This document shows positions 1-64,000 of a stretch of DNA of 64,000 bases, one piece after another. The stretch covers positions 372,001 to 436,000 of the forward strand of contig NZ_MQUC01000003.1 in the NCBI RefSeq assembly GCF_002994045.1, given 5' to 3'. The stretch's first letter is position 1. Every line of letters begins with the position of its first letter. A program made the position numbers and the translations under genes. This DNA is from Nonlabens agnitus (GTDB lineage Bacteria; Bacteroidota; Bacteroidia; Flavobacteriales; Flavobacteriaceae). A model generated the notes under the pieces. That model was given only the letters and a program-made list of their open reading frames with translations, was not told the origin of the DNA and did not search any database.

Positions 1-166
1 CAAAACCAAATTAAAGAACTCCATGGTATTTGGCGAGCAGCGTCTGGGTGCTGGTAGCGTGATCTATATGGTGGACGACCCATTGTTTCGCGCCTTCTGG
101 GAGAACGGTAAATTGCTATTTGTCAACTCGGTATTCCTAGTGAATAACAACAGGCCAGAGTTGTAG
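1..166 (+). CDS. C-terminal end of a probable M14-type zinc carboxypeptidase (partial)
   Basis: Open from the window edge in the frame of codons starting at base 2, ending at TAG 164-166. The last residues read ..GAGSVIYMVDDPLFRAFW then ENGKLLFVNSVFLVN.., which resembles, from memory, the C-terminal glutamine-amidotransferase-like tail of Bacteroidota M14 zinc carboxypeptidases. The catalytic domain lies outside the window, so the family call rests on this tail only. Confidence 0.5.
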   Translation, partial: KTKLKNSMVFGEQRLGAGSVIYMVDDPLFRAFWENGKLLFVNSVFLVNNNRPEL

Positions 167-180
167 GAGTCTTGTTAGTT

Positions 181-195
181 CGCTTTCGCGAAAGC
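181..195. repeat. Flavobacterial palindrome, copy 1
   Basis: CGCTTTCGCGAAAGC followed by A instead of G. Intergenic, 15 bp after the stop codon of the upstream peptidase. First of 18 copies of the CGCTTTCGCGAAAGCG element in the window. Confidence 0.85.
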
Positions 196-362
196 AGAAA
201 CGATGTTTAACGTTTAATACAAAAAAAGTTGCATAACCACCACCAATTGACAAGTTGTGCTAAAATCAAATTTTGACTTTTGTAACCAACTGAAAGTGAG
301 CTTGAATATAGGTGCTAAAGCCTTCAATTTGTTTATTAGCTAGTTAGCTATAATTATGAAAA

Positions 363-1421
363 ATGACATTTAGATTTCCAATAGAATGTAACATATGCGA
401 ATTCAAATCTTTAGTAAAAGTTCAGGCTGGTTATCTTGAAAAAGTTCAAGTAAGAATTGGTTGTCCAAATTGTGGCAGTTTATTTAAAGGAGAATTACTA
501 CAAATACCACCTGGGGTTAGCTTAAATTTTGATAAGGCTAAACCAACAGACGGAGAAAATCTTCCAGATGATATTCCAGTAATTCCAATCTCTACCGAAT
601 TACCTATACCGCAACAATCAACAGAAATAATTCCCGGTTCATTTGGTTTTACACTAAATCCTTATATGGCTTTAACACAGTCTATATCCTACGATACTAT
701 TGCGGTTTTTCGAGACAAATATTTAGCATTTGCAAAATATAGAGACAAAAATATTGATGCATTAGAAAATATTATTTTCCTTTTTCAAGGAAAGAATTAT
801 CAACTCGTTATTGCCGAAGCAAAAAAACATTTTTCGGACGAATTACCTGATTTAAAAAACACATTTGAAGAAAGTCAAGAAAATTGCTACTACATCATTA
901 GTGAAATTTTTAAATTTTTCATTTTAAATACAATTCCTAAAAACTACGAGAATAGTTACACAATTCGTTTACTCTTTAAAGGAACGATCAACAAAGTACA
1001 GAAGGATAAAGCCTCATTGATTCATCTTAAAACTGAACTAAATAAGTATTGTGATATTGAAAGAGAGTTTATTAATTCTTCTAAAATACTTGTAGATTTT
1101 ATCAAAAACTCACCTTCGTATGTTCCTGTAATAGCTTTGAGCTACATCGGATTTGAAGAAGTCTTTGAGAAGGAATACGGCATCACTACTTTTTCATTTG
1201 ATGAGCTAAAAGAAAATTATAAGGACTCATTTGAGCTTTTGGCTAGGACTTCAATTTTTTATATCGGATTTACAAATTTTGGGCAAAACAAAAGCGAAGA
1301 TGATTTTTCGGGAATACGCAATTGTAATTCCTTATATCAATATTATAGTTTGAACAATGGATTAAAAAAGCAAGTGATAGAAAATTATTCTCATTTAAAA
1401 AATACTATAGGTTTTTATTGA
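363..1421 (+). CDS. Zinc-ribbon protein, 5' part of a frameshifted HEPN-like gene
   Basis: 352 residues, not recognised as a named family. Near the N-terminus CNIC (about residue 10) and CPNC (about 34) form a four-cysteine zinc-ribbon pattern; a proline-rich linker follows, then a mostly helical C-terminal half. The frame stops at TGA 1419-1421 directly after a T5 tract (1412-1416). One extra T there would give ..GFLLNSQIRNAIGH.. and join this frame to the next 70 codons, which hold an R-N-x3-H motif as in HEPN RNases. The gene is AT-rich compared with its neighbours and lies in an accessory segment, so transfer is likely. Whether the break is real, programmed or a sequencing error cannot be decided from the sequence. 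Confidence 0.55.
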   Translation: MTFRFPIECNICEFKSLVKVQAGYLEKVQVRIGCPNCGSLFKGELLQIPPGVSLNFDKAKPTDGENLPDDIPVIPISTELPIPQQSTEIIPGSFGFTLNPYMALTQSISYDTIAVFRDKYLAFAKYRDKNIDALENIIFLFQGKNYQLVIAEAKKHFSDELPDLKNTFEESQENCYYIISEIFKFFILNTIPKNYENSYTIRLLFKGTINKVQKDKASLIHLKTELNKYCDIEREFINSSKILVDFIKNSPSYVPVIALSYIGFEEVFEKEYGITTFSFDELKENYKDSFELLARTSIFYIGFTNFGQNKSEDDFSGIRNCNSLYQYYSLNNGLKKQVIENYSHLKNTIGFY

Positions 1422-1633
1422 ACAGTCAAATTAGGAACGCAATTGGTCATGCCAAAACAGAATATTTTATGTACGAACAATTAATAAAGTATTATCCATA
1501 CACTGATCTTAAAAAACTAAATAAGTTTAAGGAAAAATCTTTGGTCGATTTTGTTTATCATACTTTTTTAATGAAATTGGCGATATTAGATTTTGTGAGT
1601 TTTATTGGGAAGTGGCATTACAGAATGAAATAA
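1422..1633 (+). pseudogene. Frameshifted 3' remainder with HEPN-like RNAIGH motif
   Basis: Continues the upstream protein in the -1 frame: NSQIRNAIGHAKTEYF and about 55 further residues, ending at 1633. It has no start codon of its own other than a TTG overlapping the upstream stop. R-N-A-I-G-H fits the Rx4-6H signature of HEPN ribonuclease domains with a polar residue after the Arg, known from toxins and abortive-infection proteins. That assignment is by motif only. Read together, 363-1633 would encode about 423 residues: zinc ribbon, helical middle, C-terminal HEPN-like segment. Confidence 0.5.
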
Positions 1634-1638
1634 CCATA

Positions 1639-1838
1639 GCTAACACCCTATAAAAAATAAGAGGGCAATGAGTGTTTAACCCAAAAGCAAAGGCACTTTT
1701 ACGAAGTCGCCAAATTTTTAAATTTGGCTTATTGAACAAAAAAAGACAATAAGAAAAATTCAAAAATTCGGCTTGTGTTTCATCCGAATGGTTTGCGCTC
1801 ATTAATTGCCCTACTATTCTTATACACAACCGTTAGGT
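1639..1838. repeat. attC-like foldback element between accessory genes
   Basis: About 200 bp that can fold on itself. Outer arms: GCTAAC (1639-1644) against GTTAGGT (1832-1838). Then TATAA (1649-1653) against TTATA (1820-1824), AGGGCAAT (1662-1669) against ATTGCCCT (1805-1812), and an inner hairpin GCCAAATTT-TT-AAATTTGGC (1709-1728). GTTAGGT fits the integron consensus GTTRRRY; the left end AGCTAAC matches RYYYAAC with one mismatch. The next gene starts 26 bp after the element, as in a cassette. No integron integrase gene is in the window. Confidence 0.45.
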
Positions 1839-1864
1839 GCAATATAAATCAGGATTGAATATAA

Positions 1865-3466
1865 ATGAGACTAAAAGATATATTTTCGGGGTTTGATGCT
1901 CGAACCGATAAAACTGATGTCGAAAAACTAAGATTGAGTAATCCTCGGTTATGGAAAAAGTTAAAAAAGCAATTTGACACAGGACGTAAAATTGTACTTA
2001 TTCAACTTAACAATGGTTTAGAAGAAGCAAATGAGAAGACTTTGAGATATTATTTAATGGAATATGCAGATAGGTTTTTAAAATACGGACCACAATCATT
2101 TCCTACTTCATTTAACACATTAGAACCATTTTTCACTTACAATCATCATAACTCAATATTACAATTACATTCCGAAGAAGAATCTTATGGTGTTTCACTT
2201 GTAGATTTTTTGGATTTTGTTACCGAAAAAGATTTTGAATTAGACAAAATCGACTTCCACGAAAATATACCTGATAATGTTATCTACCATTTCACTTTTA
2301 CCACTGGATATGATGAAATTAATTTTTCAAATAATGGCAAAACATTTATTGTCGGCGGATTATCATTGGTAAGGCAAGGGAATGAAGTGTCTATACTAAT
2401 ACAAGCTGGTGAATCTTTTGAAAAACAAGAGGCAGAAAATTACTTTAAGGAAAATACGAGAGAAAAAATTGAGAACTCTCTACATCCTCATAAAAAGGCT
2501 CTTGGAATGACATTAGAAAATAAAGATGAACCAGGCGTCGTCTATTTCAAAGATAGGAATGACTTATGGTCACATAATATTGGTGTTCTATTCGATTTGC
2601 AAGATAGAAGCATTGATATTCGTTTCGTTGCAAGAGATGAAAATCTAAGTTTTAAAGTATTTACAGATGACTTTAATGCAATTTTTAATGGCAAAGAAAG
2701 TTTGTCCGAAAAAGATTTTAAAGAGTATCACGAAAATCAAGTTAAAGAACTGAATAATTATGACGCTGTTTTTGATTTTGCAAATTATTGTTTAGCACTT
2801 CCATCTTATGTGTTTGAAAATGAGGACAGAATTGTAGATGTAACTTATGAGACAAATTTAAATACTATTATAAAAGGACCGCTATCTAAAAGAGAATTTT
2901 CTTCTGTATCAGGTAAGTATAAAATTTTTGCAAAACCATTTTATTATCTAGAATCGAAAGAGCAAACTGTTATAATAAGTGATGAACTAACCGACGAAAG
3001 TTTTAAAGTTGAAAAAACAGGCTTTTGGAAAAGACTAAATATTGACGAGGAGGGTTTTGATAAAAAAGGAAATAAAATTATTGGTAAAACTTGGGTTGAG
3101 AGAAATGATATATTTTATTCTACTTCCAAAGGAGTAACAAAAATTGAACAAATTGAGAGTTATCAAGGTGAGAATGCAGGCTACATTTATATAATGAGAC
3201 AACCTGTTCACCCTGAAAACATTTTTAAAGTCGGTTTAACGAAAAGAAATACTGAAAAAAGAAAGAAAGAGCTATCTAACACTAGCTCACCTGATAAATT
3301 TTTCATAATCAATAGTTATCCGACGAAGGATTGTATTGAGGCGGAAAAAAAAATTCATGAGAAATTGAAAAAATATAGGCTGACTTCAAGAAGAGAATTT
3401 TTTAGATGTGACTTGAAAATAATTTTGGAAGCTTGTGAGGAGATTGTTAATAGAATAAATAATTAA
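1865..3466 (+). CDS. Protein with C-terminal T5orf172 (GIY-YIG-like) domain
   Basis: 533 residues. The last about 95 residues match the T5orf172/GIY-YIG superfamily pattern: GYIYIMRQ, then FKVGLTKRNTEKRKKEL, then AEKKIHEKL and REFFRCDL. Members of this superfamily are DNA-binding or nuclease-like domains common in phages and mobile genes. The N-terminal about 430 residues are rich in Lys, Glu and aromatic residues and I do not recognise them; there is no signal peptide or membrane segment, so it should be cytoplasmic. It follows the attC-like element by 26 bp and is AT-rich like the preceding accessory gene. A defence or mobile-element role is plausible but not shown. Confidence 0.6.
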   Translation: MRLKDIFSGFDARTDKTDVEKLRLSNPRLWKKLKKQFDTGRKIVLIQLNNGLEEANEKTLRYYLMEYADRFLKYGPQSFPTSFNTLEPFFTYNHHNSILQLHSEEESYGVSLVDFLDFVTEKDFELDKIDFHENIPDNVIYHFTFTTGYDEINFSNNGKTFIVGGLSLVRQGNEVSILIQAGESFEKQEAENYFKENTREKIENSLHPHKKALGMTLENKDEPGVVYFKDRNDLWSHNIGVLFDLQDRSIDIRFVARDENLSFKVFTDDFNAIFNGKESLSEKDFKEYHENQVKELNNYDAVFDFANYCLALPSYVFENEDRIVDVTYETNLNTIIKGPLSKREFSSVSGKYKIFAKPFYYLESKEQTVIISDELTDESFKVEKTGFWKRLNIDEEGFDKKGNKIIGKTWVERNDIFYSTSKGVTKIEQIESYQGENAGYIYIMRQPVHPENIFKVGLTKRNTEKRKKELSNTSSPDKFFIINSYPTKDCIEAEKKIHEKLKKYRLTSRREFFRCDLKIILEACEEIVNRINN

Positions 3467-3620
3467 AATACTGCGCACAACAGTGGCTGTAAGACATTCC
3501 TTTTCTCGCATACTTCTTAAAGTCTTCACGAATTTTCAATTTAGTAACTATTTGCAAAGTTAAGTGCCAATAACACGTCTAGCCATATATTCGACCATTA
3601 GCAACAATATATATAAACCT

Positions 3621-4220
3621 ATGACCTTCCTAAAATCCATGCAGACGCGCTACACAACCAAAAAGTACGACGCGTCAAAGAAAGTTGATAGCACAAAAAT
3701 TCAAGATCTAAAAGAGATTTTGAGGTTAAGTCCGTCGTCTATCAACAGTCAGCCTTGGAAATTCACTTTTGTTTCAGATCCTGAAATTAAAGAACAGCTT
3801 TCCAAGCACTCGTGGCACAATACTAATAAGGTCTTGGATTGTGATACGGTGGTCGTTTTCAGTCGCATCAATAATCTTGAAGTGTTCGAACAACATGTGA
3901 ACGAAAACCTACCACAAAGCTCCGTCAACTATTATAACGACTATATAAAACCACAAACCGTGGACGAGATCAAGGCCTGGTTTGACAAACAAGTCTATCT
4001 AGCGTCAGGAGTTTTCTTAAGCGCCTGTGCCGCTATGGACATCGATGCCACACCTATGGAAGGTGTAGAGCCAGAGAAGTATGACGAAATCCTGAAACAA
4101 AAAGATCACACCACGCTCATGGCCGTCGCCATAGGCTACCGAGATCCAGAAGACGCCAACCAGCCTAGTCAAAAGCCAAAGTCAAGGAAGGATTTGAGTG
4201 ATGTAGTTGAGAGTATTTAG
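3621..4220 (+). CDS. NAD(P)H-dependent nitroreductase family oxidoreductase (NfsB-like)
   Basis: 199 residues from ATG 3621 (a GTG at 3564 in the same frame would add 19 residues without family character). FMN-dependent nitroreductase fold: SMQTRYTTKKYD at the N-terminus, the FMN-contact segment LSPSSINSQPWKF, and GVEPEKYDEIL near the C-terminus. The family reduces nitroaromatics, quinones or dihydropteridine with NAD(P)H in the cytoplasm; the exact substrate cannot be predicted. It is the first ordinary chromosomal gene after the accessory segment. Confidence 0.8.
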   Translation: MTFLKSMQTRYTTKKYDASKKVDSTKIQDLKEILRLSPSSINSQPWKFTFVSDPEIKEQLSKHSWHNTNKVLDCDTVVVFSRINNLEVFEQHVNENLPQSSVNYYNDYIKPQTVDEIKAWFDKQVYLASGVFLSACAAMDIDATPMEGVEPEKYDEILKQKDHTTLMAVAIGYRDPEDANQPSQKPKSRKDLSDVVESI

Positions 4221-4229
4221 AAATGCGTA

Positions 4230-4625
4230 ATGACAGAACCTAAGATCAGAGATTATTTCCTAGAACTAATTCCCGCAAAAGAATTAGTGAAAGTAGATAA
4301 GTCTAAAAGCGAGAAAAAAATGGCATACTGGAAGGAGGTTGAAATGATTCAGGAAGGTGAATTTATAATCACACCCAAACATTTGCTAGCAATTTGTGAT
4401 GACGTTTTAAATGGGAATTTAAAACTCCATCATATGACGACCCTTTCACTTATAGCGATTGGTTCAGATTATTTTGTCTGGGATATGGAAGACAATGGAG
4501 GTCACAAAGTTGGAGAAGTATTAGACGAGTGGTGTAATCCAACTATAAACTATCCTATTACTTTACCCAATGTCGTACAGTGGAAAAACTATTTACTAAA
4601 TCGAGAGCGTGAAATGAAATTGTAA
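4230..4625 (+). CDS. Hypothetical protein, 131 aa
   Basis: Starts 9 bp after the nitroreductase stop, so it may be co-transcribed. No signal peptide, no membrane segment, no motif I recognise; the composition is acidic with several Trp (VWDMEDNGGHKVGE, DEWCNPT). The size and composition resemble small immunity-like or single-domain cytoplasmic proteins, but that is only an impression. Confidence 0.55.
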   Translation: MTEPKIRDYFLELIPAKELVKVDKSKSEKKMAYWKEVEMIQEGEFIITPKHLLAICDDVLNGNLKLHHMTTLSLIAIGSDYFVWDMEDNGGHKVGEVLDEWCNPTINYPITLPNVVQWKNYLLNREREMKL

Positions 4626-4819
4626 TAATTAGAATTGCAGTTGTGTACCTTTCAATTCAAATTTGATATAGAATTCAGCTTTGTCAACTTAATTAAACTT
4701 TGGGCAAGATAATTGTTTGTGAAAAGTCAATGTGTTCCTCGCATGATACTTTTTTCTGCTGTATTAGTGGAAAACTAAATGATCGAGTTGCTAATGCGCA
4801 TTCTAAAACAATCTTGTAA

Positions 4820-5140
4820 ATGAAAAATTTCAAATTTTATGTCCGTTCCGCTTTTGTAATATTGTTGCTACATTCCTTTGTGTCTTGCCAGATAGTAAAT
4901 ATGACAAGTGCAAAAATGAATAAACTTGAATTAGGTATGTCCAAAGAACAAGTAACGCAGATATTAGGGAATGACTATACTATTGCAGAAAAGCGAGTTC
5001 AAGACAGCAACGAAATAGAAGTTTTATCTTATCGAGACTTTTACAATAAGGACGAATTTTATTTATTCCTTTTTAAGGATCAAAAATTAGAAAAGTGGTA
5101 TCGAGAGTTACTACCTCATGATAAGATTGAAGTTAATTAA
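4820..5140 (+). CDS. Small lipoprotein with SmpA/BamE-like fold
   Basis: 106 residues. The signal peptide ends in a lipobox LLHSFVSC (Cys about 23). The segment KLELGMSKEQVTQILG is the characteristic first helix-turn of SmpA/OmlA/BamE-like domains, with the usual G-M-(S/T)-x-x-x-V pattern. Such lipoproteins sit in the outer membrane; BamE assists barrel assembly, but many Bacteroidota paralogues have unknown function. It stands alone, with about 200 bp of AT-rich sequence on each side. Confidence 0.6.
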   Translation: MKNFKFYVRSAFVILLLHSFVSCQIVNMTSAKMNKLELGMSKEQVTQILGNDYTIAEKRVQDSNEIEVLSYRDFYNKDEFYLFLFKDQKLEKWYRELLPHDKIEVN

Positions 5141-5290
5141 ATAATCACGCAACATGGTTGTTGGGTTTATTGACCGTAAAATTCGCCTCTAAAGCTAGAT
5201 AATATTATGTGATTCTGCTCAACTTAATGAGCGGTTAAAACCATTCAATTATTTGATAGGGATAAGTTTAGCTGAAAATTAAAATTTAAA

Positions 5291-5315
5291 TGAATTGTTT
5301 TTAATTGAAACAATT
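5291..5315. other. Hairpin ahead of the serine hydrolase gene
   Basis: GAATTGTTT (5291-5299) and AAACAATTC (5307-5315) form a 9-bp stem with a 7-nt loop, 45 bp upstream of the next start codon. It could be an operator or an mRNA leader hairpin; nothing else identifies it. Confidence 0.3.
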
Positions 5316-5360
5316 CACACAAAAGAGCAACCTATAGTCCAATCAATTAAAACTTGACCA

Positions 5361-6683
5361 ATGACTAAAGCTATTCTCACCACAATTCTGTTTCTTACGT
5401 TGAGCCAACTCGGTTTTTCTCAAACCAACTTTGATAAAGCGAAACTGGACAGCTATTTTCAAGCACTAGAACAAAACGACAAATTTATGGGAAGCGTTGC
5501 TGTGTCAAAAGATGGCGAAATGCTTTACACCAAATCCATAGGCTACGCAGATGTGGAGAATAATGTAGAAGCCACTGAGGAAACGAAGTATAGAATAGGC
5601 TCGATAACAAAAACGTTCACGGCCGTATTAGTAATGAAAGCCGTCGAAGAGAAGATGCTGAACTTAAGTCAAACCATTAACAAGTGGTTTCCATCGATAG
5701 CAAACTCAAGCAAAATCACCCTAGAACATTTATTAGGGCATAGAAGCGGTATCCATAACTTTACCGACGATGAAGAATATTTAACCTACAATACCCAGTC
5801 AAAAACAGAACAAGAACTAGTAGGTATTATTACCAACGGTGGTAGCGATTTTGAACCAGACAGCAAGGCAGAATACAGTAATTCCAATTTTGTATTGTTG
5901 TCCTACATACTTGAAAAGACTTTTGAAAAACCGTATTCAGAATTGGTTCAAGAGCATATTGTTGAACCTATAGGATTGACCGACACCTATGTTTTTAGAA
6001 ACTTAGATATTGCTAATAATGAAGCCAAATCCTATAAATTTCTTAATACTTGGAAGGTAGAACCAGAGACAGACGCTAGCATTCCGTTAGGTGCTGGAGC
6101 CATCACATCAACACCAATAGACCTAACAAGATTTGCAGACGCTTTGTTTACTGGAAAACTGGTAACGCCAGAAAGTTTAGAAATTATGAAAATCATAAAA
6201 GACGTTTATGGGAAAGGATTGTTTCAGTTTCCTTTCTATGAAAATATAGGTTATGGTCATACGGGTGGCATTGATGGTTTTAGTTCCGTATATACTTATT
6301 TTCCAGAGAGTAAGGTCTCTTATGCCTTAACATCAAATGGAACCCATATCAATAACAACGATATCTCAGTCGCTGTACTAAATGCTATGTATAACAAGCC
6401 TTATGAAATTCCTTCCTTTAAAAGTTATAGTCTAACCACGGAAGATCTGGACCCATATTTGGGAGTTTACGCATCCAGCCAAATTCCTATTAAAATTACC
6501 ATAACCAAAGAAGGAGCTACCTTGATCGCTCAAGGAACTGGTCAACCTGCTTTCCCACTAGAAGCCACAGAAAAAGACACTTTTAAGTTTGATCAAGCAG
6601 GAGCAAAATTTGAATTCAATCCTTCAGAAAACGCCATGATCCTATTTCAAGGCGGCGGACAGATTTTGTTTAGTAAAGAGTAA
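5361..6683 (+). CDS. Secreted serine hydrolase, class C beta-lactamase/DD-peptidase fold
   Basis: 440 residues with a cleavable signal peptide (..LSQLGFSQ). The three active-site elements of the family are visible: S-I-T-K in RIGSITKTFTAV (SxxK), Y-S-N in AEYSNSNFV (YxN), and H-T-G-G near residue 310 (the KTG-like box). After about residue 350 there is a beta-rich C-terminal domain (DLDPYLGVYASSQIP..), common in periplasmic Bacteroidota members. It should act on peptides, esters or peptidoglycan-like substrates in the periplasm; the family name does not imply antibiotic resistance. A second, shorter paralogue lies at 8259-9305. Confidence 0.8.
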   Translation: MTKAILTTILFLTLSQLGFSQTNFDKAKLDSYFQALEQNDKFMGSVAVSKDGEMLYTKSIGYADVENNVEATEETKYRIGSITKTFTAVLVMKAVEEKMLNLSQTINKWFPSIANSSKITLEHLLGHRSGIHNFTDDEEYLTYNTQSKTEQELVGIITNGGSDFEPDSKAEYSNSNFVLLSYILEKTFEKPYSELVQEHIVEPIGLTDTYVFRNLDIANNEAKSYKFLNTWKVEPETDASIPLGAGAITSTPIDLTRFADALFTGKLVTPESLEIMKIIKDVYGKGLFQFPFYENIGYGHTGGIDGFSSVYTYFPESKVSYALTSNGTHINNNDISVAVLNAMYNKPYEIPSFKSYSLTTEDLDPYLGVYASSQIPIKITITKEGATLIAQGTGQPAFPLEATEKDTFKFDQAGAKFEFNPSENAMILFQGGGQILFSKE

Positions 6684-6974
6684 AACTAGATCGGGATCAA
6701 TCGAACCTAATGCTAGCATCTGATAATAATGCGCAAGGCGTATCAAAGAATTTCCAGAATGGAATTTGTTACTCAATTCTATAGCCTTGTCGATAATAAT
6801 TATATGCAAAAGAATATAATTAAGTGGTGCATTATATTATCATATCTAGTCGCATATAATTCAATCACATTTAGTACTCTTGCTCCATTCTTTACTACGG
6901 TAAAAAAAGCTACGTATTGCTTAAATAATAAAGAGATTAACTTAGTTTAGGTCGGTGATGATTCACTCTGGATT
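6684..6974. other. 291-bp intergenic stretch with no supported gene
   Basis: AT-rich. A 73-codon open frame (6729-6950) is present, but it has no recognisable domain, no signal peptide and a composition typical of non-coding sequence. I see no terminator with a U tract. Confidence 0.4.
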
Positions 6975-7934
6975 ATGGAATTATTAGTGCTGTATGTTGG
7001 TTTTATATTGGCTGCATATGCCGTGATCGGGAATGATGTTATTCAAACCTTAGGAACTTTTCTTACCTCCAATAACAAAACCCACTGGACGGTATTGTGG
7101 GCTTATGCCTCTGCTATTTTGGTGGGTACGCTACTTTACGGCTGGTGTTTTTACAACGGTGATGTTTCATACGATAGGTTGGATAAGATTCCGCTTCCAG
7201 AAACCTTGAACTGGTGGTATTTGATTGCTCCGCTTTCCTTGCTCATTATTACTCGTATTGGAATACCCGTGAGCACCACATTTTTAATATTGAGTGTATT
7301 CTCCAGTCAGCAGCTTATAGAAAAAATGGTAATGAAATCTGTTTACGGCTATGCATTATCTGTTGTATCTGCATTTGTACTGTACCTGTTGATTGCAAAA
7401 CTTTTTGAATCCAAAAAATCTATTGATAAACTAGAACAAAGCAACCAAAAAAAGTTTTGGATCGCTGCGCAATGGGGTTCAACCGCATTTTTGTGGTCCC
7501 AATGGTTGATACAGGATTTTGCCAACATATATGTATTCCTTCCCAGAGATTTGTCGGTTTGGGTATTAGTGGGATCCATTGTGGTGATTTTATTAATTAT
7601 GGCATTGATTTTCAAGAACCGCGGTGGTAAAATTCAAGAAATTGTCAATCAAAAAGTTAATACAAGAAATATCCGTTCTGCTACAATTATTGATTTGTGC
7701 TACGGGTTGATTCTATTTCTTTATGGAAATTACAATTCGGTACCCATGAGTACTACTTGGACATTTATTGGGATCCTAGCAGGACGCGAAATTGCAATCA
7801 ACTACTTACTCAACAACAAGCAATTAAAGAACTCGTACAAACTAATCGCTAAGGATTTTGCTAAAGTCAACATAGGCTTGGCGGTAAGTATTTTCATTGT
7901 CTATGTGATTCAACTATTTAAAACAATGCCATAG
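6975..7934 (+). CDS. PiT-family-like phosphate permease
   Basis: 319 residues, about 8-9 hydrophobic segments. It shows the internal-repeat signatures of inorganic phosphate transporters (PiT): IGNDVIQTLGTFL near the N-terminus (GxND), IGIPVSTTFLIL around residue 100 and SVPMSTTWTFIG around 265 (the repeated P-x-STT motif). It is shorter than typical bacterial PiT proteins (about 400-500 aa), and a charged loop (about 145-160) splits the halves. Inner membrane. Substrate is likely phosphate or another oxyanion; specificity is inferred from the family only. Confidence 0.6.
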   Translation: MELLVLYVGFILAAYAVIGNDVIQTLGTFLTSNNKTHWTVLWAYASAILVGTLLYGWCFYNGDVSYDRLDKIPLPETLNWWYLIAPLSLLIITRIGIPVSTTFLILSVFSSQQLIEKMVMKSVYGYALSVVSAFVLYLLIAKLFESKKSIDKLEQSNQKKFWIAAQWGSTAFLWSQWLIQDFANIYVFLPRDLSVWVLVGSIVVILLIMALIFKNRGGKIQEIVNQKVNTRNIRSATIIDLCYGLILFLYGNYNSVPMSTTWTFIGILAGREIAINYLLNNKQLKNSYKLIAKDFAKVNIGLAVSIFIVYVIQLFKTMP

Positions 7935-8055
7935 GAAACATTATTTACAAATCAAATTTTGGTAAAAAGTTCATCATAAAATTCGAAAGATCAGAATTGG
8001 CACCCAGTAAGTGTGGAGTATTTGAAATTGAAAGGACGCTATATCATTTATCAAA

Positions 8056-8090
8056 TTAATAGAGTTATGGAGTAGAAGAAACTCTATTAA
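8056..8090. terminator. Hairpin downstream of the PiT-like gene
   Basis: TTAATAGAGTT (8056-8066) and AACTCTATTAA (8080-8090) form an 11-bp stem with a 13-nt loop. No U tract follows, so it is either a weak terminator or another structured site. The rest of 7935-8258 holds nothing I can name. Confidence 0.35.
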
Positions 8091-8258
8091 CCAGCTACTT
8101 TCAATGAAATTGAGTATACCAAGACGCACGCCAATGAGAATATTAAGACTTAATATGTGAATACTATCAGAGCTGTTGAGTCATCGCAAGATCTAAATGC
8201 ATCGGATTGAAGAAATTAAAAACTGCGTTCTTTGGAAAATGCTAAGTTTGTATTTCAA

Positions 8259-9305
8259 ATGAAAAAATCCCAGCTTAAAAATATATTTAGAGTCTTATTC
8301 ATCGCAGCCAGTATTGGGTCTCTGTATTTTGTTCCATGGGTTCTGGTAAAAGCCTGGATCATGCCGTTGCCAGATACCGTGCAAGAGCAAGTCGATGCGA
8401 TCATCGATTATGATATCGATGGCGTAGTAGTGTATGTGGATCAAGCTGGTAAAGCGCCACAATTTTATGCTGCTGGATATAAGGATCGTGCCAATAAGAT
8501 TCCCGCAGATCCTCATGCTCTTTTCAAGATTGCTAGTATTAATAAGCTTTATGTCGCCGTTGCGATCACTAAATTGGTACACCAGAACAAACTAGCTCTA
8601 GACCAGAACCTAGCACATTACTTTCCAGAGCTGGCCGATAGAATTGAGTACGCAGACCAGATCACCGTGCGCAACATGGTCATGCACCGCAGTGGCATCC
8701 CTAATTTTACAGAATATCCAGGATTTTGGGAAAACCCTCAAGATAAAAATACTGATGTACTGGAATACGCACTGGATCTACCGGCTAACTTTGCTCCAGA
8801 TACTGATTATGAATATTCTAACACCAATTACCTATTGCTTACCAGGCTTATCGAAAAGGCTGTAGGCTATTCCCATCATCAATTTATCAGAGAGCAAATC
8901 CTACAACCGCTAGGCTTAAAAAACACCTTTTTTAGTTTGAGCGAGATCGACCTGGACCGTTTGATGAGCGGCTATTACGTAGGTGTTGAAGAAGACATCA
9001 AGACCAATGATTACGGCTCCATGATTGCCACGCCTCAAGACGTAGGCATATTTCTAAGAGCCTTGAACGACGGCACCTTGTTCACCCCAGCAGAACAAGA
9101 AACCTATTCGCAGATTTACGAATACGAACATGGTGGTTTGATACCAGGTTATCAAAGCCTCGCCGAATACCACGAGGACATCGACACGGTCGTCATTCAG
9201 GTGATGAATACCACAGATTTTGAAGGTTACAACTGGAATCTTTCCCAGATCTTCATCAACCGCATTGTCAAAATCGTACGCAACAGCACAAAAGAAGCAG
9301 GATAG
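8259..9305 (+). CDS. Membrane-anchored serine hydrolase, class C beta-lactamase fold
   Basis: 348 residues from ATG 8259 (MKKSQLKNIFRVLF.., a clear start for an N-terminal membrane anchor; an upstream TTG at 8232 is less likely). Active-site elements: S-I-N-K in KIASINKLYVAV, Y-S-N in YEYSNTNYL and H-G-G in EHGGLIPGY. It lacks the C-terminal beta domain of the paralogue at 5361. Periplasm-facing hydrolase or transpeptidase-like enzyme of unknown substrate. A copy of the CGCTTTCGCGAAAGCG palindrome starts 15 bp after the stop codon. Confidence 0.75.
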   Translation: MKKSQLKNIFRVLFIAASIGSLYFVPWVLVKAWIMPLPDTVQEQVDAIIDYDIDGVVVYVDQAGKAPQFYAAGYKDRANKIPADPHALFKIASINKLYVAVAITKLVHQNKLALDQNLAHYFPELADRIEYADQITVRNMVMHRSGIPNFTEYPGFWENPQDKNTDVLEYALDLPANFAPDTDYEYSNTNYLLLTRLIEKAVGYSHHQFIREQILQPLGLKNTFFSLSEIDLDRLMSGYYVGVEEDIKTNDYGSMIATPQDVGIFLRALNDGTLFTPAEQETYSQIYEYEHGGLIPGYQSLAEYHEDIDTVVIQVMNTTDFEGYNWNLSQIFINRIVKIVRNSTKEAG

Positions 9306-9319
9306 ATGGTCATTGAGTT

Positions 9320-9335
9320 CGCTTTCGCGAAAGCG
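9320..9335. repeat. Flavobacterial palindrome, copy 2
   Basis: Perfect CGCTTTCGCGAAAGCG, intergenic between the serine hydrolase and the aldo/keto reductase. Confidence 0.9.
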
Positions 9336-9432
9336 ATATCATCCCACAACTGGTACACATTAAAAAACTGCTAAATCGAGGTAGCGAACTCGCCAGAAAG
9401 GTTTCTAAGGAGTACCTTAGGAAAAAGAAGTC

Positions 9433-10386
9433 ATGGAAACCAAACAGATAGGAACTACAGATTTAAGAATCCCACCAGTAGCCTTTGGGTGTAACGTGTT
9501 GGGGTGGACCATGGATCGCAAACAGTCCTTTAAAGTGTTGGATGAGTTGTACGAAATGGGATTCAATTACATGGACACGGCAGATGTGTATTCCAGATGG
9601 GTCGATGGGCATGAAGGTGGCGAGAGCGAGCGCATTTTGGGCGCCTGGATGAAGGAACGCGGCTTAAGGGGCCGCATCATTGTCGCGACCAAGGTTGGAA
9701 TGGATGTAGGTCAAGGACACATCGACCTTTCCAGAAGCCACATTACCCAGCAAATTGAGAAAAGTCTCCACAACCTACAAACCGATTATGTAGATATCTA
9801 TTTCTCACATCGCCATGATCCCAACGTTGAGGTAGCAGATGTGCTGGAGACCTATGCGGGATTGATCAAGGAGGGAAAAGTGAGGCACGTAGGCGCCAGC
9901 AGTTTCCCACTGGATGTCTTTAAAAAGGCCATCGCTTTGCATGAGCAACATGAGTTGCCTAAATATCAAATCTACCAGCCAGAATACAGCATCCTACATC
10001 GCACCGACTTTGAAAATGGCTATCAGGATTTCGTTCTTCAAAACGATATCGCGGTCACGAATTACTGGGCACTGGCTAACGGTTTCCTCACTGGTAAATA
10101 TGAGAGCATCGATGACATTAAAGGAACCTCTCGCGAAAGCAATTTGAAGAAATACTTTGACGATAAAGGTATGCGTGTCTTGAAGGCTCTACAACAAGTA
10201 TCTCAGGACACAGGAATATCACAAGCTGGTGTGACCATTGCGCGGACCATCGCACAGCCGGGAATCACGGCGCCTATCGTGAGTGCCACAAAGCCAGGGC
10301 AACTTCAAGCCTTTAGGGAAGCAGCAACCAACTCCTTAAGCAAGGATCATCTTGCTATGTTGAATAAGGCAAGCCTAGACGGGTAA
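9433..10386 (+). CDS. Aldo/keto reductase
   Basis: 317 residues, (beta/alpha)8 aldo/keto reductase. The catalytic tetrad can be placed: Asp and Tyr in YMDTADVYSRW, Lys in IIVATKVGMD, His in DIYFSHRHDPN. The NADPH-binding C-terminal part has VSATKPGQLQAF. Cytoplasmic; reduces carbonyls or sugar aldehydes with NADPH. The long loop WVDGHEGGESERILG matches the YajO/YccK-like bacterial branch, but the substrate is unknown. Monocistronic by context. Confidence 0.85.
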   Translation: METKQIGTTDLRIPPVAFGCNVLGWTMDRKQSFKVLDELYEMGFNYMDTADVYSRWVDGHEGGESERILGAWMKERGLRGRIIVATKVGMDVGQGHIDLSRSHITQQIEKSLHNLQTDYVDIYFSHRHDPNVEVADVLETYAGLIKEGKVRHVGASSFPLDVFKKAIALHEQHELPKYQIYQPEYSILHRTDFENGYQDFVLQNDIAVTNYWALANGFLTGKYESIDDIKGTSRESNLKKYFDDKGMRVLKALQQVSQDTGISQAGVTIARTIAQPGITAPIVSATKPGQLQAFREAATNSLSKDHLAMLNKASLDG

Positions 10387-10468
10387 TACCAATACATCCA
10401 CAGTAAATACCTTAATATTTTAAGGATCCATAATATAAGGGTTGTGTAAAATGAAAATTCCTGTATAT

Positions 10469-10493
10469 TTGGTAGACCAGTCTGGTCGACCAA
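10469..10493. promoter_or_regulatory. 25-bp near-perfect palindrome, possible operator
   Basis: TTGGTAGACCAG-T-CTGGTCGACCAA: the arms pair except for one A/G pair, and are followed by GTTTTT. The core AGACCAG-T-CTGGTC resembles operators of TetR-type repressors. It lies 72 bp before the T9SS gene and 83 bp after the aldo/keto reductase stop. With the T run it could also end transcription of the reductase gene. No regulator gene is adjacent. Confidence 0.5.
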
Positions 10494-10564
10494 GTTTTTC
10501 TAATCAGGATAATTGAAAGCACCAGGCCGTTAATTCATTTTACTAAACAGTTAAACCATTTATT

Positions 10565-11680
10565 ATGAAAAAAACATTACTCATTTTAGTTGCTGCATTT
10601 ATGGCGACACAATTAGCATCTGCCCAATATTACATAAACGAAATATTTGTGGCGCCTCCAGGAGACGACTTCCCTAATGAATACATCGAGTTGAGAGGCC
10701 CTAACGGTGGTACATTTCCCGAAGGAACCTACTTAGTTCAAATTGAAGGTGACATCGACAATAATCCAGGTGATGTAGAGTCTGATAGTCCTAGTTCTAG
10801 TGGAGATAACACGTTTTCACAAGGTGGTATTATTCCGCTAGGTGGCATTTCTTTAGGTTCAAATGGAATATTAGTGATCGCATCCACTGGGAATGATTAC
10901 ACCATTGATCCTGATGCTGCCGTACTTTTAGATGTTACCGATGGAACGCTGGAAGACAAGAGTCATACTTTTATGCTCATCAATGCTCCCGTCAAACCAG
11001 AATCAAGTGATGATATTGACTCAAACGACGATGGTACACCAGATGGAGATGTTTTTGCAAGCTGGACCATCTATGATAGTATCGGGTTTTCTGACGATGA
11101 TGGCGGCGAAATCGTATATGGACAGATTAATTTTGTACAAGAAAATCCAGGCAACACGACCATCACGCTTCCAGGATCCACGGTGGTGATGACAAGTACA
11201 GATGAATATGATTATGCTGCACGCATTAATAACAGCAATGGATATACCGTTACTGATGATGAAACTACTTCTGATTGGGTAGGCGGCGATGTCAACAGTA
11301 GAAATGCTGAAAGAACTCAATACGAGTTCTCTTCTACCGATGGTCGAGTGATTCCAAGTTTTTTTGCAGGAGCAATTGTAGAGAACAATATAGGAGCGCT
11401 TAATTTTGGTCAGAGTGGAGACGTGGCGTCTTCACAGTCTTTTGCTTTCACTAGCCTTTCCATTTATCCTAACCCAGCCACGTCTTTTCTTAATGTGGTT
11501 TCCAATGGACCAGAAGCCATAACAGGTGCAGAAATTTTTGACGTATTGGGAAAAAGAGTAAAAGCACTTAATGACTGGAACAGCAACCAGATTAATGTTG
11601 ACGCTTTAAACAGCGGTGTGTACTTCTTGAAAGTGTATTCCAACGACAACAGTATCACTAGAAAAATCGTTATTCAATAG
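10565..11680 (+). CDS. T9SS-secreted protein with lamin-tail-like domain
   Basis: 371 residues. Signal peptide (..FMATQLASAQ). An N-terminal beta-sandwich-like region begins YYINEIFVAPPGDDFPNEYIEL, the pattern of lamin-tail (LTD) domains, with many Asp/Asn typical of Ca-binding extracellular proteins. The last about 75 residues are a type A sorting domain: LSIYPNPATSFLNV .. DVLGKRV .. LNSGVYFLKV .. ITRKIVIQ. It should be exported and then moved through the type IX system to the cell surface or medium. Role unknown. Confidence 0.8.
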   Translation: MKKTLLILVAAFMATQLASAQYYINEIFVAPPGDDFPNEYIELRGPNGGTFPEGTYLVQIEGDIDNNPGDVESDSPSSSGDNTFSQGGIIPLGGISLGSNGILVIASTGNDYTIDPDAAVLLDVTDGTLEDKSHTFMLINAPVKPESSDDIDSNDDGTPDGDVFASWTIYDSIGFSDDDGGEIVYGQINFVQENPGNTTITLPGSTVVMTSTDEYDYAARINNSNGYTVTDDETTSDWVGGDVNSRNAERTQYEFSSTDGRVIPSFFAGAIVENNIGALNFGQSGDVASSQSFAFTSLSIYPNPATSFLNVVSNGPEAITGAEIFDVLGKRVKALNDWNSNQINVDALNSGVYFLKVYSNDNSITRKIVIQ

Positions 11681-11700
11681 AGTAACTTGATTTTCAATAC

Positions 11701-11736
11701 AAATCCAGTAGGGCAGTGCCTTACTGGATTTTTTTG
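11701..11736 (+). terminator. Rho-independent terminator after the T9SS gene
   Basis: Stem AATCCAGTA-GGC / GCC-TACTGGATT with loop AGT followed by TTTTTTG, 20 bp after the stop codon. Confidence 0.85.
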
Positions 11737-11803
11737 TTGAGGCTGTCTCACCACACAAGAGAATCAGCCACGAAAGATGGTAATTACAAAACCTCAAGAA
11801 ATC

Positions 11804-11838
11804 AAAAAACCACACTCTTTAATGGAGTGTGGTTTTTC
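11804..11838. terminator. Bidirectional terminator
   Basis: AAACCACACTC-TTTAAT-GAGTGTGGTTT with A and T runs on the two sides, immediately downstream of the minus-strand YeeE-like gene that ends at 11841. Confidence 0.8.
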
Positions 11839-11840
11839 AT

Positions 11841-12161
11841 TTATTTCGTGAGCTCAATACGATATTCAGTCTGAAGCTGCTGTGCTATTTCTGGATTGAT
11901 CGGGACCTTATTGTCACTCATAAAATTTGAGCCGATAAAACCACCAGCTACTGCGCCCCACACGACCATAAGATTCCAGCGTTCTGCTTTCCAGTCAAAT
12001 TTGAAGAAACCTGCAGCCTTCCCAGCACCTACAGTCGCACAAGCTGTCCTCAAATTTGAAGACATTCCAAATTGTTTGCCCAGAAGCAACAAAATGAACA
12101 TGGTCAATGCGATAAGTGGTCCTGCTACATACCAAGGCCACGGTTCATAAATCCAATTCAT
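11841..12161 (-). CDS. Truncated YeeE/YedE (TsuA-like) sulfur transporter half
   Basis: 106 residues from ATG 12161 (MNWIYEPWPWYVAGPL, the conserved start of Bacteroidota YeeE proteins; an upstream in-frame ATG at 12188 would crowd the promoter). Family members carry thiosulfate or sulfur species across the inner membrane and are usually about 180 aa halves or about 330-400 aa full proteins. This one has the first about 80 residues with two membrane segments and SSNLRTACATVGAG, then ends ..QQLQTEYRIELTK with a terminator right behind it. The second half with its conserved Cys is missing, and so is the usual partner gene. It has its own GTAAC-N4-GTTAC promoter. It may be functional as a short subunit, or may be a remnant. 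Confidence 0.65.
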   Translation of the reverse strand: MNWIYEPWPWYVAGPLIALTMFILLLLGKQFGMSSNLRTACATVGAGKAAGFFKFDWKAERWNLMVVWGAVAGGFIGSNFMSDNKVPINPEIAQQLQTEYRIELTK

Positions 12162-12176
12162 TTTTACTATTTCTGT

Positions 12177-12220
12177 CAAATATGACACTTTCGCGAAAGC
12201 GAAATTGTAACAATAGTTAC
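12177..12220 (-). promoter_or_regulatory. Island promoter 1 (yeeE-like): Crp/Fnr-type site plus -7 box
   Basis: Palindrome GTAAC-N4-GTTAC at 12207-12220, 22 nt, then CATATTTG (-7 box, complement of 12177-12184). A palindromic repeat copy (12186-12201) lies between them. The palindrome ends 45 bp before the start codon at 12161. Confidence 0.75.
12186..12201. repeat. Flavobacterial palindrome, copy 3 (one mismatch)
   Basis: CACTTTCGCGAAAGCG, second base changed. It sits inside promoter 1, in the 22-nt spacer between operator and -7 box. Confidence 0.75.
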
Positions 12221-12232
12221 TTTATTCCATAT

Positions 12233-13270
12233 TTAATAACTAGTATCATCCAGCTTTACGGTACCGTTGAAAGTTTTATATAGAAAGATGAAATATCCAG
12301 CAAGCAGTGGTGCACCAATCAATACGATGGTCAACATAATTCCCAACGATTTTTGTGAAGAAGCTGCATTATAGATCGTTACATTATATTCAGGATCGAT
12401 GGAGGATGGCAGCAATACTGGATAAAGTTGAAAAGCTACCAGCATTAACAAAAAGGACATGGTCAAAGAAGAGAACACCAATGCATTGATGTATTTTTTC
12501 TTTGAAACAAGTCTAGGCACATTTGCTATTGCCAGCAACGCCAAGACAGGGAGAACGAACGATATGGGTTGCTCTTTAAAATTTTCTGTAACACCTTCTA
12601 CAAAAATGAGGGTATACAAAGACATTACAGAAAAACTAACAATAAAAAATATCATACCTCTCTTGAGTAAAAAAGTTAACCTAGCATGTAGGCGGCCTTC
12701 TGTTTTAAGCAATAAAAATATAGCTCCTTGCGTCATAAATAGAGCTACTGTAGTTATTCCTACCATTATGGCATAGGGCGATAGAAAGTGAAAGAAAATA
12801 CCTCCTTCAAAGCTTAGATCCTTACCTATTGCAAACCCTTGAATAATATTGCCCAACACGACACCTAATAAAAAGGAGATCAAAATGTTGGAAAGGGAAT
12901 AGACAATATCCCATGTTTTGCGCCACCAGGGCATTTCTTCTGCACTTCTAAATTTGATGGAAATGGACCTCAAAACCAGAAGCATAAGAAATAACATAAA
13001 TGGCACGTACATCGATGAGAGCATGGTAGCATACATGACTGGAAAACCTGCAAACAATGCACCACCACCTATGACCAAAAATACCTGATTTGCGTCCCAA
13101 AGTGGTCCTATTGCATTGATGGCGATACGTCTGCTCAAATCCTTTCTGAAAAATAAGTGCCAGGCACCTGCACCATAGTCAAATCCTTCTAGAATGGCAT
13201 AGCCAGAGAACAATAAGCCGACAACTAAAAACCACAGCGTGGGATAATCCAGTCCTAAAAAAGTTTCCAT
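12233..13270 (-). CDS. cydB: Cytochrome bd oxidase subunit II
   Basis: 345 residues, 8-9 membrane segments. METFLGLDYPTLWF, GYAILEGFDYGAGAWHL and AINAIGPLWDANQVFLV are signature segments of CydB. With CydA it forms the quinol oxidase that reduces O2 to water using hemes b558, b595 and d. bd oxidases are known to keep working in the presence of sulfide, which blocks heme-copper oxidases. It starts 9 bp after cydA and shares the cydA promoter. Confidence 0.95.
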   Translation of the reverse strand: METFLGLDYPTLWFLVVGLLFSGYAILEGFDYGAGAWHLFFRKDLSRRIAINAIGPLWDANQVFLVIGGGALFAGFPVMYATMLSSMYVPFMLFLMLLVLRSISIKFRSAEEMPWWRKTWDIVYSLSNILISFLLGVVLGNIIQGFAIGKDLSFEGGIFFHFLSPYAIMVGITTVALFMTQGAIFLLLKTEGRLHARLTFLLKRGMIFFIVSFSVMSLYTLIFVEGVTENFKEQPISFVLPVLALLAIANVPRLVSKKKYINALVFSSLTMSFLLMLVAFQLYPVLLPSSIDPEYNVTIYNAASSQKSLGIMLTIVLIGAPLLAGYFIFLYKTFNGTVKLDDTSY

Positions 13271-13279
13271 AGTGATTTG

Positions 13280-14635
13280 TTATACGTGTTTCAAAAATTC
13301 GTCTGGATTTTGCGCTTCTTCATAAGGGCCATGTTTGATCTTCTTATTCATGAAGTAAAGAAATAGAAGAAAAAGTATGCTATACACTATTAAGAATAAA
13401 ATCAACGAAAAGAGAATCTGATTGGAAGAGACTTCCTGTGAGAAACCTTCGTCCGTTCTTAAGTGCCCGTATACAATCCAAGGTTGTCTTCCCATCTCTG
13501 CAGAGAACCAACCGACTTGATTTGCTATCTGGGGTAGAAGCACTGAAAATGCAAAAAACTTAAGGAGCCATCTCTTATCAAATAGCGTCCCACGCCACCA
13601 CAGGAAACTGGCATAAAGTGTTAGACCTATAAGGATCATGCCTATGGAAATCATAATGTGATAAAATTGGAATACGGCATTTACCTGACTAGGTCTATCC
13701 CTTTTAGGAAAGGCGTTGAGTCCAGTAATAGGCTCTTGAAAATCCTGATGCACGAGGAATGATAAACCGCCTGGGATTTTAACACCTGTGACTTCTTGGG
13801 TTTCATTATCCACCCAACCGAATAGGTACAAATCTGCCGGTGCTGATGCTTCATAATGTCCTTCCATAGCGGCAAGTTTTGCTGGCTGGTTTACGGCAAC
13901 ACCATCTGCAGAGCTATGGCCAGAAATAAGTTGCGTCAATGAAATGATAGTGGCTAGAACCAAGGCTATCTTGAACGCCTTTTTAGAAATTTCTACATAT
14001 CGTCCTTTAAGTAAATAATAGGCATGGACACTTAAAACTAAAAATGCCCCTGCCAAAAAAGCCCCTTGCCATACATGAATGATTCTATCAACACTGGAAG
14101 GATTAAATACCATGGCCCAGAAGTCAGTCACCTCAGCTCGAGCATTGAAACCTTCTCCTACAATGTGATAACCGGCTGGAGTTTGTTGCCAGCTGTTTGC
14201 TACCACTATCCACACGGCAGAAAACATGGAGCCTAAGAATACTCCAATGGTTGATATAAAATGCACCCTGGGCGACACCCGATTCCACCCAAATAATAAG
14301 ATGCCCAAAAATGCACTTTCTAAACCAAATGCAAATAGGCCTTCTGCCGCAAGCGCGCTACCAAAAATATCACCTACATACCTTGAGTATACCGACCAGT
14401 TGGTACCAAATTCAAATTCCATGATGATACCGGTGGCAACACCTATCCCAAATGTTATTGCGAAAATCTTTAACCAGAATCGTGTCAGTATTTCATATTG
14501 TTTATTGCCAGTCTTCAAGTACATCCCTTCAAAGAACACCATGATCAACCCAAGACCTATGCTTAGAGGTGGATAGATATAATGAAAAGCTATAGTAAAG
14601 GCAAACTGAATTCTAGCAAGGATTTCTGTGTCCAT
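13280..14635 (-). CDS. cydA: Cytochrome bd oxidase subunit I
   Basis: 451 residues from ATG 14635 (MDTEILARIQFAFTIAFHYIYPP); an upstream in-frame start at 14671 is not needed. His ligands are visible in AFHYIYPPLSIGLG (heme d/b595) and IHVWQGAFLAGAF (b558), the Met ligand region in WFSAEMGRQPW. It is clearly shorter than E. coli CydA (522 aa), consistent with a short Q-loop form. Inner membrane, quinol oxidation at the periplasmic face. Its promoter carries an operator with one mismatch (GTATC for GTAAC), 50 bp before the start codon. Confidence 0.95.
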   Translation of the reverse strand: MDTEILARIQFAFTIAFHYIYPPLSIGLGLIMVFFEGMYLKTGNKQYEILTRFWLKIFAITFGIGVATGIIMEFEFGTNWSVYSRYVGDIFGSALAAEGLFAFGLESAFLGILLFGWNRVSPRVHFISTIGVFLGSMFSAVWIVVANSWQQTPAGYHIVGEGFNARAEVTDFWAMVFNPSSVDRIIHVWQGAFLAGAFLVLSVHAYYLLKGRYVEISKKAFKIALVLATIISLTQLISGHSSADGVAVNQPAKLAAMEGHYEASAPADLYLFGWVDNETQEVTGVKIPGGLSFLVHQDFQEPITGLNAFPKRDRPSQVNAVFQFYHIMISIGMILIGLTLYASFLWWRGTLFDKRWLLKFFAFSVLLPQIANQVGWFSAEMGRQPWIVYGHLRTDEGFSQEVSSNQILFSLILFLIVYSILFLLFLYFMNKKIKHGPYEEAQNPDEFLKHV

Positions 14636-14655
14636 GGGGGCTTTAAATTTGACTC

Positions 14656-14699
14656 TAAAGTTAAAAATCAACTTTTAACTAAAGTGTAACAAGAGATAC
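14656..14699 (-). promoter_or_regulatory. Island promoter 2 (cydAB): Crp/Fnr-type site plus -7 box
   Basis: On the minus strand GTATC-TCTT-GTTAC (14686-14699, one mismatch to the palindrome), 22 nt, TAACTTTA (complement of 14656-14663). 50 bp between operator and the cydA start. Confidence 0.75.
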
Positions 14700-14817
14700 T
14701 TATTTCCAGTAAAGATTGCAGTAGCATGATGGTAGAAAGGTGGGAGCCTCAAAAGTGCATTGCTTGACTACTTGCGAATTCTGATTTTTAAATTACGCAA
14801 CTATAATTGTAGAAGAG

Positions 14818-14955
14818 ATGGTATTTACAAGAAAACTTTATTTAACTACAGCTGTAGTTAGAGGCTTTATTTTTATTCTACTAACCATACTGTTTTACTT
14901 TCTCTTTTTGAGCGCAAAAAGAAAAAGGTCACGATGTAAATTCATGACCTTCTGA
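14818..14955 (+). CDS. Possible 45-aa single-span membrane protein
   Basis: ATG 14818 to TGA 14953-14955. One hydrophobic segment (VVRGFIFILLTILFYFLFL) followed by a strongly basic tail (SAKRKRSRCK). It lies divergent from cydA in a 342-bp gap and overlaps the terminator of the minus-strand SQR-like gene, which argues against it. It does not look like CydX. Coding status uncertain. Confidence 0.25.
   Translation: MVFTRKLYLTTAVVRGFIFILLTILFYFLFLSAKRKRSRCKFMTF
14843..14858. other. 16-bp perfect palindrome AACTACAGCTGTAGTT
   Basis: Perfect dyad in the gap between cydA and the SQR-like gene. It also forms codons in the doubtful 45-aa frame. Could be an operator; no regulator is suggested by context. 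Confidence 0.35.
14925..14953 (-). terminator. Terminator of the SQR-like gene
   Basis: Minus strand AAGGTCA .. TGACCTT followed by TTTCTTTTT, 25 bp after the SQR-like stop codon. Confidence 0.65.
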
Positions 14956-14977
14956 AATATCCCTTTGCTTTTAAGTT

Positions 14978-16285
14978 TTACACATCTATACCCTTCAACA
15001 TCTTGTTCCAGTATAGATAGGGAAGCATGAATTTTTTAAGCATCCATAAACGCCAGTGCTCTTTTGAACTGTCTGAGATAAACATTTGTTTGAGCTTAGG
15101 GTCTGGTGTGAAGTTGTTGTCGTAATCAAATTCTGCCAGTACCATCTTTCCATAATCAGTGACTAGAGGGCAAGATGAATAACCATTATAAGATTTAGAA
15201 CCTAATTTATCTGTCTGAATCATTAAGTTAATATTATCCACAACAACTGGGACTTGCTTTCTAATTGCCGCACCTGTTTTTGCTGTAGGTAAGGCAGCAA
15301 CATCACCTAAACTGAAGATGTTTTTAAATTTATTGTGCTGCATGGTATGCTTGTTCACATCGACCCAACCAGCTTCATTGACTAAAACGGATTCTTTGAC
15401 GAATTTAGGTGCTACACTAGGTGGAGCGGTATGAAGCATATCGTAATGAATACCGTAGCGTTTCCCATCACGAATTACTTTTACATCTTTATAATTATAT
15501 TGAAATGCCTTGTCAATAAATTTTCCTTCGTCTTGGCCAGACATTACCACACAACCACCAGCTGTTACATCCTTTGCCAGTTCGTACCAGGCAATTTGCT
15601 TTTCTGCATCTACGGCCACCAGCTTATGATGAAACCTAAGATTGATGTCTTTGCGGTCTACCACTTTCATGAGAGTTTTCGCAATTTCCTTGACTCCAAA
15701 AATCACTGATCCCGCAGTGGCAAAAACTACATTAGATTTATCTCTAACACCTGTTTTTCTGAAGTGACTATCTGCTAAGTACATTATTTTTTGAGGCGCG
15801 CCGCCACATTTAATGGGCGTTGTAGGTTGTGTGAATAATGCTGTACCACCCTTAAAGTTCTTTATCACATTCCACGTGTGGACTGGATCTGTGTAATTGC
15901 TACATACAACACCTTTGTCCATGGCATCGCCTAAACCTAGCACAAGACTAAAGTCATAGGCTAAACCTGGTGCAACTACTAAATAGTCATACGTGACAGC
16001 GCCATGATTGAGAGTTAAAACTGCGTTATTGTCAGGATCAAAACCGGTTGCTTTATCCTTAATCCATTTGACACCCTTAGGCATAATCGATGCCATGGGC
16101 TTACCAGTTTTTTCATAGTCATAGGTACCAGCTCCCACTAGAGTCCATGCGGGTTGGTAAAAATGCGTTTCTGCAGGTTCAATGATAGCGATGCTATTGG
16201 ATATTTTTTGCTGTAATAGTTGAGCTGCGGTCATAATTCCAGCGGTCCCGCCGCCTATGATCAGTACTTGATGATGCGTTGCCAT
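14978..16285 (-). CDS. Sulfide:quinone oxidoreductase-like FAD flavoprotein
   Basis: 435 residues. N-terminal dinucleotide-binding motif VLIIGGGTAGIM, FAD-binding SLGDVAALPTAKTGAAIRKQ near residue 340. The sequence around Cys160 (TTPIKCGGAPQKIMYL) and YGIHYDMLHTAPP match the SQR branch that includes mitochondrial SQOR. SQR oxidises sulfide, passes electrons to quinone and leaves persulfide on a thiol acceptor at the inner membrane. Cys128 and Cys160 are present, but where SQOR has G-D-C the sequence reads G-D-V, so the third redox cysteine seems absent. The reaction may therefore differ or use another Cys (GGCVVMSG). Own promoter with a perfect operator 51 bp upstream. Confidence 0.75.
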   Translation of the reverse strand: MATHHQVLIIGGGTAGIMTAAQLLQQKISNSIAIIEPAETHFYQPAWTLVGAGTYDYEKTGKPMASIMPKGVKWIKDKATGFDPDNNAVLTLNHGAVTYDYLVVAPGLAYDFSLVLGLGDAMDKGVVCSNYTDPVHTWNVIKNFKGGTALFTQPTTPIKCGGAPQKIMYLADSHFRKTGVRDKSNVVFATAGSVIFGVKEIAKTLMKVVDRKDINLRFHHKLVAVDAEKQIAWYELAKDVTAGGCVVMSGQDEGKFIDKAFQYNYKDVKVIRDGKRYGIHYDMLHTAPPSVAPKFVKESVLVNEAGWVDVNKHTMQHNKFKNIFSLGDVAALPTAKTGAAIRKQVPVVVDNINLMIQTDKLGSKSYNGYSSCPLVTDYGKMVLAEFDYDNNFTPDPKLKQMFISDSSKEHWRLWMLKKFMLPYLYWNKMLKGIDV

Positions 16286-16306
16286 AGTATGTCTTTATAA
16301 TTCTCT

Positions 16307-16350
16307 TAAATGTAAATAGCTCTAATCAGAATATGTGTAACTGTTGTTAC
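16307..16350 (-). promoter_or_regulatory. Island promoter 3 (SQR-like gene): Crp/Fnr-type site plus -7 box
   Basis: GTAAC-N4-GTTAC at 16337-16350, 22 nt, TACATTTA (complement of 16307-16314). 51 bp between operator and the start codon at 16285. Confidence 0.85.
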
Positions 16351-16371
16351 AGATCTCTTTTTTCTAATTTT

Positions 16372-16899
16372 TCAAAAAGCATGACCAATACCTAATCCAA
16401 ATGTTGTTGTACTGAACCCGTCAAAACGCTGGTCATAAAATAATGTGGGCATTACATAAAATCCATTTGCTATATCAAATTCATATTCTATGCCCACTCG
16501 AGCCAGAAAAAAAGATTCATTTTTTTCTAATTCTACACCTGGCCCCAGACTGATTACAATACCATTATCTAAGTGATAAAGTCCATCCAGCGTTAAGACT
16601 AATGGATTCACACGTTCAATAGTCTCATTATTGTTTTTAGTAACTACAAAGTTTTCTATTTCAACATCATTATGCAGACCAATGCCCCATTGATGGTTGA
16701 ACCAATAATCTAGATCAAGACCCCAAGAAGGGATATATAAGTTGCCGTCGATCCCATCGCTGTTGATGAAAGTATGACCTATAATAGCGGCTATACGCAG
16801 CCCCTTTGTATTCGTCTGTTGTTCAATGCGATGATGTTGTTGCGCTAGTGATACCTGCGTTGCGCATAGAGAAATAATCAGGAAAAATACCGTTTTCAT
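16372..16899 (-). CDS. Outer-membrane beta-barrel-like protein in the sulfide island
   Basis: 175 residues. Signal peptide (..LCATQVSLAQ). Alternating hydrophobic/polar strands rich in Gly and aromatics (GLRIAAIIGHTFI, WGIGLHNDVEIENF, TTFGLGIGHAF) and a C-terminal Phe are typical of a small outer-membrane barrel. Its ATG follows directly on the stop codon of the DUF2490 gene (16900), so both are translated from one mRNA. Function unknown; membership in the predicted sulfur regulon is the only clue. Confidence 0.65.
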   Translation of the reverse strand: MKTVFFLIISLCATQVSLAQQHHRIEQQTNTKGLRIAAIIGHTFINSDGIDGNLYIPSWGLDLDYWFNHQWGIGLHNDVEIENFVVTKNNNETIERVNPLVLTLDGLYHLDNGIVISLGPGVELEKNESFFLARVGIEYEFDIANGFYVMPTLFYDQRFDGFSTTTFGLGIGHAF

Positions 16900-17610
16900 T
16901 TATAGGGTATAGGTTATACTGGTTTCCCAGATATTATTGGTTATGGAACTATTTTCCCTAGGTATATTGATACGATGAAAACCTGAGGAGATAGTGATGT
17001 GTTCGCTTTCGCGAAAGCGTAATCCTAGAAAGATCCAATTTTGATCTATTTTTTGGGGTTGAAATCTTTTTTGAAAGTCGAGAAAGACCTCGTCATAGGC
17101 TAACACTGAAATGTTATCTGCACTAAATAGCGGTATGGTAATAATTAGGCGATATCGCAATCGTCCAGAGTAGTCTGTTTTTGAAATGATATGACGATTA
17201 TCTGTTGAATCAATTGTTTCTCTGAACCTCTCTTCAAACCGAAGCCTATGGGAAATCTCAAATTGATTGATGCTGTGTTGTATGAATAGTTGTTGCCATA
17301 GATTATTCTCTTTAAAATCAAGAGGCGTGGAAAAATTTGAATAACTATAGTTTTTGATGTAGGAATATCCTGTTGCCGCTGTTATAGACTTATCCAATCT
17401 ATATTCGATAGAGGGTCTTAAAACAATTTGCTCCCAATCTTTAATAAAATTAGTCCTACGGAAATTAAACTCAGATCTTACAAACAAGCGTTCTTTTACG
17501 TCCATTTTAATAGATAAGGTATTCCAACTGCTGTTGTGCTCATATCGCTCTCTCTGTGCCTGAACAGATATTGTAAATAATAAGAGCGTTACTAATAATC
17601 TATAGTGCAT
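16900..17610 (-). CDS. DUF2490 family outer-membrane protein
   Basis: 236 residues from ATG 17610 (MHYRLLVTLLLFTISVQAQ, a clear signal peptide). A longer in-frame start at 17676 would run through the operator and -7 box and is rejected. The pattern RSEFNFRRTNF .. LRPSIEYRLDKSITAATGYSY .. HRLRFEERF is that of DUF2490, predicted barrels of unknown role. A CGCTTTCGCGAAAGCG palindrome inside the gene (17004-17019) encodes RFRES. First gene of a two-gene unit with the barrel protein at 16372. Confidence 0.75.
   Translation of the reverse strand: MHYRLLVTLLLFTISVQAQRERYEHNSSWNTLSIKMDVKERLFVRSEFNFRRTNFIKDWEQIVLRPSIEYRLDKSITAATGYSYIKNYSYSNFSTPLDFKENNLWQQLFIQHSINQFEISHRLRFEERFRETIDSTDNRHIISKTDYSGRLRYRLIITIPLFSADNISVLAYDEVFLDFQKRFQPQKIDQNWIFLGLRFRESEHITISSGFHRINIPRENSSITNNIWETSITYTL
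17004..17019. repeat. Flavobacterial palindrome, copy 4 (coding)
   Basis: Perfect copy inside the DUF2490 gene; the frame used encodes RFRES. Confidence 0.9.
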
Positions 17611-17628
17611 CTGTAATTGTTTCAAGAG

Positions 17629-17672
17629 TAAAATTATTGAATGCTTGATGCACAGGGCGTAACCCGAGTTAC
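17629..17672 (-). promoter_or_regulatory. Island promoter 4 (DUF2490 operon): Crp/Fnr-type site plus -7 box
   Basis: GTAAC-N4-GTTAC at 17659-17672, 22 nt, TAATTTTA (complement of 17629-17636). 48 bp between operator and the start at 17610. Confidence 0.85.
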
Positions 17673-17693
17673 ACAACCTGATATTTTAGAAAT

Positions 17694-17726
17694 AAAAAGA
17701 GCAGGTCATCTAGAGCTGCTCTTTCA
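17694..17726 (-). terminator. Terminator of the rhodanese-racemase operon
   Basis: Minus strand AAAGAGCAG .. CTGCTCTTT followed by TTAT. Confidence 0.7.
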
Positions 17727-17731
17727 TTAAA

Positions 17732-17749
17732 AACCAACTATAGTTGGTT
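17732..17749 (-). terminator. Palindromic hairpin AACCAACTATAGTTGGTT
   Basis: Perfect 18-bp dyad followed on the minus strand by TTTAAT, 14 bp after the racemase stop; probably the first of two tandem terminators. Confidence 0.5.
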
Positions 17750-17763
17750 CGCATCAAGTTTAC

Positions 17764-18447
17764 TTATGCACTTAAAATGAAGTCTACTGCCATCTTTATG
17801 TGCAAATCTGTAGTAGAAAGTAACGGTATATTGATGTCACTTTCTTTAATGATGATAGGTAGCTCTGTGCATCCCAATATGACTCCATTCACACCTCGTT
17901 TTTTAAGTAATTGTATTTGATTGAGAAAAAAATCTTTTGCTTGCTCTGAGAATATCCCTTGCGTCAATTCTAAAGAAATGTAATCATGTGCGAGTGAATG
18001 GTACTTTGTCTCTGGAATGATGGTTTCTATTTGGTATTTTTCGTTTAATATTTTAGGGATGAACCCTTTGGTCATCGTCGGCCGGTTGCCCAGTAAACCT
18101 AATTTAAAAAGGCCTCTTTTTTTAGCTTCTGTTCCCATTGCATCTGCAATATGTAAGATTGGTATATTTATTTGGGGCTTTACAAAATCATACACCATAT
18201 GGGGTGTGTTTGCACAGATAACTATAGCTGCTGCACCTGCTTTCTCCAGTTTTAATGCAGTATCAAGATATGATGCATTGATTTTCTCTGTATTTTGGGA
18301 ACGCATCAATTCTATATTCATGCTGTACAATAACAAGGGTGGATTACCCTGTGCACCTATCTGTTCGCCTACCATTTCATTAATTTTTCTATAGTACACA
18401 ACGGTAGAGTGGTAGGATGTGCCGCCTATAAGTCCCAATAACTTCAT
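17764..18447 (-). CDS. Aspartate/glutamate racemase family protein (YgeA-like)
   Basis: 227 residues. MKLLGLIGGTSYHSTVVYY start, first catalytic Cys in AIVICANTPHMV, second in VILGCTELP: both cysteines of the cofactor-independent racemase family are present. It would interconvert L/D-aspartate, glutamate or related amino acids in the cytoplasm. It overlaps the upstream cytochrome gene by 4 bp (ATGA) and is the last gene of an operon starting with a rhodanese, an unusual context for a racemase. Confidence 0.85.
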   Translation of the reverse strand: MKLLGLIGGTSYHSTVVYYRKINEMVGEQIGAQGNPPLLLYSMNIELMRSQNTEKINASYLDTALKLEKAGAAAIVICANTPHMVYDFVKPQINIPILHIADAMGTEAKKRGLFKLGLLGNRPTMTKGFIPKILNEKYQIETIIPETKYHSLAHDYISLELTQGIFSEQAKDFFLNQIQLLKKRGVNGVILGCTELPIIIKESDINIPLLSTTDLHIKMAVDFILSA

Positions 18448-19442
18448 TTTGCATTGGTGTTATCAAAATCTATAGCCCATATACCGCGTACTTCGTTTAT
18501 GTCATATCCCATCGCCTTATCATTAGGATACAAATTCCTTATGGTTGCAATCACTTCAGGGTTTATTGTTTTATTAGGACTACCGTGACATTGCAAGCAC
18601 ATAGAATTTGTAATTATGGGATAATAAAAAACATGGCGCCCGTTCTCGAGTTTTGTTATAGGCAGATAGTCTTCGCCATTCGCAACTGCTTTTTTAAACT
18701 GTTCAATAACCTTTAACTCTTTATCGTTAGCTGCGTTCTGCGGATTTCTAGCTTTGTCACTCACCCTTCTTATTCTAGCATTCTGAGCGGTTGCCATGCT
18801 GTCTGTCAAGGGATAGGCGCGTGCGTTACAAAATAAAACTGCCTCAAGAGTTCCTTTTTTTTGGATGGTGCCCATTAGATTTTTACCTAGTTCCTTTTTG
18901 GTGTTTAAAGCATATTCCATCCCTTTTTCTGTTGGTGTTTTCTTTTGGTCCCTATTAATAGCACCTACTTTTATTCCGTCATTATGATAATTCATTTTGC
19001 CCTTGCCATCTTTTAAATGCTCTTTGAACCACTCTGGCTCGTCGACCTTGTAATCGTACATGTAATTTGCAATCGCGCGGATTTCATTCTCTTCAAATGA
19101 CTGATAGGGCATTAAGCCAAAACGTCTAATGGCACCTTTCATTTTTGATTTTTCCTGACTAGGTTGCTGCACAAAATTCCAGATAGCATTTGCAAACTGT
19201 TCTTTAGTAGTACTATCATTAAGATAATGTGATTTTATCGCGACCATTGGTGATGCTATACGTTCCTTGTGATCTGTACTGGAATTGTGACATGAATAGC
19301 ACTTCTGCTCCATCAATAGCTTTCCATCATTAACTGGACCCTTATTAGTATCTACCGTGGTGAGTGATTGATATGATGATTTTTGCTTTTGATGACAGCT
19401 GTTGAGCAGTATAAGCGAAAATAAAATGATGAAATATTTCAT
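18444..19442 (-). CDS. c-type cytochrome lipoprotein with DUF3365 domain
   Basis: 332 residues. The signal ends LILLNSC (lipobox). Two heme c sites: CYSCH (about residue 48) in an N-terminal cytochrome c domain and CLQCH (about 283) in a C-terminal DUF3365 domain (GMEYALNTKKELGKNLM..). Periplasmic, membrane-anchored electron carrier; DUF3365 proteins are often proposed as heme-based sensors or redox proteins. Overlaps the neighbouring genes by 4 bp on both sides, so it is tightly coupled to the HMA and racemase genes. Role in sulfur oxidation is inferred from context. Confidence 0.8.
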   Translation of the reverse strand: MKYFIILFSLILLNSCHQKQKSSYQSLTTVDTNKGPVNDGKLLMEQKCYSCHNSSTDHKERIASPMVAIKSHYLNDSTTKEQFANAIWNFVQQPSQEKSKMKGAIRRFGLMPYQSFEENEIRAIANYMYDYKVDEPEWFKEHLKDGKGKMNYHNDGIKVGAINRDQKKTPTEKGMEYALNTKKELGKNLMGTIQKKGTLEAVLFCNARAYPLTDSMATAQNARIRRVSDKARNPQNAANDKELKVIEQFKKAVANGEDYLPITKLENGRHVFYYPIITNSMCLQCHGSPNKTINPEVIATIRNLYPNDKAMGYDINEVRGIWAIDFDNTNAK

Positions 19443-19714
19443 AAACTCATATTTATTTTACCAGTAGCACAGCTAATAAAAGACATTACTTTATTGGATA
19501 TCGTATTTTCTATTCCTACTGGTGGATAGCCCATCTGGATCAATGTACGTTCTGCAATAGCAAGATCATTAACGCTGTCGTATGTCAACGTTACCTCAGA
19601 GCCATCAGCGGCCATTTGTACACTATTGACGCCGTTTATTCTCAGTAGCTTGACCGCGATGCCATTGATACAGCCGCTACATTTTACATTTTGTAATTGG
19701 AGAGTCGTCTTCAT
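19439..19714 (-). CDS. Heavy-metal-associated (HMA) domain protein
   Basis: 91 residues from ATG 19714 (MKTTLQLQNVKCSGCINGIA). C-S-G-C is the metal- or thiol-binding CxxC of HMA domains; the usual Met before it is Val-Lys here. A further Cys lies in the C-terminal tail (SFISCATGK). Members shuttle Cu(I) or Zn, but in an operon between a rhodanese and a cytochrome the CxxC could carry sulfane sulfur; that is inference. Starts 4 nt after the rhodanese stop codon. Confidence 0.75.
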   Translation of the reverse strand: MKTTLQLQNVKCSGCINGIAVKLLRINGVNSVQMAADGSEVTLTYDSVNDLAIAERTLIQMGYPPVGIENTISNKVMSFISCATGKINMSL

Positions 19715-19718
19715 AATT

Positions 19719-20078
19719 CTATTTTTTATATGGCCATGCCATGTAACCACCCTTTAGGTCATAAATCTGTTCAAACCTCAATGCGTCTAATTTTCTAGCT
19801 GCCTGCTGGCTACGATTACCAGAACGGCAATAGAGATATACAGGCCTATTTTTATCTAGCTTGCTAAATTCTTCATTAAAAATTTCCTGCTGGAAGAAGT
19901 CTATGTTCAATGCATTTTCAATGGCACCTTCCTTAAATTCATTTGCAGTGCGTACATCTACTAATTGAACATTCTCGTTTGTAATTGCCTCTTTAAACTC
20001 TGATGCTGAAAGGATGCTTAGGTTAGGGGCAGTTTGCGCGTTAGCGCCAAAGATTGAGCTTAAGAAAGTCATGATCAA
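19719..20078 (-). CDS. Single-domain rhodanese, probably exported
   Basis: 119 residues. The active-site loop CRSGNRS follows YLYC; substrate-side VDVRTANEFKEG. The N-terminus MTFLSSIFGANAQTAP looks like a short export signal, suggesting a periplasmic sulfurtransferase. It moves sulfane sulfur from thiosulfate or persulfide to a thiol or cyanide. First gene of the rhodanese-HMA-cytochrome-racemase operon. The operator upstream has one mismatch. Confidence 0.85.
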   Translation of the reverse strand: MIMTFLSSIFGANAQTAPNLSILSASEFKEAITNENVQLVDVRTANEFKEGAIENALNIDFFQQEIFNEEFSKLDKNRPVYLYCRSGNRSQQAARKLDALRFEQIYDLKGGYMAWPYKK

Positions 20079-20113
20079 GATTTTGATATTATTAATAATT
20101 ATTTGTTCATTAG

Positions 20114-20157
20114 TAAAGTTATGCCGTGTGATCCTTCAATTAAGTAATCATTGTTAC
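20114..20157 (-). promoter_or_regulatory. Island promoter 5 (rhodanese operon): Crp/Fnr-type site plus -7 box
   Basis: On the minus strand GTAAC-AATG-ATTAC (20144-20157, one mismatch), 22 nt, TAACTTTA (complement of 20114-20121). 65 bp between operator and the start at 20078. Confidence 0.8.
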
Positions 20158-20165
20158 CATGGCAT

Positions 20166-20196
20166 AAAAAAAAGCGACGATTACCGTCGCTTCTTT
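20166..20196 (-). terminator. Terminator of the peroxiredoxin gene
   Basis: Minus strand AAGCGACG-GTAAT-CGTCGCTT followed by TTTTTT. Confidence 0.85.
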
Positions 20197-20228
20197 ACTA
20201 CCAACCTTAATTGAAACAGACTAATAAC

Positions 20229-20888
20229 TTAAAGTGATTTTTTTGCTATATACCAGTCTACTTTTTCACAAGTATTATCAGCAATGCGAGCATTCATCTC
20301 ATCTAAAGTCTTTGGTGGTGGTATAATGACCTTATCACCTTTCTTCCAGTCTAATGGCATAGCCACGCCGTGCTCATCTGAAACCTGTAAAGCTTCCAAC
20401 GCTCTTAAGATCTCGTCCATGTTTCTACCTACGTTGAGTGGGTAGTACATGATTAAACGAATTTTCTTTTTTGGATCTATAAAGAATACCGCTCTTACAG
20501 CTGCAGTCTCACTCTCGTTGGGTTGTAACATCCCGTAGAGTTTTGAAACTTTCATGTCAATGTCTGCAATGATGGGGAAATCAAAATAAACTCCCGTGTT
20601 CTCCCTTACATTATTCACCCAACCCAAGTGTGAGTGAATACTATCAATGCTTAGTCCCAGTAGTTCTGTATTGAGAGCGTCAAATTCTTGTTTACGAATT
20701 GCAAAACCGCTCATCTCAGTAGTACAGACAGGCGTAAAGTCTGCTGGATGTGAGAACATCACTATCCATTTGTCCTTTGCAAAATCTGACATTTGGATTT
20801 CTCCCTTGGTTGTTTTCGCTTTAAAATCTGGTGCTTGATCACCGATTCTAGGCATTGGGTTTACATTGCCTAATTCTGAATTTTCCAT
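20229..20888 (-). CDS. 1-Cys-type (Prx6 group) peroxiredoxin
   Basis: 219 residues from ATG 20888 (MENSELGNVNPMPRIGDQAPDF). An in-frame start at 20975 would include the operator and is rejected. The peroxidatic Cys lies in HPADFTPVCTTEM; the C-terminal arm DWKKGDKVIIPPPKT marks the Prx6 group. It reduces peroxides, and persulfides are also plausible substrates. Its promoter has a perfect operator 54 bp upstream. The methyltransferase gene is divergent and shares this intergenic region. Confidence 0.9.
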   Translation of the reverse strand: MENSELGNVNPMPRIGDQAPDFKAKTTKGEIQMSDFAKDKWIVMFSHPADFTPVCTTEMSGFAIRKQEFDALNTELLGLSIDSIHSHLGWVNNVRENTGVYFDFPIIADIDMKVSKLYGMLQPNESETAAVRAVFFIDPKKKIRLIMYYPLNVGRNMDEILRALEALQVSDEHGVAMPLDWKKGDKVIIPPPKTLDEMNARIADNTCEKVDWYIAKKSL

Positions 20889-20912
20889 AGTATTTGCTTT
20901 AATATTGTTATC

Positions 20913-20956
20913 TAAAATTAAGGATAATCGGCACCTTGTTAGGTAACAGGTGTTAC
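20913..20956 (-). promoter_or_regulatory. Island promoter 6 (peroxiredoxin): Crp/Fnr-type site plus -7 box
   Basis: GTAAC-N4-GTTAC at 20943-20956, 22 nt, TAATTTTA (complement of 20913-20920). On the other strand the same operator is followed after 21 nt by TATTTTTC and ends 47 bp before the divergent methyltransferase ATG. Confidence 0.85.
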
Positions 20957-21003
20957 ATAAACCTGATAAAATCAATCTATTTTTCTGACCATAAAAACAG
21001 CTT

Positions 21004-21615
21004 ATGAATTACCAGGAGACCTTTAATTTAATAGGCGGTGTTGATATTTACATAATTGACCAAATCTTGAAAGGACGTTATACAAATCGACCTTCCATTC
21101 TAGATGCAGGCTGTGGTAGAGGTCGTAATTTAAAGTGGTTTTATGCCAATGATCTCGATATTTATGGAATAGATACAGATGAAAATGTTCTCGCTTTCGC
21201 GAAAGCGGAATACCCAAAATCTGCCAAAAATTTTAATGTTGGAAATTTAGAAAAGTTACCCTACCACAATAACAATTTTGATCATATCATATGTTGTGCT
21301 GTTTTGCATTTTGCTCAAAGCGAAGCCCAGTTTACCGCAATGTTTGATGAGCTGGTTCGTGTACTCAAACCAAATGGCTCGTTGCTCATTAGGATGGCAT
21401 CAAATATTGGGTTAGACGGTAACGCACCAAAATTAATGTATAAGGAAAATGGACAAAAAGGTACGTATTATTTAACTCGTGAAAGGATTGATAACTTGGT
21501 ACAGGAGTTTGATATAGAACTCATTGAACCTATTAAAACCACTAATGTTCAAGATGAAAGAGCGATGACAACGCTTGTGTTTAAAAAGAAACTCAAAACA
21601 AAAAGCGGTAAGTAA
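21004..21615 (+). CDS. Class I SAM-dependent methyltransferase
   Basis: 203 residues. SAM-binding motif I ILDAGCGRGRN, acidic motif II YGIDTDEN, motif around FDHIICCAVLHF, then a domain typical of small-molecule methyltransferases (UbiE/TehB-like). Substrate unknown; a thiol, selenite or tellurite methylase would fit the neighbours. The only plus-strand gene inside the sulfide island, divergent from the peroxiredoxin and sharing its operator region. A palindromic repeat inside (21192-21207) encodes AFAKA. Confidence 0.8.
   Translation: MNYQETFNLIGGVDIYIIDQILKGRYTNRPSILDAGCGRGRNLKWFYANDLDIYGIDTDENVLAFAKAEYPKSAKNFNVGNLEKLPYHNNNFDHIICCAVLHFAQSEAQFTAMFDELVRVLKPNGSLLIRMASNIGLDGNAPKLMYKENGQKGTYYLTRERIDNLVQEFDIELIEPIKTTNVQDERAMTTLVFKKKLKTKSGK
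21192..21207. repeat. Flavobacterial palindrome, copy 5 (coding)
   Basis: Perfect copy inside the methyltransferase gene, encoding AFAKA directly after the motif II strand. Confidence 0.9.
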
Positions 21616-21647
21616 TTGCCACTTCATGATCCTTGTACCAATTAATC

Positions 21648-23066
21648 TTACTTTAAGGTAGACGGGCACACATAGTCTGTGGTTTCTACTCCTGCTTCCT
21701 TGATGGCCTTGAAACCACCTTGAACATCTATTAAGTTATGGATACCGCGACTTTTTAAAATAGAAGCAGCTATCATACTGCGGTAGCCACCTGCACAGTG
21801 CACATAGAAGGTTTCATTATCAGGGTACTCTGCTAAGTGGTCGTTGATCTCGGTAAGAGGTGTATTGTGGGCATTTAAAACGTGCTCGCTTAGGAATTCA
21901 CTTTTCTTACGAACATCGAAAACAGTCATTTCATTTTGAGCGTCTTTTTCAGCTTGTTTAAATTCTGCGGCTGGAATAGAAGTTACCGTGTCATATTCTT
22001 TACTCGCTTTTTTCCAAGCTTCAAAACCACCATCAAGATATCCCAACGTATTGTCAAAACCAACTCGGGACAAACGCGTGATGACTTCTTCAATACGATC
22101 TTTATCTGCAATCAATAGGATGGGCTGCTTTACGTCCTTAATTAAATCACCTACCCAAGGGGTAAAACTACCGTCGATACCAATAAAAATGGATCCAGGA
22201 ATGTGCCCTTTAGCAAAATCGTTTTGATGTCTCGTATCAAGCATTACGGCTCCTGTTTCATTAGCCGCCGCTTCAAAGGCATCTGGAGATAGAGCGTTCT
22301 CGCCTTGTGCGATAACCTCATCAATATCTCTATAACCTTCCTTATTCAACTTAACATTCATAGGGAAGTAGGCAGGTGGTGGTAGTAAACCATCTGTCAC
22401 TTCTTTTATGAATTCCTCTTTAGTCATGTCTGCCCGCAGGGCATAGTTCATCTGTTTTTGATTCCCTAAGGTATCTACGGTTTCTTTCATCATATTCTTA
22501 CCACAGGCAGAGCCTGCGCCGTGTGCTGGATATACGGTCACGTCATCTGATAGCGGCATGATCTTGTTTCTTAAACTATCGTATAGAGTGCCCGCAAGTT
22601 CCTCTTGCGTCATATGTGCTGCTTTTTGCGCAAGATCTGGTCGTCCCACGTCTCCTAAAAACAAGGTGTCTCCTGTAAATAACGCATAGTCCTTCCCGTT
22701 TTTGTCCTTTAATAGATAGGTGGTACTTTCCATGGTATGGCCTGGTGTGTGCAGGACCACAAATGTGAGGTCGCCCAGTTTGAACTCTTGACCGTCTTTT
22801 GCGGTTATCGCTTTAAAGCTAGGATTTGCATTGGGTCCATAGATGATAGGTGCACCAGTTTTTTCTGATAACGTCACGTGGCCCGAAACGAAATCTGCAT
22901 GGAAGTGAGTCTCAAATATATATTTGATGGTTGCTCCATTTGATTCTGCTTTGTCGATATAGGGTTGCACCTCTCGTAAGGGGTCAATTATGGCCACTAC
23001 ACCTTTACTTTCAATGTAATAGGCCCCTTGCGCCAGACATCCGGTATAAATTTGTTCGATTTTCAT
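21648..23066 (-). CDS. CstB-like persulfide dioxygenase-rhodanese fusion
   Basis: 472 residues. N-terminal metallo-beta-lactamase domain with HFHADF (54-59), HTPGHTMES, LFTGDTLFLGDVGR and VYPAHGAGSACGK: the mononuclear-iron persulfide dioxygenase type. The middle rhodanese domain lacks the catalytic Cys (LLIADKDRIEE); the C-terminal rhodanese has it (YVHCAGGYRS), and an extra Cys ends the protein (DYVCPSTLK). The same order is found in Staphylococcus CstB, which turns persulfides into thiosulfate or sulfite. Convergent with the methyltransferase gene; own promoter with a perfect operator, 92 bp upstream because a palindromic repeat sits in the leader. Confidence 0.9.
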   Translation of the reverse strand: MKIEQIYTGCLAQGAYYIESKGVVAIIDPLREVQPYIDKAESNGATIKYIFETHFHADFVSGHVTLSEKTGAPIIYGPNANPSFKAITAKDGQEFKLGDLTFVVLHTPGHTMESTTYLLKDKNGKDYALFTGDTLFLGDVGRPDLAQKAAHMTQEELAGTLYDSLRNKIMPLSDDVTVYPAHGAGSACGKNMMKETVDTLGNQKQMNYALRADMTKEEFIKEVTDGLLPPPAYFPMNVKLNKEGYRDIDEVIAQGENALSPDAFEAAANETGAVMLDTRHQNDFAKGHIPGSIFIGIDGSFTPWVGDLIKDVKQPILLIADKDRIEEVITRLSRVGFDNTLGYLDGGFEAWKKASKEYDTVTSIPAAEFKQAEKDAQNEMTVFDVRKKSEFLSEHVLNAHNTPLTEINDHLAEYPDNETFYVHCAGGYRSMIAASILKSRGIHNLIDVQGGFKAIKEAGVETTDYVCPSTLK

Positions 23067-23100
23067 AATTATAGAATTTGAAATTTGTTATTCTTTTTTA

Positions 23101-23116
23101 CGCTTTCGCGAAAGCG
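23101..23116. repeat. Flavobacterial palindrome, copy 6
   Basis: Perfect copy in the 5' leader of the CstB-like gene, between its -7 box and start codon. Confidence 0.9.
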
Positions 23117-23128
23117 ATATTGTCATAC

Positions 23129-23172
23129 TAAAATTAAAATAGGAAATAATTCCAGAGAGTAACACAGGTTAC
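23129..23172 (-). promoter_or_regulatory. Island promoter 7 (CstB-like gene): Crp/Fnr-type site plus -7 box
   Basis: GTAAC-N4-GTTAC at 23159-23172, 22 nt, TAATTTTA (complement of 23129-23136). The operator overlaps the last codons of the exporter gene ending at 23169. Confidence 0.85.
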
Positions 23173-23969
23173 TTAACTAGTTCTTTATAAATGATGTAAA
23201 CTCCCATAACTAAAACGAACCAACCAAATCCTTTTTTTAATTTGCTGCCGTCTATAAAGTTGTTGAGCCAGATGCCAAGGAAGATTCCAACGATGGATAA
23301 TGCCGAAAACGAAAGCAGGAAAGCCCAATCAATATCCAAATTTTGAACATCGCCCAGAAAACCGATCAACGATTTTATGGCAATAATGAAAAGGGAAGTG
23401 GCCACCGCTTTTTTCATAGGTAATTTTGCTAGTAGAACCAGTGCAGGTATGATTAGAAAGCCTCCGCCAGCACCTACTATACCTGTTATTGTCCCTACTA
23501 CTACACCCTCAATCACAATAAGTGGATAATTGTAGGTGATTTCAACATCTTCTTCAAGTTCTTTACGCTTGTTGCGTATCATCGAGATGGAAGCCAATAA
23601 CATGATGATGGCAAAAAATAACATGATCACCAGGTTTTTGGTAACCATGAAATCGCCTACTTCAAAAAGTTCTACTGGTATAGCTGGTATCAAAAATGCT
23701 CTTGTAAGATATACTGCGATAAAAGCTGGTATAGCAAAGATGATAGCTGTTTTAAAATCTACCATCCCTTTCATCATATTCTTAATAGCACCTACAAGGG
23801 ACGTGGCTCCTACAACAAAAAGTGAATATGCTGTCGCTACCACTGGATTAAGCATCAGGGCATAGACTAGAATGGGAACCGTCAATATAGAACCGCCACC
23901 GCCAATTAATCCTAAAACCACTCCAATAAGAAGAGCTCCAACGTACCCAAGAATTTCTATGATTTCCAT
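23169..23969 (-). CDS. TauE/SafE family sulfite (anion) exporter
   Basis: 266 residues, about 8 membrane segments, with the repeated glycine-rich motif GLIGGGGSILTVPILV (N-terminal) and GIVGAGGGFLIIPALV (middle), the hallmark of TauE/SafE. It would export sulfite or related sulfur oxyanions made by the CstB-like enzyme. Inner membrane. Perfect operator 49 bp upstream and a full TAGATTTG -7 box. Confidence 0.9.
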   Translation of the reverse strand: MEIIEILGYVGALLIGVVLGLIGGGGSILTVPILVYALMLNPVVATAYSLFVVGATSLVGAIKNMMKGMVDFKTAIIFAIPAFIAVYLTRAFLIPAIPVELFEVGDFMVTKNLVIMLFFAIIMLLASISMIRNKRKELEEDVEITYNYPLIVIEGVVVGTITGIVGAGGGFLIIPALVLLAKLPMKKAVATSLFIIAIKSLIGFLGDVQNLDIDWAFLLSFSALSIVGIFLGIWLNNFIDGSKLKKGFGWFVLVMGVYIIYKELVK

Positions 23970-23988
23970 TTGTCTATTTATTATATGA

Positions 23989-24032
23989 CAAATCTATCTT
24001 TAGGTATCTCTACACACGGTAACTGATGTTAC
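23989..24032 (-). promoter_or_regulatory. Island promoter 8 (TauE/SafE): Crp/Fnr-type site plus -7 box
   Basis: GTAAC-N4-GTTAC at 24019-24032, 22 nt, TAGATTTG (complement of 23989-23996, perfect TAnnTTTG). The operator overlaps the 3' end of the crp/fnr gene. Confidence 0.85.
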
Positions 24033-24655
24033 ATGACTTCAATAAAACTGCGGTGCAACCTTATTTTATTATCATTTTCCATCCTTTTAAGTAATCGTGA
24101 AATTACAACGCGGCTTGTATGAAGATCACTGGCAATATCTTTATGGGTAGTGTAGATATGCTTGCTATTTAAAATACTAATTTTATCCTCAAGGTATTTC
24201 TCCAGTCGTTCGTCCATATTATTGAACGCAATGTTATCAATACTTTCAAGCATCTCCATCATACGCTCATGATAACTGGAAAATACAAAGTTGCGCCAGG
24301 TTTTATATTTACTAGACCATTCTTCCATTTTTCCAATAGGTATCATCAATAGCTTTACTGGTGTTTCTGTAACAGCATGTATCTCGCTTTTTGTATTACC
24401 CAAACAGCAGGTCATGGTCATTGCACAGGTATCTCCCTTTTCTAGATGATATAATAGTAACTCGTCACCATCACTATCAGGCCGCATTATTTTGATACTA
24501 CCAGAAAGTAATAAAGGCATTGATTTTATGTATTGTCCTGGTCTGATTAGATCTTGACCATCTGGTACATCCATAAACGTTGCCACTTGATTTATTTCTT
24601 CAATAAGTGCAGGCTCAAATAAAGACCCGTAATGCGTTTTAATTTCTTGTATCAT
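24029..24655 (-). CDS. Crp/Fnr-family regulator, probable activator of the sulfide island
   Basis: 208 residues. N-terminal cyclic-nucleotide-binding-like beta barrel (about 20-115), long dimer helix, C-terminal winged helix with recognition helix in LHTSRVVISRLLKRM. It has no FNR-type N-terminal cysteine cluster. Its three cysteines (77, 83, 84) lie together in GDTCAMTMTCCLGNTKSEI, in the effector pocket; thiol or metal sensing is possible. Where Crp and FNR have Glu in the recognition helix (SRE), this has Val (SRV), in line with a site other than TGTGA/TTGAT. Its gene overlaps the DUF983 gene by 17 bp and is transcribed from a promoter with the shared operator, hence autoregulated. Confidence 0.9.
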   Translation of the reverse strand: MIQEIKTHYGSLFEPALIEEINQVATFMDVPDGQDLIRPGQYIKSMPLLLSGSIKIMRPDSDGDELLLYHLEKGDTCAMTMTCCLGNTKSEIHAVTETPVKLLMIPIGKMEEWSSKYKTWRNFVFSSYHERMMEMLESIDNIAFNNMDERLEKYLEDKISILNSKHIYTTHKDIASDLHTSRVVISRLLKRMENDNKIRLHRSFIEVM

Positions 24656-25037
24656 TATTTACTTCTTTGGCAATTTTTGGATCATATTTAAAAAATAAAT
24701 GTGCCCAAATGGACTTAGATACTGCACCAATGTATGGAAAAGTCAATGCTAGTATGCACACTATCGAAATAAAAATGGTCAAAGGGTCGTCTGCCATTCC
24801 TAGAATTAATAGAATAACATAAGTGGCGACTGCAAAGGCTATACCCACAGCATAACAAACGTACATGGAACCAGTATAAAAACTAGGTTCAATGGAGTAT
24901 TTTAAATCGCACTTTGGGCAGCGTTCACACACATGGTTCATTTTTGAAAACTTGTATGGATTTGCTTCTAAGAATTCTCCTTGTCTACATCGCGGACATT
25001 TCAGAAATAAAAGACTGTATAGATATGATCTCTTCAC
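24639..25037 (-). CDS. DUF983 membrane protein with zinc-ribbon
   Basis: 132 residues. Two CxxC pairs at the N-terminus (LKCPRCRQGEF and CERCPKCDLKY) and two membrane segments (YAVGIAFAVATYVILLIL; IFISIVCILALTFPYIG), the DUF983 pattern. Function unknown. First gene of the unit that encodes the Crp/Fnr regulator, overlapping it by 17 bp; the cysteines make a redox or metal role plausible. Confidence 0.85.
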   Translation of the reverse strand: MKRSYLYSLLFLKCPRCRQGEFLEANPYKFSKMNHVCERCPKCDLKYSIEPSFYTGSMYVCYAVGIAFAVATYVILLILGMADDPLTIFISIVCILALTFPYIGAVSKSIWAHLFFKYDPKIAKEVNNDTRN

Positions 25038-25054
25038 TACGATTATGTTTATTT

Positions 25055-25098
25055 CAAAAATATTCCCTTAAGATATTTGATTCAGTAACAGATGTTAC
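25055..25098 (-). promoter_or_regulatory. Island promoter 9 (DUF983-crp/fnr): Crp/Fnr-type site plus -7 box
   Basis: GTAAC-N4-GTTAC at 25085-25098, 22 nt, TATTTTTG (complement of 25055-25062, perfect TAnnTTTG). Drives the regulator's own operon; the operator touches the end of the integrase pseudogene. Confidence 0.85.
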
Positions 25099-26351
25099 AA
25101 TGCCTTTGATAAATTATCTAAGTTACTATGACTTCTTAGTTTACTTTTTAGTGCGGTCATGTCATCACTGATCTTATTCTCTAATACCCGTGCATAAATT
25201 TGAGTAGTGGCGATCTTGCTATGACCTAATAGCTTAGAAACGGTTTCAATAGGCACACCGTTTGAGAGCGTGATGGTAGTAGCAAATGTATGTCGTGCCA
25301 TATGAAAGGTTAGGTTTTTTTTAATGCCAACATAGTGTGCCACTTCTTTTAGATAAACGTTGAGCTTTTCATTAGTAATTATTGGTAATAACGATCTGGT
25401 TACTTCAATCATTGGGTGTCCTTGGTATTTGGCAATAAGGTCTTCCGCTTTACCTAAGAGTGGCACTTTTACAGATGATTTTGTTTTTTGCCGTTTGGTA
25501 TAAATCCAATTATCGCCATCTATTCCAAGCACCAAGTTGTCCTTAGTCAAGTTCATAATATCGACGTAGCTGATACCAGTGTAGCAACTGAAGACAAATA
25601 AATCACGAACTCTGTCTAGGCGTTCACTTGCAAACTCAAAATTTTCCATATTGGAAAGCTCATTTACCGATAAAAATTCACGTTGTTTCTTTTCATAAAC
25701 AGGCTTCCACCTTACAAATGGATCCCGTCGGATCCATTCCATATGATAGGCCAGCGTCACCATTTTACGTAGGCGCTGAATGTGTTTCATCACGGTATTT
25801 TGACTTAAGGCTTTTGGATGGCCAGCTGGCCAGTAATTGGCTAGATAATTTTCAAAGTCGCACACGAATTTATAATCGAGCTCTTTTAACTAGATGTCCG
25901 TTGTTTTCTTGGCTGTGTTTAGAAATTTGTTGAGGTAGTTTTCTGTTACTCCAAAATTCCTAATCGTTCCCTTAGCCAGTGTGTTTTCAATTTTTTTACT
26001 GTGGTATTCGATGAGGTTTTGAAGTGATTTGGACTGCTCATTCTCGCCTGTGTAGTGAACCTTGATGAGTTTAGCAGTAATCAGTTTTTCCTGAAACTTT
26101 AAGTCTTGATATATCTGGAATAGTTTGGTGTACGTCTGGTCGATGTACTGATTCAGTTGACGAGCTGCTGCTGAAGAACCTTTGACCTTTTTCTTTTTAG
26201 AATCCCATTGATCAATAAGGACCTTGCGTTTTAAGCTGATATTGACCCGCTTTTGATTAATGGTAACACGCGCATAGATTTCAGCTTCGTTATTTTTTGC
26301 ACGTGAAGCATTTATCCAGAATAGGATGGAGAATGTGTTTTCATACTTCAT
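25095..26351 (-). pseudogene. Tyrosine recombinase (integrase) with in-frame amber codon
   Basis: Reads as one frame of 418 codons interrupted only by TAG at 25890-25892 (..KKTTDI-stop-LKELDYKFV..). N-terminal arm-binding domain (SILFWINASRAKNNEAEIYARV), core-binding SAM-like domain, catalytic part with HMARHTFATT (HxxR), LLGHSKIATTQIYARV (His, nucleophile Tyr). This is the Bacteroidota conjugative-transposon/island type. It lies just 3' of tRNA-Arg, the usual place for an integrated island. A single base change (for example TAC or TAT to TAG) is enough to explain the break. The two pieces (25095-25865 and 25890-26351) could not recombine DNA alone; only readthrough would give full protein. 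Confidence 0.85.
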
Positions 26352-26426
26352 AGTTGTTCGTCTTTAAAGGTTAAACTTTATGCGACGAATGTCAAATCAA
26401 CTATGGTTCAGTGTTTTAAAGCAATC

Positions 26427-26472
26427 GGTCAACACGTTGACCGCAGTAATTTTTGTTGACCGCTTTGTGGTC
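26427..26472. promoter_or_regulatory. Cluster of GTTGACC repeats upstream of the integrase
   Basis: GGTCAACACGTTGACC (26427-26442) is a near-perfect dyad; GTTGACCGC recurs at 26435-26443 and 26455-26463, and GACC..GGTC closes at 26472. Possibly recombinase or excisionase arm sites, or the integrase operator. Confidence 0.4.
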
Positions 26473-26519
26473 ATATTAAAACATATTATATCAAATAATA
26501 TGATTGCCCAAAAACTACA

Positions 26520-26553
26520 AAAACCTTGCAAATCATAAGATTTACAAGGTTTT
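26520..26553 (-). terminator. Terminator of tRNA-Arg
   Basis: AAAACCTTG-CAAATC-ATAA-GATTTA-CAAGGTTTT followed by T on the minus strand, 25 bp after the tRNA 3' end. Confidence 0.8.
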
Positions 26554-26577
26554 GATGCTCTTGTGAGTTTAATTTAG

Positions 26578-26651
26578 TGACCTCGACAGGATTCAAACCT
26601 GTAACCTCTTGAGCCGTAATCAAGTGCGCTATTCAGTTGCGCCACGAGGCC
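26578..26651 (-). tRNA. tRNA-Arg (anticodon ACG)
   Basis: 74 nt without CCA. Acceptor GGCCTCG/CGAGGTC, D-arm GCGC..GCGC, anticodon arm CTTGA-TTACGGC-TCAAG with anticodon ACG, T-arm ACAGG-TTTGAAT-CCTGT, discriminator A. The integrase pseudogene lies on its 3' side. I found no second copy of the tRNA 3' end that would mark the other end of an island. Confidence 0.95.
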
Positions 26652-26685
26652 ATTTTACTTCAGATCAATGATCTTTTAGCGGGTG

Positions 26686-26715
26686 CAAATATACGGTTAT
26701 TTGTATTTTTCCAAA
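26686..26715 (-). promoter_or_regulatory. Promoter of tRNA-Arg
   Basis: Minus strand TTTG, 18 nt, TATATTTG: full Bacteroidota -33/-7 promoter, 35 bp upstream of the tRNA. Confidence 0.75.
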
Positions 26716-26748
26716 ACTTATTTCACTTTAATAAATCTCAATCTTCCC

Positions 26749-27270
26749 ATGACGCCAGATCAACTCAAAAATTTCATCAAAGACGTTCCAGATTTTCCCA
26801 AAGCTGGTATCGTGTTTAAGGACATTGCTCCGTTGCTCGCTTCCGCGAAAGCGAGAAAAGCTATGACCGCTGCCATCGTATCTAATTATAAGAATCAAAA
26901 AATCGACGTCGTAGTTGGCATAGAATCTCGCGGATTTTTATTCGGCATGCTGCTGGCAGAAGCGCTTGAAGCATCCTTTGTAATGTTGCGCAAAAGTAAC
27001 AAGCTGCCTGGCGACATTGAGAAGTTCACTTATGATTTGGAATACGGCACAGATACCATTGAAATTCAAACGGATGCTATCCCTAATGGTAGTCACGTAT
27101 TGCTTCACGATGATGTCCTAGCCACTGGCGGTACTGCTGGAGCAGCCGTCCAACTCATAGAAAAGATAGGCGGCAAGGTAATAAGTGCCAATTTTATCAT
27201 GGAACTGGATTTTCTGGAAGGAAGAAAGCAACTGGGCGACCTCGATATTTACAGTGTGTTACATTATTAA
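26749..27270 (+). CDS. apt: Adenine phosphoribosyltransferase
   Basis: 173 residues from ATG 26749 (MTPDQLKNFIKDVPDFPKAG); an earlier in-frame start at 26683 would overlap the tRNA promoter. The PRPP-binding loop VLLHDDVLATGGTA and the Apt signature VVVGIESRGFLFG are present. Salvages adenine to AMP with PRPP in the cytoplasm. A variant palindromic repeat (26838-26853) encodes ASAKA in a helix where other Apt proteins vary. Confidence 0.95.
   Translation: MTPDQLKNFIKDVPDFPKAGIVFKDIAPLLASAKARKAMTAAIVSNYKNQKIDVVVGIESRGFLFGMLLAEALEASFVMLRKSNKLPGDIEKFTYDLEYGTDTIEIQTDAIPNGSHVLLHDDVLATGGTAGAAVQLIEKIGGKVISANFIMELDFLEGRKQLGDLDIYSVLHY
26838..26853. repeat. Flavobacterial palindrome, copy 7 (coding, one mismatch)
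   Basis: CGCTTCCGCGAAAGCG inside apt, encoding ASAKA instead of AFAKA. Confidence 0.75.
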
Positions 27271-27278
27271 AACAAAAA

Positions 27279-27303
27279 GCCTCGATGTGGTCACATCGAG
27301 GCC
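27279..27303. terminator. Bidirectional terminator between apt and the M57 gene
   Basis: GCCTCGATGTG-GT(C)-ACATCGAGGC flanked by AAAAA on the left; serves the convergent genes on both sides. Confidence 0.75.
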
Positions 27304-27326
27304 TTGATAGAAATTTTGATAAACTC

Positions 27327-28172
27327 TTAGTACATGGCCTGTAATGCGATGATGTCATTGCTTCCAAACTCACCATCTTCTCCAGAGCTAAAGCAGGAAA
27401 GCATGATAGAATCTGGATCATAACCGCTAGGTGTTCCAGATACTCTAATAGCACCTACGCCGCCGTCACCTTCGTTGACGTTCTGTCCACAAGAAGCGCG
27501 AGAAAAATAGTCTGTATGACGGAAACCAACCGAGTGGCCTATCTCATGCGTGATAACGTGCTCGTTAACATTAGTGTCATAGGCATCCATCCCAGCGTAA
27601 AGCTGTACAAATTTGTTAGGTCTACCACTAGAAGGGAAACCAGCAGATCCACCAGCACCAGTGTTTCCTGGATTACGATAAATGACCATGTCTTTATCTT
27701 GGTATGCTGTACCAAAGGTTAGTCTAAAAGTCAAACTTACACCACTCAACCTATTGTAGTTGTCAACTGCCCATTGCAGAGCTGTACGTTGCGTATTGGT
27801 CAGTCCTTGTCCACCGCCACCAGTGTAACCTATAATATCAATCGTGCGATTAGTACCGGTAACAAGGTTAGTCGTGCGGTATTGCTTTGCAATGGTGTTC
27901 ATGTTTTCTAGGGCATAAAAGTCTGATGCCTCAAGAGCGATGTCATCTTCTATAAAGATGCGCTCTTCAGTAGATCCATCAGGTAACATGAATTGATCGA
28001 TTTTTATATCATCTGGGTGATAACCTATTTCTTCTGCATAGGCTTTTGCTTTGGCAAGCTCTGATTTTTGATCTACTTCTTGATCAAAACTTTCTTCTCT
28101 CTCACAAGCCGTAAATAATAGGGCACAAGCAGAAAGTCCTAAGAATGTTTTTTTGAAAATGGAATTTGTCAT
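27327..28172 (-). CDS. Secreted lipoprotein metalloprotease, M57 family
   Basis: 281 residues. Signal peptide with lipobox CALLFTAC. The zinc site HEIGHSVGFRH in HVITHEIGHSVGFRHTDY is HExxHxxGxxH, and SASC/NSIM-like turns follow (DPDSIMLSCF: Met-turn). This is the M57 'HEIGH' metalloprotease type of Bacteroidota. Preceding residues about 100-140 (GYTGGGGQGLTNTQRTALQWAV) match the family pro/catalytic boundary. Probably a surface or periplasmic protease with broad specificity. Confidence 0.85.
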   Translation of the reverse strand: MTNSIFKKTFLGLSACALLFTACEREESFDQEVDQKSELAKAKAYAEEIGYHPDDIKIDQFMLPDGSTEERIFIEDDIALEASDFYALENMNTIAKQYRTTNLVTGTNRTIDIIGYTGGGGQGLTNTQRTALQWAVDNYNRLSGVSLTFRLTFGTAYQDKDMVIYRNPGNTGAGGSAGFPSSGRPNKFVQLYAGMDAYDTNVNEHVITHEIGHSVGFRHTDYFSRASCGQNVNEGDGGVGAIRVSGTPSGYDPDSIMLSCFSSGEDGEFGSNDIIALQAMY

Positions 28173-28527
28173 TGTTAAATGAATTAGGGGTTAAATTGAT
28201 TAAAACACTTTTCTCGAGAACTTAAAACTAGAGAAATAAGACCGCTAGAAACAAATAGAACTATTCAAAAAATTAACTTTTATTTGGTAAACCAGACTTT
28301 AAAAGGCTTAAAAAAAATTATAATTGCTTGTCATTGTTAAGTTTGAATGCAAATCAGATTAAAAATAATTGTTCACAACTAAAACTGATTTATTGGTCGT
28401 TTGTCGATATAAAAGCCAATACACCTCAATTTTATCTAATTTTTCACACAACTACAACTTTTGAGCTAGGTCTAAAATCGCTTTAGAAATTATTTAGTTA
28501 AAAAAATGTCAATTCAATTCAATTGTA
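28173..28527. other. AT-rich 355-bp gap before the thr leader
   Basis: Lies between the divergent M57 protease gene and the thr promoter. I see no gene and no strong hairpin; it must hold the protease promoter on the minus strand. Confidence 0.4.
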
Positions 28528-28535
28528 TACATTTG
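28528..28535 (+). promoter_or_regulatory. -7 box of the thr operon promoter
   Basis: TACATTTG fits TAnnTTTG. The leader-peptide ATG follows only 5 nt later (28541), so the transcript would be leaderless or nearly so for that peptide. Confidence 0.6.
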
Positions 28536-28540
28536 GAATT

Positions 28541-28618
28541 ATGATAATAGTGCAAATCATTTCTTCTATTGCAGATACGTTAACCATTGGTGGACGTATT
28601 ACTATTATTACCCGTTAA
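28541..28618 (+). CDS. thrL: Thr/Ile-rich leader peptide of the thr operon
   Basis: 25 codons, ATG 28541 to TAA 28616. Nine Ile and four Thr codons of 25, clustered in SSIADTLTIGG and RITIITR. It ends 79 bp before thrA. Thr and Ile are the end products that repress this pathway in other bacteria (compare E. coli ThrL), so attenuation by stalling at Thr/Ile codons is the natural reading. No classical U-tract terminator is seen behind it; only short stems are (ACCC/GGGT at 28610-28623; CTATC/GATAG near 28659-28673), so the mechanism remains open. Confidence 0.65.
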   Translation: MIIVQIISSIADTLTIGGRITIITR

Positions 28619-28697
28619 GGGTTATCTATTTACATACTACATCAGACCATCATTTCTATCATAGAGATAGCATTTACCATTTCCATAAAATTATTCC

Positions 28698-31136
28698 ATG
28701 ATCGTATTAAAATTTGGAGGAACCAGCGTTTCTTCACCAGCCAACCTAAAACAGCTCAAGAACATTATTGAGTCAAAATCAGAATCCTTTATCGTTGTAG
28801 TTTCTGCATTTTCTGGAATTACCAATCTATTGGAATCCATCGCTACAAATTCCTTGCAACAAGAACCTCACGTATTGCTTAAAGAGTTCAAGGATATTCA
28901 CGTGGATCATATCAAGAATTATTTCACAGACAAACAACAAACGGAAGTTCTTGTAGAGATCCAGAAAAAATGCAATCAGTTGGAGAATATCTGTACATCG
29001 GTATTCACGTTGCAGGAATTATCCAATAGGACCAGAGCCTTGATCCTAAGTTTTGGGGAACGACTTTCCTCCTTTGTAGTACATCGCTATCTCAATGCTC
29101 ATGGATTAACGATTGAATTATTGGATCCAACTAAAATCATTACAGGAAATGGTGATTACTTGAACACTACGGTTGACTTTGAAAAAACAGCGGCACAAGC
29201 AGCTGCCATGGTAAAAAATGCCAACTATATCATTGGCGGCTTTATTGCATCAAATGAAAAAGGTGAAGTGGTCACCTTAGGTCGCGGTGGTAGCGATTAT
29301 ACGGCAGCTCTTTTAGGAAATGTGCTTGAGGCTGCATCCGTAGAAATATGGAGTGATGTGAATGGTGTACAAAGTGCAGATCCTAGAAAGGTGAAGCAAA
29401 CCATCGCTATTGAAAACCTGAGTTATGAAGAAGCATTTGAGATGGCCTACTTTGGCGCTAAGGTTCTTTATCCGCCATCTGTAATACCGCTGCGCAATAA
29501 GAAAATCCCTTTATTACTTAAAAATACAGGAGCACCTGATCAATTGGGAACCTACATTAGTGACCATAATAAATCAGACCTTCACAAGATTCAAGGTGTT
29601 TCTTCACTTGCCAATATCGCGATGATCACAGTTTCTGGTGTTGGATTATCAGGTCGTAAGGGTAGCGCACGTCAAGTGTTTCAGGTGTTGGAAGATAACG
29701 ACATCAATATCATTTTGATCACCCAAAGCTGTTCAGAGCAAAGTATTGGTCTAGGTATTGATCAAAGCAAGGCAGCCTTTGCAAAAACGATCCTTGATAA
29801 TCGCTTTGCCGAAGAGATTGCCAAACAACAATTTAACGAGGCGCAAGTTTCCTTGGATCACTGCATTATAGCCCTAGTAGGTGATAAAATGAAGTCCAAA
29901 GTAGGACTTTGTGGACACGTTTTCAGCGCCATAGGTGAGAATGGTATTAATGTGACGGCGATCGCGCAAGGCGCTAGTGAAAGAAACATATCCATCGTGA
30001 TTGATAAAAAGGATGAGACTAAGGCACTCAACGTCATTCACGAGCGATTTTTCTCAAAACCGGTAAAAAACATCCATATTTTCATTGCTGGTGTTGGGAA
30101 TGTAGGTGGTGAGTTCCTCACTATGCTGGACGGTCAGCGCAAGGCATTGCTGGAAGATTACAACCTCAATCTTAAGATTTGTGGTGTCGCAAACAGCCGC
30201 AAGATGCTGTTTGATAGCAATGATGGACTATCCACCGCAGACATCAAATCACTCAAGGAAAACGGAAAGGATTACGGCGCTTATGAAAATTTCCTGAAGG
30301 AAATCGTGGACCAAAACCTGTCCAACAGTGTGTTCCTAGACATGACCGCGTCCGCAATTGTGAGTGACGGCTACTTGCCATTGCTCAAGAAAAGCATCTC
30401 GGTGGTGACCTGTAACAAAATTGCCTGCAGCAGTTCGCAGGAACTGTTTGAAGAGCTCAACCACAGCGCACGCGAGTACAACTGCGATTTCAAATATGAG
30501 ACATCGGTTGGAGCGGCCTTGCCGGTCATCAAAACCATACAGGATTTGATCATTAGCGGTGATCGCATCCACAAGATCGAGGCTGTCATTTCCGGTAGTC
30601 TCAACTTTATTTTCAATGAATATGATGGCACAAAACCTTTTGCAGATGTGGTGAGACTGGCGATGAATGAAGGCTATACAGAGCCAGATCCATTGATCGA
30701 TTTGAGCGGTCTGGACGTGATGCGCAAGATCCTGATTTTGTCGCGTGAGTCTGGTTTGAATCGCGAGATTGACGACATCACCTACAAAAGTTTCTTGCCA
30801 GAGCCTTGCGAGAATGCGGCCAGTAACGAGATTCTTTTTGAGGAATTGTTGAAGCATGAATCGCACTTTAAGGCTATTTATGATTCCGCTTTCGCGAAAG
30901 CGTGCAAACTCAAGGTCGTTGCTTCATTAAACGATGGCAATATGTCTGTCGCCTTGCAAGAAGTTCCATCGCACAGCCCATTCTATAACCTGGAAGGAAA
31001 GGACAACGTCATCGCGTTGAACACCTCAAGATACGTGGACGAGCCGCTAGTCATCAAAGGTGCTGGTGCTGGTGCAGAAGTCACCGCAAGTGGAGTTTTT
31101 GCAGATTTGATGCTCATCTTCAATAGGAAATCATGA
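28698..31136 (+). CDS. thrA: Bifunctional aspartate kinase / homoserine dehydrogenase I
   Basis: 812 residues. Aspartate kinase domain about 1-290 (VLKFGGTSVSSPANL start; GRGGSDYTAALLG), two ACT-type regulatory repeats about 310-460 (ITVSGVGLSGRKGSARQVF), homoserine dehydrogenase about 465-812 (FIAGVGNVGGEF NAD(P) site; ISGSLNFIFNEY; EPDPLIDLSGLDVMRK). Catalyses the first and third steps from aspartate toward threonine and methionine. Overlaps thrB by 4 bp. Full length for the family. A palindromic repeat (30887-30902) encodes AFAKA within the homoserine dehydrogenase part. Confidence 0.97.
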   Translation: MIVLKFGGTSVSSPANLKQLKNIIESKSESFIVVVSAFSGITNLLESIATNSLQQEPHVLLKEFKDIHVDHIKNYFTDKQQTEVLVEIQKKCNQLENICTSVFTLQELSNRTRALILSFGERLSSFVVHRYLNAHGLTIELLDPTKIITGNGDYLNTTVDFEKTAAQAAAMVKNANYIIGGFIASNEKGEVVTLGRGGSDYTAALLGNVLEAASVEIWSDVNGVQSADPRKVKQTIAIENLSYEEAFEMAYFGAKVLYPPSVIPLRNKKIPLLLKNTGAPDQLGTYISDHNKSDLHKIQGVSSLANIAMITVSGVGLSGRKGSARQVFQVLEDNDINIILITQSCSEQSIGLGIDQSKAAFAKTILDNRFAEEIAKQQFNEAQVSLDHCIIALVGDKMKSKVGLCGHVFSAIGENGINVTAIAQGASERNISIVIDKKDETKALNVIHERFFSKPVKNIHIFIAGVGNVGGEFLTMLDGQRKALLEDYNLNLKICGVANSRKMLFDSNDGLSTADIKSLKENGKDYGAYENFLKEIVDQNLSNSVFLDMTASAIVSDGYLPLLKKSISVVTCNKIACSSSQELFEELNHSAREYNCDFKYETSVGAALPVIKTIQDLIISGDRIHKIEAVISGSLNFIFNEYDGTKPFADVVRLAMNEGYTEPDPLIDLSGLDVMRKILILSRESGLNREIDDITYKSFLPEPCENAASNEILFEELLKHESHFKAIYDSAFAKACKLKVVASLNDGNMSVALQEVPSHSPFYNLEGKDNVIALNTSRYVDEPLVIKGAGAGAEVTASGVFADLMLIFNRKS
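30887..30902. repeat. Flavobacterial palindrome, copy 8 (coding)
   Basis: Perfect copy inside thrA, encoding AFAKA. Confidence 0.9.
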
Positions 31137-32059
31137 AAAAGGTAACCGCTTTTGCACCTGCCACCATAGCCAATTTTAATGTGGGTTTTGACTTTCTGGG
31201 AGTTGCCCTGCAAGGAATAGGCGATGAGGTCACGATGTCATTTAACGGGACTGATTCCAATACGATCCTGTCCATAGAAAATGGCGCTGACCTACCTATG
31301 GAAGCAGCAAAGAATTGCTGCTCTGTGGTCGTGCGTTGCATGCAGGAAGAATTGCAGGATTTCAAAGGCGTTGATATTCACATCAAAAAAGGTTTTGCTT
31401 CTGGTAGCGGTTTAGGGTCGAGTAGTGCGAGCAGTGCCGCTGCAGCTTTTGCTTACAACGACATCATGGGCGAGCCTTTCACTAAAAACCAATTGGTCTA
31501 TTTTGCCGCTCAAGGCGAAAAGGCAGCCTGTGGTAGTCCGCACGTTGACAATGTGGCGCCGTCCATCATAGGTGGTATGGTGATGCAAAAGGCCAGTGAT
31601 CCAGCAGATTTTATTTCGTTACCTATTTTACCAGATCTGTATGCCGTGCTGCTGTATCCACAGATCATGGTGAAAACATCTGATTCCAGAAGCATTTTAA
31701 AAGAAACCATGGCGGTAAGAACCGCAAGTGAACAGATAGGTTATATGGGGTCTTTCGTGTCGAGTCTGTATTTGCAGGATGTCGCATTGTTCAAGGCCGC
31801 CATGCAAGATGTTGTGATTGAACCCATGCGCAGCATGTTGATTCCCAAGTTTGCAGAAATGAAAGCTGCCGTTCTGGATCAAGGCGCGTTAGCCTTTGGG
31901 ATTTCTGGTTCTGGACCATCAGTGTTTACCGTGGTTCAAGGAAAGGAAATGACTGAAAAGATCCAACATTGTCATGAGACCATCTATAACACCACTGATT
32001 TAGATTATAAAGTTTACATAAGTCCCATCAATGCCAACAGCGGCGCTATCATTCTTTAA
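31133..32059 (+). CDS. thrB: Homoserine kinase
   Basis: 308 residues, GHMP kinase. ATP-binding loop SGSGLGSSSASSAAAA (about residues 88-103), N-terminal VTAFAPATIANFNVGFD, C-terminal FGISGSGPSVF. Phosphorylates homoserine for threonine synthesis. Start overlaps the thrA stop (ATGA), and thrC follows after 9 bp. Confidence 0.96.
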   Translation: MKKVTAFAPATIANFNVGFDFLGVALQGIGDEVTMSFNGTDSNTILSIENGADLPMEAAKNCCSVVVRCMQEELQDFKGVDIHIKKGFASGSGLGSSSASSAAAAFAYNDIMGEPFTKNQLVYFAAQGEKAACGSPHVDNVAPSIIGGMVMQKASDPADFISLPILPDLYAVLLYPQIMVKTSDSRSILKETMAVRTASEQIGYMGSFVSSLYLQDVALFKAAMQDVVIEPMRSMLIPKFAEMKAAVLDQGALAFGISGSGPSVFTVVQGKEMTEKIQHCHETIYNTTDLDYKVYISPINANSGAIIL

Positions 32060-32068
32060 AAACTGATC

Positions 32069-33349
32069 ATGAAATTTATTAGTACCACACCTAACGAAGA
32101 ACGTGTAAGCTTTAAAACAGCCGTACTTAATGGCTTGACTCAAAATGGTGCCCTTTATTTTCCAGAGGAGATTCCGCAATTGCCATCCAGCTTTTTTGAG
32201 AACATAGAAAACCTTTCTGATCACGAGATAGCCTTTACCGCATTACAACCTTACGTACAAGAAAACCTTTCTGATGCTGATTTGAAATGGATCATTGAAG
32301 ATGCCATCAATTTTCCGACGCCGGTCAAGCATATTAGAGAAGCCACTTACGTTTTGGAACTCTTCCACGGCCCGACGGAATCCTTTAAAGACGTAGGTGC
32401 TCGATTCATGTCTCGTTGCTTATCTAAATTTGAAAAGAGTAACGATAAAGAGATTACCATTTTGGTAGCGACTTCTGGAGATACAGGCAGCGCTGTGGCC
32501 AGCGGTTTCTATGATGTGGAAGGTGTGAATGTAAAAATACTCTTCCCCAAGGATAAGGTAAGTCCTTATCAAGAACGTCAAATGACCAGTTTAGGGAAAA
32601 ACATCAAGGCCATTGAAGTGGACGGTACTTTTGATGATTGCCAGCGCATGGTGAAGCAGGCTTTTAATGACCACAAGTTGCGCAAGCAAGTAGAATTAAC
32701 CAGCGCAAACTCCATTAATCTTGCTAGGTTGTTACCACAAATGATCTATTACTTTCTGGCTTACAAACAGATTAAAAAAGAGCTCAAGGATAAATCTTTA
32801 GTGGTTTCCATACCATCAGGAAATTTAGGGAACGCATCCGCTGGCATACTGGCTAAGCATATGGGATTGCCTATCAAACGATTCATCGCGGCGCACAATG
32901 CTAATGATACCTTTACTGATTATCTCAAAACCGGTGAATACAAATCCAAACCATCGGTGCTCACCTTTTCCAACGCTATGGATGTTGGGAATCCTAGTAA
33001 TTATGAACGACTGGCTTACTTGTATGGAAGAAATCTAGGAGCAATGTCCGCACACATCTCTGCTGCCTCCATCACCGATGAGGAAACCGTACAAGAGATG
33101 AAGGACACGATTCAAGAAACAGGTTATTTACTGGACCCTCATGGTGCGGTTGGTAAGTTGGCTTTAGAGCGAAGCCTCAAGGAAGATGAATTAGGGATCT
33201 TTGTAGAAACCGCACATCCCAACAAGTTCCAAGACATTATCGTCAAAGCTGTTCCTGATCACGTCCTCACTGAAACCTCTTTGGATGGCTTTCACAAATT
33301 AAGCATGGATAATGATTACCAACAACTGAGAGATATTTTGCTAAGCTGA
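32069..33349 (+). CDS. thrC: Threonine synthase
   Basis: 426 residues, PLP fold type II. PLP lysine in GPTESFKDVGARF, glycine-rich phosphate site ATSGDTGSAVASG, and SIPSGNLGNASAG. Converts O-phosphohomoserine to threonine. Last gene of thrABC under the Thr/Ile leader. Confidence 0.96.
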   Translation: MKFISTTPNEERVSFKTAVLNGLTQNGALYFPEEIPQLPSSFFENIENLSDHEIAFTALQPYVQENLSDADLKWIIEDAINFPTPVKHIREATYVLELFHGPTESFKDVGARFMSRCLSKFEKSNDKEITILVATSGDTGSAVASGFYDVEGVNVKILFPKDKVSPYQERQMTSLGKNIKAIEVDGTFDDCQRMVKQAFNDHKLRKQVELTSANSINLARLLPQMIYYFLAYKQIKKELKDKSLVVSIPSGNLGNASAGILAKHMGLPIKRFIAAHNANDTFTDYLKTGEYKSKPSVLTFSNAMDVGNPSNYERLAYLYGRNLGAMSAHISAASITDEETVQEMKDTIQETGYLLDPHGAVGKLALERSLKEDELGIFVETAHPNKFQDIIVKAVPDHVLTETSLDGFHKLSMDNDYQQLRDILLS

Positions 33350-33480
33350 TTTAAGCAGCATTTTAGATTGCATTATAAAAATTCTTGGTTACAAATACGC
33401 AGCTACGATTATAAGGCAGTTGACGTATTGGGTTTTTTAATGAGGTGAGATAATTTTCGATCATCACTAAATCATCAATC

Positions 33481-33918
33481 ATGAAAAACGCAGTACTCTT
33501 ATTATTCTTTTTGACAATCTCTCAATTACCAGCTCAAAATACTCCAGAAGCATTGGTAGAGACCTTTTTTAAGGAACAGGCTTCTAAAGGTCCTGAAGTG
33601 GCACTCACCAACTTGTATTCCAATAATGAATGGGCCATTGACAATGCTGAAAGCATCAGTATACTCAAGAAAAAACTGGTCACTGCCGAAAATGTTTTGG
33701 GTAAAATGCATGGTCATGCACTATTGGGAGAAAAGAAACTTAACGATTACTTTGTCATCTATACCTATACAGCTCTTTACGATTTACAACCCATGAGATT
33801 TACGTTTCAGTTTTATAAGCCTAAAGATCGTTGGAAGACCTTTGCCTTTTCCTTTGATGAGAACCTCGACGATGAATTGGAAGCTTCCTTAAAGCTGGCA
33901 CCTCTGGCAGATCAATAG
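33481..33918 (+). CDS. Small secreted protein, hypothetical
   Basis: 145 residues with signal peptide (..LTISQLPAQ). The rest is a compact alpha+beta domain (PEALVETFFKEQASKGPEVA .. TFQFYKPKDRWKTFAFSF) resembling NTF2/SnoaL-like or DUF3887-type domains by pattern only. Periplasmic. Monocistronic, followed by a terminator. Confidence 0.6.
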   Translation: MKNAVLLLFFLTISQLPAQNTPEALVETFFKEQASKGPEVALTNLYSNNEWAIDNAESISILKKKLVTAENVLGKMHGHALLGEKKLNDYFVIYTYTALYDLQPMRFTFQFYKPKDRWKTFAFSFDENLDDELEASLKLAPLADQ

Positions 33919-33941
33919 TCACAACCTAAAAGTTTCAACAT

Positions 33942-33973
33942 AAAAAAGTCTTGGATTTTCTAAGACCTTTTTT
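33942..33973 (+). terminator. Terminator after the small secreted protein
   Basis: AAAAAAGTCTT .. AAGACCTTTTTT. Its sequence is related to the tRNA-His terminator copies that follow. Confidence 0.6.
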
Positions 33974-34017
33974 GCTTCCGATAGGTAGCAGTGAATTGAG
34001 GTATCTCATTTAGTGTG

Positions 34018-34091
34018 GCATAAACGCCTCGTAACTAATTTCTTAAAGCCTTAAGAACATCCGTAAATTAAAAAAGGTCCTAGATTTCTCT
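34018..34091. repeat. Direct repeat, copy A (tRNA-His 3' flank)
   Basis: About 74 bp starting GCATAAACGCCTCG and ending GGTCCTAGATTTCTCT; recurs with about 85-90% identity at 34155-34228. Part of a decayed tandem duplication of the tRNA-His downstream region. Confidence 0.8.
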
Positions 34092-34102
34092 ATGATTTTT
34101 TC

Positions 34103-34139
34103 GGGTGCCTGCCTGCCGTCAGGCAGGGAAGACGGGACT
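34103..34139 (-). pseudogene. tRNA-His 3'-end remnant split by a 20-bp palindromic element
   Basis: CGGGTG (34102-34107) plus GAAGACGGGACT (34128-34139) is the 3' end of tRNA-His and its flank as found intact at 34239-34256. Between the parts lies CCTGCCTGCCGTCAGGCAGG (34108-34127), arms CCTGCCTG/CAGGCAGG. The rest of the tRNA is missing. Confidence 0.7.
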
Positions 34140-34154
34140 TACCGCTCTACAGCG

Positions 34155-34228
34155 GCATAAACTTCTCGTCACTTGCTTCATAACGCCTTAAAAACATCCG
34201 TAAATTAAAAAAGGTCCTAGATTTCTCT
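34155..34228. repeat. Direct repeat, copy B (tRNA-His 3' flank)
   Basis: Second copy of the 74-bp repeat, 137 bp from copy A; it abuts the intact tRNA-His and includes half of its terminator. Confidence 0.8.
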
Positions 34229-34238
34229 AAGACCTTTT
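34208..34238 (-). terminator. Terminator of tRNA-His
   Basis: Minus strand AAAAGGTC-TTAGA .. TCTAG-GACCTTTT followed by TT. Confidence 0.7.
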
Positions 34239-34240
34239 CG

Positions 34241-34315
34241 GGTGGAAGACGGGACTCGAACCCGCGACTTCCGGCACCACAAACCAGCGCTCTAACCAAC
34301 TGAGCTACAACCACC
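34241..34315 (-). tRNA. tRNA-His (anticodon GTG)
   Basis: 75 nt including the extra G(-1) opposite C73, as usual for tRNA-His. D-arm GCTC..GAGC, anticodon arm CTGGT-TTGTGGT-GCCGG, T-arm GCGGG-TTCGAGT-CCCGT. Acceptor GTGGTTG/CTTCCAC leaves U-U at 5-68 and 6-67, an odd double mismatch. Confidence 0.93.
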
Positions 34316-34378
34316 ATATCAATGTGAGTTTTTTTAAAGTGGATCTCAAGAATTCAACCACTAGCTGTTAAGCGGATG

Positions 34379-34408
34379 CAAATTTAATGCATTTCTGAAA
34401 ATGACAAA
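34379..34408 (-). promoter_or_regulatory. Promoter of tRNA-His
   Basis: Minus strand TTTG, 18 nt, TAAATTTG: full Bacteroidota -33/-7 promoter with the same spacing as that of tRNA-Arg. Confidence 0.8.
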
Positions 34409-34422
34409 TAGTTTTAGCAGAT

Positions 34423-35139
34423 TTATATCAAATCAAAAATAGAATCCACTGCTGGGTAGCGTTCCACCATGAAACCTTCTGCATGGTCTGTCCCTATAAG
34501 CCTACCTAAATTGGCAGCTCTATATCGTATGGATTCAAAGAAATTATTACTGCTTATGGGTGTGGACGGCTCATTACTTTCAGGATCAAAGAACTGTGAT
34601 TTGTAGGCCTTGACACTATCAATTTTAGTTTCCATAAAACCAGAGATGTCAATAACAATATCTGGATCCATGTCTTGCCATTGGATGTAATGATACACCT
34701 GTTTAGGTCTCCATGCCTCTTGCTGTTGACCTTCCAACTGGGTTTCAATCTTGCGTAAACCAGATAAAAAACAACTCACGCTGGTCAATTCTGATCCACG
34801 AGCGTGGTCTGGATGCCTATCTCTTATGGCATTACATATCACGATTTCTGGTTGGTACTTTCTAATGATCTCGACAATCTTTAACTGGTGAACCTTGTCA
34901 TTGGTAAAAAAACCATCGGCAAAAGCTAGATTTTCTCTTACAGCGACGCCCAAAACCTTCGCAGCATCTGCGGCTTCTTGATCCCGTATTTCTGGAGTGC
35001 CTCGAGTTCCCAGTTCACCTCTTGTTAGATCCAGAATCCCAATCTTTTTGCCTCTGGATGCTTCTTTAGCAAGCACACCGGCACAGCTCAATTCAATATC
35101 ATCAGGATGTGATCCTACAGCGAGTATATCTAATTTCAT
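34423..35139 (-). CDS. bshB1: Bacillithiol biosynthesis deacetylase
   Basis: 238 residues from ATG 35139 (MKLDILAVGSHPDDIELSCAG). LmbE/PIG-L fold zinc deacetylase; zinc ligands in HPDD and RHPDHARGSELT. BshB1 removes the acetyl group from GlcNAc-malate in bacillithiol synthesis. Bacillithiol is the low-molecular-weight thiol of these bacteria and a likely acceptor of sulfane sulfur from the SQR/CstB-like enzymes. It follows the trans-sulfuration gene by 5 bp, so the two probably form an operon. Confidence 0.93.
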   Translation of the reverse strand: MKLDILAVGSHPDDIELSCAGVLAKEASRGKKIGILDLTRGELGTRGTPEIRDQEAADAAKVLGVAVRENLAFADGFFTNDKVHQLKIVEIIRKYQPEIVICNAIRDRHPDHARGSELTSVSCFLSGLRKIETQLEGQQQEAWRPKQVYHYIQWQDMDPDIVIDISGFMETKIDSVKAYKSQFFDPESNEPSTPISSNNFFESIRYRAANLGRLIGTDHAEGFMVERYPAVDSIFDLI

Positions 35140-35144
35140 CAAAT

Positions 35145-36299
35145 TTATCTTTTTCGGCTTTTTTCAAGAGCCTGTTCTAGGTCGTCCACTAGAATGTTGA
35201 GTTCTTCAATACCGACGGAAAATCGTAACAATCGGTCGCTTATTCCTTGTTGTGCGCGCTCTTCTGCCGTCATGAGGCTGTGCGAGGTCAACGCTGGAGA
35301 TAGGATGGTCGATTCCACGCCAGCAAGACTTAAGGCTGGTTTGATGACCTTTAGTTCTTCCAAGAAATCGTTGTGGTCGATGTGTGATTTCAATTCAAAA
35401 GACATCATGCCGCCATAGGCGTACATCTGTTTTTTGGCGATTTGATGATTGGGATGCGACTTCAATCCAGGATAGTTTACTTTTTTCATGTCTGGATGCT
35501 TCTCTAGGAAGCGTGCCAGTTTTAGCGCAGTTTTGGACTGTTGCTTTACCCGCAAGGCCAGTGTTTTAATACTGCGTTCCAGTAGATGCACGGTTACATC
35601 ACTCAAACTACCACCGTAATTTTTTGCGGTTTTCCATAAATACTCCATGTGTTTCTGCGTACCGCTAACGGTTCCTGCGCAAATGTCGCTGTGGCCGCCT
35701 AGATATTTGGTCGCGCTGTGAATCACCAGGTCAATTCCTAAACTTGCAGGATTTTGGTTGATAGGCGAGGCAAACGTGTTATCGATGGCGGTGATTAGGG
35801 AGTTCGCTTTCGCGAAAGCGGAAACCTTTTCAATATCTGTAATCTCCAATAATGGATTGCTAGGCGTCTCGATGTACAACATCTTGGTATTGTCCTGGAG
35901 CGCTTGCTTCATCGTGTCTTCATTGATGTGCTCCAGCATGGTGTAGGTGATTCCCACACGCTCAAATTCTGCCGCAGCAAAATGTGAAGTACCGCCGTAA
36001 ATCGCTCGCTGCATGATCACATGGTCGCCAGATTTGAGAAAGGCCATGAATACCGCACTAATCGCTGCCATACCACTACCAAAAATCAGGGAAGCCTCAG
36101 TCTGCTCCAAGGCGGAGATCTTTTGAGCCAGCGCCACCTGATTAGGCGTGTTAAAGTATCGTGGATACAGATTTGTTCCTGGACCTCGATAATCATAGGT
36201 GGTTGAGGTATAGATGGGCGCCGTAGCGCCACCATAAATCGTATCCTTGAGTTCGCCCGCGTGGACGCAGGTATAATTGACGTTTTTATTTTTTTTCAT
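35145..36299 (-). CDS. Trans-sulfuration PLP enzyme (Cys/Met metabolism family)
   Basis: 384 residues from ATG 36299 (MKKNKNVNYTCVHAGELKD). PLP lysine in SATKYLGGHSDICAG; GSGMAAISAVFMAFL and ETPSNPLLEITDI are family signatures. Could be cystathionine gamma-synthase/lyase, O-acylhomoserine sulfhydrylase or methionine gamma-lyase; sequence alone does not settle it. Upstream of bshB1, which fits cysteine supply for bacillithiol. Palindromic repeat inside (35805-35820) encodes AFAKA. Confidence 0.88.
   Translation of the reverse strand: MKKNKNVNYTCVHAGELKDTIYGGATAPIYTSTTYDYRGPGTNLYPRYFNTPNQVALAQKISALEQTEASLIFGSGMAAISAVFMAFLKSGDHVIMQRAIYGGTSHFAAAEFERVGITYTMLEHINEDTMKQALQDNTKMLYIETPSNPLLEITDIEKVSAFAKANSLITAIDNTFASPINQNPASLGIDLVIHSATKYLGGHSDICAGTVSGTQKHMEYLWKTAKNYGGSLSDVTVHLLERSIKTLALRVKQQSKTALKLARFLEKHPDMKKVNYPGLKSHPNHQIAKKQMYAYGGMMSFELKSHIDHNDFLEELKVIKPALSLAGVESTILSPALTSHSLMTAEERAQQGISDRLLRFSVGIEELNILVDDLEQALEKSRKR
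35805..35820. repeat. Flavobacterial palindrome, copy 9 (coding)
   Basis: Perfect copy inside the trans-sulfuration gene, encoding AFAKA (VSAFAKANS). Confidence 0.9.
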
Positions 36300-36367
36300 G
36301 CGATTGTCGTGTTGCACAAAGCTAACTGTTTTGCATGGAAAGATGTAATGGCAGTCTTAAATCTTAG

Positions 36368-38185
36368 TCATAGAGAATGTACCTTTGATTTAGTGAAGGC
36401 CTGATCTGTCAGCGATTTCATGAAGTTCACCAGGTCCTTTTGTTCCATTGCTGTTAGGTTCAAAGGATCTGGTGGTAATGTTTGAAACTCTTGATCTGTG
36501 ATGCCTATGCCACTACCACCGCCACGATTATAAAAGTCAACCACTTCTTCCAGTGTTTGATAAACTCCATTATGCATATAGGGCGCTGTCACCGCAACGT
36601 TGCGTATGCTGGGTGTTTTGAAAAAGTGTTTGCGGTTCTCTGTTTTCAAAAATTCATAACGGCCTGTATCTGGATCAATCGAGGCGTTTACCGTTAGGTT
36701 TTTTGAGGGAACTCCAAGATGTTCCAGTTCAGTCTCCATGAAGTCTGGTGGTACGGTGCCATTAAAAACGGGCGCAAAATGGCAGGTGGCACATTTAGCC
36801 TTACCCATAAACAGATTGAAGCCGTTGATTTCAGATTGGGTCAAGGTGTTTTCTTCATCACGCATATTGCGGTCCCATTTTGAATCCCAGCTGTTAAGAC
36901 TACGCACATAGTCTGCTATAGCTGTTCTAACCGCCAGTTGGCCTACTTCTTTGTGATACGCATCGGTAAATTGTTTGACTATGTCGTCATCCTTTTCAAT
37001 AGCGGCTGTGAAATTGTTGATGTCACTGTGGAACTCCGTTTCATTATTGATCACCGAAATGATTTGACCCTCGAGGCTTCCAGACCTTTTGTCGTAGAAG
37101 AAGCCGCGCTGGTAGGCAGCATAAGTCAGTGTTGGACTGTTGCGTTGTTGCCCTTTTGCTATAGGTCGACCATCGCTAAATGCAAGATCTTGTACATGGC
37201 AGGTAGCACAGCTTATCATACCATCCGACGATAAGCGTGTGTCGTTAAATAGTTGTTTGCCGAGTGTGATTTGCTGGTCTGTCAGCGGCGCGGGTTTGCG
37301 GTCTGCAAAGTAATCTAAAGACAGCGTCTCTTTAGAGAATAAAGTCGTTGCCTCATTTTTTATAGCAAGTTCTAATGGGAATTGTACTTCCCAATCTTGT
37401 GCGGTGGCTACCCAAAGCTCTAATAATGGATCGATGTCTTGTTTTAAAAAGGCATAGCGATCAAAGTTTTCAAAGGTACTTTGTGACAAGCGATGTTGCG
37501 CCTGATCAAGTTGGTGTTTCCATTTCTCCAGTAATTGCTCCTTTTTGAATTGTTGATGGTATAGTTGTAGTATTTGTTTCGCTTTCGCGAAAGCGATAAC
37601 CGCATCATCCAGGCTGCTCTCTAAAACAGGTGAGTCAAACCCAGTCACGCCGGTCAAAGCGCTGCGCACCAACTGCTTGCGAATGATCCAAAGTACATGG
37701 TATGGCTGGTAGTGACTTAAGTCTGTCGTTGATCTAACGAGCTGCAATCGCCGGCGCAGTGTCATTACGACATTATGGACTTTTGTAACATCTGGTGATT
37801 CAGTAAATAATATTTCTTCAAGGGTCTGGTAACTACTGGCTTTTTTGATCTTAATGTCTGTTGCGTCCTCTTCTTCTACTTTGAGAATGTTAGGCGCGTT
37901 CAAGGTTGTATAATTATTGAGGTCCTGAAAACTTAAAATAGGCTCGACGGATTTGAAATTCTCACGGGCGGTTTTAAAGGCTCGTTGCATTGAGTCTGTA
38001 TCAGTCATGCTTTCCATGACACTCAAAGAATGGATCGCCTGATCGAGATCTGATAGATACAGTTCTTGTAATTGCTCTAGCGGGCTGCGCTGTTGTTTCT
38101 TATAACTTTGCTCTTCTTTACAAGAGCTAATTAAAAATAAAAGGCTTGCGATGAAACAAGCCTTCTTTATATTTTGATAATTCAT
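36368..38185 (-). CDS. Di-heme cytochrome c peroxidase (MauG/CcpA type) lipoprotein
   Basis: 605 residues. Lipobox LFLISSC; an all-helical N-terminal domain of about 270 residues; then the peroxidase part with CATCHVQD (about 335) and CATCHFAP (about 468) heme sites, and TPSIRNVAVTAPYMHNG, a family signature with distal Met/His region. About 600 residues is long for the family (about 330-350), the excess being the N-terminal helical domain. Reduces H2O2 or oxidises proteins in the periplasm. Starts 4 bp after the PhoX-like gene. Confidence 0.88.
   Translation of the reverse strand: MNYQNIKKACFIASLLFLISSCKEEQSYKKQQRSPLEQLQELYLSDLDQAIHSLSVMESMTDTDSMQRAFKTARENFKSVEPILSFQDLNNYTTLNAPNILKVEEEDATDIKIKKASSYQTLEEILFTESPDVTKVHNVVMTLRRRLQLVRSTTDLSHYQPYHVLWIIRKQLVRSALTGVTGFDSPVLESSLDDAVIAFAKAKQILQLYHQQFKKEQLLEKWKHQLDQAQHRLSQSTFENFDRYAFLKQDIDPLLELWVATAQDWEVQFPLELAIKNEATTLFSKETLSLDYFADRKPAPLTDQQITLGKQLFNDTRLSSDGMISCATCHVQDLAFSDGRPIAKGQQRNSPTLTYAAYQRGFFYDKRSGSLEGQIISVINNETEFHSDINNFTAAIEKDDDIVKQFTDAYHKEVGQLAVRTAIADYVRSLNSWDSKWDRNMRDEENTLTQSEINGFNLFMGKAKCATCHFAPVFNGTVPPDFMETELEHLGVPSKNLTVNASIDPDTGRYEFLKTENRKHFFKTPSIRNVAVTAPYMHNGVYQTLEEVVDFYNRGGGSGIGITDQEFQTLPPDPLNLTAMEQKDLVNFMKSLTDQAFTKSKVHSL
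37580..37595. repeat. Flavobacterial palindrome, copy 10 (coding)
   Basis: Perfect copy inside the di-heme peroxidase gene, encoding AFAKA in the N-terminal helical domain. Confidence 0.9.
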
Positions 38186-38189
38186 ATGC

Positions 38190-39653
38190 TTATCTTTCTA
38201 AACCGCTGATAACGTATAATACACTTCCTTCTTTACTGCTATTGTTCACGTCATTTGCGGTAGGGTCTGTAAATGCAGAGCCGTCAGCTGGTTCCCAGCC
38301 ATGGTTTTGAGTGATGACCATGAAAGTTCCATCAATACCTACCACATCAGATACATCTATCATTCCAGTTATTTCCCATACGGAGTTCTCAGTACCTATT
38401 CCTGCAGCTGCAGCGCTCCTTTGATCACATTCCAGCACTGTTTTAAGTTGACCTGTAGAGATTTCATATTGATATAGTCGGGCATAGTGCTCTCTTACAG
38501 CATCATCAAAATAACCGTTAGGATCTTCCTGGATGTATACATAGTTTTCAGTCACTAGAACATTATCTGGGCTATGGAAACCCCAAGCTTTACCACCAAC
38601 CTTATCGCCGTCAAGTACACAGGTGATTGTTGCAGGGCCAGTTGGGTCATTTTCGTTTAAGGTTACTTTATAGATACGTCCGTAGGCAGTTCCCTTACCA
38701 ACTAATCCATTTGTTTTCCTTCCAGTTACGGTAAAATAAATCTCGCGCTGGTTGCTGGCATCGCCTCGTCTCCAGTCGATGTCTTCCAATCTTGAGAAGC
38801 CCATCACACCTTTTTGCTTAGCTTCTGCATCTAATAGATCAATGTTGCGTTGGTTCAATTCTACAAACTCTGCGGTATAAGATTGGCCTTCTTCCATGTC
38901 CATTTCAAAATCAATGCCTGCGGCCGTGACTTTAAGACCGTACAGATTACCGCTATAAAGATCTCCACGATTACCTACATACATTCCCAATTGACCAGAT
39001 GGTATATTGTTGTCAGAATGATCATCTCCTATAAAAGCAACCGTTTTATTGGGATAAGCATCTTTTCCTATCACCACAGCATTTTCAGTGGACCATTGCC
39101 CCATTGCGGTTAGTATCTCTGGAGTAGTTCTGGTAGAGGATGGTTTTGTTACTTCAGTTGCAAATACACCTTTAGAAGATCCGCCCCATTCACCACCGGA
39201 AAGATAAAGTGGCCCAAACCCATGCTCCTGTGGCGTAATTAAAGATCCACTGCATTGAGCTGTAGATGCTGTGGCCTCTGCATTAAGTATGTACTCGCCA
39301 GAAATAGGAGCAAAGGTCTTATCAAACTTGATGCGCGCAATGGAGTAGTCTGCCTCTATGTTGTTGATCAAGGTGAAATCTTCAGTAGCTTGATTGTAGA
39401 GAAGGCCAGCACCGTCTGCCATAGAACCGTAAACAAATTCAGGAGATGCATCGAGTTGATCTGCACTGGATAGTACTGAATAGATGTTTACACTAGAGAA
39501 TTCTGGAGTCGTCTTTAGAAAATTAGGAGTTACAGAATGAGATTTAAGAACAATATCATCGCCTTGAGCACCTGTTCTTGTCACCCCATCATCATCGTTG
39601 CAGGAAAGTAGTAAAAGTGTGGAAAGGCCTGCGATCAGAAAGTTGTTTTTCAT
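38190..39653 (-). CDS. PhoX/DUF839-like secreted lipoprotein
   Basis: 487 residues. Lipobox STLLLLSC followed by an Asp stretch (NDDDG) typical of surface lipoproteins. Segments SRLEDIDWRRGDASNQREIYF, GRIYKVTLNENDPTGP, SPDNVLVTENYVYIQEDPNG match the DUF839/PhoX beta-propeller, whose characterised members are Ca/Fe alkaline phosphatases. First gene of a two-gene unit with the di-heme peroxidase; the link between the two is not understood. Confidence 0.75.
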   Translation of the reverse strand: MKNNFLIAGLSTLLLLSCNDDDGVTRTGAQGDDIVLKSHSVTPNFLKTTPEFSSVNIYSVLSSADQLDASPEFVYGSMADGAGLLYNQATEDFTLINNIEADYSIARIKFDKTFAPISGEYILNAEATASTAQCSGSLITPQEHGFGPLYLSGGEWGGSSKGVFATEVTKPSSTRTTPEILTAMGQWSTENAVVIGKDAYPNKTVAFIGDDHSDNNIPSGQLGMYVGNRGDLYSGNLYGLKVTAAGIDFEMDMEEGQSYTAEFVELNQRNIDLLDAEAKQKGVMGFSRLEDIDWRRGDASNQREIYFTVTGRKTNGLVGKGTAYGRIYKVTLNENDPTGPATITCVLDGDKVGGKAWGFHSPDNVLVTENYVYIQEDPNGYFDDAVREHYARLYQYEISTGQLKTVLECDQRSAAAAGIGTENSVWEITGMIDVSDVVGIDGTFMVITQNHGWEPADGSAFTDPTANDVNNSSKEGSVLYVISGLER

Positions 39654-39879
39654 AATAAGATTGAATTAGTTTTTTATGTGGTCTAAAACTAGGATTTGGT
39701 TCATGAGGTGGTCTTATGTCACTTTTAAGGAAGTATGATTGAATTGTTATAGGTCTGGCGCATTCGTGTTATGCGAATGTTGTATAAATGAAAAATCCTT
39801 TTGTAGACTGCGTGAATCGAGAGACTTGGAGAAACGAGATTTTCTTAAATCCTTAACTAGAGTGATCATAAGGTGATTT

Positions 39880-39887
39880 TATCTTTG
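39880..39887 (+). promoter_or_regulatory. -7 box upstream of the MBL lipoprotein
   Basis: TATCTTTG fits TAnnTTTG, 14 bp before the ATG; no clear -33 TTTG. Confidence 0.4.
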
Positions 39888-39901
39888 ATCAAAACACAAT
39901 C

Positions 39902-40696
39902 ATGAAAAATATAATGGGATTCTTACTGATGCTGGTATTGTTCAGCGCATGTAAGGAAAAGGAAGAAACCGCCGTGGAAACCGCAGACAATCAAATGGAA
40001 CAGCAGTACGCCGCTACTGAAACGGCTGTGACACCAGAGATTGAAATCATGCCTATCTCTCACGCCTCCTTTGTCATGAAATGGGGCGACAAAGCAATTT
40101 ACCTAGATCCTGTTGGAGGAGCCAGTGCATATGAAGGCATGCCAGCAGCAGATATGATCTTGATCACTCATACTCACGGCGATCACATGGATCCAGCTAC
40201 TTTAAAAGCCGTCATGAATGACAACGCCAAATTATTTACGCCACAAGCAGTGGCAGATAAATTAGGAGCTGATTTTAATCCAACCGTTTTGAATAATGGT
40301 GATTCAGAAGCTGTAGATGATATTATAGTGAATGCCGTTGCGATGTATAATATCACTGAAGGCCGCCTTAATAATCATCCAGAAGGAGTTGGAAACGGAT
40401 ATGTGATCGAGAGTGATGGATACAGAGTATACGTATCTGGAGATACAGAAGGTACTCCAGAGATGAGAAGCCTTGAAAATATTGATAAGGCATTTGTTTG
40501 TATGAATCTACCGTACACCATGGATGTAGAACAAGCAGCAGATGCGGTTCTTGACTTTGCGCCCGCAGAAGTGATTCCTTACCATTACCGTGGTAAAGAT
40601 GGACTTCATGACATTGATAAGTTCAAATCACTTGTAAACAAAGGAAATACAGATATCGAAGTAACCTTCATGGATTGGTATCCAGAAAGAAGTTAG
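39902..40696 (+). CDS. MBL-fold metal-dependent hydrolase lipoprotein (UlaG-like)
   Basis: 264 residues. Lipobox VLFSAC, then an acidic linker (KEKEETAVETADNQMEQQ). Metallo-beta-lactamase motifs: THTHGDHMD (HxHxDH), GNGYVIESDGYRVYVSGDTEGTPEM and the late His in VIPYHYRGK. Belongs to the UlaG/YtkL-like branch. Membrane-anchored hydrolase of unknown substrate. Confidence 0.85.
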   Translation: MKNIMGFLLMLVLFSACKEKEETAVETADNQMEQQYAATETAVTPEIEIMPISHASFVMKWGDKAIYLDPVGGASAYEGMPAADMILITHTHGDHMDPATLKAVMNDNAKLFTPQAVADKLGADFNPTVLNNGDSEAVDDIIVNAVAMYNITEGRLNNHPEGVGNGYVIESDGYRVYVSGDTEGTPEMRSLENIDKAFVCMNLPYTMDVEQAADAVLDFAPAEVIPYHYRGKDGLHDIDKFKSLVNKGNTDIEVTFMDWYPERS

Positions 40697-40721
40697 GCCT
40701 TAGAGTATTTATAAATGGAAT

Positions 40722-40753
40722 AAAACCGTTTCGTTTGACGAAGCGGTTTTTTT
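40722..40753 (+). terminator. Rho-independent terminator
   Basis: AAAACCG-TTCGT .. ACGAA-CGGTTTT followed by TTT. Confidence 0.8.
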
Positions 40754-40776
40754 ATTCTTTAAGATTCGTGACATAG

Positions 40777-40816
40777 TTCGCTTTCCTGTCTTCCGACGGA
40801 CTGGCGCGAAAACGAA
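40777..40816. repeat. Flavobacterial palindrome, copy 11, interrupted by 20 bp
   Basis: TTCGCTTT (40777-40784) and CGCGAAAACGAA (40805-40816) are the halves of the extended palindrome. Between them is CCTGTCTTCCGACGGACTGG, 14 of 20 positions like the element in the tRNA-His remnant. Confidence 0.7.
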
Positions 40817-41230
40817 TTACCCAAAAAACATCTCATGCAAATAGCGTCCTGGAACTAGCGTAAAGCCACCTGCGATCATGATTGCGCCCACGTATAGAAG
40901 AATCATTTTGCGTTTATGAGCCTTAATCCTTCCTTTTCTTACTGCGATGAATGCCGTAGGAACAGTCCAAAGCGTCAACACCGTAAACAAGTGAATCCAA
41001 CCGAAATGATTCCATAGACTAGGGCCAACATTTGCTGGGAGAAATATGGTGATCAAGGCTGTTATAAACATGAGCGACATGTAGATCTTACCCAGTAATT
41101 TGTGTCTAGGCGTTCCCTTGTAAGCCATCAACAGATAACCGCCTATAAAAATGCAGGGAACTACTGTAACTAGATGCGTAAACATCAAAACGTTTAGAAC
41201 AGAATCTTGATAAGGTAAAGCGATGATCAT
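40817..41230 (-). CDS. DUF2306-type membrane protein
   Basis: 137 residues, four membrane segments. GTPRHKLLGKIYMSLMFITAL and RIKAHKRKMILLYVGAIMIAGGFTLVPGRYL show the conserved His/Arg-rich pattern of DUF2306. Role unknown. Inner membrane. Confidence 0.75.
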   Translation of the reverse strand: MIIALPYQDSVLNVLMFTHLVTVVPCIFIGGYLLMAYKGTPRHKLLGKIYMSLMFITALITIFLPANVGPSLWNHFGWIHLFTVLTLWTVPTAFIAVRKGRIKAHKRKMILLYVGAIMIAGGFTLVPGRYLHEMFFG

Positions 41231-41273
41231 CAGTGATTATTTGTCTAAATATCAGAATTTTATCGATACCAAA

Positions 41274-41309
41274 TAAAAAATGCCCGTTGCAATCGCAACA
41301 GGCATTTTT
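41274..41309 (-). terminator. Terminator of icd
   Basis: AAAAATGCC-GTTGC-AATC-GCAAC-GGCATTTTT, 22 bp after the icd stop. Confidence 0.85.
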
Positions 41310-41330
41310 GAATATATATTTAAAAAGGAG

Positions 41331-43869
<2,539 letters not shown>

Positions 43870-43873
43870 TAAA

Positions 43874-43901
43874 AAAACCGCTTCTTGAAAGAAGCGGTTT
43901 T
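43874..43901 (-). terminator. Terminator of rplS
   Basis: AAAACCGCTTC-TTGAAA-GAAGCGGTTTT with TTT on the minus strand. Confidence 0.9.
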
Positions 43902-43922
43902 AAAGGGAAATGATAGGGTAGA

Positions 43923-44276
43923 TTATTTTCTACGAGCCTCTTTGATGCGGGCTTTCTTACCAGTAAGTTCTCTAAAGTAGAAGATACGTTTTCTACGTAC
44001 GCTACCTGCTTTGTTCAATTCGATCTTCTGGATTGCTGGAAGGTTCATAGGGAAAATACGCTCAACACCTACGTTACCACTCATTTTGCGAATGGTGAAT
44101 GTCTTAGTGGCTCCAGAACCTCTAACCTGTAGCACTACACCACGGAAAAACTGCGTACGGCTCTTTTCACCTTCTTTAATTTCATAGAATACCGTGATGG
44201 TATCTCCAGCTCCAAATTTTGGAAATTCTTTCTTTGTGATAAACTCGTCCTGAACGAATTTTACTAAATCAGTCAT
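43923..44276 (-). CDS. rplS: Ribosomal protein L19
   Basis: 117 residues; FGAGDTITVFYEIKEGEKSRTQFFRGVVLQ and SGNVGVERIFP are L19 signatures, and VRRKRIFYFRELTGKKARIKE the C-terminus. 50S subunit protein near the 30S interface. Own promoter (44349-44380). In many bacteria rplS directly follows trmD; here a small T9SS-sorted protein lies between. Confidence 0.97.
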   Translation of the reverse strand: MTDLVKFVQDEFITKKEFPKFGAGDTITVFYEIKEGEKSRTQFFRGVVLQVRGSGATKTFTIRKMSGNVGVERIFPMNLPAIQKIELNKAGSVRRKRIFYFRELTGKKARIKEARRK

Positions 44277-44348
44277 CTTGATAGATTAATGTGTTAGGTA
44301 AACAAACAACATGCACGATTATCGTCAGAGGTTATTTTTTACGAGGCG

Positions 44349-44380
44349 CAAAAATAGGATTATTAAATAATTATACCAAA
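44349..44380 (-). promoter_or_regulatory. Promoter of rplS
   Basis: Minus strand TTTG, 20 nt, TATTTTTG; 73 bp before the start codon. Confidence 0.65.
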
Positions 44381-44403
44381 AAAATCAAATAAAAATGATC
44401 TTG

Positions 44404-44757
44404 CTATTGTACGATCAGTTTCTTGACAAAGTTGGATTGATCTGTATTCACACGCAAAAAGTAAATTCCTGATGCTAATGAAGATACATCAAACACTTGG
44501 GTCTGATTGTTAAGGCTGCGTTTGGACTCAAAAACACGCTTGCCCAATGAGTTGATGATAACCACGTTCACAGACTCACTACGCACTTGTTCAAATGACA
44601 ATTTGAGTGTGCCATCCTTAATAGGATTTGCCAGCAAGGTCATTTTTTCTGGCTTTTGGTCCAGCTGAAAATGCACCGTCGTAGGCTGTTCTAATGGTAT
44701 TGCGTAAGATGAAAAACCCATCACGCCTAAAAGAAAAGAGAGTATAAGTATTTTCAT
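44404..44757 (-). CDS. Signal peptide plus stand-alone T9SS sorting domain
   Basis: 117 residues. Signal peptide (..GVMGFSSYA), about 20 residues of linker, then a complete type A sorting domain: MTLLANPIKDGTLKLSF .. VVIINSLGKRVFESK .. LASGIYFLRVN .. FVKKLIVQ. There is almost no cargo. It would enter the type IX pathway alone, as a small surface peptide, a regulator of the secretion apparatus, or the remnant of a larger protein. It separates trmD from rplS. Confidence 0.8.
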   Translation of the reverse strand: MKILILSFLLGVMGFSSYAIPLEQPTTVHFQLDQKPEKMTLLANPIKDGTLKLSFEQVRSESVNVVIINSLGKRVFESKRSLNNQTQVFDVSSLASGIYFLRVNTDQSNFVKKLIVQ

Positions 44758-44806
44758 AAGTGTCTAATTACGTGTAAAATTACAATTATTTTGTTATTTG
44801 TCGATA

Positions 44807-45487
44807 TTAATCATCAGTTAAAAGATCGGGTCGTCGTTCTTTTGTTCTTTTAAATGCTTGTTCTTCTCGCCATTCATCAATTTTAGGCAGATTACCGCTC
44901 AATAAAATTTCAGGAACCTTGGCACCTTTATATTCTGCTGGTCTAGTATATACCGGTGGCGCCAGTAGTCCATCCTGAAAGCTGTCCGTCAGCGCGCTAG
45001 TTTCATCGCTTATCACATTGGGAATCAGCCTTATCACAGCGTCACATAATACGGCAGCACCCAACTCGCCACCGCTCAATACATAATCGCCTATGGAAAT
45101 TTCCTTGGTCACATACAGGTCCCGCACACGTTGATCAACTCCTTTATAATGTCCACATAATATGATGATGTTCTCTTTTAATGACAACTGATTGGCGATG
45201 CCTTGATTCAAGGTTTCTCCGTCTGGTGTCATGTAAATGATCTCATCGTACTTGCGATCTGCACTCAACTCTGTAATCATTTTATCAATAGGTTCAATCA
45301 TCATGACCATGCCGGCGCCACCTCCATATTGATAATCATCTACCTGGTTGTACTTGTTCAAACCATATCTGCGCAGGTCGTGCATGTGCACTTCCACGAT
45401 TCCTTTTTCGACCGCGCGCTTCAATATAGACGCTTCAAAAGGACTTTGGATTAATTCTGGTAGTACGGTAATGATGTCTATTCTCAA
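44807..45487 (-). CDS. trmD: tRNA (guanine37-N1)-methyltransferase
   Basis: 226 residues, SPOUT fold. [17 protein letters not shown] start; [15 protein letters not shown] (knot, SAM site) and [13 protein letters not shown] are TrmD signatures. Methylates G37 next to the anticodon to prevent frameshifting. Upstream a TACTTTTG -7-like box lies at 45503-45510 (complement). Confidence 0.96.
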
Positions 45488-45612
45488 AATAAATAACTTT
45501 GGGGCAAAAGTACTTCTTCTAAAAACATGCCGTAATGCAAGAAGCTTCGTTTTTTATTGGAATATATCTTTTTACGTTAGTTTAAACACTGTTTAGAATT
45601 TGATGAATTTAT

Positions 45613-45628
45613 CGCTTTCGCGAAAGCG
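45613..45628. repeat. Flavobacterial palindrome, copy 12
   Basis: Perfect copy, intergenic between divergent trmD and the next membrane protein gene. Confidence 0.9.
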
Positions 45629-45646
45629 CAACTAATCTACCACCAT

Positions 45647-46087
45647 ATGCAAACGACTCAACCCTTGAACGATAATAATCTGAATCTACTGCGCATCCTT
45701 TACATTGTGAAGGCCTGCTTTAACTTTTTAGGGATGTTCTTTTTTATAGGATATGCCTTTATGGGCACCTTTTTTAAAGCGATGGTAAATACGTTTCCAA
45801 ACCCGGCTCAAAATGAAGCGCATTTTCCAGAGGCCATGCAATGGATTTTTGTAATCGTAGGAACTATAGGAGCTGTAGTCCTTTTGACTTTTGGGATTTT
45901 GACGCTTATCGCAGCCTCAAAAATCAACTCGCGGAAGGGCTATAATTTTATTTTTGTAGTTGGTATCCTCAACTGCTTTACTGGGATGCTGGGAATTGCT
46001 TTGGGTGTTTTTACAATTATTGAACTGAGTAAACCTCAAGTCAAGGCGTTGTTCCAACCTCAACCTAAAACGCCCATAGGTTTTTAA
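45647..46087 (+). CDS. Hypothetical membrane protein, 146 aa
   Basis: Four hydrophobic segments (ACFNFLGMFFFIGYAFMG; IFVIVGTIGAVVLLTFGILTLIAAS; FIFVVGILNCFTGMLGIALGVF), no motif recognised, Pro/Gln-rich tail. Inner membrane. Its last 4 bp overlap the end of the convergent DUF1569 gene. Confidence 0.65.
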   Translation: MQTTQPLNDNNLNLLRILYIVKACFNFLGMFFFIGYAFMGTFFKAMVNTFPNPAQNEAHFPEAMQWIFVIVGTIGAVVLLTFGILTLIAASKINSRKGYNFIFVVGILNCFTGMLGIALGVFTIIELSKPQVKALFQPQPKTPIGF

Positions 46088-46557
46088 GCGTTACTTTTCT
46101 TGACGATATCCTTCAAGATCTTGATGTGGTGATGCGTGTGGATCTTTAGGAATTTGATCGTTTCCTTTTTATCCAATGACCCAAATAATGGATGACGCAT
46201 AAAAGCCTTTTCATCCAGATCCCTAATGGAATTCACCTGATGGAATGTGCGATCCAATCGCACCTTAATTGAATCTTTATCTAACTCACCTTCATCTGGC
46301 AGTACATCCTTAGGAGCTTTTCCCTTGCCACGAGGCATCCAGCTTGTATTCATAATCACAAACTTGAGCAAGGAAGATTTAGGTTTGAAGTCCTCTGGCT
46401 TTGACTGGCGCATCATTTCTGGAACACCTTCCAGAATGCGTAAACTGTGATCAATGTGCCAGTAAATCCCTTTAGCCGAAACATTGGGCGCCACCAGATT
46501 TCCTTTCTCAAGATAAGTTTCAAGTTGGTCAAATTGTTTTTGCAAAGGATTTTTCAT
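46084..46557 (-). CDS. DUF1569 (DinB-like) protein
   Basis: 157 residues, helical bundle. Histidines in IYWHIDHSLRILEGVPEMM and THHHIKILKDIVKKS match the metal-binding positions of the DinB/YfiT superfamily, DUF1569 branch; MPRGKGKAPKDV is characteristic. Cytoplasmic, possibly a thiol-dependent transferase; substrate unknown. Confidence 0.8.
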   Translation of the reverse strand: MKNPLQKQFDQLETYLEKGNLVAPNVSAKGIYWHIDHSLRILEGVPEMMRQSKPEDFKPKSSLLKFVIMNTSWMPRGKGKAPKDVLPDEGELDKDSIKVRLDRTFHQVNSIRDLDEKAFMRHPLFGSLDKKETIKFLKIHTHHHIKILKDIVKKSNA

Positions 46558-46605
46558 GGACTTAATTTTGAATTACAAGATAGAGGTATCTGTGAATCTT
46601 TGACC

Positions 46606-46641
46606 ATAAAAAAGCACTTTTCCAAATTTGGAAAAGTGCTT
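46606..46641 (-). terminator. Terminator of the first fasciclin gene
   Basis: AAGCACTTTTCCAAA paired with TTTGGAAAAGTGCTT (perfect 15-bp arms), followed by TTTTTT on the minus strand. Confidence 0.85.
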
Positions 46642-46665
46642 ATGTTTTTAAATTATAATTTACTG

Positions 46666-47652
46666 CTATTCAGGAAGTAACACAAAGTCAATAGCGTGAA
46701 CTACACCATTACTTCCAGTAACATTGGTAGCAATAACTTCAATATCATTATTCCCAGAGCCATCTGTAATGGTAACACCATTCGTAGTGTTGATAGTAAA
46801 AGTTCCTGTGGTTATCGGGTCTACGACCAGTCCATCAGTGATATCTTCTTGACGCACTGCGGCACCAGAAGCCACATGGTACAATAGGATCGCGTCTAAA
46901 TTATCTAGGGCAAGTACATCTGCAATAGAATTAAGACCATCATTAGGATCTGCATCAATTAAAGCTTGAAATGCATCATTTGTTGGAGCGAATACTGTAA
47001 ATGGTGCTGGATTTGTTCCAGTAGTCATAGTATTCTGTAGTGCGGGAACTAATTGTTCTTGGCTTAGAGCGGTAACTAAATTTGAAAACGTTGGATTTGA
47101 CGCCGCAAGGGTCGCTACTGTTGGTAGGGTAATTACTTCGTCAACAACATGAACAACTCCGTTACTAACCGGAATGTCTGATGAACCAAGTTCAACAAAT
47201 ACAAAGTTGTTAATTAAAATACCGTCATTAGTATTGATAAACATATCAAAGGAATCTCCATCTGCGTTTACTGCTAAGGTTTTGTAATAGTTGGACTCCA
47301 AGTCTGCTGCTCTATTGACAGAACCTAAAACGTGATTTCTTAATACATTTTCAAGAACATCCTGTGGGATTTCGTCCAGTGTAGTAAAATCATTTGCTTC
47401 AAGAAAATCTTCAAAAGCGTCATTTGTAGGCGCAAAAACGGTAAAGGTAGCTGTAGGATCATCCAATGCTGCATCTAATCCGGTTCTTTCTAAGGCCGTT
47501 TTTAAGGTGGAAAAGTTTGGATTATTGACGGTGATGTCAAAAGCACTGTCTTGAATGACAAGGTTTGCGTCGTCGTCAGAATCACAACTTGTTACACTGA
47601 TTGCTGCAATTGCTAGGAATGCAACTGCTAAAGGTTTTAATAGGGTTTTCAT
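46666..47652 (-). CDS. Fasciclin (FAS1) domain lipoprotein 1
   Basis: 328 residues. Lipobox AISVTSC followed by DSDDD. Two FAS1 domains (about 40-175 and 185-325), each with the H1 motif TVFAPTNDAF and an H2-like VLYH/NHVLG box and ending NGVVHVVDEV / NGVVHAIDFV. Surface adhesion-type lipoprotein. A paralogue of the same layout lies at 48283; they are separated by one GreA-like gene. Confidence 0.9.
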   Translation of the reverse strand: MKTLLKPLAVAFLAIAAISVTSCDSDDDANLVIQDSAFDITVNNPNFSTLKTALERTGLDAALDDPTATFTVFAPTNDAFEDFLEANDFTTLDEIPQDVLENVLRNHVLGSVNRAADLESNYYKTLAVNADGDSFDMFINTNDGILINNFVFVELGSSDIPVSNGVVHVVDEVITLPTVATLAASNPTFSNLVTALSQEQLVPALQNTMTTGTNPAPFTVFAPTNDAFQALIDADPNDGLNSIADVLALDNLDAILLYHVASGAAVRQEDITDGLVVDPITTGTFTINTTNGVTITDGSGNNDIEVIATNVTGSNGVVHAIDFVLLPE

Positions 47653-47814
47653 AATAAAAGATATTTTTTTTAAAATTATTTCCCATTCTGTTTAACGGTT
47701 TTGAACAAAATGTTAAACAAGTTTTGTTTAACAATCCTTTATAGATCTAATATGGCTTTGTTCGATCTTCCTACAGCTAATAAATAAGATCGTAAAACAA
47801 AAACATTAGTTAGA

Positions 47815-48282
47815 TCATAAAATTGAATTTATCAATATTGTTTTCTGGTTGAATATTAAAGAATCAGCTTCTCTTTTCCCTCGTAATAAAGTACCCAGAG
47901 GTGATGCCTTAGAAATAATATAGACCTCTTTATGATCGACTTCAATTTTTCCAATGGCAACAGCTATGTAGAACCAGCCCGTAGATAGATGCACTAATGT
48001 TCCTGTTCCTATAGAGTTATTGGTTACTTGAGAGTCTATGCTTTGAAGTACATTCCAACGTTGTTTGGCATCAATTTGCTGTCTTTTGTAAAGATCTTCC
48101 TGGTTCTGGATCATTGCCATACCGGTTTCATATTTATCGCCGGCACTGCTTTTTGTTTCGTTGCTTTTGGCTTCCATCAGTTGATCCATACTGGATTGTA
48201 TGGTATCCAACTGCTGTTGCACTATTTCGAGGCATTTGTTATGAATGGCAGTTTTAAATTGAATCCAGCTTGTCTCGTCCAT
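47815..48282 (-). CDS. GreA/B C-terminal-like protein
   Basis: 155 residues. N-terminal coiled-coil (CLEIVQQQLDTIQSSMDQLMEAKSN), ETKSSAGDKYETGMAM, then a small beta domain (GTGTLVHLSTGWFYIAVAIGKIEV .. ISKASPLGTLLRGKREAD) like the C-terminal domain of Gre factors. Similar flavobacterial proteins are often labelled '3-oxoacyl-ACP synthase', which the sequence does not support. Starts right after the fasciclin 2 stop codon, hence co-transcribed. Confidence 0.7.
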   Translation of the reverse strand: MDETSWIQFKTAIHNKCLEIVQQQLDTIQSSMDQLMEAKSNETKSSAGDKYETGMAMIQNQEDLYKRQQIDAKQRWNVLQSIDSQVTNNSIGTGTLVHLSTGWFYIAVAIGKIEVDHKEVYIISKASPLGTLLRGKREADSLIFNQKTILINSIL

Positions 48283-49242
48283 CTATTGCTGTTGCAGTAC
48301 AAAGTCCAGTGTGTGAATCACGCCATTGAAAGCAGTAATATTGGTCGCTACAAGATTGATGGTATTTCCCGAGCCGTCAATGATTGAAATACCGCTAGTC
48401 GTATTTACGGTAAAAGTTCCTGTTCCTAAAGGATCAATCGTCGCGCCATTTTCAAAGGCATCCTGGCGCAATGCCTGACTACCCAAAACATGATACAGCA
48501 ACTTATCGTCAAAATTATTCTGGTCCAGCACGTCTTGAATGGTCTCAAATTGATCATTAGGGTCTGAAGCTATGAACGCAGCAAAAGCTGGATCACTAGG
48601 TGCAAAAAGCGTAAATGGTGCAGATGCATCGTCATTATTGTCCAGTACGATACTTAAACCTTCCTGATCCAAAGCCGTAGTCAGATTTGAAAAATTAGGA
48701 TTGGAACTAATAAGCGTATAAATGCTGGGTAAATCCAGCACATCATCAACGATGTGAACTATACCATTGCTCACGCGATTATCGGGATCTGTCACCGTTG
48801 ACTCATCATTGATACGCAAGGTGTTGTTCTCAACTTCTACAAATACATCGATCTGGGCATTGCCTACTTGCGCCAATGTTTTGAAATATTGAGAATTGAA
48901 TTGACCAGTGGTTTTGATATCAGATTGCACATGATACAACAATATGGTTCTCAATAAGTCCTCGGGCACAGCTTCGATACTACTGTAGCTATTGGCTGCA
49001 AGAAAGGTTGAAAACGCCTGGTTGTTAGGTGCAAAAATGGTCAAACTACCTTCTTGATCCAGTGTAAAATCCAATTGGGTACGTTCTAGGGCTGCCACCA
49101 TGCTAGTATGATCTGGACTTTCTTCTAGAAAATCCAGTGCCGTTGGGCCGTTGATCACATTCATGTTATCATCGTCATCCACACAGGAAACCGCTAACAC
49201 CAAAACACTCAAAAACAAAAATGAATTCAAAAACTTCTTCAT
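48283..49242 (-). CDS. Fasciclin (FAS1) domain lipoprotein 2
   Basis: 319 residues from ATG 49242 (MKKFLNSFLFLSVLVLAVSC, lipobox AVSC; an ATG 4 codons earlier is possible). Asp-rich start (VDDDDN) suggests surface export. Two FAS1 domains with LTIFAPNNQAF and FTLFAPSDPAF. Tandem-type paralogue of the gene at 46666; the following GreA-like gene has no gap to it. Confidence 0.88.
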   Translation of the reverse strand: MKKFLNSFLFLSVLVLAVSCVDDDDNMNVINGPTALDFLEESPDHTSMVAALERTQLDFTLDQEGSLTIFAPNNQAFSTFLAANSYSSIEAVPEDLLRTILLYHVQSDIKTTGQFNSQYFKTLAQVGNAQIDVFVEVENNTLRINDESTVTDPDNRVSNGIVHIVDDVLDLPSIYTLISSNPNFSNLTTALDQEGLSIVLDNNDDASAPFTLFAPSDPAFAAFIASDPNDQFETIQDVLDQNNFDDKLLYHVLGSQALRQDAFENGATIDPLGTGTFTVNTTSGISIIDGSGNTINLVATNITAFNGVIHTLDFVLQQQ

Positions 49243-49395
49243 AGTACTACTCATAAACGTGCTGCAAAATAACGATTATGCAGCTAGCCTATTGCGTTCA
49301 CGGTGTAAAACTCATTCAACTATTTCCATAGACAAAAAAATCGCGGGCATCAACAAATCAAATGCCGTCACATCGCGCATCGTTGCGAACTGACG

Positions 49396-49403
49396 TATTT
49401 TTG
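49396..49403 (+). promoter_or_regulatory. -7 box of mnmA
   Basis: TATTTTTG, only 4 nt before the ATG at 49408, implying a leaderless mRNA. Confidence 0.5.
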
Positions 49404-49407
49404 CAGC

Positions 49408-50586
49408 ATGGCAAAAGTAGTAGTAGGACTTTCTGGTGGAGTAGACTCAAGTGTCGCCGCGCATCTTTTAAAAGAGCAAGGTCATGAGGTGATAGGGCTT
49501 TTTATGAAGAACTGGCACGATGACACCGTTACCATCAGTGACGAGTGTCCATGGTTGGAAGATTCAAACGATGCAATGCTGGTGGCTGATAAGCTGGGAA
49601 TACCGTTCCAGACCGTCGATTTGAGTGAGCAATACAAGGAACGCATTGTCAACTATATGTTTGACGAGTATGCGCGCGGCCGCACGCCCAATCCTGATGT
49701 GCTGTGCAATCGAGAGATCAAGTTTGATGTTTTTATGGATATCGCCTTGGACCTTGGAGCAGACTTTGTTGCGACGGGTCACTACTGCCAGAAAACCACC
49801 ACACAAGAAAACGGAAATACCATTCATCATTTGATTTCTGGAGCGGATGCCGGCAAGGACCAGAGCTATTTTTTATGCCAAGTCTCGCAGGAGCAGCTTG
49901 CCAAAACCCTTTTTCCTATAGGTCATCTTCAAAAAAGTGAAGTGCGCGAGATCGCTGCCGCAAAAGGCTTGATCACTGCAGGCAAAAAGGACAGTCAAGG
50001 ATTGTGCTTCATTGGTAAAGTTCGACTACCTGATTTTTTACAGCAGCAACTCAAACCCAAAACTGGAAATATCGTAGAGATACCAACGCATTTAAGCGTT
50101 TCCAGAATGTCAGAATTGAGCAGTGATGATGAGGTGGTTTCGCTTTCGCGAAAGCGAACTTATCAAGAATCTGATGGAATCCTTAAAGGTCAGCATCAAG
50201 GAGCACACTATTTTACACGTGGCCAGCGCCGCGGCTTGAATGTAGGTGGCACTCCAGAGCCGTTGTTTGTCATTGAGACTGATGTGGATACCAATACGAT
50301 TTATGTAGGTCAAGGAAAGGACCATGCCGGTTTGTATCGCCGCGGGCTCGTGATACAACCAGATGAAGTGCACTGGATAAGAACTGATTTGAAACTGGAA
50401 GTAGGCGAATCCATGGAAGTCATGGGTCGCATACGGTATCGTCAAAAGTTGGAGCCAGCCAAGCTGTACCAGCGAGAAGATGGACTTTATATGATTTTTG
50501 ATGCGCCACAGAGTGCGATTTCACCAGGACAGTTTGCAGCTTGGTATAAAAATGGAGAGTGTTTGGGTTCTGGCGTAATTGCTTAA
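49408..50586 (+). CDS. mnmA: tRNA-specific 2-thiouridylase
   Basis: 392 residues. PP-loop [17 protein letters not shown], catalytic Cys in [12 protein letters not shown] and partner Cys in QGLCFIGKV. Transfers sulfur to U34 of tRNA Lys/Glu/Gln in the cytoplasm. A palindromic repeat (50141-50156) inserts SLSRKR in a loop between domains (about residues 245-250), where families vary. Confidence 0.96.
50141..50156. repeat. Flavobacterial palindrome, copy 13 (coding)
   Basis: Perfect copy inside mnmA, encoding LSRKR. Confidence 0.9.
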
Positions 50587-50595
50587 CTTTCAGAT

Positions 50596-52182
50596 ATGAA
50601 ATCTCTAGTCGTTTTAATAGTGATGCTTTTCACGGTATCGCTTTCTGCTCAAGAACTGCATGCACTGGTTTATTTTAAGGATAAGCCTAATGTGCAGAGT
50701 TCGCTGGAGAATCCATCAACCATTCTTACGCAACGGGCATTGGATCGCAAGCAACGTCACGGCATTGCCATCGATGAGCGTGACGTTCCCATGAATCAGA
50801 ATTATGTGAACACCGTTAAATCACAGCCTGGTATAGATTACCGTACTCAATCTAAATGGTTCAATGCTGTACATGTGGTGGCAACTTTTGAGAACTTGGA
50901 AATCTTGAAGAATTTGAGTTTTGTGGATCGAGTGGAATATGCAGACCAGACCAAAAATGCGACTGTCGGTCAACGAGAAAAATTCAATGAAGACATCACC
51001 TTACCTGCCAATTATGGCGCTGCCACTAATCAGATTGAAATGATAGGTTTGGATGATTTGCATAATCGTGGATTTACCGGCGATGGAATCCTAATGGCCA
51101 TAACTGATAGTGGTTTCCCTAATGTAGATATCAATAGAGCTTTTGAGACCGCTAGATCAGAAAACAGAATTGTAAGTGGCTACGACTTTGTAGCTGGTGA
51201 CGCTAGTTTTTATGGCGATCATTTTCACGGCGCACGAGTCTTTAGCATTATCGCCGGGCAAATCAATACAGCGACTGATAATTATATAGGCACGGCTCCA
51301 GATGCCAGCTACTACCTATTTAGAACTGAAGACGCCGCCAGTGAAACTCCAGTCGAAATGAGTTACTGGGTCGCCGCTGCAGAGCGCGCCGATTCTTTAG
51401 GTGTTGATGTCATGAATGTCTCGTTGGGATATCTGGGGTTTGATAATTCCAATGAAAGCCTTACGTATCAAGATATGAATGGTACTTCTGTGATTTCTCG
51501 TGGCGCGACCATAGCAAGTGAAAAAGGAGTGCTGGTCGTGACCAGTGCTGGAAATTTTGGGAATAGTGCCAGCTATCCGTGGATTGCTGCACCAGCAGAT
51601 GCTCCAGGTGTGTTTGCGATAGGCGCGGTAACCGCAAGTGGTATAAAATCCAGTTTTTCCAGTATAGGTCCAACGGTCGATGGACGCATACGTCCGCACA
51701 TAGTCGCTCAAGGATCTGCCACCGCACTAGTACATGAGAATGACGGTCAGATTGTGACGGGAAATGGTACCAGTTACAGTGGTCCTGTCATCGCTGGAGC
51801 GATGGCGTGCTTACTGCAGGCTTATCCCAATTTGACGCCAGCACAGCTCATGCAAGCCGTTCAAGATTCAGGATCTCAGGCCACAAATCCAGACAACCAG
51901 TTAGGCTACGGTATTCCAGATTTCGGCAAGACCTTTCAAACCTTGTCCAGCCAGCAAGTTACCGCCATGGATGATTTGAAGTATTATGTTAAGGACCGTA
52001 TTTTACACGTCTATATCGCTCAAGGCGAAAGCGCAATTCCTTTCCAACTCTACAACCTTCAAGGTCAATTGTTGATCGATAAAAACATCCTGCCACAGGA
52101 CACCATAGATTTAAACGGATTCTCAAGCGGGATCTATCTTTTTAGATGGAAGGAGAAAGCGTTTAAGATTGCTTTAAACTAG
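50596..52182 (+). CDS. Subtilase (S8) serine protease with T9SS sorting domain
   Basis: 528 residues. Signal peptide (..VSLSAQ), propeptide about 20-130, catalytic triad Asp in MAITDSGFPNVD, His in YGDHFHGARVFS, Ser in NGTSYSGPVIAGAMA. C-terminal type A sorting domain (VYIAQGESAIPFQLYNLQGQ .. SSGIYLFRW). Exported through the type IX system; extracellular protein degradation. 9 bp after mnmA. Confidence 0.9.
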   Translation: MKSLVVLIVMLFTVSLSAQELHALVYFKDKPNVQSSLENPSTILTQRALDRKQRHGIAIDERDVPMNQNYVNTVKSQPGIDYRTQSKWFNAVHVVATFENLEILKNLSFVDRVEYADQTKNATVGQREKFNEDITLPANYGAATNQIEMIGLDDLHNRGFTGDGILMAITDSGFPNVDINRAFETARSENRIVSGYDFVAGDASFYGDHFHGARVFSIIAGQINTATDNYIGTAPDASYYLFRTEDAASETPVEMSYWVAAAERADSLGVDVMNVSLGYLGFDNSNESLTYQDMNGTSVISRGATIASEKGVLVVTSAGNFGNSASYPWIAAPADAPGVFAIGAVTASGIKSSFSSIGPTVDGRIRPHIVAQGSATALVHENDGQIVTGNGTSYSGPVIAGAMACLLQAYPNLTPAQLMQAVQDSGSQATNPDNQLGYGIPDFGKTFQTLSSQQVTAMDDLKYYVKDRILHVYIAQGESAIPFQLYNLQGQLLIDKNILPQDTIDLNGFSSGIYLFRWKEKAFKIALN

Positions 52183-52192
52183 AACAATACTT

Positions 52193-52405
52193 ATGAAAAA
52201 TCATATCAAAATATTTACCAGTGATTCCATAACCGTACACCGTATGGCAGACGTTTTGGAAAATAACAACATTTCGGTAATTGTCAAAGATGAAACCGAG
52301 TCTAGTAGATTGGCAGGCTTTGGAGTACCTGAGAACAGTGTAGAACTTTTTGTTTCACAAGAAGATGCGCAGAAAGCCCAAGAATTGATCGCATCAATAT
52401 CCTAA
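52193..52405 (+). CDS. DUF2007 small protein
   Basis: 70 residues: IKIFTSDSITVHRMADVLENN .. ESSRLAGFGVPENSVELFVSQEDAQKA, the DUF2007 'putative signal transducing protein' pattern, a ferredoxin-like alpha/beta fold. Starts 10 bp after the subtilase gene. Function unknown. Confidence 0.8.
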   Translation: MKNHIKIFTSDSITVHRMADVLENNNISVIVKDETESSRLAGFGVPENSVELFVSQEDAQKAQELIASIS

Positions 52406-52448
52406 TTCAAGATCATTTTATAGATCTTGCGAGAAAGAATTCTAATTG

Positions 52449-53402
52449 ATGAGCAATAAAATCACTCAACTTTTTCAAATCAAATATCCCATTGTTCAAG
52501 GCGGTATGGTCTGGGCAAGCGGTTGGAAACTGGCCAGTGCCGTAAGCAATGCAGGTGGTTTAGGCCTGATAGGTGCTGGGTCGATGTATCCACATGTGCT
52601 GCGCGAACACATTCAAAAAACAAAGAAAGCTACAAACAAACCTTATGGTGTGAATGTGCCTTTACTTTACTCTGATCTGGATGAGATTCTGGAAATCATC
52701 AAAGAGGAAAAAGTGCCTATTGTATTCACTAGTGCTGGTAATCCCAAAAGCTACACTCCACAATTAAAAGAAGCAGGAATTACAGTAGTTCACGTGGTAA
52801 GTTCCGTGAAATTTGCCTTGAAATCTCAAGAAGCTGGAGTTGATGCCGTCGTGGCAGAAGGTTTTGAAGCTGGTGGCCATAATGGACGTGAAGAATCCAC
52901 CACCTTAACCTTGATACCACAGGTCGCAAAAGCTATTGATATTCCCTTAATGGCCGCTGGTGGTATCGCTACGGGTAGAGCCATGCTGGCAGCAATGACA
53001 TTGGGCGCTGATGGTGTTCAAGTAGGTAGTAGGTTTGTCTGTACTCCAGAAGCCAGCAGTCATATCAATTTTAAAAAAGCGATTGTAGAAGCAGGTGAAG
53101 GTGATACCCACTTGACTCTAAAGGAATTGGCGCCCGTACGATTGATGCGCAACAAATTCTGGAATCAGGTGCAGGAATTATATCAGCAATCGCCAACTAA
53201 GGAAGATCTGACCCAATTGCTGGGAAGAGCCAGAGCAAAAAAAGGCATGTTTGAAGGTGATCTCGATAATGGTGAGTTAGAAATAGGTCAAGTATCTGGA
53301 TTGATTGATGACATCATTCCTGCGGCCCAAGTCGTTGAAGACATGGTCGGAGAATATGAAGCGGCCCGCAAAGAAATGATGGAAAAATCCTTGTATGCCT
53401 AG
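52449..53402 (+). CDS. FMN-dependent nitronate monooxygenase family protein
   Basis: 317 residues from ATG 52449. TIM barrel with FMN-phosphate motifs MAAGGIATGRAMLAAM and LGADGVQVGSRF; VAEGFEAGGHNGREE has the catalytic His of nitronate monooxygenases. Also similar to FabK-type enoyl reductases, which cannot be excluded. Overlaps the hemolysin III gene by 8 bp. Confidence 0.85.
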   Translation: MSNKITQLFQIKYPIVQGGMVWASGWKLASAVSNAGGLGLIGAGSMYPHVLREHIQKTKKATNKPYGVNVPLLYSDLDEILEIIKEEKVPIVFTSAGNPKSYTPQLKEAGITVVHVVSSVKFALKSQEAGVDAVVAEGFEAGGHNGREESTTLTLIPQVAKAIDIPLMAAGGIATGRAMLAAMTLGADGVQVGSRFVCTPEASSHINFKKAIVEAGEGDTHLTLKELAPVRLMRNKFWNQVQELYQQSPTKEDLTQLLGRARAKKGMFEGDLDNGELEIGQVSGLIDDIIPAAQVVEDMVGEYEAARKEMMEKSLYA

Positions 53403-54027
53403 AGCACAAACCGCTCTGGAAGAGCGCTGGAACGTCATCACGCATGGTTTTGGATTTATCCTATTTGCATGCACTAGTGTTATTCTTTTGCAGCAAGCAT
53501 CATCAAGTGCTGCATCTTATGCACTGCTCGCCATAATTATATATGGTGTGTCGCAATTATTTTTATATGCAGCATCCACCTCATATCACTATGCCAAGCC
53601 AGAAAAAATCAAGTGGACCTTGCGCAAGATGGATCACATCTCCATTTATTTTTCCATTGCAGGAACGTATACGCCAGTTTGCTTGATCAGTCTGGAGCAG
53701 AGTAGTGGCTGGCTCATTCTGGCAGCAGTTTGGGGCGTTGCTTTGTTTGGAACGATTTGGAAACTTTTCTTTACTGGTAAGTTTGAAGCTTTCTCGAGCA
53801 TATTATATCTGGTGATGGGTTGGATGGTAGTTTTGGATCTGGAATCCTTGCAAGCTGCCTTTAGCGCACAGCAGATGATGTGGCTTATTGCTGGAGGCAT
53901 TTTCTTCTCGGTTGGAATTGTTTTCTACGCTTGGAACAAGCTATACTTCAACCACGTCATTTGGCACTTTTTTGTTCTAGGCGGTAGCTTGAGTCACTTG
54001 ATAATGGTATGGCTCATATTGAAATAG
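53395..54027 (+). CDS. Hemolysin III / PAQR family membrane protein
   Basis: 210 residues, seven membrane segments. Metal-site residues in AASTSYHYAKPEK, MDHISIYFSIAGTYTPV and HVIWHFFVLGGSLSHL (His-x3..His) are the YqfA/Trh/PAQR signature. Inner membrane hydrolase-like protein. A palindromic repeat lies 15 bp after the stop. Confidence 0.88.
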   Translation: MPRAQTALEERWNVITHGFGFILFACTSVILLQQASSSAASYALLAIIIYGVSQLFLYAASTSYHYAKPEKIKWTLRKMDHISIYFSIAGTYTPVCLISLEQSSGWLILAAVWGVALFGTIWKLFFTGKFEAFSSILYLVMGWMVVLDLESLQAAFSAQQMMWLIAGGIFFSVGIVFYAWNKLYFNHVIWHFFVLGGSLSHLIMVWLILK

Positions 54028-54042
54028 ACGTGATGGATGTAT

Positions 54043-54058
54043 CGCTTTCGCGAAAGCG
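54043..54058. repeat. Flavobacterial palindrome, copy 14
   Basis: Perfect copy between convergent genes (hemolysin III and ZIP). Confidence 0.9.
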
Positions 54059-54063
54059 AAATA

Positions 54064-54735
54064 CTAAATCATAAAAGCCAGTCCGGCACCAGCCAGCATT
54101 ACAATCATTTTGGCAAGATTGAATTGGTGTCCATCACTGGATTCCAGAATCAATGTGGTAGAAACGTGTAAAACGATCCCAGCTACTAATGCCTTGATGG
54201 GAAGCATGTAGGCGTCAGCGAAATCTGCGTATTGTGCGATGATGCTTCCCAACGGAGACATGATCGCAAAAATGGAAATGACCAAAAGTATTTTAGTAAC
54301 TGAAGCCTTATTAGCAATCAGGAATCCTGTAAAAATGAAGGCGATAGGTATTTTGTGAATCGCCACACCATAGGTCATACCATTAGCTTCTTGCAGCGGC
54401 ATACCTTCCAGAAAGGCGTGTAAACATAGGCTTACAAATAACGCGATGGGAAATTTAGTAACATCATGATGTACGTGAAGGTGACCATGTTCAGCTCCTT
54501 TTGAGAAAAACTCTAGAATGATCTGTACAAAAACACCTGCGATGAGGTAAATGCCAAAAGTTGCATCACCAGATTCATAAATCTCGGGAAGAAATTCTGT
54601 GGCCACGGCGCTCAATAAAAACGCTCCAGAAAATGCCAGCAATAACTTCATGCGCTGCCTAGAAACTTCTTTAAATATAAATGCCGTTGCGCTGCCTATA
54701 ACGACAGCGAGAAATGGCAACCACAAATTCATCAT
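54064..54735 (-). CDS. ZIP family metal transporter
   Basis: 223 residues, about seven membrane segments. A His-rich loop (KGAEHGHLHVHHD, about 80-93) precedes the metal-path motif CLHAFLEGMPL (HxxxEG) and IHKIPIAFI. Imports Zn or other divalent cations across the inner membrane. Overlaps the methyltransferase gene by 4 bp. Confidence 0.9.
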   Translation of the reverse strand: MMNLWLPFLAVVIGSATAFIFKEVSRQRMKLLLAFSGAFLLSAVATEFLPEIYESGDATFGIYLIAGVFVQIILEFFSKGAEHGHLHVHHDVTKFPIALFVSLCLHAFLEGMPLQEANGMTYGVAIHKIPIAFIFTGFLIANKASVTKILLVISIFAIMSPLGSIIAQYADFADAYMLPIKALVAGIVLHVSTTLILESSDGHQFNLAKMIVMLAGAGLAFMI

Positions 54736-55541
54736 GATGCTTTTGCTATTTGAAAGACCAATATAAGACGGTCACTGGTTTTCTTATTAAACGGCTCTAA
54801 TTGATAATCTCCATATGTAGCGACCAGTTGCAGTCCAGCGGTAGCAAAATAGGATTTAAAATCTTCTAGGGTCAATGCCTGGACGCGCTCTGTAAAATGA
54901 AATTTATTTCCATCTTCCTCAAAACGTATGTCTTTATAGATGTGACCATCCTCAAACCTGCGCGACTGGTTGAAGGTGATTCCCTTTTCGGTTTTTTCGT
55001 CATAAGCAACTAGATTTTCAATCACTTTATGCGAGTTGAAAAAATCGATCACGCCATAACCATCAGGTTTCAGGCTTTGTTTGATCGCCTGTATGGTCTT
55101 GAGATTGTCATCTGGATTGTCAAAATAGCCAAAACTGGTAAACAGGTTAAAGATGGCGTCAAACTTCTCTGGGTACGGTTGGGTCATATTGTGCACCGCA
55201 AATTGTATGCGGTCCAGTTGGACCTTTCCGGTTCCTAATTCGCCCAGTTCTAGATTTCCAGACTTGATGTGGTCTAGTTTCGCTTTCGCGAAAGCGATAC
55301 TACTCTCACTCAAATCCACACCGGTAACGCGGTAACCCAATCGGTTTAAAAAGATGCTATGGCGGCCACGGCCACAAGCCAGGTCCAGGATGTGAGCCTG
55401 TTGGTCCAGCTCCAGACGTTGCGTGAGGCGCTTCATGAAATGACCAGCCTCAATATAATCACGATCCCTGTAGAGGATGTGGTAATAAGGCGTGTCGAAC
55501 CAACTGGAATACCATGTAGTCTGGTCGTTTGTCTCGCTCAT
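54732..55541 (-). CDS. Class I SAM-dependent methyltransferase
   Basis: 269 residues from ATG 55541 (MSETNDQTTWYSSWFDTPYYH). Motif I ILDLACGRGRHS, motif II VTGVDLSESSIAFAKAKL (the palindromic repeat 55281-55296 encodes AFAKA here), then DAIFNLFTSFGYF. Substrate unknown; similar to flavobacterial enzymes placed beside ZIP transporters. Confidence 0.85.
   Translation of the reverse strand: MSETNDQTTWYSSWFDTPYYHILYRDRDYIEAGHFMKRLTQRLELDQQAHILDLACGRGRHSIFLNRLGYRVTGVDLSESSIAFAKAKLDHIKSGNLELGELGTGKVQLDRIQFAVHNMTQPYPEKFDAIFNLFTSFGYFDNPDDNLKTIQAIKQSLKPDGYGVIDFFNSHKVIENLVAYDEKTEKGITFNQSRRFEDGHIYKDIRFEEDGNKFHFTERVQALTLEDFKSYFATAGLQLVATYGDYQLEPFNKKTSDRLILVFQIAKAS
55281..55296. repeat. Flavobacterial palindrome, copy 15 (coding)
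   Basis: Perfect copy inside the methyltransferase gene, encoding AFAKA next to SAM motif II, the same position as in the unrelated methyltransferase at 21192. Confidence 0.9.
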
Positions 55542-55558
55542 AGGCGGCAAAAATACCT

Positions 55559-55566
55559 TAATTTTG
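55559..55566 (+). promoter_or_regulatory. -7 box of the THUMP methyltransferase gene
   Basis: TAATTTTG, 19 bp before the ATG at 55586. Confidence 0.45.
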
Positions 55567-55585
55567 CGGCTCAAAACTGTATCGC

Positions 55586-56740
55586 ATGTCGCAAAATTTT
55601 AAGATGATTGCCAAAACCCTTTTTGGCCTTGAAGAAGTCCTGGAAACCGAACTTAGAAACCTAGGTGCGATGGATATCGAGAAAGGTGTGAGAATGGTGA
55701 GTTTTTCAGGCGATCAAGGTTTTATGTATAAAGCCAATATGATGCTGCGCACGGCCATCAGGATTCTTAAACCTATTCATAGTTTTAGAGCGCGAACTGA
55801 GGTAGACCTTTATGATGGCATCTATCAAATGGACTGGTCAAAATACTTGACGCCGCACGATACGCTGGCGGTAAACGCCACGGTTTCTTCTCAGTACTTT
55901 AACCACAGTCAATATGTTGCTCTAAAAACCAAAGACGCGATTGTTGATCAATTGCGTGAGAAACACGGTCGGCGTCCAGATGTGGATACCAAGCATCCCG
56001 ACTTGCGCATCTCTGTCCATATCAACGATCAAACGGTTGATGTATCGCTAGATACGAGTGGAGATCCTTTATATAAAAGAGGTTATCGCGATCAGACTAA
56101 TGTGGCGCCGATCAATGAGGTGCTCGCTGCTGGAATAATTCTGCTTAGTAATTGGGACCAGCGCTCGACTTTTATTGATCCCATGTGTGGTAGCGGAACG
56201 ATAGCTATAGAAGCGGCAATGATAGGTGCTAACATTGCACCTAATATCAATAGAAAGGAATTTGGTTTTGAGAAATGGCCAGATTATGACAATCAATTGT
56301 TTGAAAATATTCAAGCCAGCTGTTTGAAGAAGATGCGTGGCTTTGACGGTAAAATCATCGCTCGCGATGCTGATGGCTACACGGTAGAAAAGGCCATAGA
56401 AAATGTCAAGAATGCTAACCTTCAAGACTTTGTTAGCGTCGAGAAAGGAGACTTTTTTAGGGATTCACAAAGCGCTCAGGCTTTTTTATTGTTCAATCCA
56501 CCATATGATGAGCGATTAGAGATTGATATGGAGGCCTTCTATAAAGAAATAGGCGATACCTTGAAAAGCAGGTATGCGGGCAGCACGGCATGGATGATCA
56601 CCGGAAATCTGGAAGCCTTGAAGCATGTAGGCTTGAAAGCATCCCGCAGGATCAAGCTTTTTAATGGTAAATTGGAAGCGCGACTGGTTAAATATGAAAT
56701 GTATCGCGGTTCAAAAAAAGCCAGTAAACAGGATCAATAG
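55586..56740 (+). CDS. THUMP-domain rRNA methyltransferase (RlmL-like)
   Basis: 384 residues. THUMP domain about 45-160 (LYDGIYQMDWSKYL), then the MTase with DPMCGSGTIAIEAAMIGANIAP (motif I) and LLFNPPYDERL (NPPY catalytic). Corresponds to the N-terminal half of RlmL, which makes m2G in 23S rRNA. Cytoplasmic. Confidence 0.9.
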   Translation: MSQNFKMIAKTLFGLEEVLETELRNLGAMDIEKGVRMVSFSGDQGFMYKANMMLRTAIRILKPIHSFRARTEVDLYDGIYQMDWSKYLTPHDTLAVNATVSSQYFNHSQYVALKTKDAIVDQLREKHGRRPDVDTKHPDLRISVHINDQTVDVSLDTSGDPLYKRGYRDQTNVAPINEVLAAGIILLSNWDQRSTFIDPMCGSGTIAIEAAMIGANIAPNINRKEFGFEKWPDYDNQLFENIQASCLKKMRGFDGKIIARDADGYTVEKAIENVKNANLQDFVSVEKGDFFRDSQSAQAFLLFNPPYDERLEIDMEAFYKEIGDTLKSRYAGSTAWMITGNLEALKHVGLKASRRIKLFNGKLEARLVKYEMYRGSKKASKQDQ

Positions 56741-56745
56741 GAGTG

Positions 56746-56753
56746 TATATTTG
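56746..56753 (+). promoter_or_regulatory. -7 box upstream of the 60-aa membrane protein
   Basis: TATATTTG, 29 bp before the ATG at 56783. Confidence 0.5.
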
Positions 56754-56782
56754 CAGTCCGCATTATTTAAAATACATTAGAT

Positions 56783-56965
56783 ATGGCAATGAATAAGAAC
56801 GGAGTTCTAGGATGGGCAACCCTAATCATGATCATTATAGGTGTTGGACTTATTGCACTGGGCGCTTTTAGATATAGAGAAGTGGCAGGATATGGTTTTG
56901 CCGCAGTAGGCATAGGATTTTTTGCGATCGCTTGGGTATTCAATGCATTGAAGGGTCGCGTTTAA
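56783..56965 (+). CDS. CAL67264-type small membrane protein
   Basis: 60 residues with two membrane segments (GWATLIMIIIGVGLIALGAF; YGFAAVGIGFFAIAWVFNAL). Short conserved flavobacterial protein of unknown role. The next gene starts at the following base, and EttA overlaps that one by 4 bp: a three-gene operon. Confidence 0.8.
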   Translation: MAMNKNGVLGWATLIMIIIGVGLIALGAFRYREVAGYGFAAVGIGFFAIAWVFNALKGRV

Positions 56966-57379
56966 ATGAAACGGGAAATCAAAATTAAAAACCTGAACAG
57001 TAAGAAGTATTTGCGCATTACTTACGCCGCTACTGCCCTATTTATCATAGCGTTTTTATGTTGGTTTCTAGATGCACCGGTCGTTTACGCCTACATTGCT
57101 GCTGGTTTGGCCATCACGCTTTTTGCTTATTTGAGCATGGATAGCTTTACGACTTCAAACGCGGTTTCTTACGGCTCCAAAAGCGTGACCATGAAACTGC
57201 TGGGACACAAAACCATAGGATTTCTATTTGCTGATGTCAAGCAAGTACGCCTTCAAGATCTGGGATTATTAATACGAGTTGAGGGGTTAGAGGATATTAA
57301 GCTTTCGCGAAAGCGATACACAGATCAATCCCTAGAACAACTACATACCATTTTTAAAGAAAAAATTTCATTACAATGA
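56966..57379 (+). CDS. Hypothetical membrane protein, 137 aa
   Basis: Two adjacent membrane segments (YAATALFIIAFLCWFLDAPVVYAYIAAGLAITLFAYL) and a C-terminal PH-like beta domain (SVTMKLLGHKTIGFLFADVKQVRL). A palindromic repeat encodes LSRKR at about residues 113-117. Between the 60-aa membrane protein and ettA. Confidence 0.65.
   Translation: MKREIKIKNLNSKKYLRITYAATALFIIAFLCWFLDAPVVYAYIAAGLAITLFAYLSMDSFTTSNAVSYGSKSVTMKLLGHKTIGFLFADVKQVRLQDLGLLIRVEGLEDIKLSRKRYTDQSLEQLHTIFKEKISLQ
57301..57315. repeat. Flavobacterial palindrome, copy 16 (coding)
   Basis: GCTTTCGCGAAAGCG preceded by A instead of C; encodes LSRKR. Confidence 0.85.
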
Positions 57380-59067
57380 GTGACGATAAACAAGTAATAT
57401 TTTCAATGTCAGGTCTTTCAAAGACCTACCAAAGTACCGGTAAACAGGTGCTTAAAAACATCTACCTAAGCTTTTTCTACGGCGCCAAAATCGGGATTTT
57501 AGGTCTCAATGGTTCTGGTAAATCCACGCTGTTGAAGATCATCGCAGGGAAAGAAAAAAACTACCAAGGAGATATCAATTTCTTGCCAGGATACCGTGTA
57601 GGTTACCTGGAGCAGGAACCAGAACTGGACGAGTCCAAAACGGTTATGGAAATCGTCAAGGAAGGCGTCGCCGAAACGGTTGCGATTCTGGACGAATACA
57701 ATAAGATCAACGACGATTTTGGACTGGAAGAGAACTATTCTGATGCAGACAAGATGGAGAAGTTGATGAACCGTCAGGCAGAATTGCAAGATAAGATTGA
57801 TGCCGTTAATGCCTGGGAACTGGACACTAAACTTGAAATCGCGATGGATGCACTGCGCACGCCGCCAGGTGATGCGAGCATCAAAAATCTTTCTGGTGGT
57901 GAAAAGCGACGCGTGGCTTTATGTCGATTATTACTACAAGAACCCGAAATCCTATTGCTGGATGAGCCTACCAACCACCTGGATGCAGAATCTGTATTAT
58001 GGTTGGAACAACACCTTGCTCAGTATAAGGGAACCGTTATCGCTGTAACTCACGATAGATATTTCCTTGATAATGTTGCAGGATGGATTCTAGAACTGGA
58101 TCGTGGTGAAGGGATTCCATGGAAAGGAAACTATTCTAGCTGGTTGGAGCAAAAAAGTGACCGTCTTGCCAAAGAAGAAAAAACAGAGTCCAAGCGTCGC
58201 AAGACCCTACAACGTGAGTTGGATTGGGTACGTCAAGGAGCCAAAGGTCGCCAGACCAAGCAAAAGGCTCGTTTGAATAACTATGACAAGCTCTTAAACG
58301 AGGACCAAAAAGCCAAAGAAGAAAAGCTGGAAATCTATATACCCAATGGACCACGATTGGGAACTAATGTTATCGAGGCTAATGGCGTGAGTAAGGCATT
58401 TGGCGATAAACTATTATATGAAGACCTCAATTTTGTACTGCCACAAAACGGTATTGTTGGAATCATAGGTCCCAATGGTGCTGGTAAAACGACCATTTTC
58501 AAAATGATTATGGATGAGGTAGAACCAGACAAAGGTTCATTCAAAGTAGGTGAAACGGTCAAGCTAGCCTATGTAGATCAAACACACAGTAATATAGATC
58601 AGGATAAATCCATCTGGGAGAATTTTGCAGACGGGCAAGATATGGTGATGATGGGTGGCAAGATGGTAAACTCTAGGGCGTACTTGAGTCGTTTCAACTT
58701 TTCAGGTTCTGAGCAAAATAAGAAAGTGTCAACGCTTTCTGGTGGTGAGCGCAACAGGCTGCACCTTGCCATGACTCTTAAAGAAGAAGGAAACGTGCTG
58801 CTTCTCGATGAGCCTACCAATGATTTAGATGTGAATACCCTACGTGCACTAGAAGAAGGACTGGAAAACTTTGCTGGTTGTGCGGTGATCATATCTCACG
58901 ATAGATGGTTCCTTGATAGGGTTTGTACACACATTATTGCGTTTGAAGGTGACTCTCAGGTCTATTCATTTGAAGGTAGCTTTACAGAATATGAAGAGAA
59001 CAAGAGAAAGCGATTGGGTGATGTAACTCCTAAGAGAATTAGATATAAAAAGTTGATAAGAGATTAA
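57376..59067 (+). CDS. ettA: Energy-dependent translational throttle protein EttA (ABC-F)
   Basis: 563 residues. Two ABC domains: Walker A GLNGSGKST and GPNGAGKTT, signatures LSGGEKRR and LSGGERNR, Walker B LLLDEPTNHLD and LLLDEPTNDLD; the arm and linker (REDWVRQG-type ELDWVRQGAKGRQTK) between domains. No membrane part. Binds the ribosomal E site and gates elongation by ATP level. Overlaps the previous gene by 4 bp. Confidence 0.93.
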   Translation: MSDDKQVIFSMSGLSKTYQSTGKQVLKNIYLSFFYGAKIGILGLNGSGKSTLLKIIAGKEKNYQGDINFLPGYRVGYLEQEPELDESKTVMEIVKEGVAETVAILDEYNKINDDFGLEENYSDADKMEKLMNRQAELQDKIDAVNAWELDTKLEIAMDALRTPPGDASIKNLSGGEKRRVALCRLLLQEPEILLLDEPTNHLDAESVLWLEQHLAQYKGTVIAVTHDRYFLDNVAGWILELDRGEGIPWKGNYSSWLEQKSDRLAKEEKTESKRRKTLQRELDWVRQGAKGRQTKQKARLNNYDKLLNEDQKAKEEKLEIYIPNGPRLGTNVIEANGVSKAFGDKLLYEDLNFVLPQNGIVGIIGPNGAGKTTIFKMIMDEVEPDKGSFKVGETVKLAYVDQTHSNIDQDKSIWENFADGQDMVMMGGKMVNSRAYLSRFNFSGSEQNKKVSTLSGGERNRLHLAMTLKEEGNVLLLDEPTNDLDVNTLRALEEGLENFAGCAVIISHDRWFLDRVCTHIIAFEGDSQVYSFEGSFTEYEENKRKRLGDVTPKRIRYKKLIRD

Positions 59068-59091
59068 GCTTTCTTATTACGACACTTATAG

Positions 59092-59128
59092 CTCCCATCA
59101 GGTAATTATTCTTGATGGGAGTTTTTTT
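59092..59128 (+). terminator. Terminator of ettA
   Basis: CTCCCATCA .. TGATGGGAG followed by TTTTTTT. Confidence 0.9.
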
Positions 59129-59281
59129 ATCTTTTGTTTAATCTTTGCATCAATCTAGGCGCTTCACAATTAACAGTTTGAAAGGTTTCTTTTAACTTCT
59201 AATAGAGGCAAGAAACACCCTACATGGGATATTTTTCCATCGTGTAAGTAGGGTTACCTTTAACCCGTTGAATTGCAATAG

Positions 59282-59887
59282 ATGATAAGAAATTTACTAT
59301 CCTTAAAAATTCAGTTAGCTCAGAGTAGGATCTCGGTTCAAGATGCTAAAGGTCTAGGTATCGTCTCATTTCTGGCTTACCTAAATGTGAAAGTAGAAAG
59401 TTCAAGACATTCTGTTAGCATACCAAAAAATCCACATCAACTTCCAGAAGTCGTTTCAAAACAAGAATTAAGTGAATTGGTGTTTGCCATTAATGACTTC
59501 ATTCATTTATTGAAACTTGATGTGACCAACTCAAAATCGATAGAACGTTTTACCCAAGTTGATCAATGTTTGAGGTTTGAGACTTCTGTAGCTTCAACGG
59601 TTTCTCAGGATCTTTTGGATAAAATAAGTCTGATTGAAAACGCGGCAAATAAATATTTTGGTGAATTTAGAAGTCATTTTAGCGATAGAATTTGTGCCGT
59701 ACAGTCGATGGCTATCATTCGTAATGGGGAACGCACCTATGGTTTGGAGGCTAAGGATTTGGTAAAAACTTCTTCGGTTTTGGATATCCTATCTCACTTG
59801 GCTTTAAACACCAGCGGACTCAAACGACCAAAACAGCTTCATTCCAATCCTGTAAGCCAGTCGGTTTTGTACAAAAGCGCCGTTTGA
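59282..59887 (+). CDS. Hypothetical protein, 201 aa
   Basis: No signal peptide or membrane segment; predicted helical (SKQELSELVFAINDFIHLLKL, DLLDKISLIENAANKYF). No family recognised. Its last about 49 bp overlap the 3' end of the convergent M90 peptidase gene. Confidence 0.55.
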   Translation: MIRNLLSLKIQLAQSRISVQDAKGLGIVSFLAYLNVKVESSRHSVSIPKNPHQLPEVVSKQELSELVFAINDFIHLLKLDVTNSKSIERFTQVDQCLRFETSVASTVSQDLLDKISLIENAANKYFGEFRSHFSDRICAVQSMAIIRNGERTYGLEAKDLVKTSSVLDILSHLALNTSGLKRPKQLHSNPVSQSVLYKSAV

Positions 59888-60684
59888 ATATACTGAAACA
59901 GTAAAGGGAATTCGCTCTGGAAAGCTACCGGTGACTCAAAGAAATACTCCGTGAGTACTGCCATAAATTCGTACTGATTTGTGAACGCATAGTCTCTGAA
60001 AAATTGAGAAAGTTCCAACCTATTCCGTACTTCTCGATCTTTTAAGGCCATCAGTAAAAGATGATGGTATTTATGATATCTCAAGGCATCTATGTGTTGC
60101 GAGCGTTCGCTCTCAATATGAATCACATGAGTAAATTCGTGCAGCGCTAGATGGAAATTATCGTCTTCTACCTGTATTCCTGCCAGCACATCAGGCCAAG
60201 ACAAGGCCAGCACTTTTGCTCTGGGATTGAACTCACCTTTGTGTAAGGCTTGATTCGCAGCGCTTTCAAAAGGCGTGTCAAATATCAAAATGGTCTCCAG
60301 ATTATCCATCATATAATTACGCCTACCGAAGGTGAGCATTACCGCAATAATGGCTATCGTGACCTTTTGATGATCCTGCACTGGTTTCCCATAACGATGG
60401 TTAAAACTTTTATAGGCTATGAAACATGCAACACGATGTTCAAACTGTTTTTGATACTTAGGCGAGAGATTTTTATAAAAGGAGAATTCTTGAAGAGTTC
60501 GCTTTCGCGAAAGCGATAACCTTCTCCAGCTTACCACTTGTCTATACCATAGAAAATCCTTTCGATTTTGCAGGTATCTCAAGATAAGATGAATGATCGC
60601 AGCAAGCAGTATGAGCCCAACAAGCGCATACCCGTATGGCGCCAACCACTGCTGCGTGTCACTAGGTATTAGCAGTCTTGGCAA
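59839..60684 (-). CDS. M90 (MtfA-like) zinc peptidase with membrane anchor
   Basis: 281 residues. One N-terminal membrane segment (YALVGLILLAAIIHLIL), then the MtfA-type domain with HEFTHVIHIES (HExxH) and HHLLLMALKDREV. MtfA is a peptidase regulating sugar transport in E. coli; flavobacterial forms are anchored. The palindromic repeat (60500-60515) encodes LSRKR just after the anchor. Ends 1 bp before the Bax-inhibitor gene's stop region, so co-transcribed. Confidence 0.8.
   Translation of the reverse strand: MPRLLIPSDTQQWLAPYGYALVGLILLAAIIHLILRYLQNRKDFLWYRQVVSWRRLSLSRKRTLQEFSFYKNLSPKYQKQFEHRVACFIAYKSFNHRYGKPVQDHQKVTIAIIAVMLTFGRRNYMMDNLETILIFDTPFESAANQALHKGEFNPRAKVLALSWPDVLAGIQVEDDNFHLALHEFTHVIHIESERSQHIDALRYHKYHHLLLMALKDREVRNRLELSQFFRDYAFTNQYEFMAVLTEYFFESPVAFQSEFPLLFQYIQTALLYKTDWLTGLE
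60500..60515. repeat. Flavobacterial palindrome, copy 17 (coding)
   Basis: Perfect copy in the M90 peptidase gene; frame encodes LSRKR. Confidence 0.9.
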
Positions 60685-60685
60685 A

Positions 60686-61405
60686 TTAGTCGTTTGACAT
60701 GAAGATGCTCAAGATGTACCAGAATAATAGCATTAATGAAGCAAAAAGCCCAAGTGATGCACCTACATATTGATCTGTAGAATATTTGTGGACTAGTTGC
60801 GAAGTTTGATATAAGATCGTTCCAGCGGCTAAAACAATCATTCCAGCACTAAAGAACAGTCCTAGATTAAAACCGAAAATCATCCCGGCAACGATCGCAC
60901 CTACGGCTATCAAAAAGCCTATGGCAAGAATACTGCGTAGGAATGAAAAGTCTTTTTTGGTAATCAATACTACGGCGCTCAATCCAGTAAATAGAGCTAG
61001 TGTCATGATTGCAGCTTGATTGATGACTGCAAAATAATCGCCTTGCAGATAGTAAATCGCGATGTAAAGCAGCGGTACAAAAATGATCGCCTCTGCCAGT
61101 ACAAATAGGAAAAGCGCCAGATATTGCTTGGTCTTGTCGTGTGTGGTATGCGCCAGTTTTTCAGCATAATTAGTCGCAAACATAAAAGCGCCTAAAACCA
61201 GTAACCATTTCCATCCTTGGGTAAGAGACAACATAAGATCTACCAGCGGATCGATGCGTAGCAATACTGTTTCAATAACAATAAACAGTAAGGTAGCAAG
61301 AGCCACATGACCATAGGTCTTACGGTAAAATGCCGCTCGGGTATGGTCCGTAACCTCAATCAAAGGCTGATATGTCGTTGTGTTTTTATATTCGGTAGTT
61401 TCCAT
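60686..61405 (-). CDS. Bax inhibitor-1 / YccA family membrane protein
   Basis: 239 residues, seven membrane segments; the N-terminal tail RAAFYRKTYGHVALATLLF and FNLGLFFSAGMIVLAAGTILYQTSQ match the TMBIM/YccA family, with Asp residues near the C-terminus typical of the pH-sensing pair. Probable ion leak or FtsH-related regulator in the inner membrane. First gene of a unit with the M90 peptidase. Confidence 0.9.
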   Translation of the reverse strand: METTEYKNTTTYQPLIEVTDHTRAAFYRKTYGHVALATLLFIVIETVLLRIDPLVDLMLSLTQGWKWLLVLGAFMFATNYAEKLAHTTHDKTKQYLALFLFVLAEAIIFVPLLYIAIYYLQGDYFAVINQAAIMTLALFTGLSAVVLITKKDFSFLRSILAIGFLIAVGAIVAGMIFGFNLGLFFSAGMIVLAAGTILYQTSQLVHKYSTDQYVGASLGLFASLMLLFWYILSIFMSND

Positions 61406-61860
61406 GTTTTTTAATTTGAGTTTGCTGTTACTGACTATAGAAGAAAACGTTTAATGGATTGTTTTACTTCTATAGCAGTCAATGTAACAAAGATATTTAA
61501 TAAATCTATAGACGTATCCATTAGGCATTGCGATAAAAGCATAAGAAAATCTCAAAAGTTTTAATCTTAAACTCTTTTATTGACTCAATGATTACATTGT
61601 TGTGGGTTTCAATAATAGTGCCTAACAGGACCTAGTTAAATCGAACTTTATAGATGCTTCAATTATTCGACTGGTTCCGTCAGCTTGAGCAATTTCAATG
61701 TTTTCCAGAATAGTCATTACGTGAAAACTTTTCTTCCTCGAGGCAACTTTCACATTTCCCTATCATTTAATTGTGGCTTGCTGCCTTAATTTTCAAAATA
61801 TCCATTGCCGGTCACAATTTATAAGGATCGCAAACGAATATATAAAAGGTAAGATTGTTT
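61406..61860. other. 455-bp gap between divergent genes
   Basis: Carries the promoters of the Bax-inhibitor gene and of the efflux operon. A 31-codon minus-strand frame (61622-61717) is present but unsupported. I see no strong hairpin or repeat. Confidence 0.4.
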
Positions 61861-63330
61861 TTGAAAAAGATTCTACTACTCATACTCATTGCTTTTTTAA
61901 CGCATTCTTGTCTGGTGACTAAAAATTACCAAGAACCAGAACTGGACGTCCCAACCGTTTATAGGGACTTTAAGGAAATCGATTCTACCTCAATGGCTAT
62001 GGTGCCTTATGAGTGTTTTTTCAATGACCCATTACTACTAGACTACATTGATGAAGCACTTACTAACAATTATGATATGCGTCTGGCACTTCAAAATGTG
62101 TATCGATCGCAGGCATTATATCGGCAAGGAAGAGCTGGTTACGTACCTACTTTGAATGTGGACGCGTCGGTCAATTCATCAGATTTTAGTGATAATAGTT
62201 TTCAGGGACAGCAAGCTCGTCAAGGAAACCAGTCCAGCGATGGCAATGTTCCTTCACGCATTGAACAGTATGACCTTACTGGGACACTGGATTGGGAAAT
62301 TGATCTTTGGGGTGGCATTACCAGCAACAAAAGAGCAACAGCTGCAGCTTATTTACAGAGCGAGGCTGGACAACGACTGGTCAAGACTTCTATCATTTCA
62401 AATGTGGCCTCGCAATATTACTTGCTCATGGCACTTGACGAGCAGTTGGAAATTGCCCAGCAGGCTGTGGAAGCCAGAAAAGGAAGTTTTGACATCACAG
62501 AAAAACTTAAAAAAGCTGGTCTGGAACGTGAAGTGGCCGTGCAACAATCTGGTTCGCAATTGAAGATTGCAGAATTGCTCGCACTGGATCTGGAGTTGCA
62601 AATCAAGCTTGCCGAAAATGCTTTCAGCGTCCTATTAGGGAAAAACCCGCAAGAGGTTTCTCGTGGAAAGATCGATAGTACCTTTCTGGATAGAGAAATT
62701 GAGATAGGATTGCCGTCGCAATTATTGAGAAACCGACCCGATGTGGTGCAGGCAGAATTCAACTTAATTAATGCCTTTGAGCTGGAAAATGTGGCGCGAG
62801 CAGATTTTTATCCGCAATTAAATATTGGAGCTTCTGCTGGATTTAGAAGTGTGAATGCCAGCGACTGGATAAGTAGCGCTTCATTGTTTAATACACTTGT
62901 CGCCGGTCTGGCACAGCCCATTTTGAACAACCGAAGAATCAAGACCAATTTTGAGGTAGCTCAAATCAATCAACAAACCGCATCACTGGAGTTCAAACAG
63001 ACCTTGTTGACAGCCTATCAAGAGGTTAATGATGCGTGGTTTACCCAAAACTCGCTTACAGAACAATACAAGGTGCGACAGGAGCAAGTGGAATTTCTCG
63101 ACAATGCGACAGACTATTCCTTCCGGCTTTATCAAAGCGGTCTTTCCAGTTATCTAGAGGTGCTCATCGCAGATTCCAACAAATTGAATGCCCAGATTGA
63201 ATTGGTAAACCTAAAACTCAATCAGCTTAACGCAACCGTAGAGTTGTACCGTGCTTTGGGTGGCGGCTGGAATAAGAAGATTGAACCTGCAAGTACCATG
63301 TTGTCTAATGAAGAGAAGAAGAATGATTGA
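61861..63330 (+). CDS. TolC-type outer-membrane efflux lipoprotein
   Basis: 489 residues from a TTG start at 61861 (KKILLLILIAFLTHSC; another TTG at 61855; there is no ATG before the mature part). Lipobox LTHSC. OprM/NodT-type repeats: LALQNVYRSQALYRQGRAGYVPTL and a parallel C-terminal copy (FKQTLLTAYQEVNDAWFTQ), LRNRPDVVQAEFNL signature. Forms the exit duct of an RND pump. The adaptor gene follows after 154 bp. Confidence 0.88.
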   Translation: MKKILLLILIAFLTHSCLVTKNYQEPELDVPTVYRDFKEIDSTSMAMVPYECFFNDPLLLDYIDEALTNNYDMRLALQNVYRSQALYRQGRAGYVPTLNVDASVNSSDFSDNSFQGQQARQGNQSSDGNVPSRIEQYDLTGTLDWEIDLWGGITSNKRATAAAYLQSEAGQRLVKTSIISNVASQYYLLMALDEQLEIAQQAVEARKGSFDITEKLKKAGLEREVAVQQSGSQLKIAELLALDLELQIKLAENAFSVLLGKNPQEVSRGKIDSTFLDREIEIGLPSQLLRNRPDVVQAEFNLINAFELENVARADFYPQLNIGASAGFRSVNASDWISSASLFNTLVAGLAQPILNNRRIKTNFEVAQINQQTASLEFKQTLLTAYQEVNDAWFTQNSLTEQYKVRQEQVEFLDNATDYSFRLYQSGLSSYLEVLIADSNKLNAQIELVNLKLNQLNATVELYRALGGGWNKKIEPASTMLSNEEKKND

Positions 63331-63335
63331 AGTTA

Positions 63336-63351
63336 CGCTTTCGCGAAAGCG
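63336..63351. repeat. Flavobacterial palindrome, copy 18
   Basis: Perfect copy, 5 bp after the efflux gene's stop codon, inside the presumed efflux operon. Confidence 0.9.
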
Positions 63352-63484
63352 AATTTCAAACACACCTCATCGCTTTAATAGAGTTCATGATTTGAAATAT
63401 AAATTGAAACAAGTGGGCTAATGACGCAACCGAAGCCATCAGAACAAATTTAAACCCCAGCGATATTCTGGGAAGCTATATATT

Positions 63485-64000
63485 ATGAAGACCTATCACA
63501 TCATATTGTCCTGCCTGATGACATTGGCGCTTTGCTGCTCATGTTCTGAAGAGCAAAAAGAGCAAAGAATACCGCAGTTGCCCGTTCTGAAGGTAGAAAA
63601 GAGAACAGTAAATGACACCACAATATTTCCCGCTAATGTGGAAGGTGTCAAGAACATCGAGATAAGACCTAAAATTCAAGGATTTATTGAAAAAATTTAT
63701 GTGGATGAAGGTGCGTACGTGCAAAAAGGCGACCTGCTGTTTGAACTGGAAGCAGAACCCTTGCAAGCCGAAGCTCAAGCTGCGCGTGATGCTATAGGCA
63801 TTGCCCGTGCAGATCGATACAACGCACAAGTTGATGTGGATAAACTCATACCACTGGTAAAAGACGGCATCATCAGTGACGTGGAATTAAAGAAAGCACA
63901 AGCTGGCCTGGAACAGGCAAACTCAAGATTGAAGGAAAGTGAAAACGTGTATCGCAGTGCACAGCGCATGTCGAATTACAAGACCATCGTGAGTCCAGTG
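63485..64000 (+). CDS. RND efflux periplasmic adaptor (partial, runs off the window)
   Basis: ATG 63485, open to the window end (172 codons seen). Signal with Cys-rich lipobox (ALCCSCSEE); lipoyl/barrel-sandwich start VEGVKNIEIRPKIQGFIEKI and VDEGAYVQKGDLLFELE, then the helical hairpin (AEAQAARDAIGIARAD). HlyD/AcrA-type membrane fusion protein. The RND pump gene is expected to follow outside the window. Confidence 0.88.
   Translation, partial: MKTYHIILSCLMTLALCCSCSEEQKEQRIPQLPVLKVEKRTVNDTTIFPANVEGVKNIEIRPKIQGFIEKIYVDEGAYVQKGDLLFELEAEPLQAEAQAARDAIGIARADRYNAQVDVDKLIPLVKDGIISDVELKKAQAGLEQANSRLKESENVYRSAQRMSNYKTIVSPV

Follow-up and report, generated by a model that had tools for sequence, protein, structure and literature searches.

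Nine sites in a 64,000-nucleotide stretch of the Nonlabens agnitus genome (the window) are probably operators of a Crp/Fnr-type activator encoded on the same island and of its 80%-identical paralogue, which would drive a sulfide-defence programme from class II promoters. Each site combines a minus-strand palindrome, GTAAC-N4-GTTAC, with a -7 box. A preliminary description of the window had located all nine correctly, with seven perfect palindromes and two carrying one mismatch (14686 and 20144), and we confirmed that exactly 22 nucleotides separate palindrome and box in 9/9 cases. The box reads TAnnTTTA or TAnnTTTG at eight sites and CATATTTG at the ninth. As also described, the -33 slot (the four bases 3′ of the palindrome) holds TTTG at 0/9 sites, and TTTG-N18-TAnnTTTG lies upstream of both tRNA genes in the window. 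With one mismatch allowed, the window contains 11 palindromes, where 1.35 would be expected, and 0/100 shuffles reached 11; the two beyond the nine, at 5098 and 59244, lack a matching box at a distance of 22 nucleotides.

All sites and the genes behind them are on the minus strand. Site 1 (25055-25098; operator 25085-25098, box 25055-25062, no mismatches) precedes a gene (24639-25037; no Pfam or NCBIfam match) whose product we take to be DUF983-like, and the regulator gene, crp (24029-24655); the two genes probably form one operon. Site 2 (23989-24032; operator 24019-24032, box 23989-23996, no mismatches), which overlaps the 3′ end of crp, lies before a TauE/SafE-family permease gene (23169-23969; PF01925). 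Site 3 (23129-23172; operator 23159-23172, box 23129-23136, no mismatches) precedes a gene for a persulfide dioxygenase-like protein with MBL and rhodanese domains (21648-23066; PF00753, and PF00581 with two stretches). Behind site 4 (20913-20956; operator 20943-20956, box 20913-20920, no mismatches) is a 1-Cys-type peroxiredoxin gene (20229-20975; PF00578, PF10417, and PRK13189 above its cut-off), likely starting at 20888, 3′ of the box. Site 5 (20114-20157; operator 20144-20157, one mismatch, box 20114-20121) is followed by genes for a single-domain rhodanese (19719-20078; PF00581), an HMA-domain protein (19439-19750; PF00403), a cytochrome c with a Tll0287-like domain (18444-19442; PF11845, PF13442), and an Asp/Glu racemase family protein (17764-18447; PF01177, and TIGR00035 above its cut-off). 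Site 6 (17629-17672; operator 17659-17672, box 17629-17636, no mismatches) precedes genes for a DUF2490 protein (16900-17676; PF10677; likely start at 17610, 3′ of the box) and a 175-aa protein (16372-16899; no Pfam or NCBIfam match).

Site 7 (16307-16350; operator 16337-16350, box 16307-16314, no mismatches) lies before the gene for a sulfide:quinone reductase (SQR)-like flavoprotein (14978-16285; PF07992), whose best NCBIfam match, type III SQR, scores 228.7 bits against a cut-off of 525. Site 8 (14656-14699; operator 14686-14699, one mismatch, box 14656-14663) precedes cydA (13280-14671; PF01654, 547 bits; likely start at 14635, 3′ of the box) and cydB (12233-13270; PF02322, and TIGR00203 above its cut-off), encoding subunits I and II of cytochrome bd oxidase. 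Site 9 (12177-12220; operator 12207-12220, box CATATTTG at 12177-12184), the spacer of which contains a CTTTCGCGAAAG repeat, precedes the 5′ part of a YeeE/Sulf_transp gene (11841-12188; PF04143 at 26.7 bits, cut-off 27; likely start at 12161) that is truncated at the left island junction and has a longer paralogue (L040:10786-11343). The regulon predicted from these sites extends past sulfur genes to cytochrome bd, peroxiredoxin, and proteins of unknown role.

In Flavobacterium psychrophilum, the -7 box is placed at -12 to -5 (PMC9723704). Given these published flavobacterial promoter positions and the 22-nucleotide spacer, the operator would be centred at -41.5 and end at -35, in agreement with the class II-like geometry (about -41) suggested in the preliminary description. 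The -33/-35 element is weak or absent, with TTTG in the slot at 1/94 related sites. A fixed operator position of -41.5 fits class II activation. Class II CRP/FNR promoters of E. coli likewise have the operator at -41.5, abutting sigma, whereas here the promoter is of the Bacteroidota TAnnTTTG -7 type and the operator is GTAAC-N4-GTTAC. We propose that a regulator dimer binds the palindrome beside sigma, which occupies the TAnnTTT(G/A) box, and, as in class II activation, substitutes for the missing TTTG -33 element. It is highly improbable that the protein is instead a repressor or dual regulator that blocks RNA polymerase at -41.5 until sulfur species release it: the operator ends upstream of the -7 box, beside the absent -33 element, and its fixed position suits class II activation. 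Of the known persulfide-responsive regulators, CstR, SqrR, and BigR act by repression, but FisR is known to activate genes of this kind (PMC9774590).

Allowing one mismatch at most, the 44-nucleotide operator-box pattern has 13 matches in the 3.2-Mb genome: the nine window sites, three in a second sulfur cluster (contig C4, 51606, 53098, and 54727, at sulfur genes), and one inside a TonB-receptor open reading frame. The spaced site thus occurs almost solely at two sulfur clusters (12/13 strict matches). An earlier claim that such sites are confined to 12.2-25.1 kb is correct for the window and fails for the genome, given the three on contig C4. TTTG is in the -33 slot at 0/12 of the genome's own sites. 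In control scans, the perfect palindrome alone was not rarer when reversed (9 versus 17 genome-wide), and with up to three mismatches the reversed full pattern gave more matches (71+79) than the pattern itself (23+29); hence, only the strict pattern is informative. At least 12 promoters in the genome are predicted to belong to the regulon.

We considered whether promoter copying inside the island had produced the common spacing, with no regulator needed. The cluster is compact and mobile, as such copying would suggest. However, spacer sequences show no relation to one another across the 12 sites (mean pairwise identity, 0.26) though the half-sites are kept (0.94 and 0.97), the same spacing occurs before unrelated genes across the family, and the site co-occurs with the regulator; this explanation is barely conceivable.

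The regulator (208 amino acids) matches PF00027 at 38.3 bits (cut-off, 27.5). The C-terminal Crp-type HTH, PF13545, scored 26.2 bits in a single-protein search (cut-off, 27) and 28.4 bits, above the cut-off, in the genome search, and alignments of the protein to 3dv8 and NtcA extend through the HTH. It therefore has both the beta-roll domain and the C-terminal HTH of the Crp/Fnr superfamily. Two matching homologues of the regulator were found in the genome. The second cluster, ~344 kb from the window cluster, encodes its own Crp/Fnr regulator, and the two paralogues are 80% identical, with the same recognition helix (S-R-V-V-I-S-R) and all three cysteines (C77, C83, and C84); no site was found before the second regulator gene, crp2. 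A third Crp/Fnr protein of the genome has a different recognition helix. The preliminary description had assigned all nine units to one activator. A Crp/Fnr regulator does fit the sites, but a single activator for all nine does not follow: with two regulators sharing a recognition helix, "one activator" is inseparable from "either or both," and we infer that the two are exchangeable. Alternatively, the regulators may now answer to different signals (low oxygen versus sulfide, for instance), each driving its own cluster only. Each cluster has its own crp, and the proteins differ at 20% of positions; the shared helix and cysteines, and an operator and spacing common to the two clusters, make such a division unlikely.

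Among 65 orthologues, a set from which four more distant paralogues (32-36% identity) were left out, the recognition helix and C77/C83 are invariant (65/65). E. coli CRP contacts cAMP through Glu72 and Arg82. With CRP placed against the orthologues by eye on the GD motif, these contacts are not kept (Met79 in 64/65, Lys89 in 50/65), and in this the regulator differs from CRP. It also differs from FNR, which uses four cysteine ligands for its 4Fe-4S cluster, in having only three cysteines. The position of CRP residue 181 is Val in 64/65 orthologues and Ile in 1/65. A conserved cysteine pair is a trait of persulfide-responsive regulators, and C77 and C83 form such a pair; their role may instead be structural.

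We found a perfect match to the pattern in 229/299 genomes of the family, compared to 7 for the reversed pattern. Site and regulator co-occur: the pattern is present in 180/187 genomes with a close regulator match, 48/88 with a weak match, and 1/24 with none, leaving seven close-regulator genomes without a perfect site. In 63 related loci, the box lies at 22 nucleotides for 94/119 distinct palindromes; other distances account for 0-4 each, except for 16 at 23 nucleotides, 14 of which reflect the reverse orientation. The perfect palindrome is absent from 10/63 loci. Likewise, 106 of 229 target genes have the spacing of 22, and other spacings from 16 to 28 have 0-4. When the phylum was scanned with a loose gap, more genomes matched the reversed control (36/198) than the pattern (26/198), so only the pile-up at 22 supports the pattern there. 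Together, the genome-wide scan, the co-occurrence in relatives, and the standout distance of 22 support the Crp/Fnr activator reading of the preliminary description.

Among targets not selected for a site, one is present at SQR (7/7), DUF983 (16/16), DUF2490 (3/3), TauE (26/30), PDO (29/42), and Prx (7/10), compared to 9/541 other open reading frames of at least 200 amino acids, eight of the nine being from recurring regulon families. Orthologues of rhodanese (10/22), YeeE (4/16), cytochrome c (1/8), and HMA (1/10) are site-poor in the 63 loci, for which operon position may be a partial reason. For cydA, the 63 loci have a site at 0/2 at the same strictness, and in same-genus loci the spacing is kept at 8/8 (site 8 and seven others). 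The crp gene itself has a site directly upstream in 2/63 loci. Relatives' targets also include outer-membrane efflux proteins and SulP permeases, among others. When 30 family loci were chosen by the pattern alone, 12/32 sites precede homologues of window cluster genes, 12/32 precede OEP-type efflux genes, and 8/32 precede other genes. The efflux targets could indicate a broader envelope/redox or efflux regulator, with sulfur genes as one target group and sulfide not the main signal. We consider this quite unlikely, given that 12/13 strict matches of the genome are in sulfur clusters and that the commonest targets in loci beside the regulator are TauE, PDO, DUF983, and SQR.

The operator GTAACnnnnGTTAC was predicted in 2005 for HcpR2, likewise a Crp/Fnr protein and present in Bacteroides, with hcp as its main target and, in most members, Pro where CRP has Glu181 (Rodionov et al. 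2005, PMC1274295). The identical operator could mean that an HcpR2-type nitrosative-stress regulator (heme/NO sensing) has had its regulon recruited to sulfur genes, the signal being NO or nitrite. The regulator here differs from HcpR2 in having Val/Ile at the CRP-181 position and sulfur and bd oxidase targets. There is no hcp gene (PF03063) in this genome, where the predicted targets comprise cydAB and genes for sulfide and persulfide handling. Resistance to NO is a further property of cytochrome bd, as this alternative would accommodate. However, hcp was found in 34/148 phylum genomes, and the 30 hcp loci inspected (~1.5 kb on each side) had neither a perfect operator nor a Crp homologue (E 1e-3). 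We judge this origin very unlikely.

In the sulfide-defence programme that we favor, sulfide:quinone reductase would make persulfide, which the MBL-rhodanese dioxygenase and the rhodaneses would process; the TauE/YeeE transporters would move products, with the peroxiredoxin and c-type cytochrome assisting. With copper oxidases blocked by sulfide, respiration would continue through cytochrome bd. In the sulfide-resistant respiration of E. coli, the bd type is the sulfide-insensitive terminal oxidase (PMC8657789); here, cydAB has the operator type of the SQR-like and dioxygenase-like genes that share its island, which would put cytochrome bd and the removal of sulfide under a single switch. The likely signal is persulfide or some other form of sulfane sulfur, which would act on C77 and C83; these lie in the beta-roll, close to the place of cAMP in CRP. 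CstR, SqrR/BigR, and FisR govern sulfide/persulfide handling genes by cysteine sensing, as proposed here, but are CsoR-like, ArsR, and Fis-type regulators; the sensors named in the available part of that review, including PigP, comprise no Crp/Fnr member (PMC9774590). Our literature search found no description of sulfide-handling control in Bacteroidota. A strict, family-wide operator-promoter code would permit regulon prediction in hundreds of genomes and would make class II activation on a TAnnTTTG promoter open to study in a natural setting.

A 14.7-kb island inserted at tRNA-Arg(acg) (26577-26651, minus strand) carries the window cluster, and a close relative has the empty site. The island would supply its own regulator and promoters in an operator code also used by the host's other cluster, a regulon moving with its regulator into a host already reading the same operator. 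It is plausible, though short of likely, that a previously undescribed class of Crp/Fnr activators across the family senses persulfide by a C-x5-C pair and that these regulons move about as self-contained islands plugging into a resident same-operator regulator, each island proposed to carry a regulator, nine ready-spaced class II promoters, sulfide detoxification, and a sulfide-proof oxidase. The attR-like core (26577-26584) lies within the tRNA gene, and an attL-like core, GTGAGCTC (11848-11855), marks the left junction, agreeing with the tRNA end at 7/8 bases; a search for an exact repeat of that end gave none, and the att-like core is short and imperfect. With an integrase beside the tRNA gene, the element resembles tRNA-targeted islands, which likewise have a tyrosine integrase at a tRNA 3′ end, a short imperfect repeat, and an empty site. 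It differs from them in bringing its own regulator, together with nine promoters written in the operator code of the host, and in its split tyrosine integrase (25095-26351, minus strand; PF17293, PF13102, PF00589), which occupies two separate open reading frames, one for the arm domain (25890-26351) and one for the SAM-like and catalytic domains (25095-25865).

The preliminary description had reported nine minus-strand, operator-like palindromes (GTAAC-N4-GTTAC), at 25085, 24019, 23159, 20943, 20144, 17659, 16337, 14686 and 12207, each followed 22 nt on by a −7-type box (TAnnTTT[A/G]). We recovered all nine at these positions, with the box at exactly that distance in 9/9. Palindromes with at most one mismatch number 11 in the window against 1.35 expected, a count reached in 0 of 100 shuffles; neither of the two outside the nine shows a matching box 22 nt away. 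The nine sites (1 to 9 in turn) precede DUF983-crp (crp, 24029-24655, minus strand, being the gene for the predicted Crp/Fnr regulator); TauE; an MBL-rhodanese gene (persulfide dioxygenase-like, PDO); a peroxiredoxin gene (1-Cys type, Prx); a rhodanese-HMA-cytochrome c-racemase unit; DUF2490 with a gene for a 175-aa protein; a sulfide:quinone reductase (SQR)-like flavoprotein gene; cydAB; and a truncated YeeE-type gene. The top NCBIfam match of the SQR-like protein is the type III SQR model, with a score under the model cut-off. A methyltransferase gene on the strand opposite to the cluster (21004-21615) has no site. Both in the window and in a related locus (L184), the spacer of the YeeE promoter is mostly a CTTTCGCGAAAG repeat; its length is still 22 nt. 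This spacer is filled in both by a shorter form of the palindrome CGCTTTCGCGAAAGCG, which occurs 13 times in the 64-kb window (e.g., at 9320, 17004, 21192, 23101, 30887, and 35805), the copies at 17004, 21192, and 30887 lying within ORFs.

We scanned the 3.2-Mb genome (four contigs), in which the window is C4:372001-436000. The palindrome by itself proves nothing, since its reversed form is commoner (17 copies) than the perfect palindrome (9 copies, of which the window has seven; the others are at 51606 and 54727 of the same contig, C4). The full 44-nt pattern had eight perfect matches, six of them in the window and two in a second sulfur cluster. Five more carry a single mismatch; of these, three fall in the window, one is at 53098 in the second cluster, and one is at C4:2734533. 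In all, 12 of 13 matches fell in one of the two clusters. The match at C4:2734533 was taken as chance, being inside a TonB-receptor ORF; an identical 44-mer is present in a close relative (G490). With up to three mismatches, the reversed control gave 150 matches versus 52 for the pattern, and looser matches were therefore left uncounted. The shuffles and the strict scan together rule out a chance origin of the sites. The second cluster (locus L040) has the gene order Crp/Fnr gene (80% identical to the window regulator), TauE, rhodanese, MBL-rhodanese, and two Sulf_transp genes (YeeE type), the last two named by Pfam and the others by homology to window proteins. Its three sites lie upstream of TauE, MBL-rhodanese, and the first YeeE-type gene. 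A tRNA-Arg (tcg) gene lies 1.7 kb from this cluster (L040:5153-5227).

The spacing of the sites agrees with class II activation. The TAnnTTTG box of Flavobacterium psychrophilum spans −12 to −5, according to the available text of PMC9723704; on that basis the 22-nt spacer would run from −34 to −13, and the operator (14 nt) from −48 to −35 with its center at −41.5, which bears out the earlier estimate of about −41. A TTTG-N18 element would have its TTTG at −34 to −31, where the spacer begins with its first four bases. As the preliminary description had it, this TTTG is missing from the sites (0/12 in this genome, 1/94 in related loci, and 0/38 others, namely, 32 from 30 sampled family loci and six of the window), and both tRNA promoters of the window carry it.

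Across 63 related loci, the box stood at 22 nt for 94 of 119 distinct palindromes, on one side in each and never on both; the next distance was 23 nt (16 palindromes, 14 of them in reverse orientation), and the remaining distances had 0 to 4. Starting from target genes, with no selection for sites, we found a site at 22 nt with at most one mismatch for 106/229, all other distances from 16 to 28 nt having 0 to 4. Sites preceded all SQR (7/7), DUF983 (16/16), and DUF2490 (3/3) genes; the fractions for the other genes were TauE (26/30), PDO (29/42), Prx (7/10), rhodanese (10/22), YeeE (4/16), cytochrome c (1/8), HMA (1/10), cydA (0/2), and crp (2/63). Other ORFs of at least 200 aa had a site in 9/541 cases, eight of the nine being outer-membrane efflux protein (OEP), SulP, PF03601, or FA_hydroxylase types, which recur in the regulon. 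The spacers of the 12 sites in this genome are 26% identical, and their half-sites 94% and 97%. We also searched a sample of 198 genomes of the phylum with a loose gap of 12 to 34 nt between operator and box. The pattern occurred in 26/198 and the reversed control in 36/198, so the evidence beyond the family is the pileup at 22 nt rather than the genome count: 32 of 51 matches (four from the window's own genome) had a 22-nt spacer, and 7 had 23 nt. Four promoters (in L072, L073, L079, and L080) have a 21-nt spacer with a common TTTAAACG ahead of the box, possibly a variant geometry. The proteins behind them (576 to 577 aa) are SulP-like by length and place, the Pfam check of such proteins having covered L065 and L087. 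Ten loci with a homologous regulator lack a perfect palindrome (L076, L081 to L084, L086, L090, L091, L093, and L101); their operators may be degenerate or lie elsewhere.

We listed 126 sites with 22-nt spacing from the 63 related and 30 family loci, and 30 of these lie upstream of genes that the window set lacks. OEP-type efflux genes are common among them (16/30; e.g., L043:16983-20622), followed by SulP permeases (4/30), small 120-aa proteins (3/30), fatty-acid-hydroxylase types (2/30), PF03601 (1/30; YeiH, we assume), two single genes whose products we take to be a MauG-like and a TlpA-like protein (1/30 each), and short, doubtful ORFs (2/30). Identities come from Pfam for 6 genes and from BLAST clusters for the others. 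Downstream of one OEP gene, ORFs are presumably of HlyD and RND type. The genome scan found no strict site upstream of an OEP-type gene in the window's own genome. For the 30 family loci, which were chosen solely by the pattern as the first listed match from each of 30 genomes, 12/32 sites precede homologues of window-cluster genes and 12/32 precede OEP genes.

Comparison of relatives showed that site and regulator go together, as had been anticipated. Among 299 genomes of the window's family (judged by its relatives, Flavobacteriaceae), 229 have the perfect full pattern and 7 have the reversed control. In the same sample searched with the regulator, sites were present in 180/187 genomes whose match was better than 1e-64, in 48/88 with a match from there down to 1e-20, and in 1/24 with none (Fisher P = 3e-15 for any match versus none, uncorrected for ancestry; many of the 24 are small genomes). 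Six genera had one sampled species with a regulator match and one without; sites were confined to the regulator-bearing species in five (g20, g43, g46, g78, and g97) and found in neither species of the sixth (g112), where the match was weak (2.5e-45). We conclude that a Crp/Fnr class II activator probably drives a regulon of sulfide defense and cytochrome bd; we put it no more firmly because of the small share (12/32) of pattern-drawn family sites that precede cluster-type genes and because of the phylum control. For the same reasons we also weigh a less likely alternative, a broader regulator with sulfur genes as one of several target groups.

The regulator has PF00027 and a Crp-type HTH; in sequence it is closest, among solved chains, to 3dv8, NtcA, and CRP. 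We aligned 69 proteins and then excluded four distant paralogues (32 to 36% identity). The recognition helix S-R-[VI]-V-[IV]-S-R and C77 and C83 are kept in 65/65, and C84 in 61/65. Since the regulator lacks the cAMP contacts of CRP and has three cysteines only, C77/C83 would, judged from sequence, be the best candidate sensor; the C-x5-C spacing also occurs in 3dv8. Aligned to CRP by eye, the regulator retains Arg180 and has Val for Glu181, which fits the link between these positions and operator sequence in the accessible part of PMC1274295. That part also gives a 2005 prediction of the same operator motif for a Crp/Fnr regulator, HcpR2, but the HcpR2 target is hcp, and hcp is absent from this genome; an HcpR identity is considered unlikely. 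The 30 hcp loci compared (about 1.5 kb on each side) had neither the operator in perfect form nor a Crp homologue, and the PDB matches of the regulator included none labeled HcpR. The best 120 of its 7953 relatives are named, where named, only Crp/Fnr family transcriptional regulator or similar. We rejected a third Crp/Fnr protein (C4:2234026) as a candidate for the regulator, since it has a different recognition helix and no related site in its 3.2-kb locus. The sulfur regulators CstR, SqrR, BigR, PigP, and FisR, as covered in the available portion of PMC9774590, are not of Crp/Fnr type. Our literature search, partial in coverage and with several weak queries, found no Crp/Fnr sulfide regulon of Bacteroidota; the regulon is likely, though not proven, to be new.

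A match to cydA at E = 1e-60 was present in 21 of 59 relatives searched (own genome counted). All eight same-genus cydA genes with at least 88% identity (own included; one partial and one with internal stops) have a site at 22 nt with 0 to 2 operator mismatches, a relative at 76% identity has one at 23 nt, and those at 34 to 41% identity have one in 1/12. In E. coli, bd oxidases resist sulfide and bo3 does not, according to the accessible text of PMC8657789; coregulation of cydAB with sulfur genes would thus make simple sense.

The whole cluster lies on a 14.7-kb island at tRNA-Arg (acg), from about 11848 to 26577 (span, 11848-26584), with an empty site in G490. In that relative, the second cluster is nearly unchanged (TauE 97% and YeeE 99% identical), a cydA match is absent, and 0/9 window sites are present; a terminator-like hairpin directly joins the tRNA gene, whereas in the window the two are 14.7 kb apart. 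The junction core is GTGA[C/G]CTC, and the left junction, located only through comparison with G490, cuts the YeeE gene. A tyrosine integrase split over two ORFs adjoins the tRNA; its relatives among 66 loci are in L090 (50% identity to one piece and 28% to the other) and L078 (36%). The flanks also differ by a gene in the window only (10565-11680) and a 615-aa ORF adjoining the tRNA in G490 only. The window has no exact repeat of the tRNA end of at least 12 bases, and by eye the island is not distinguishable in base composition. In UBA3611 (L057:8794-9555), about 120 bp beyond a tRNA-Arg (acg) gene, the 3′ end of this tRNA is present in a second copy. The cluster adjoins that tRNA gene, which has the same neighbor as in the window, so this gene may have been a target of insertion repeatedly.
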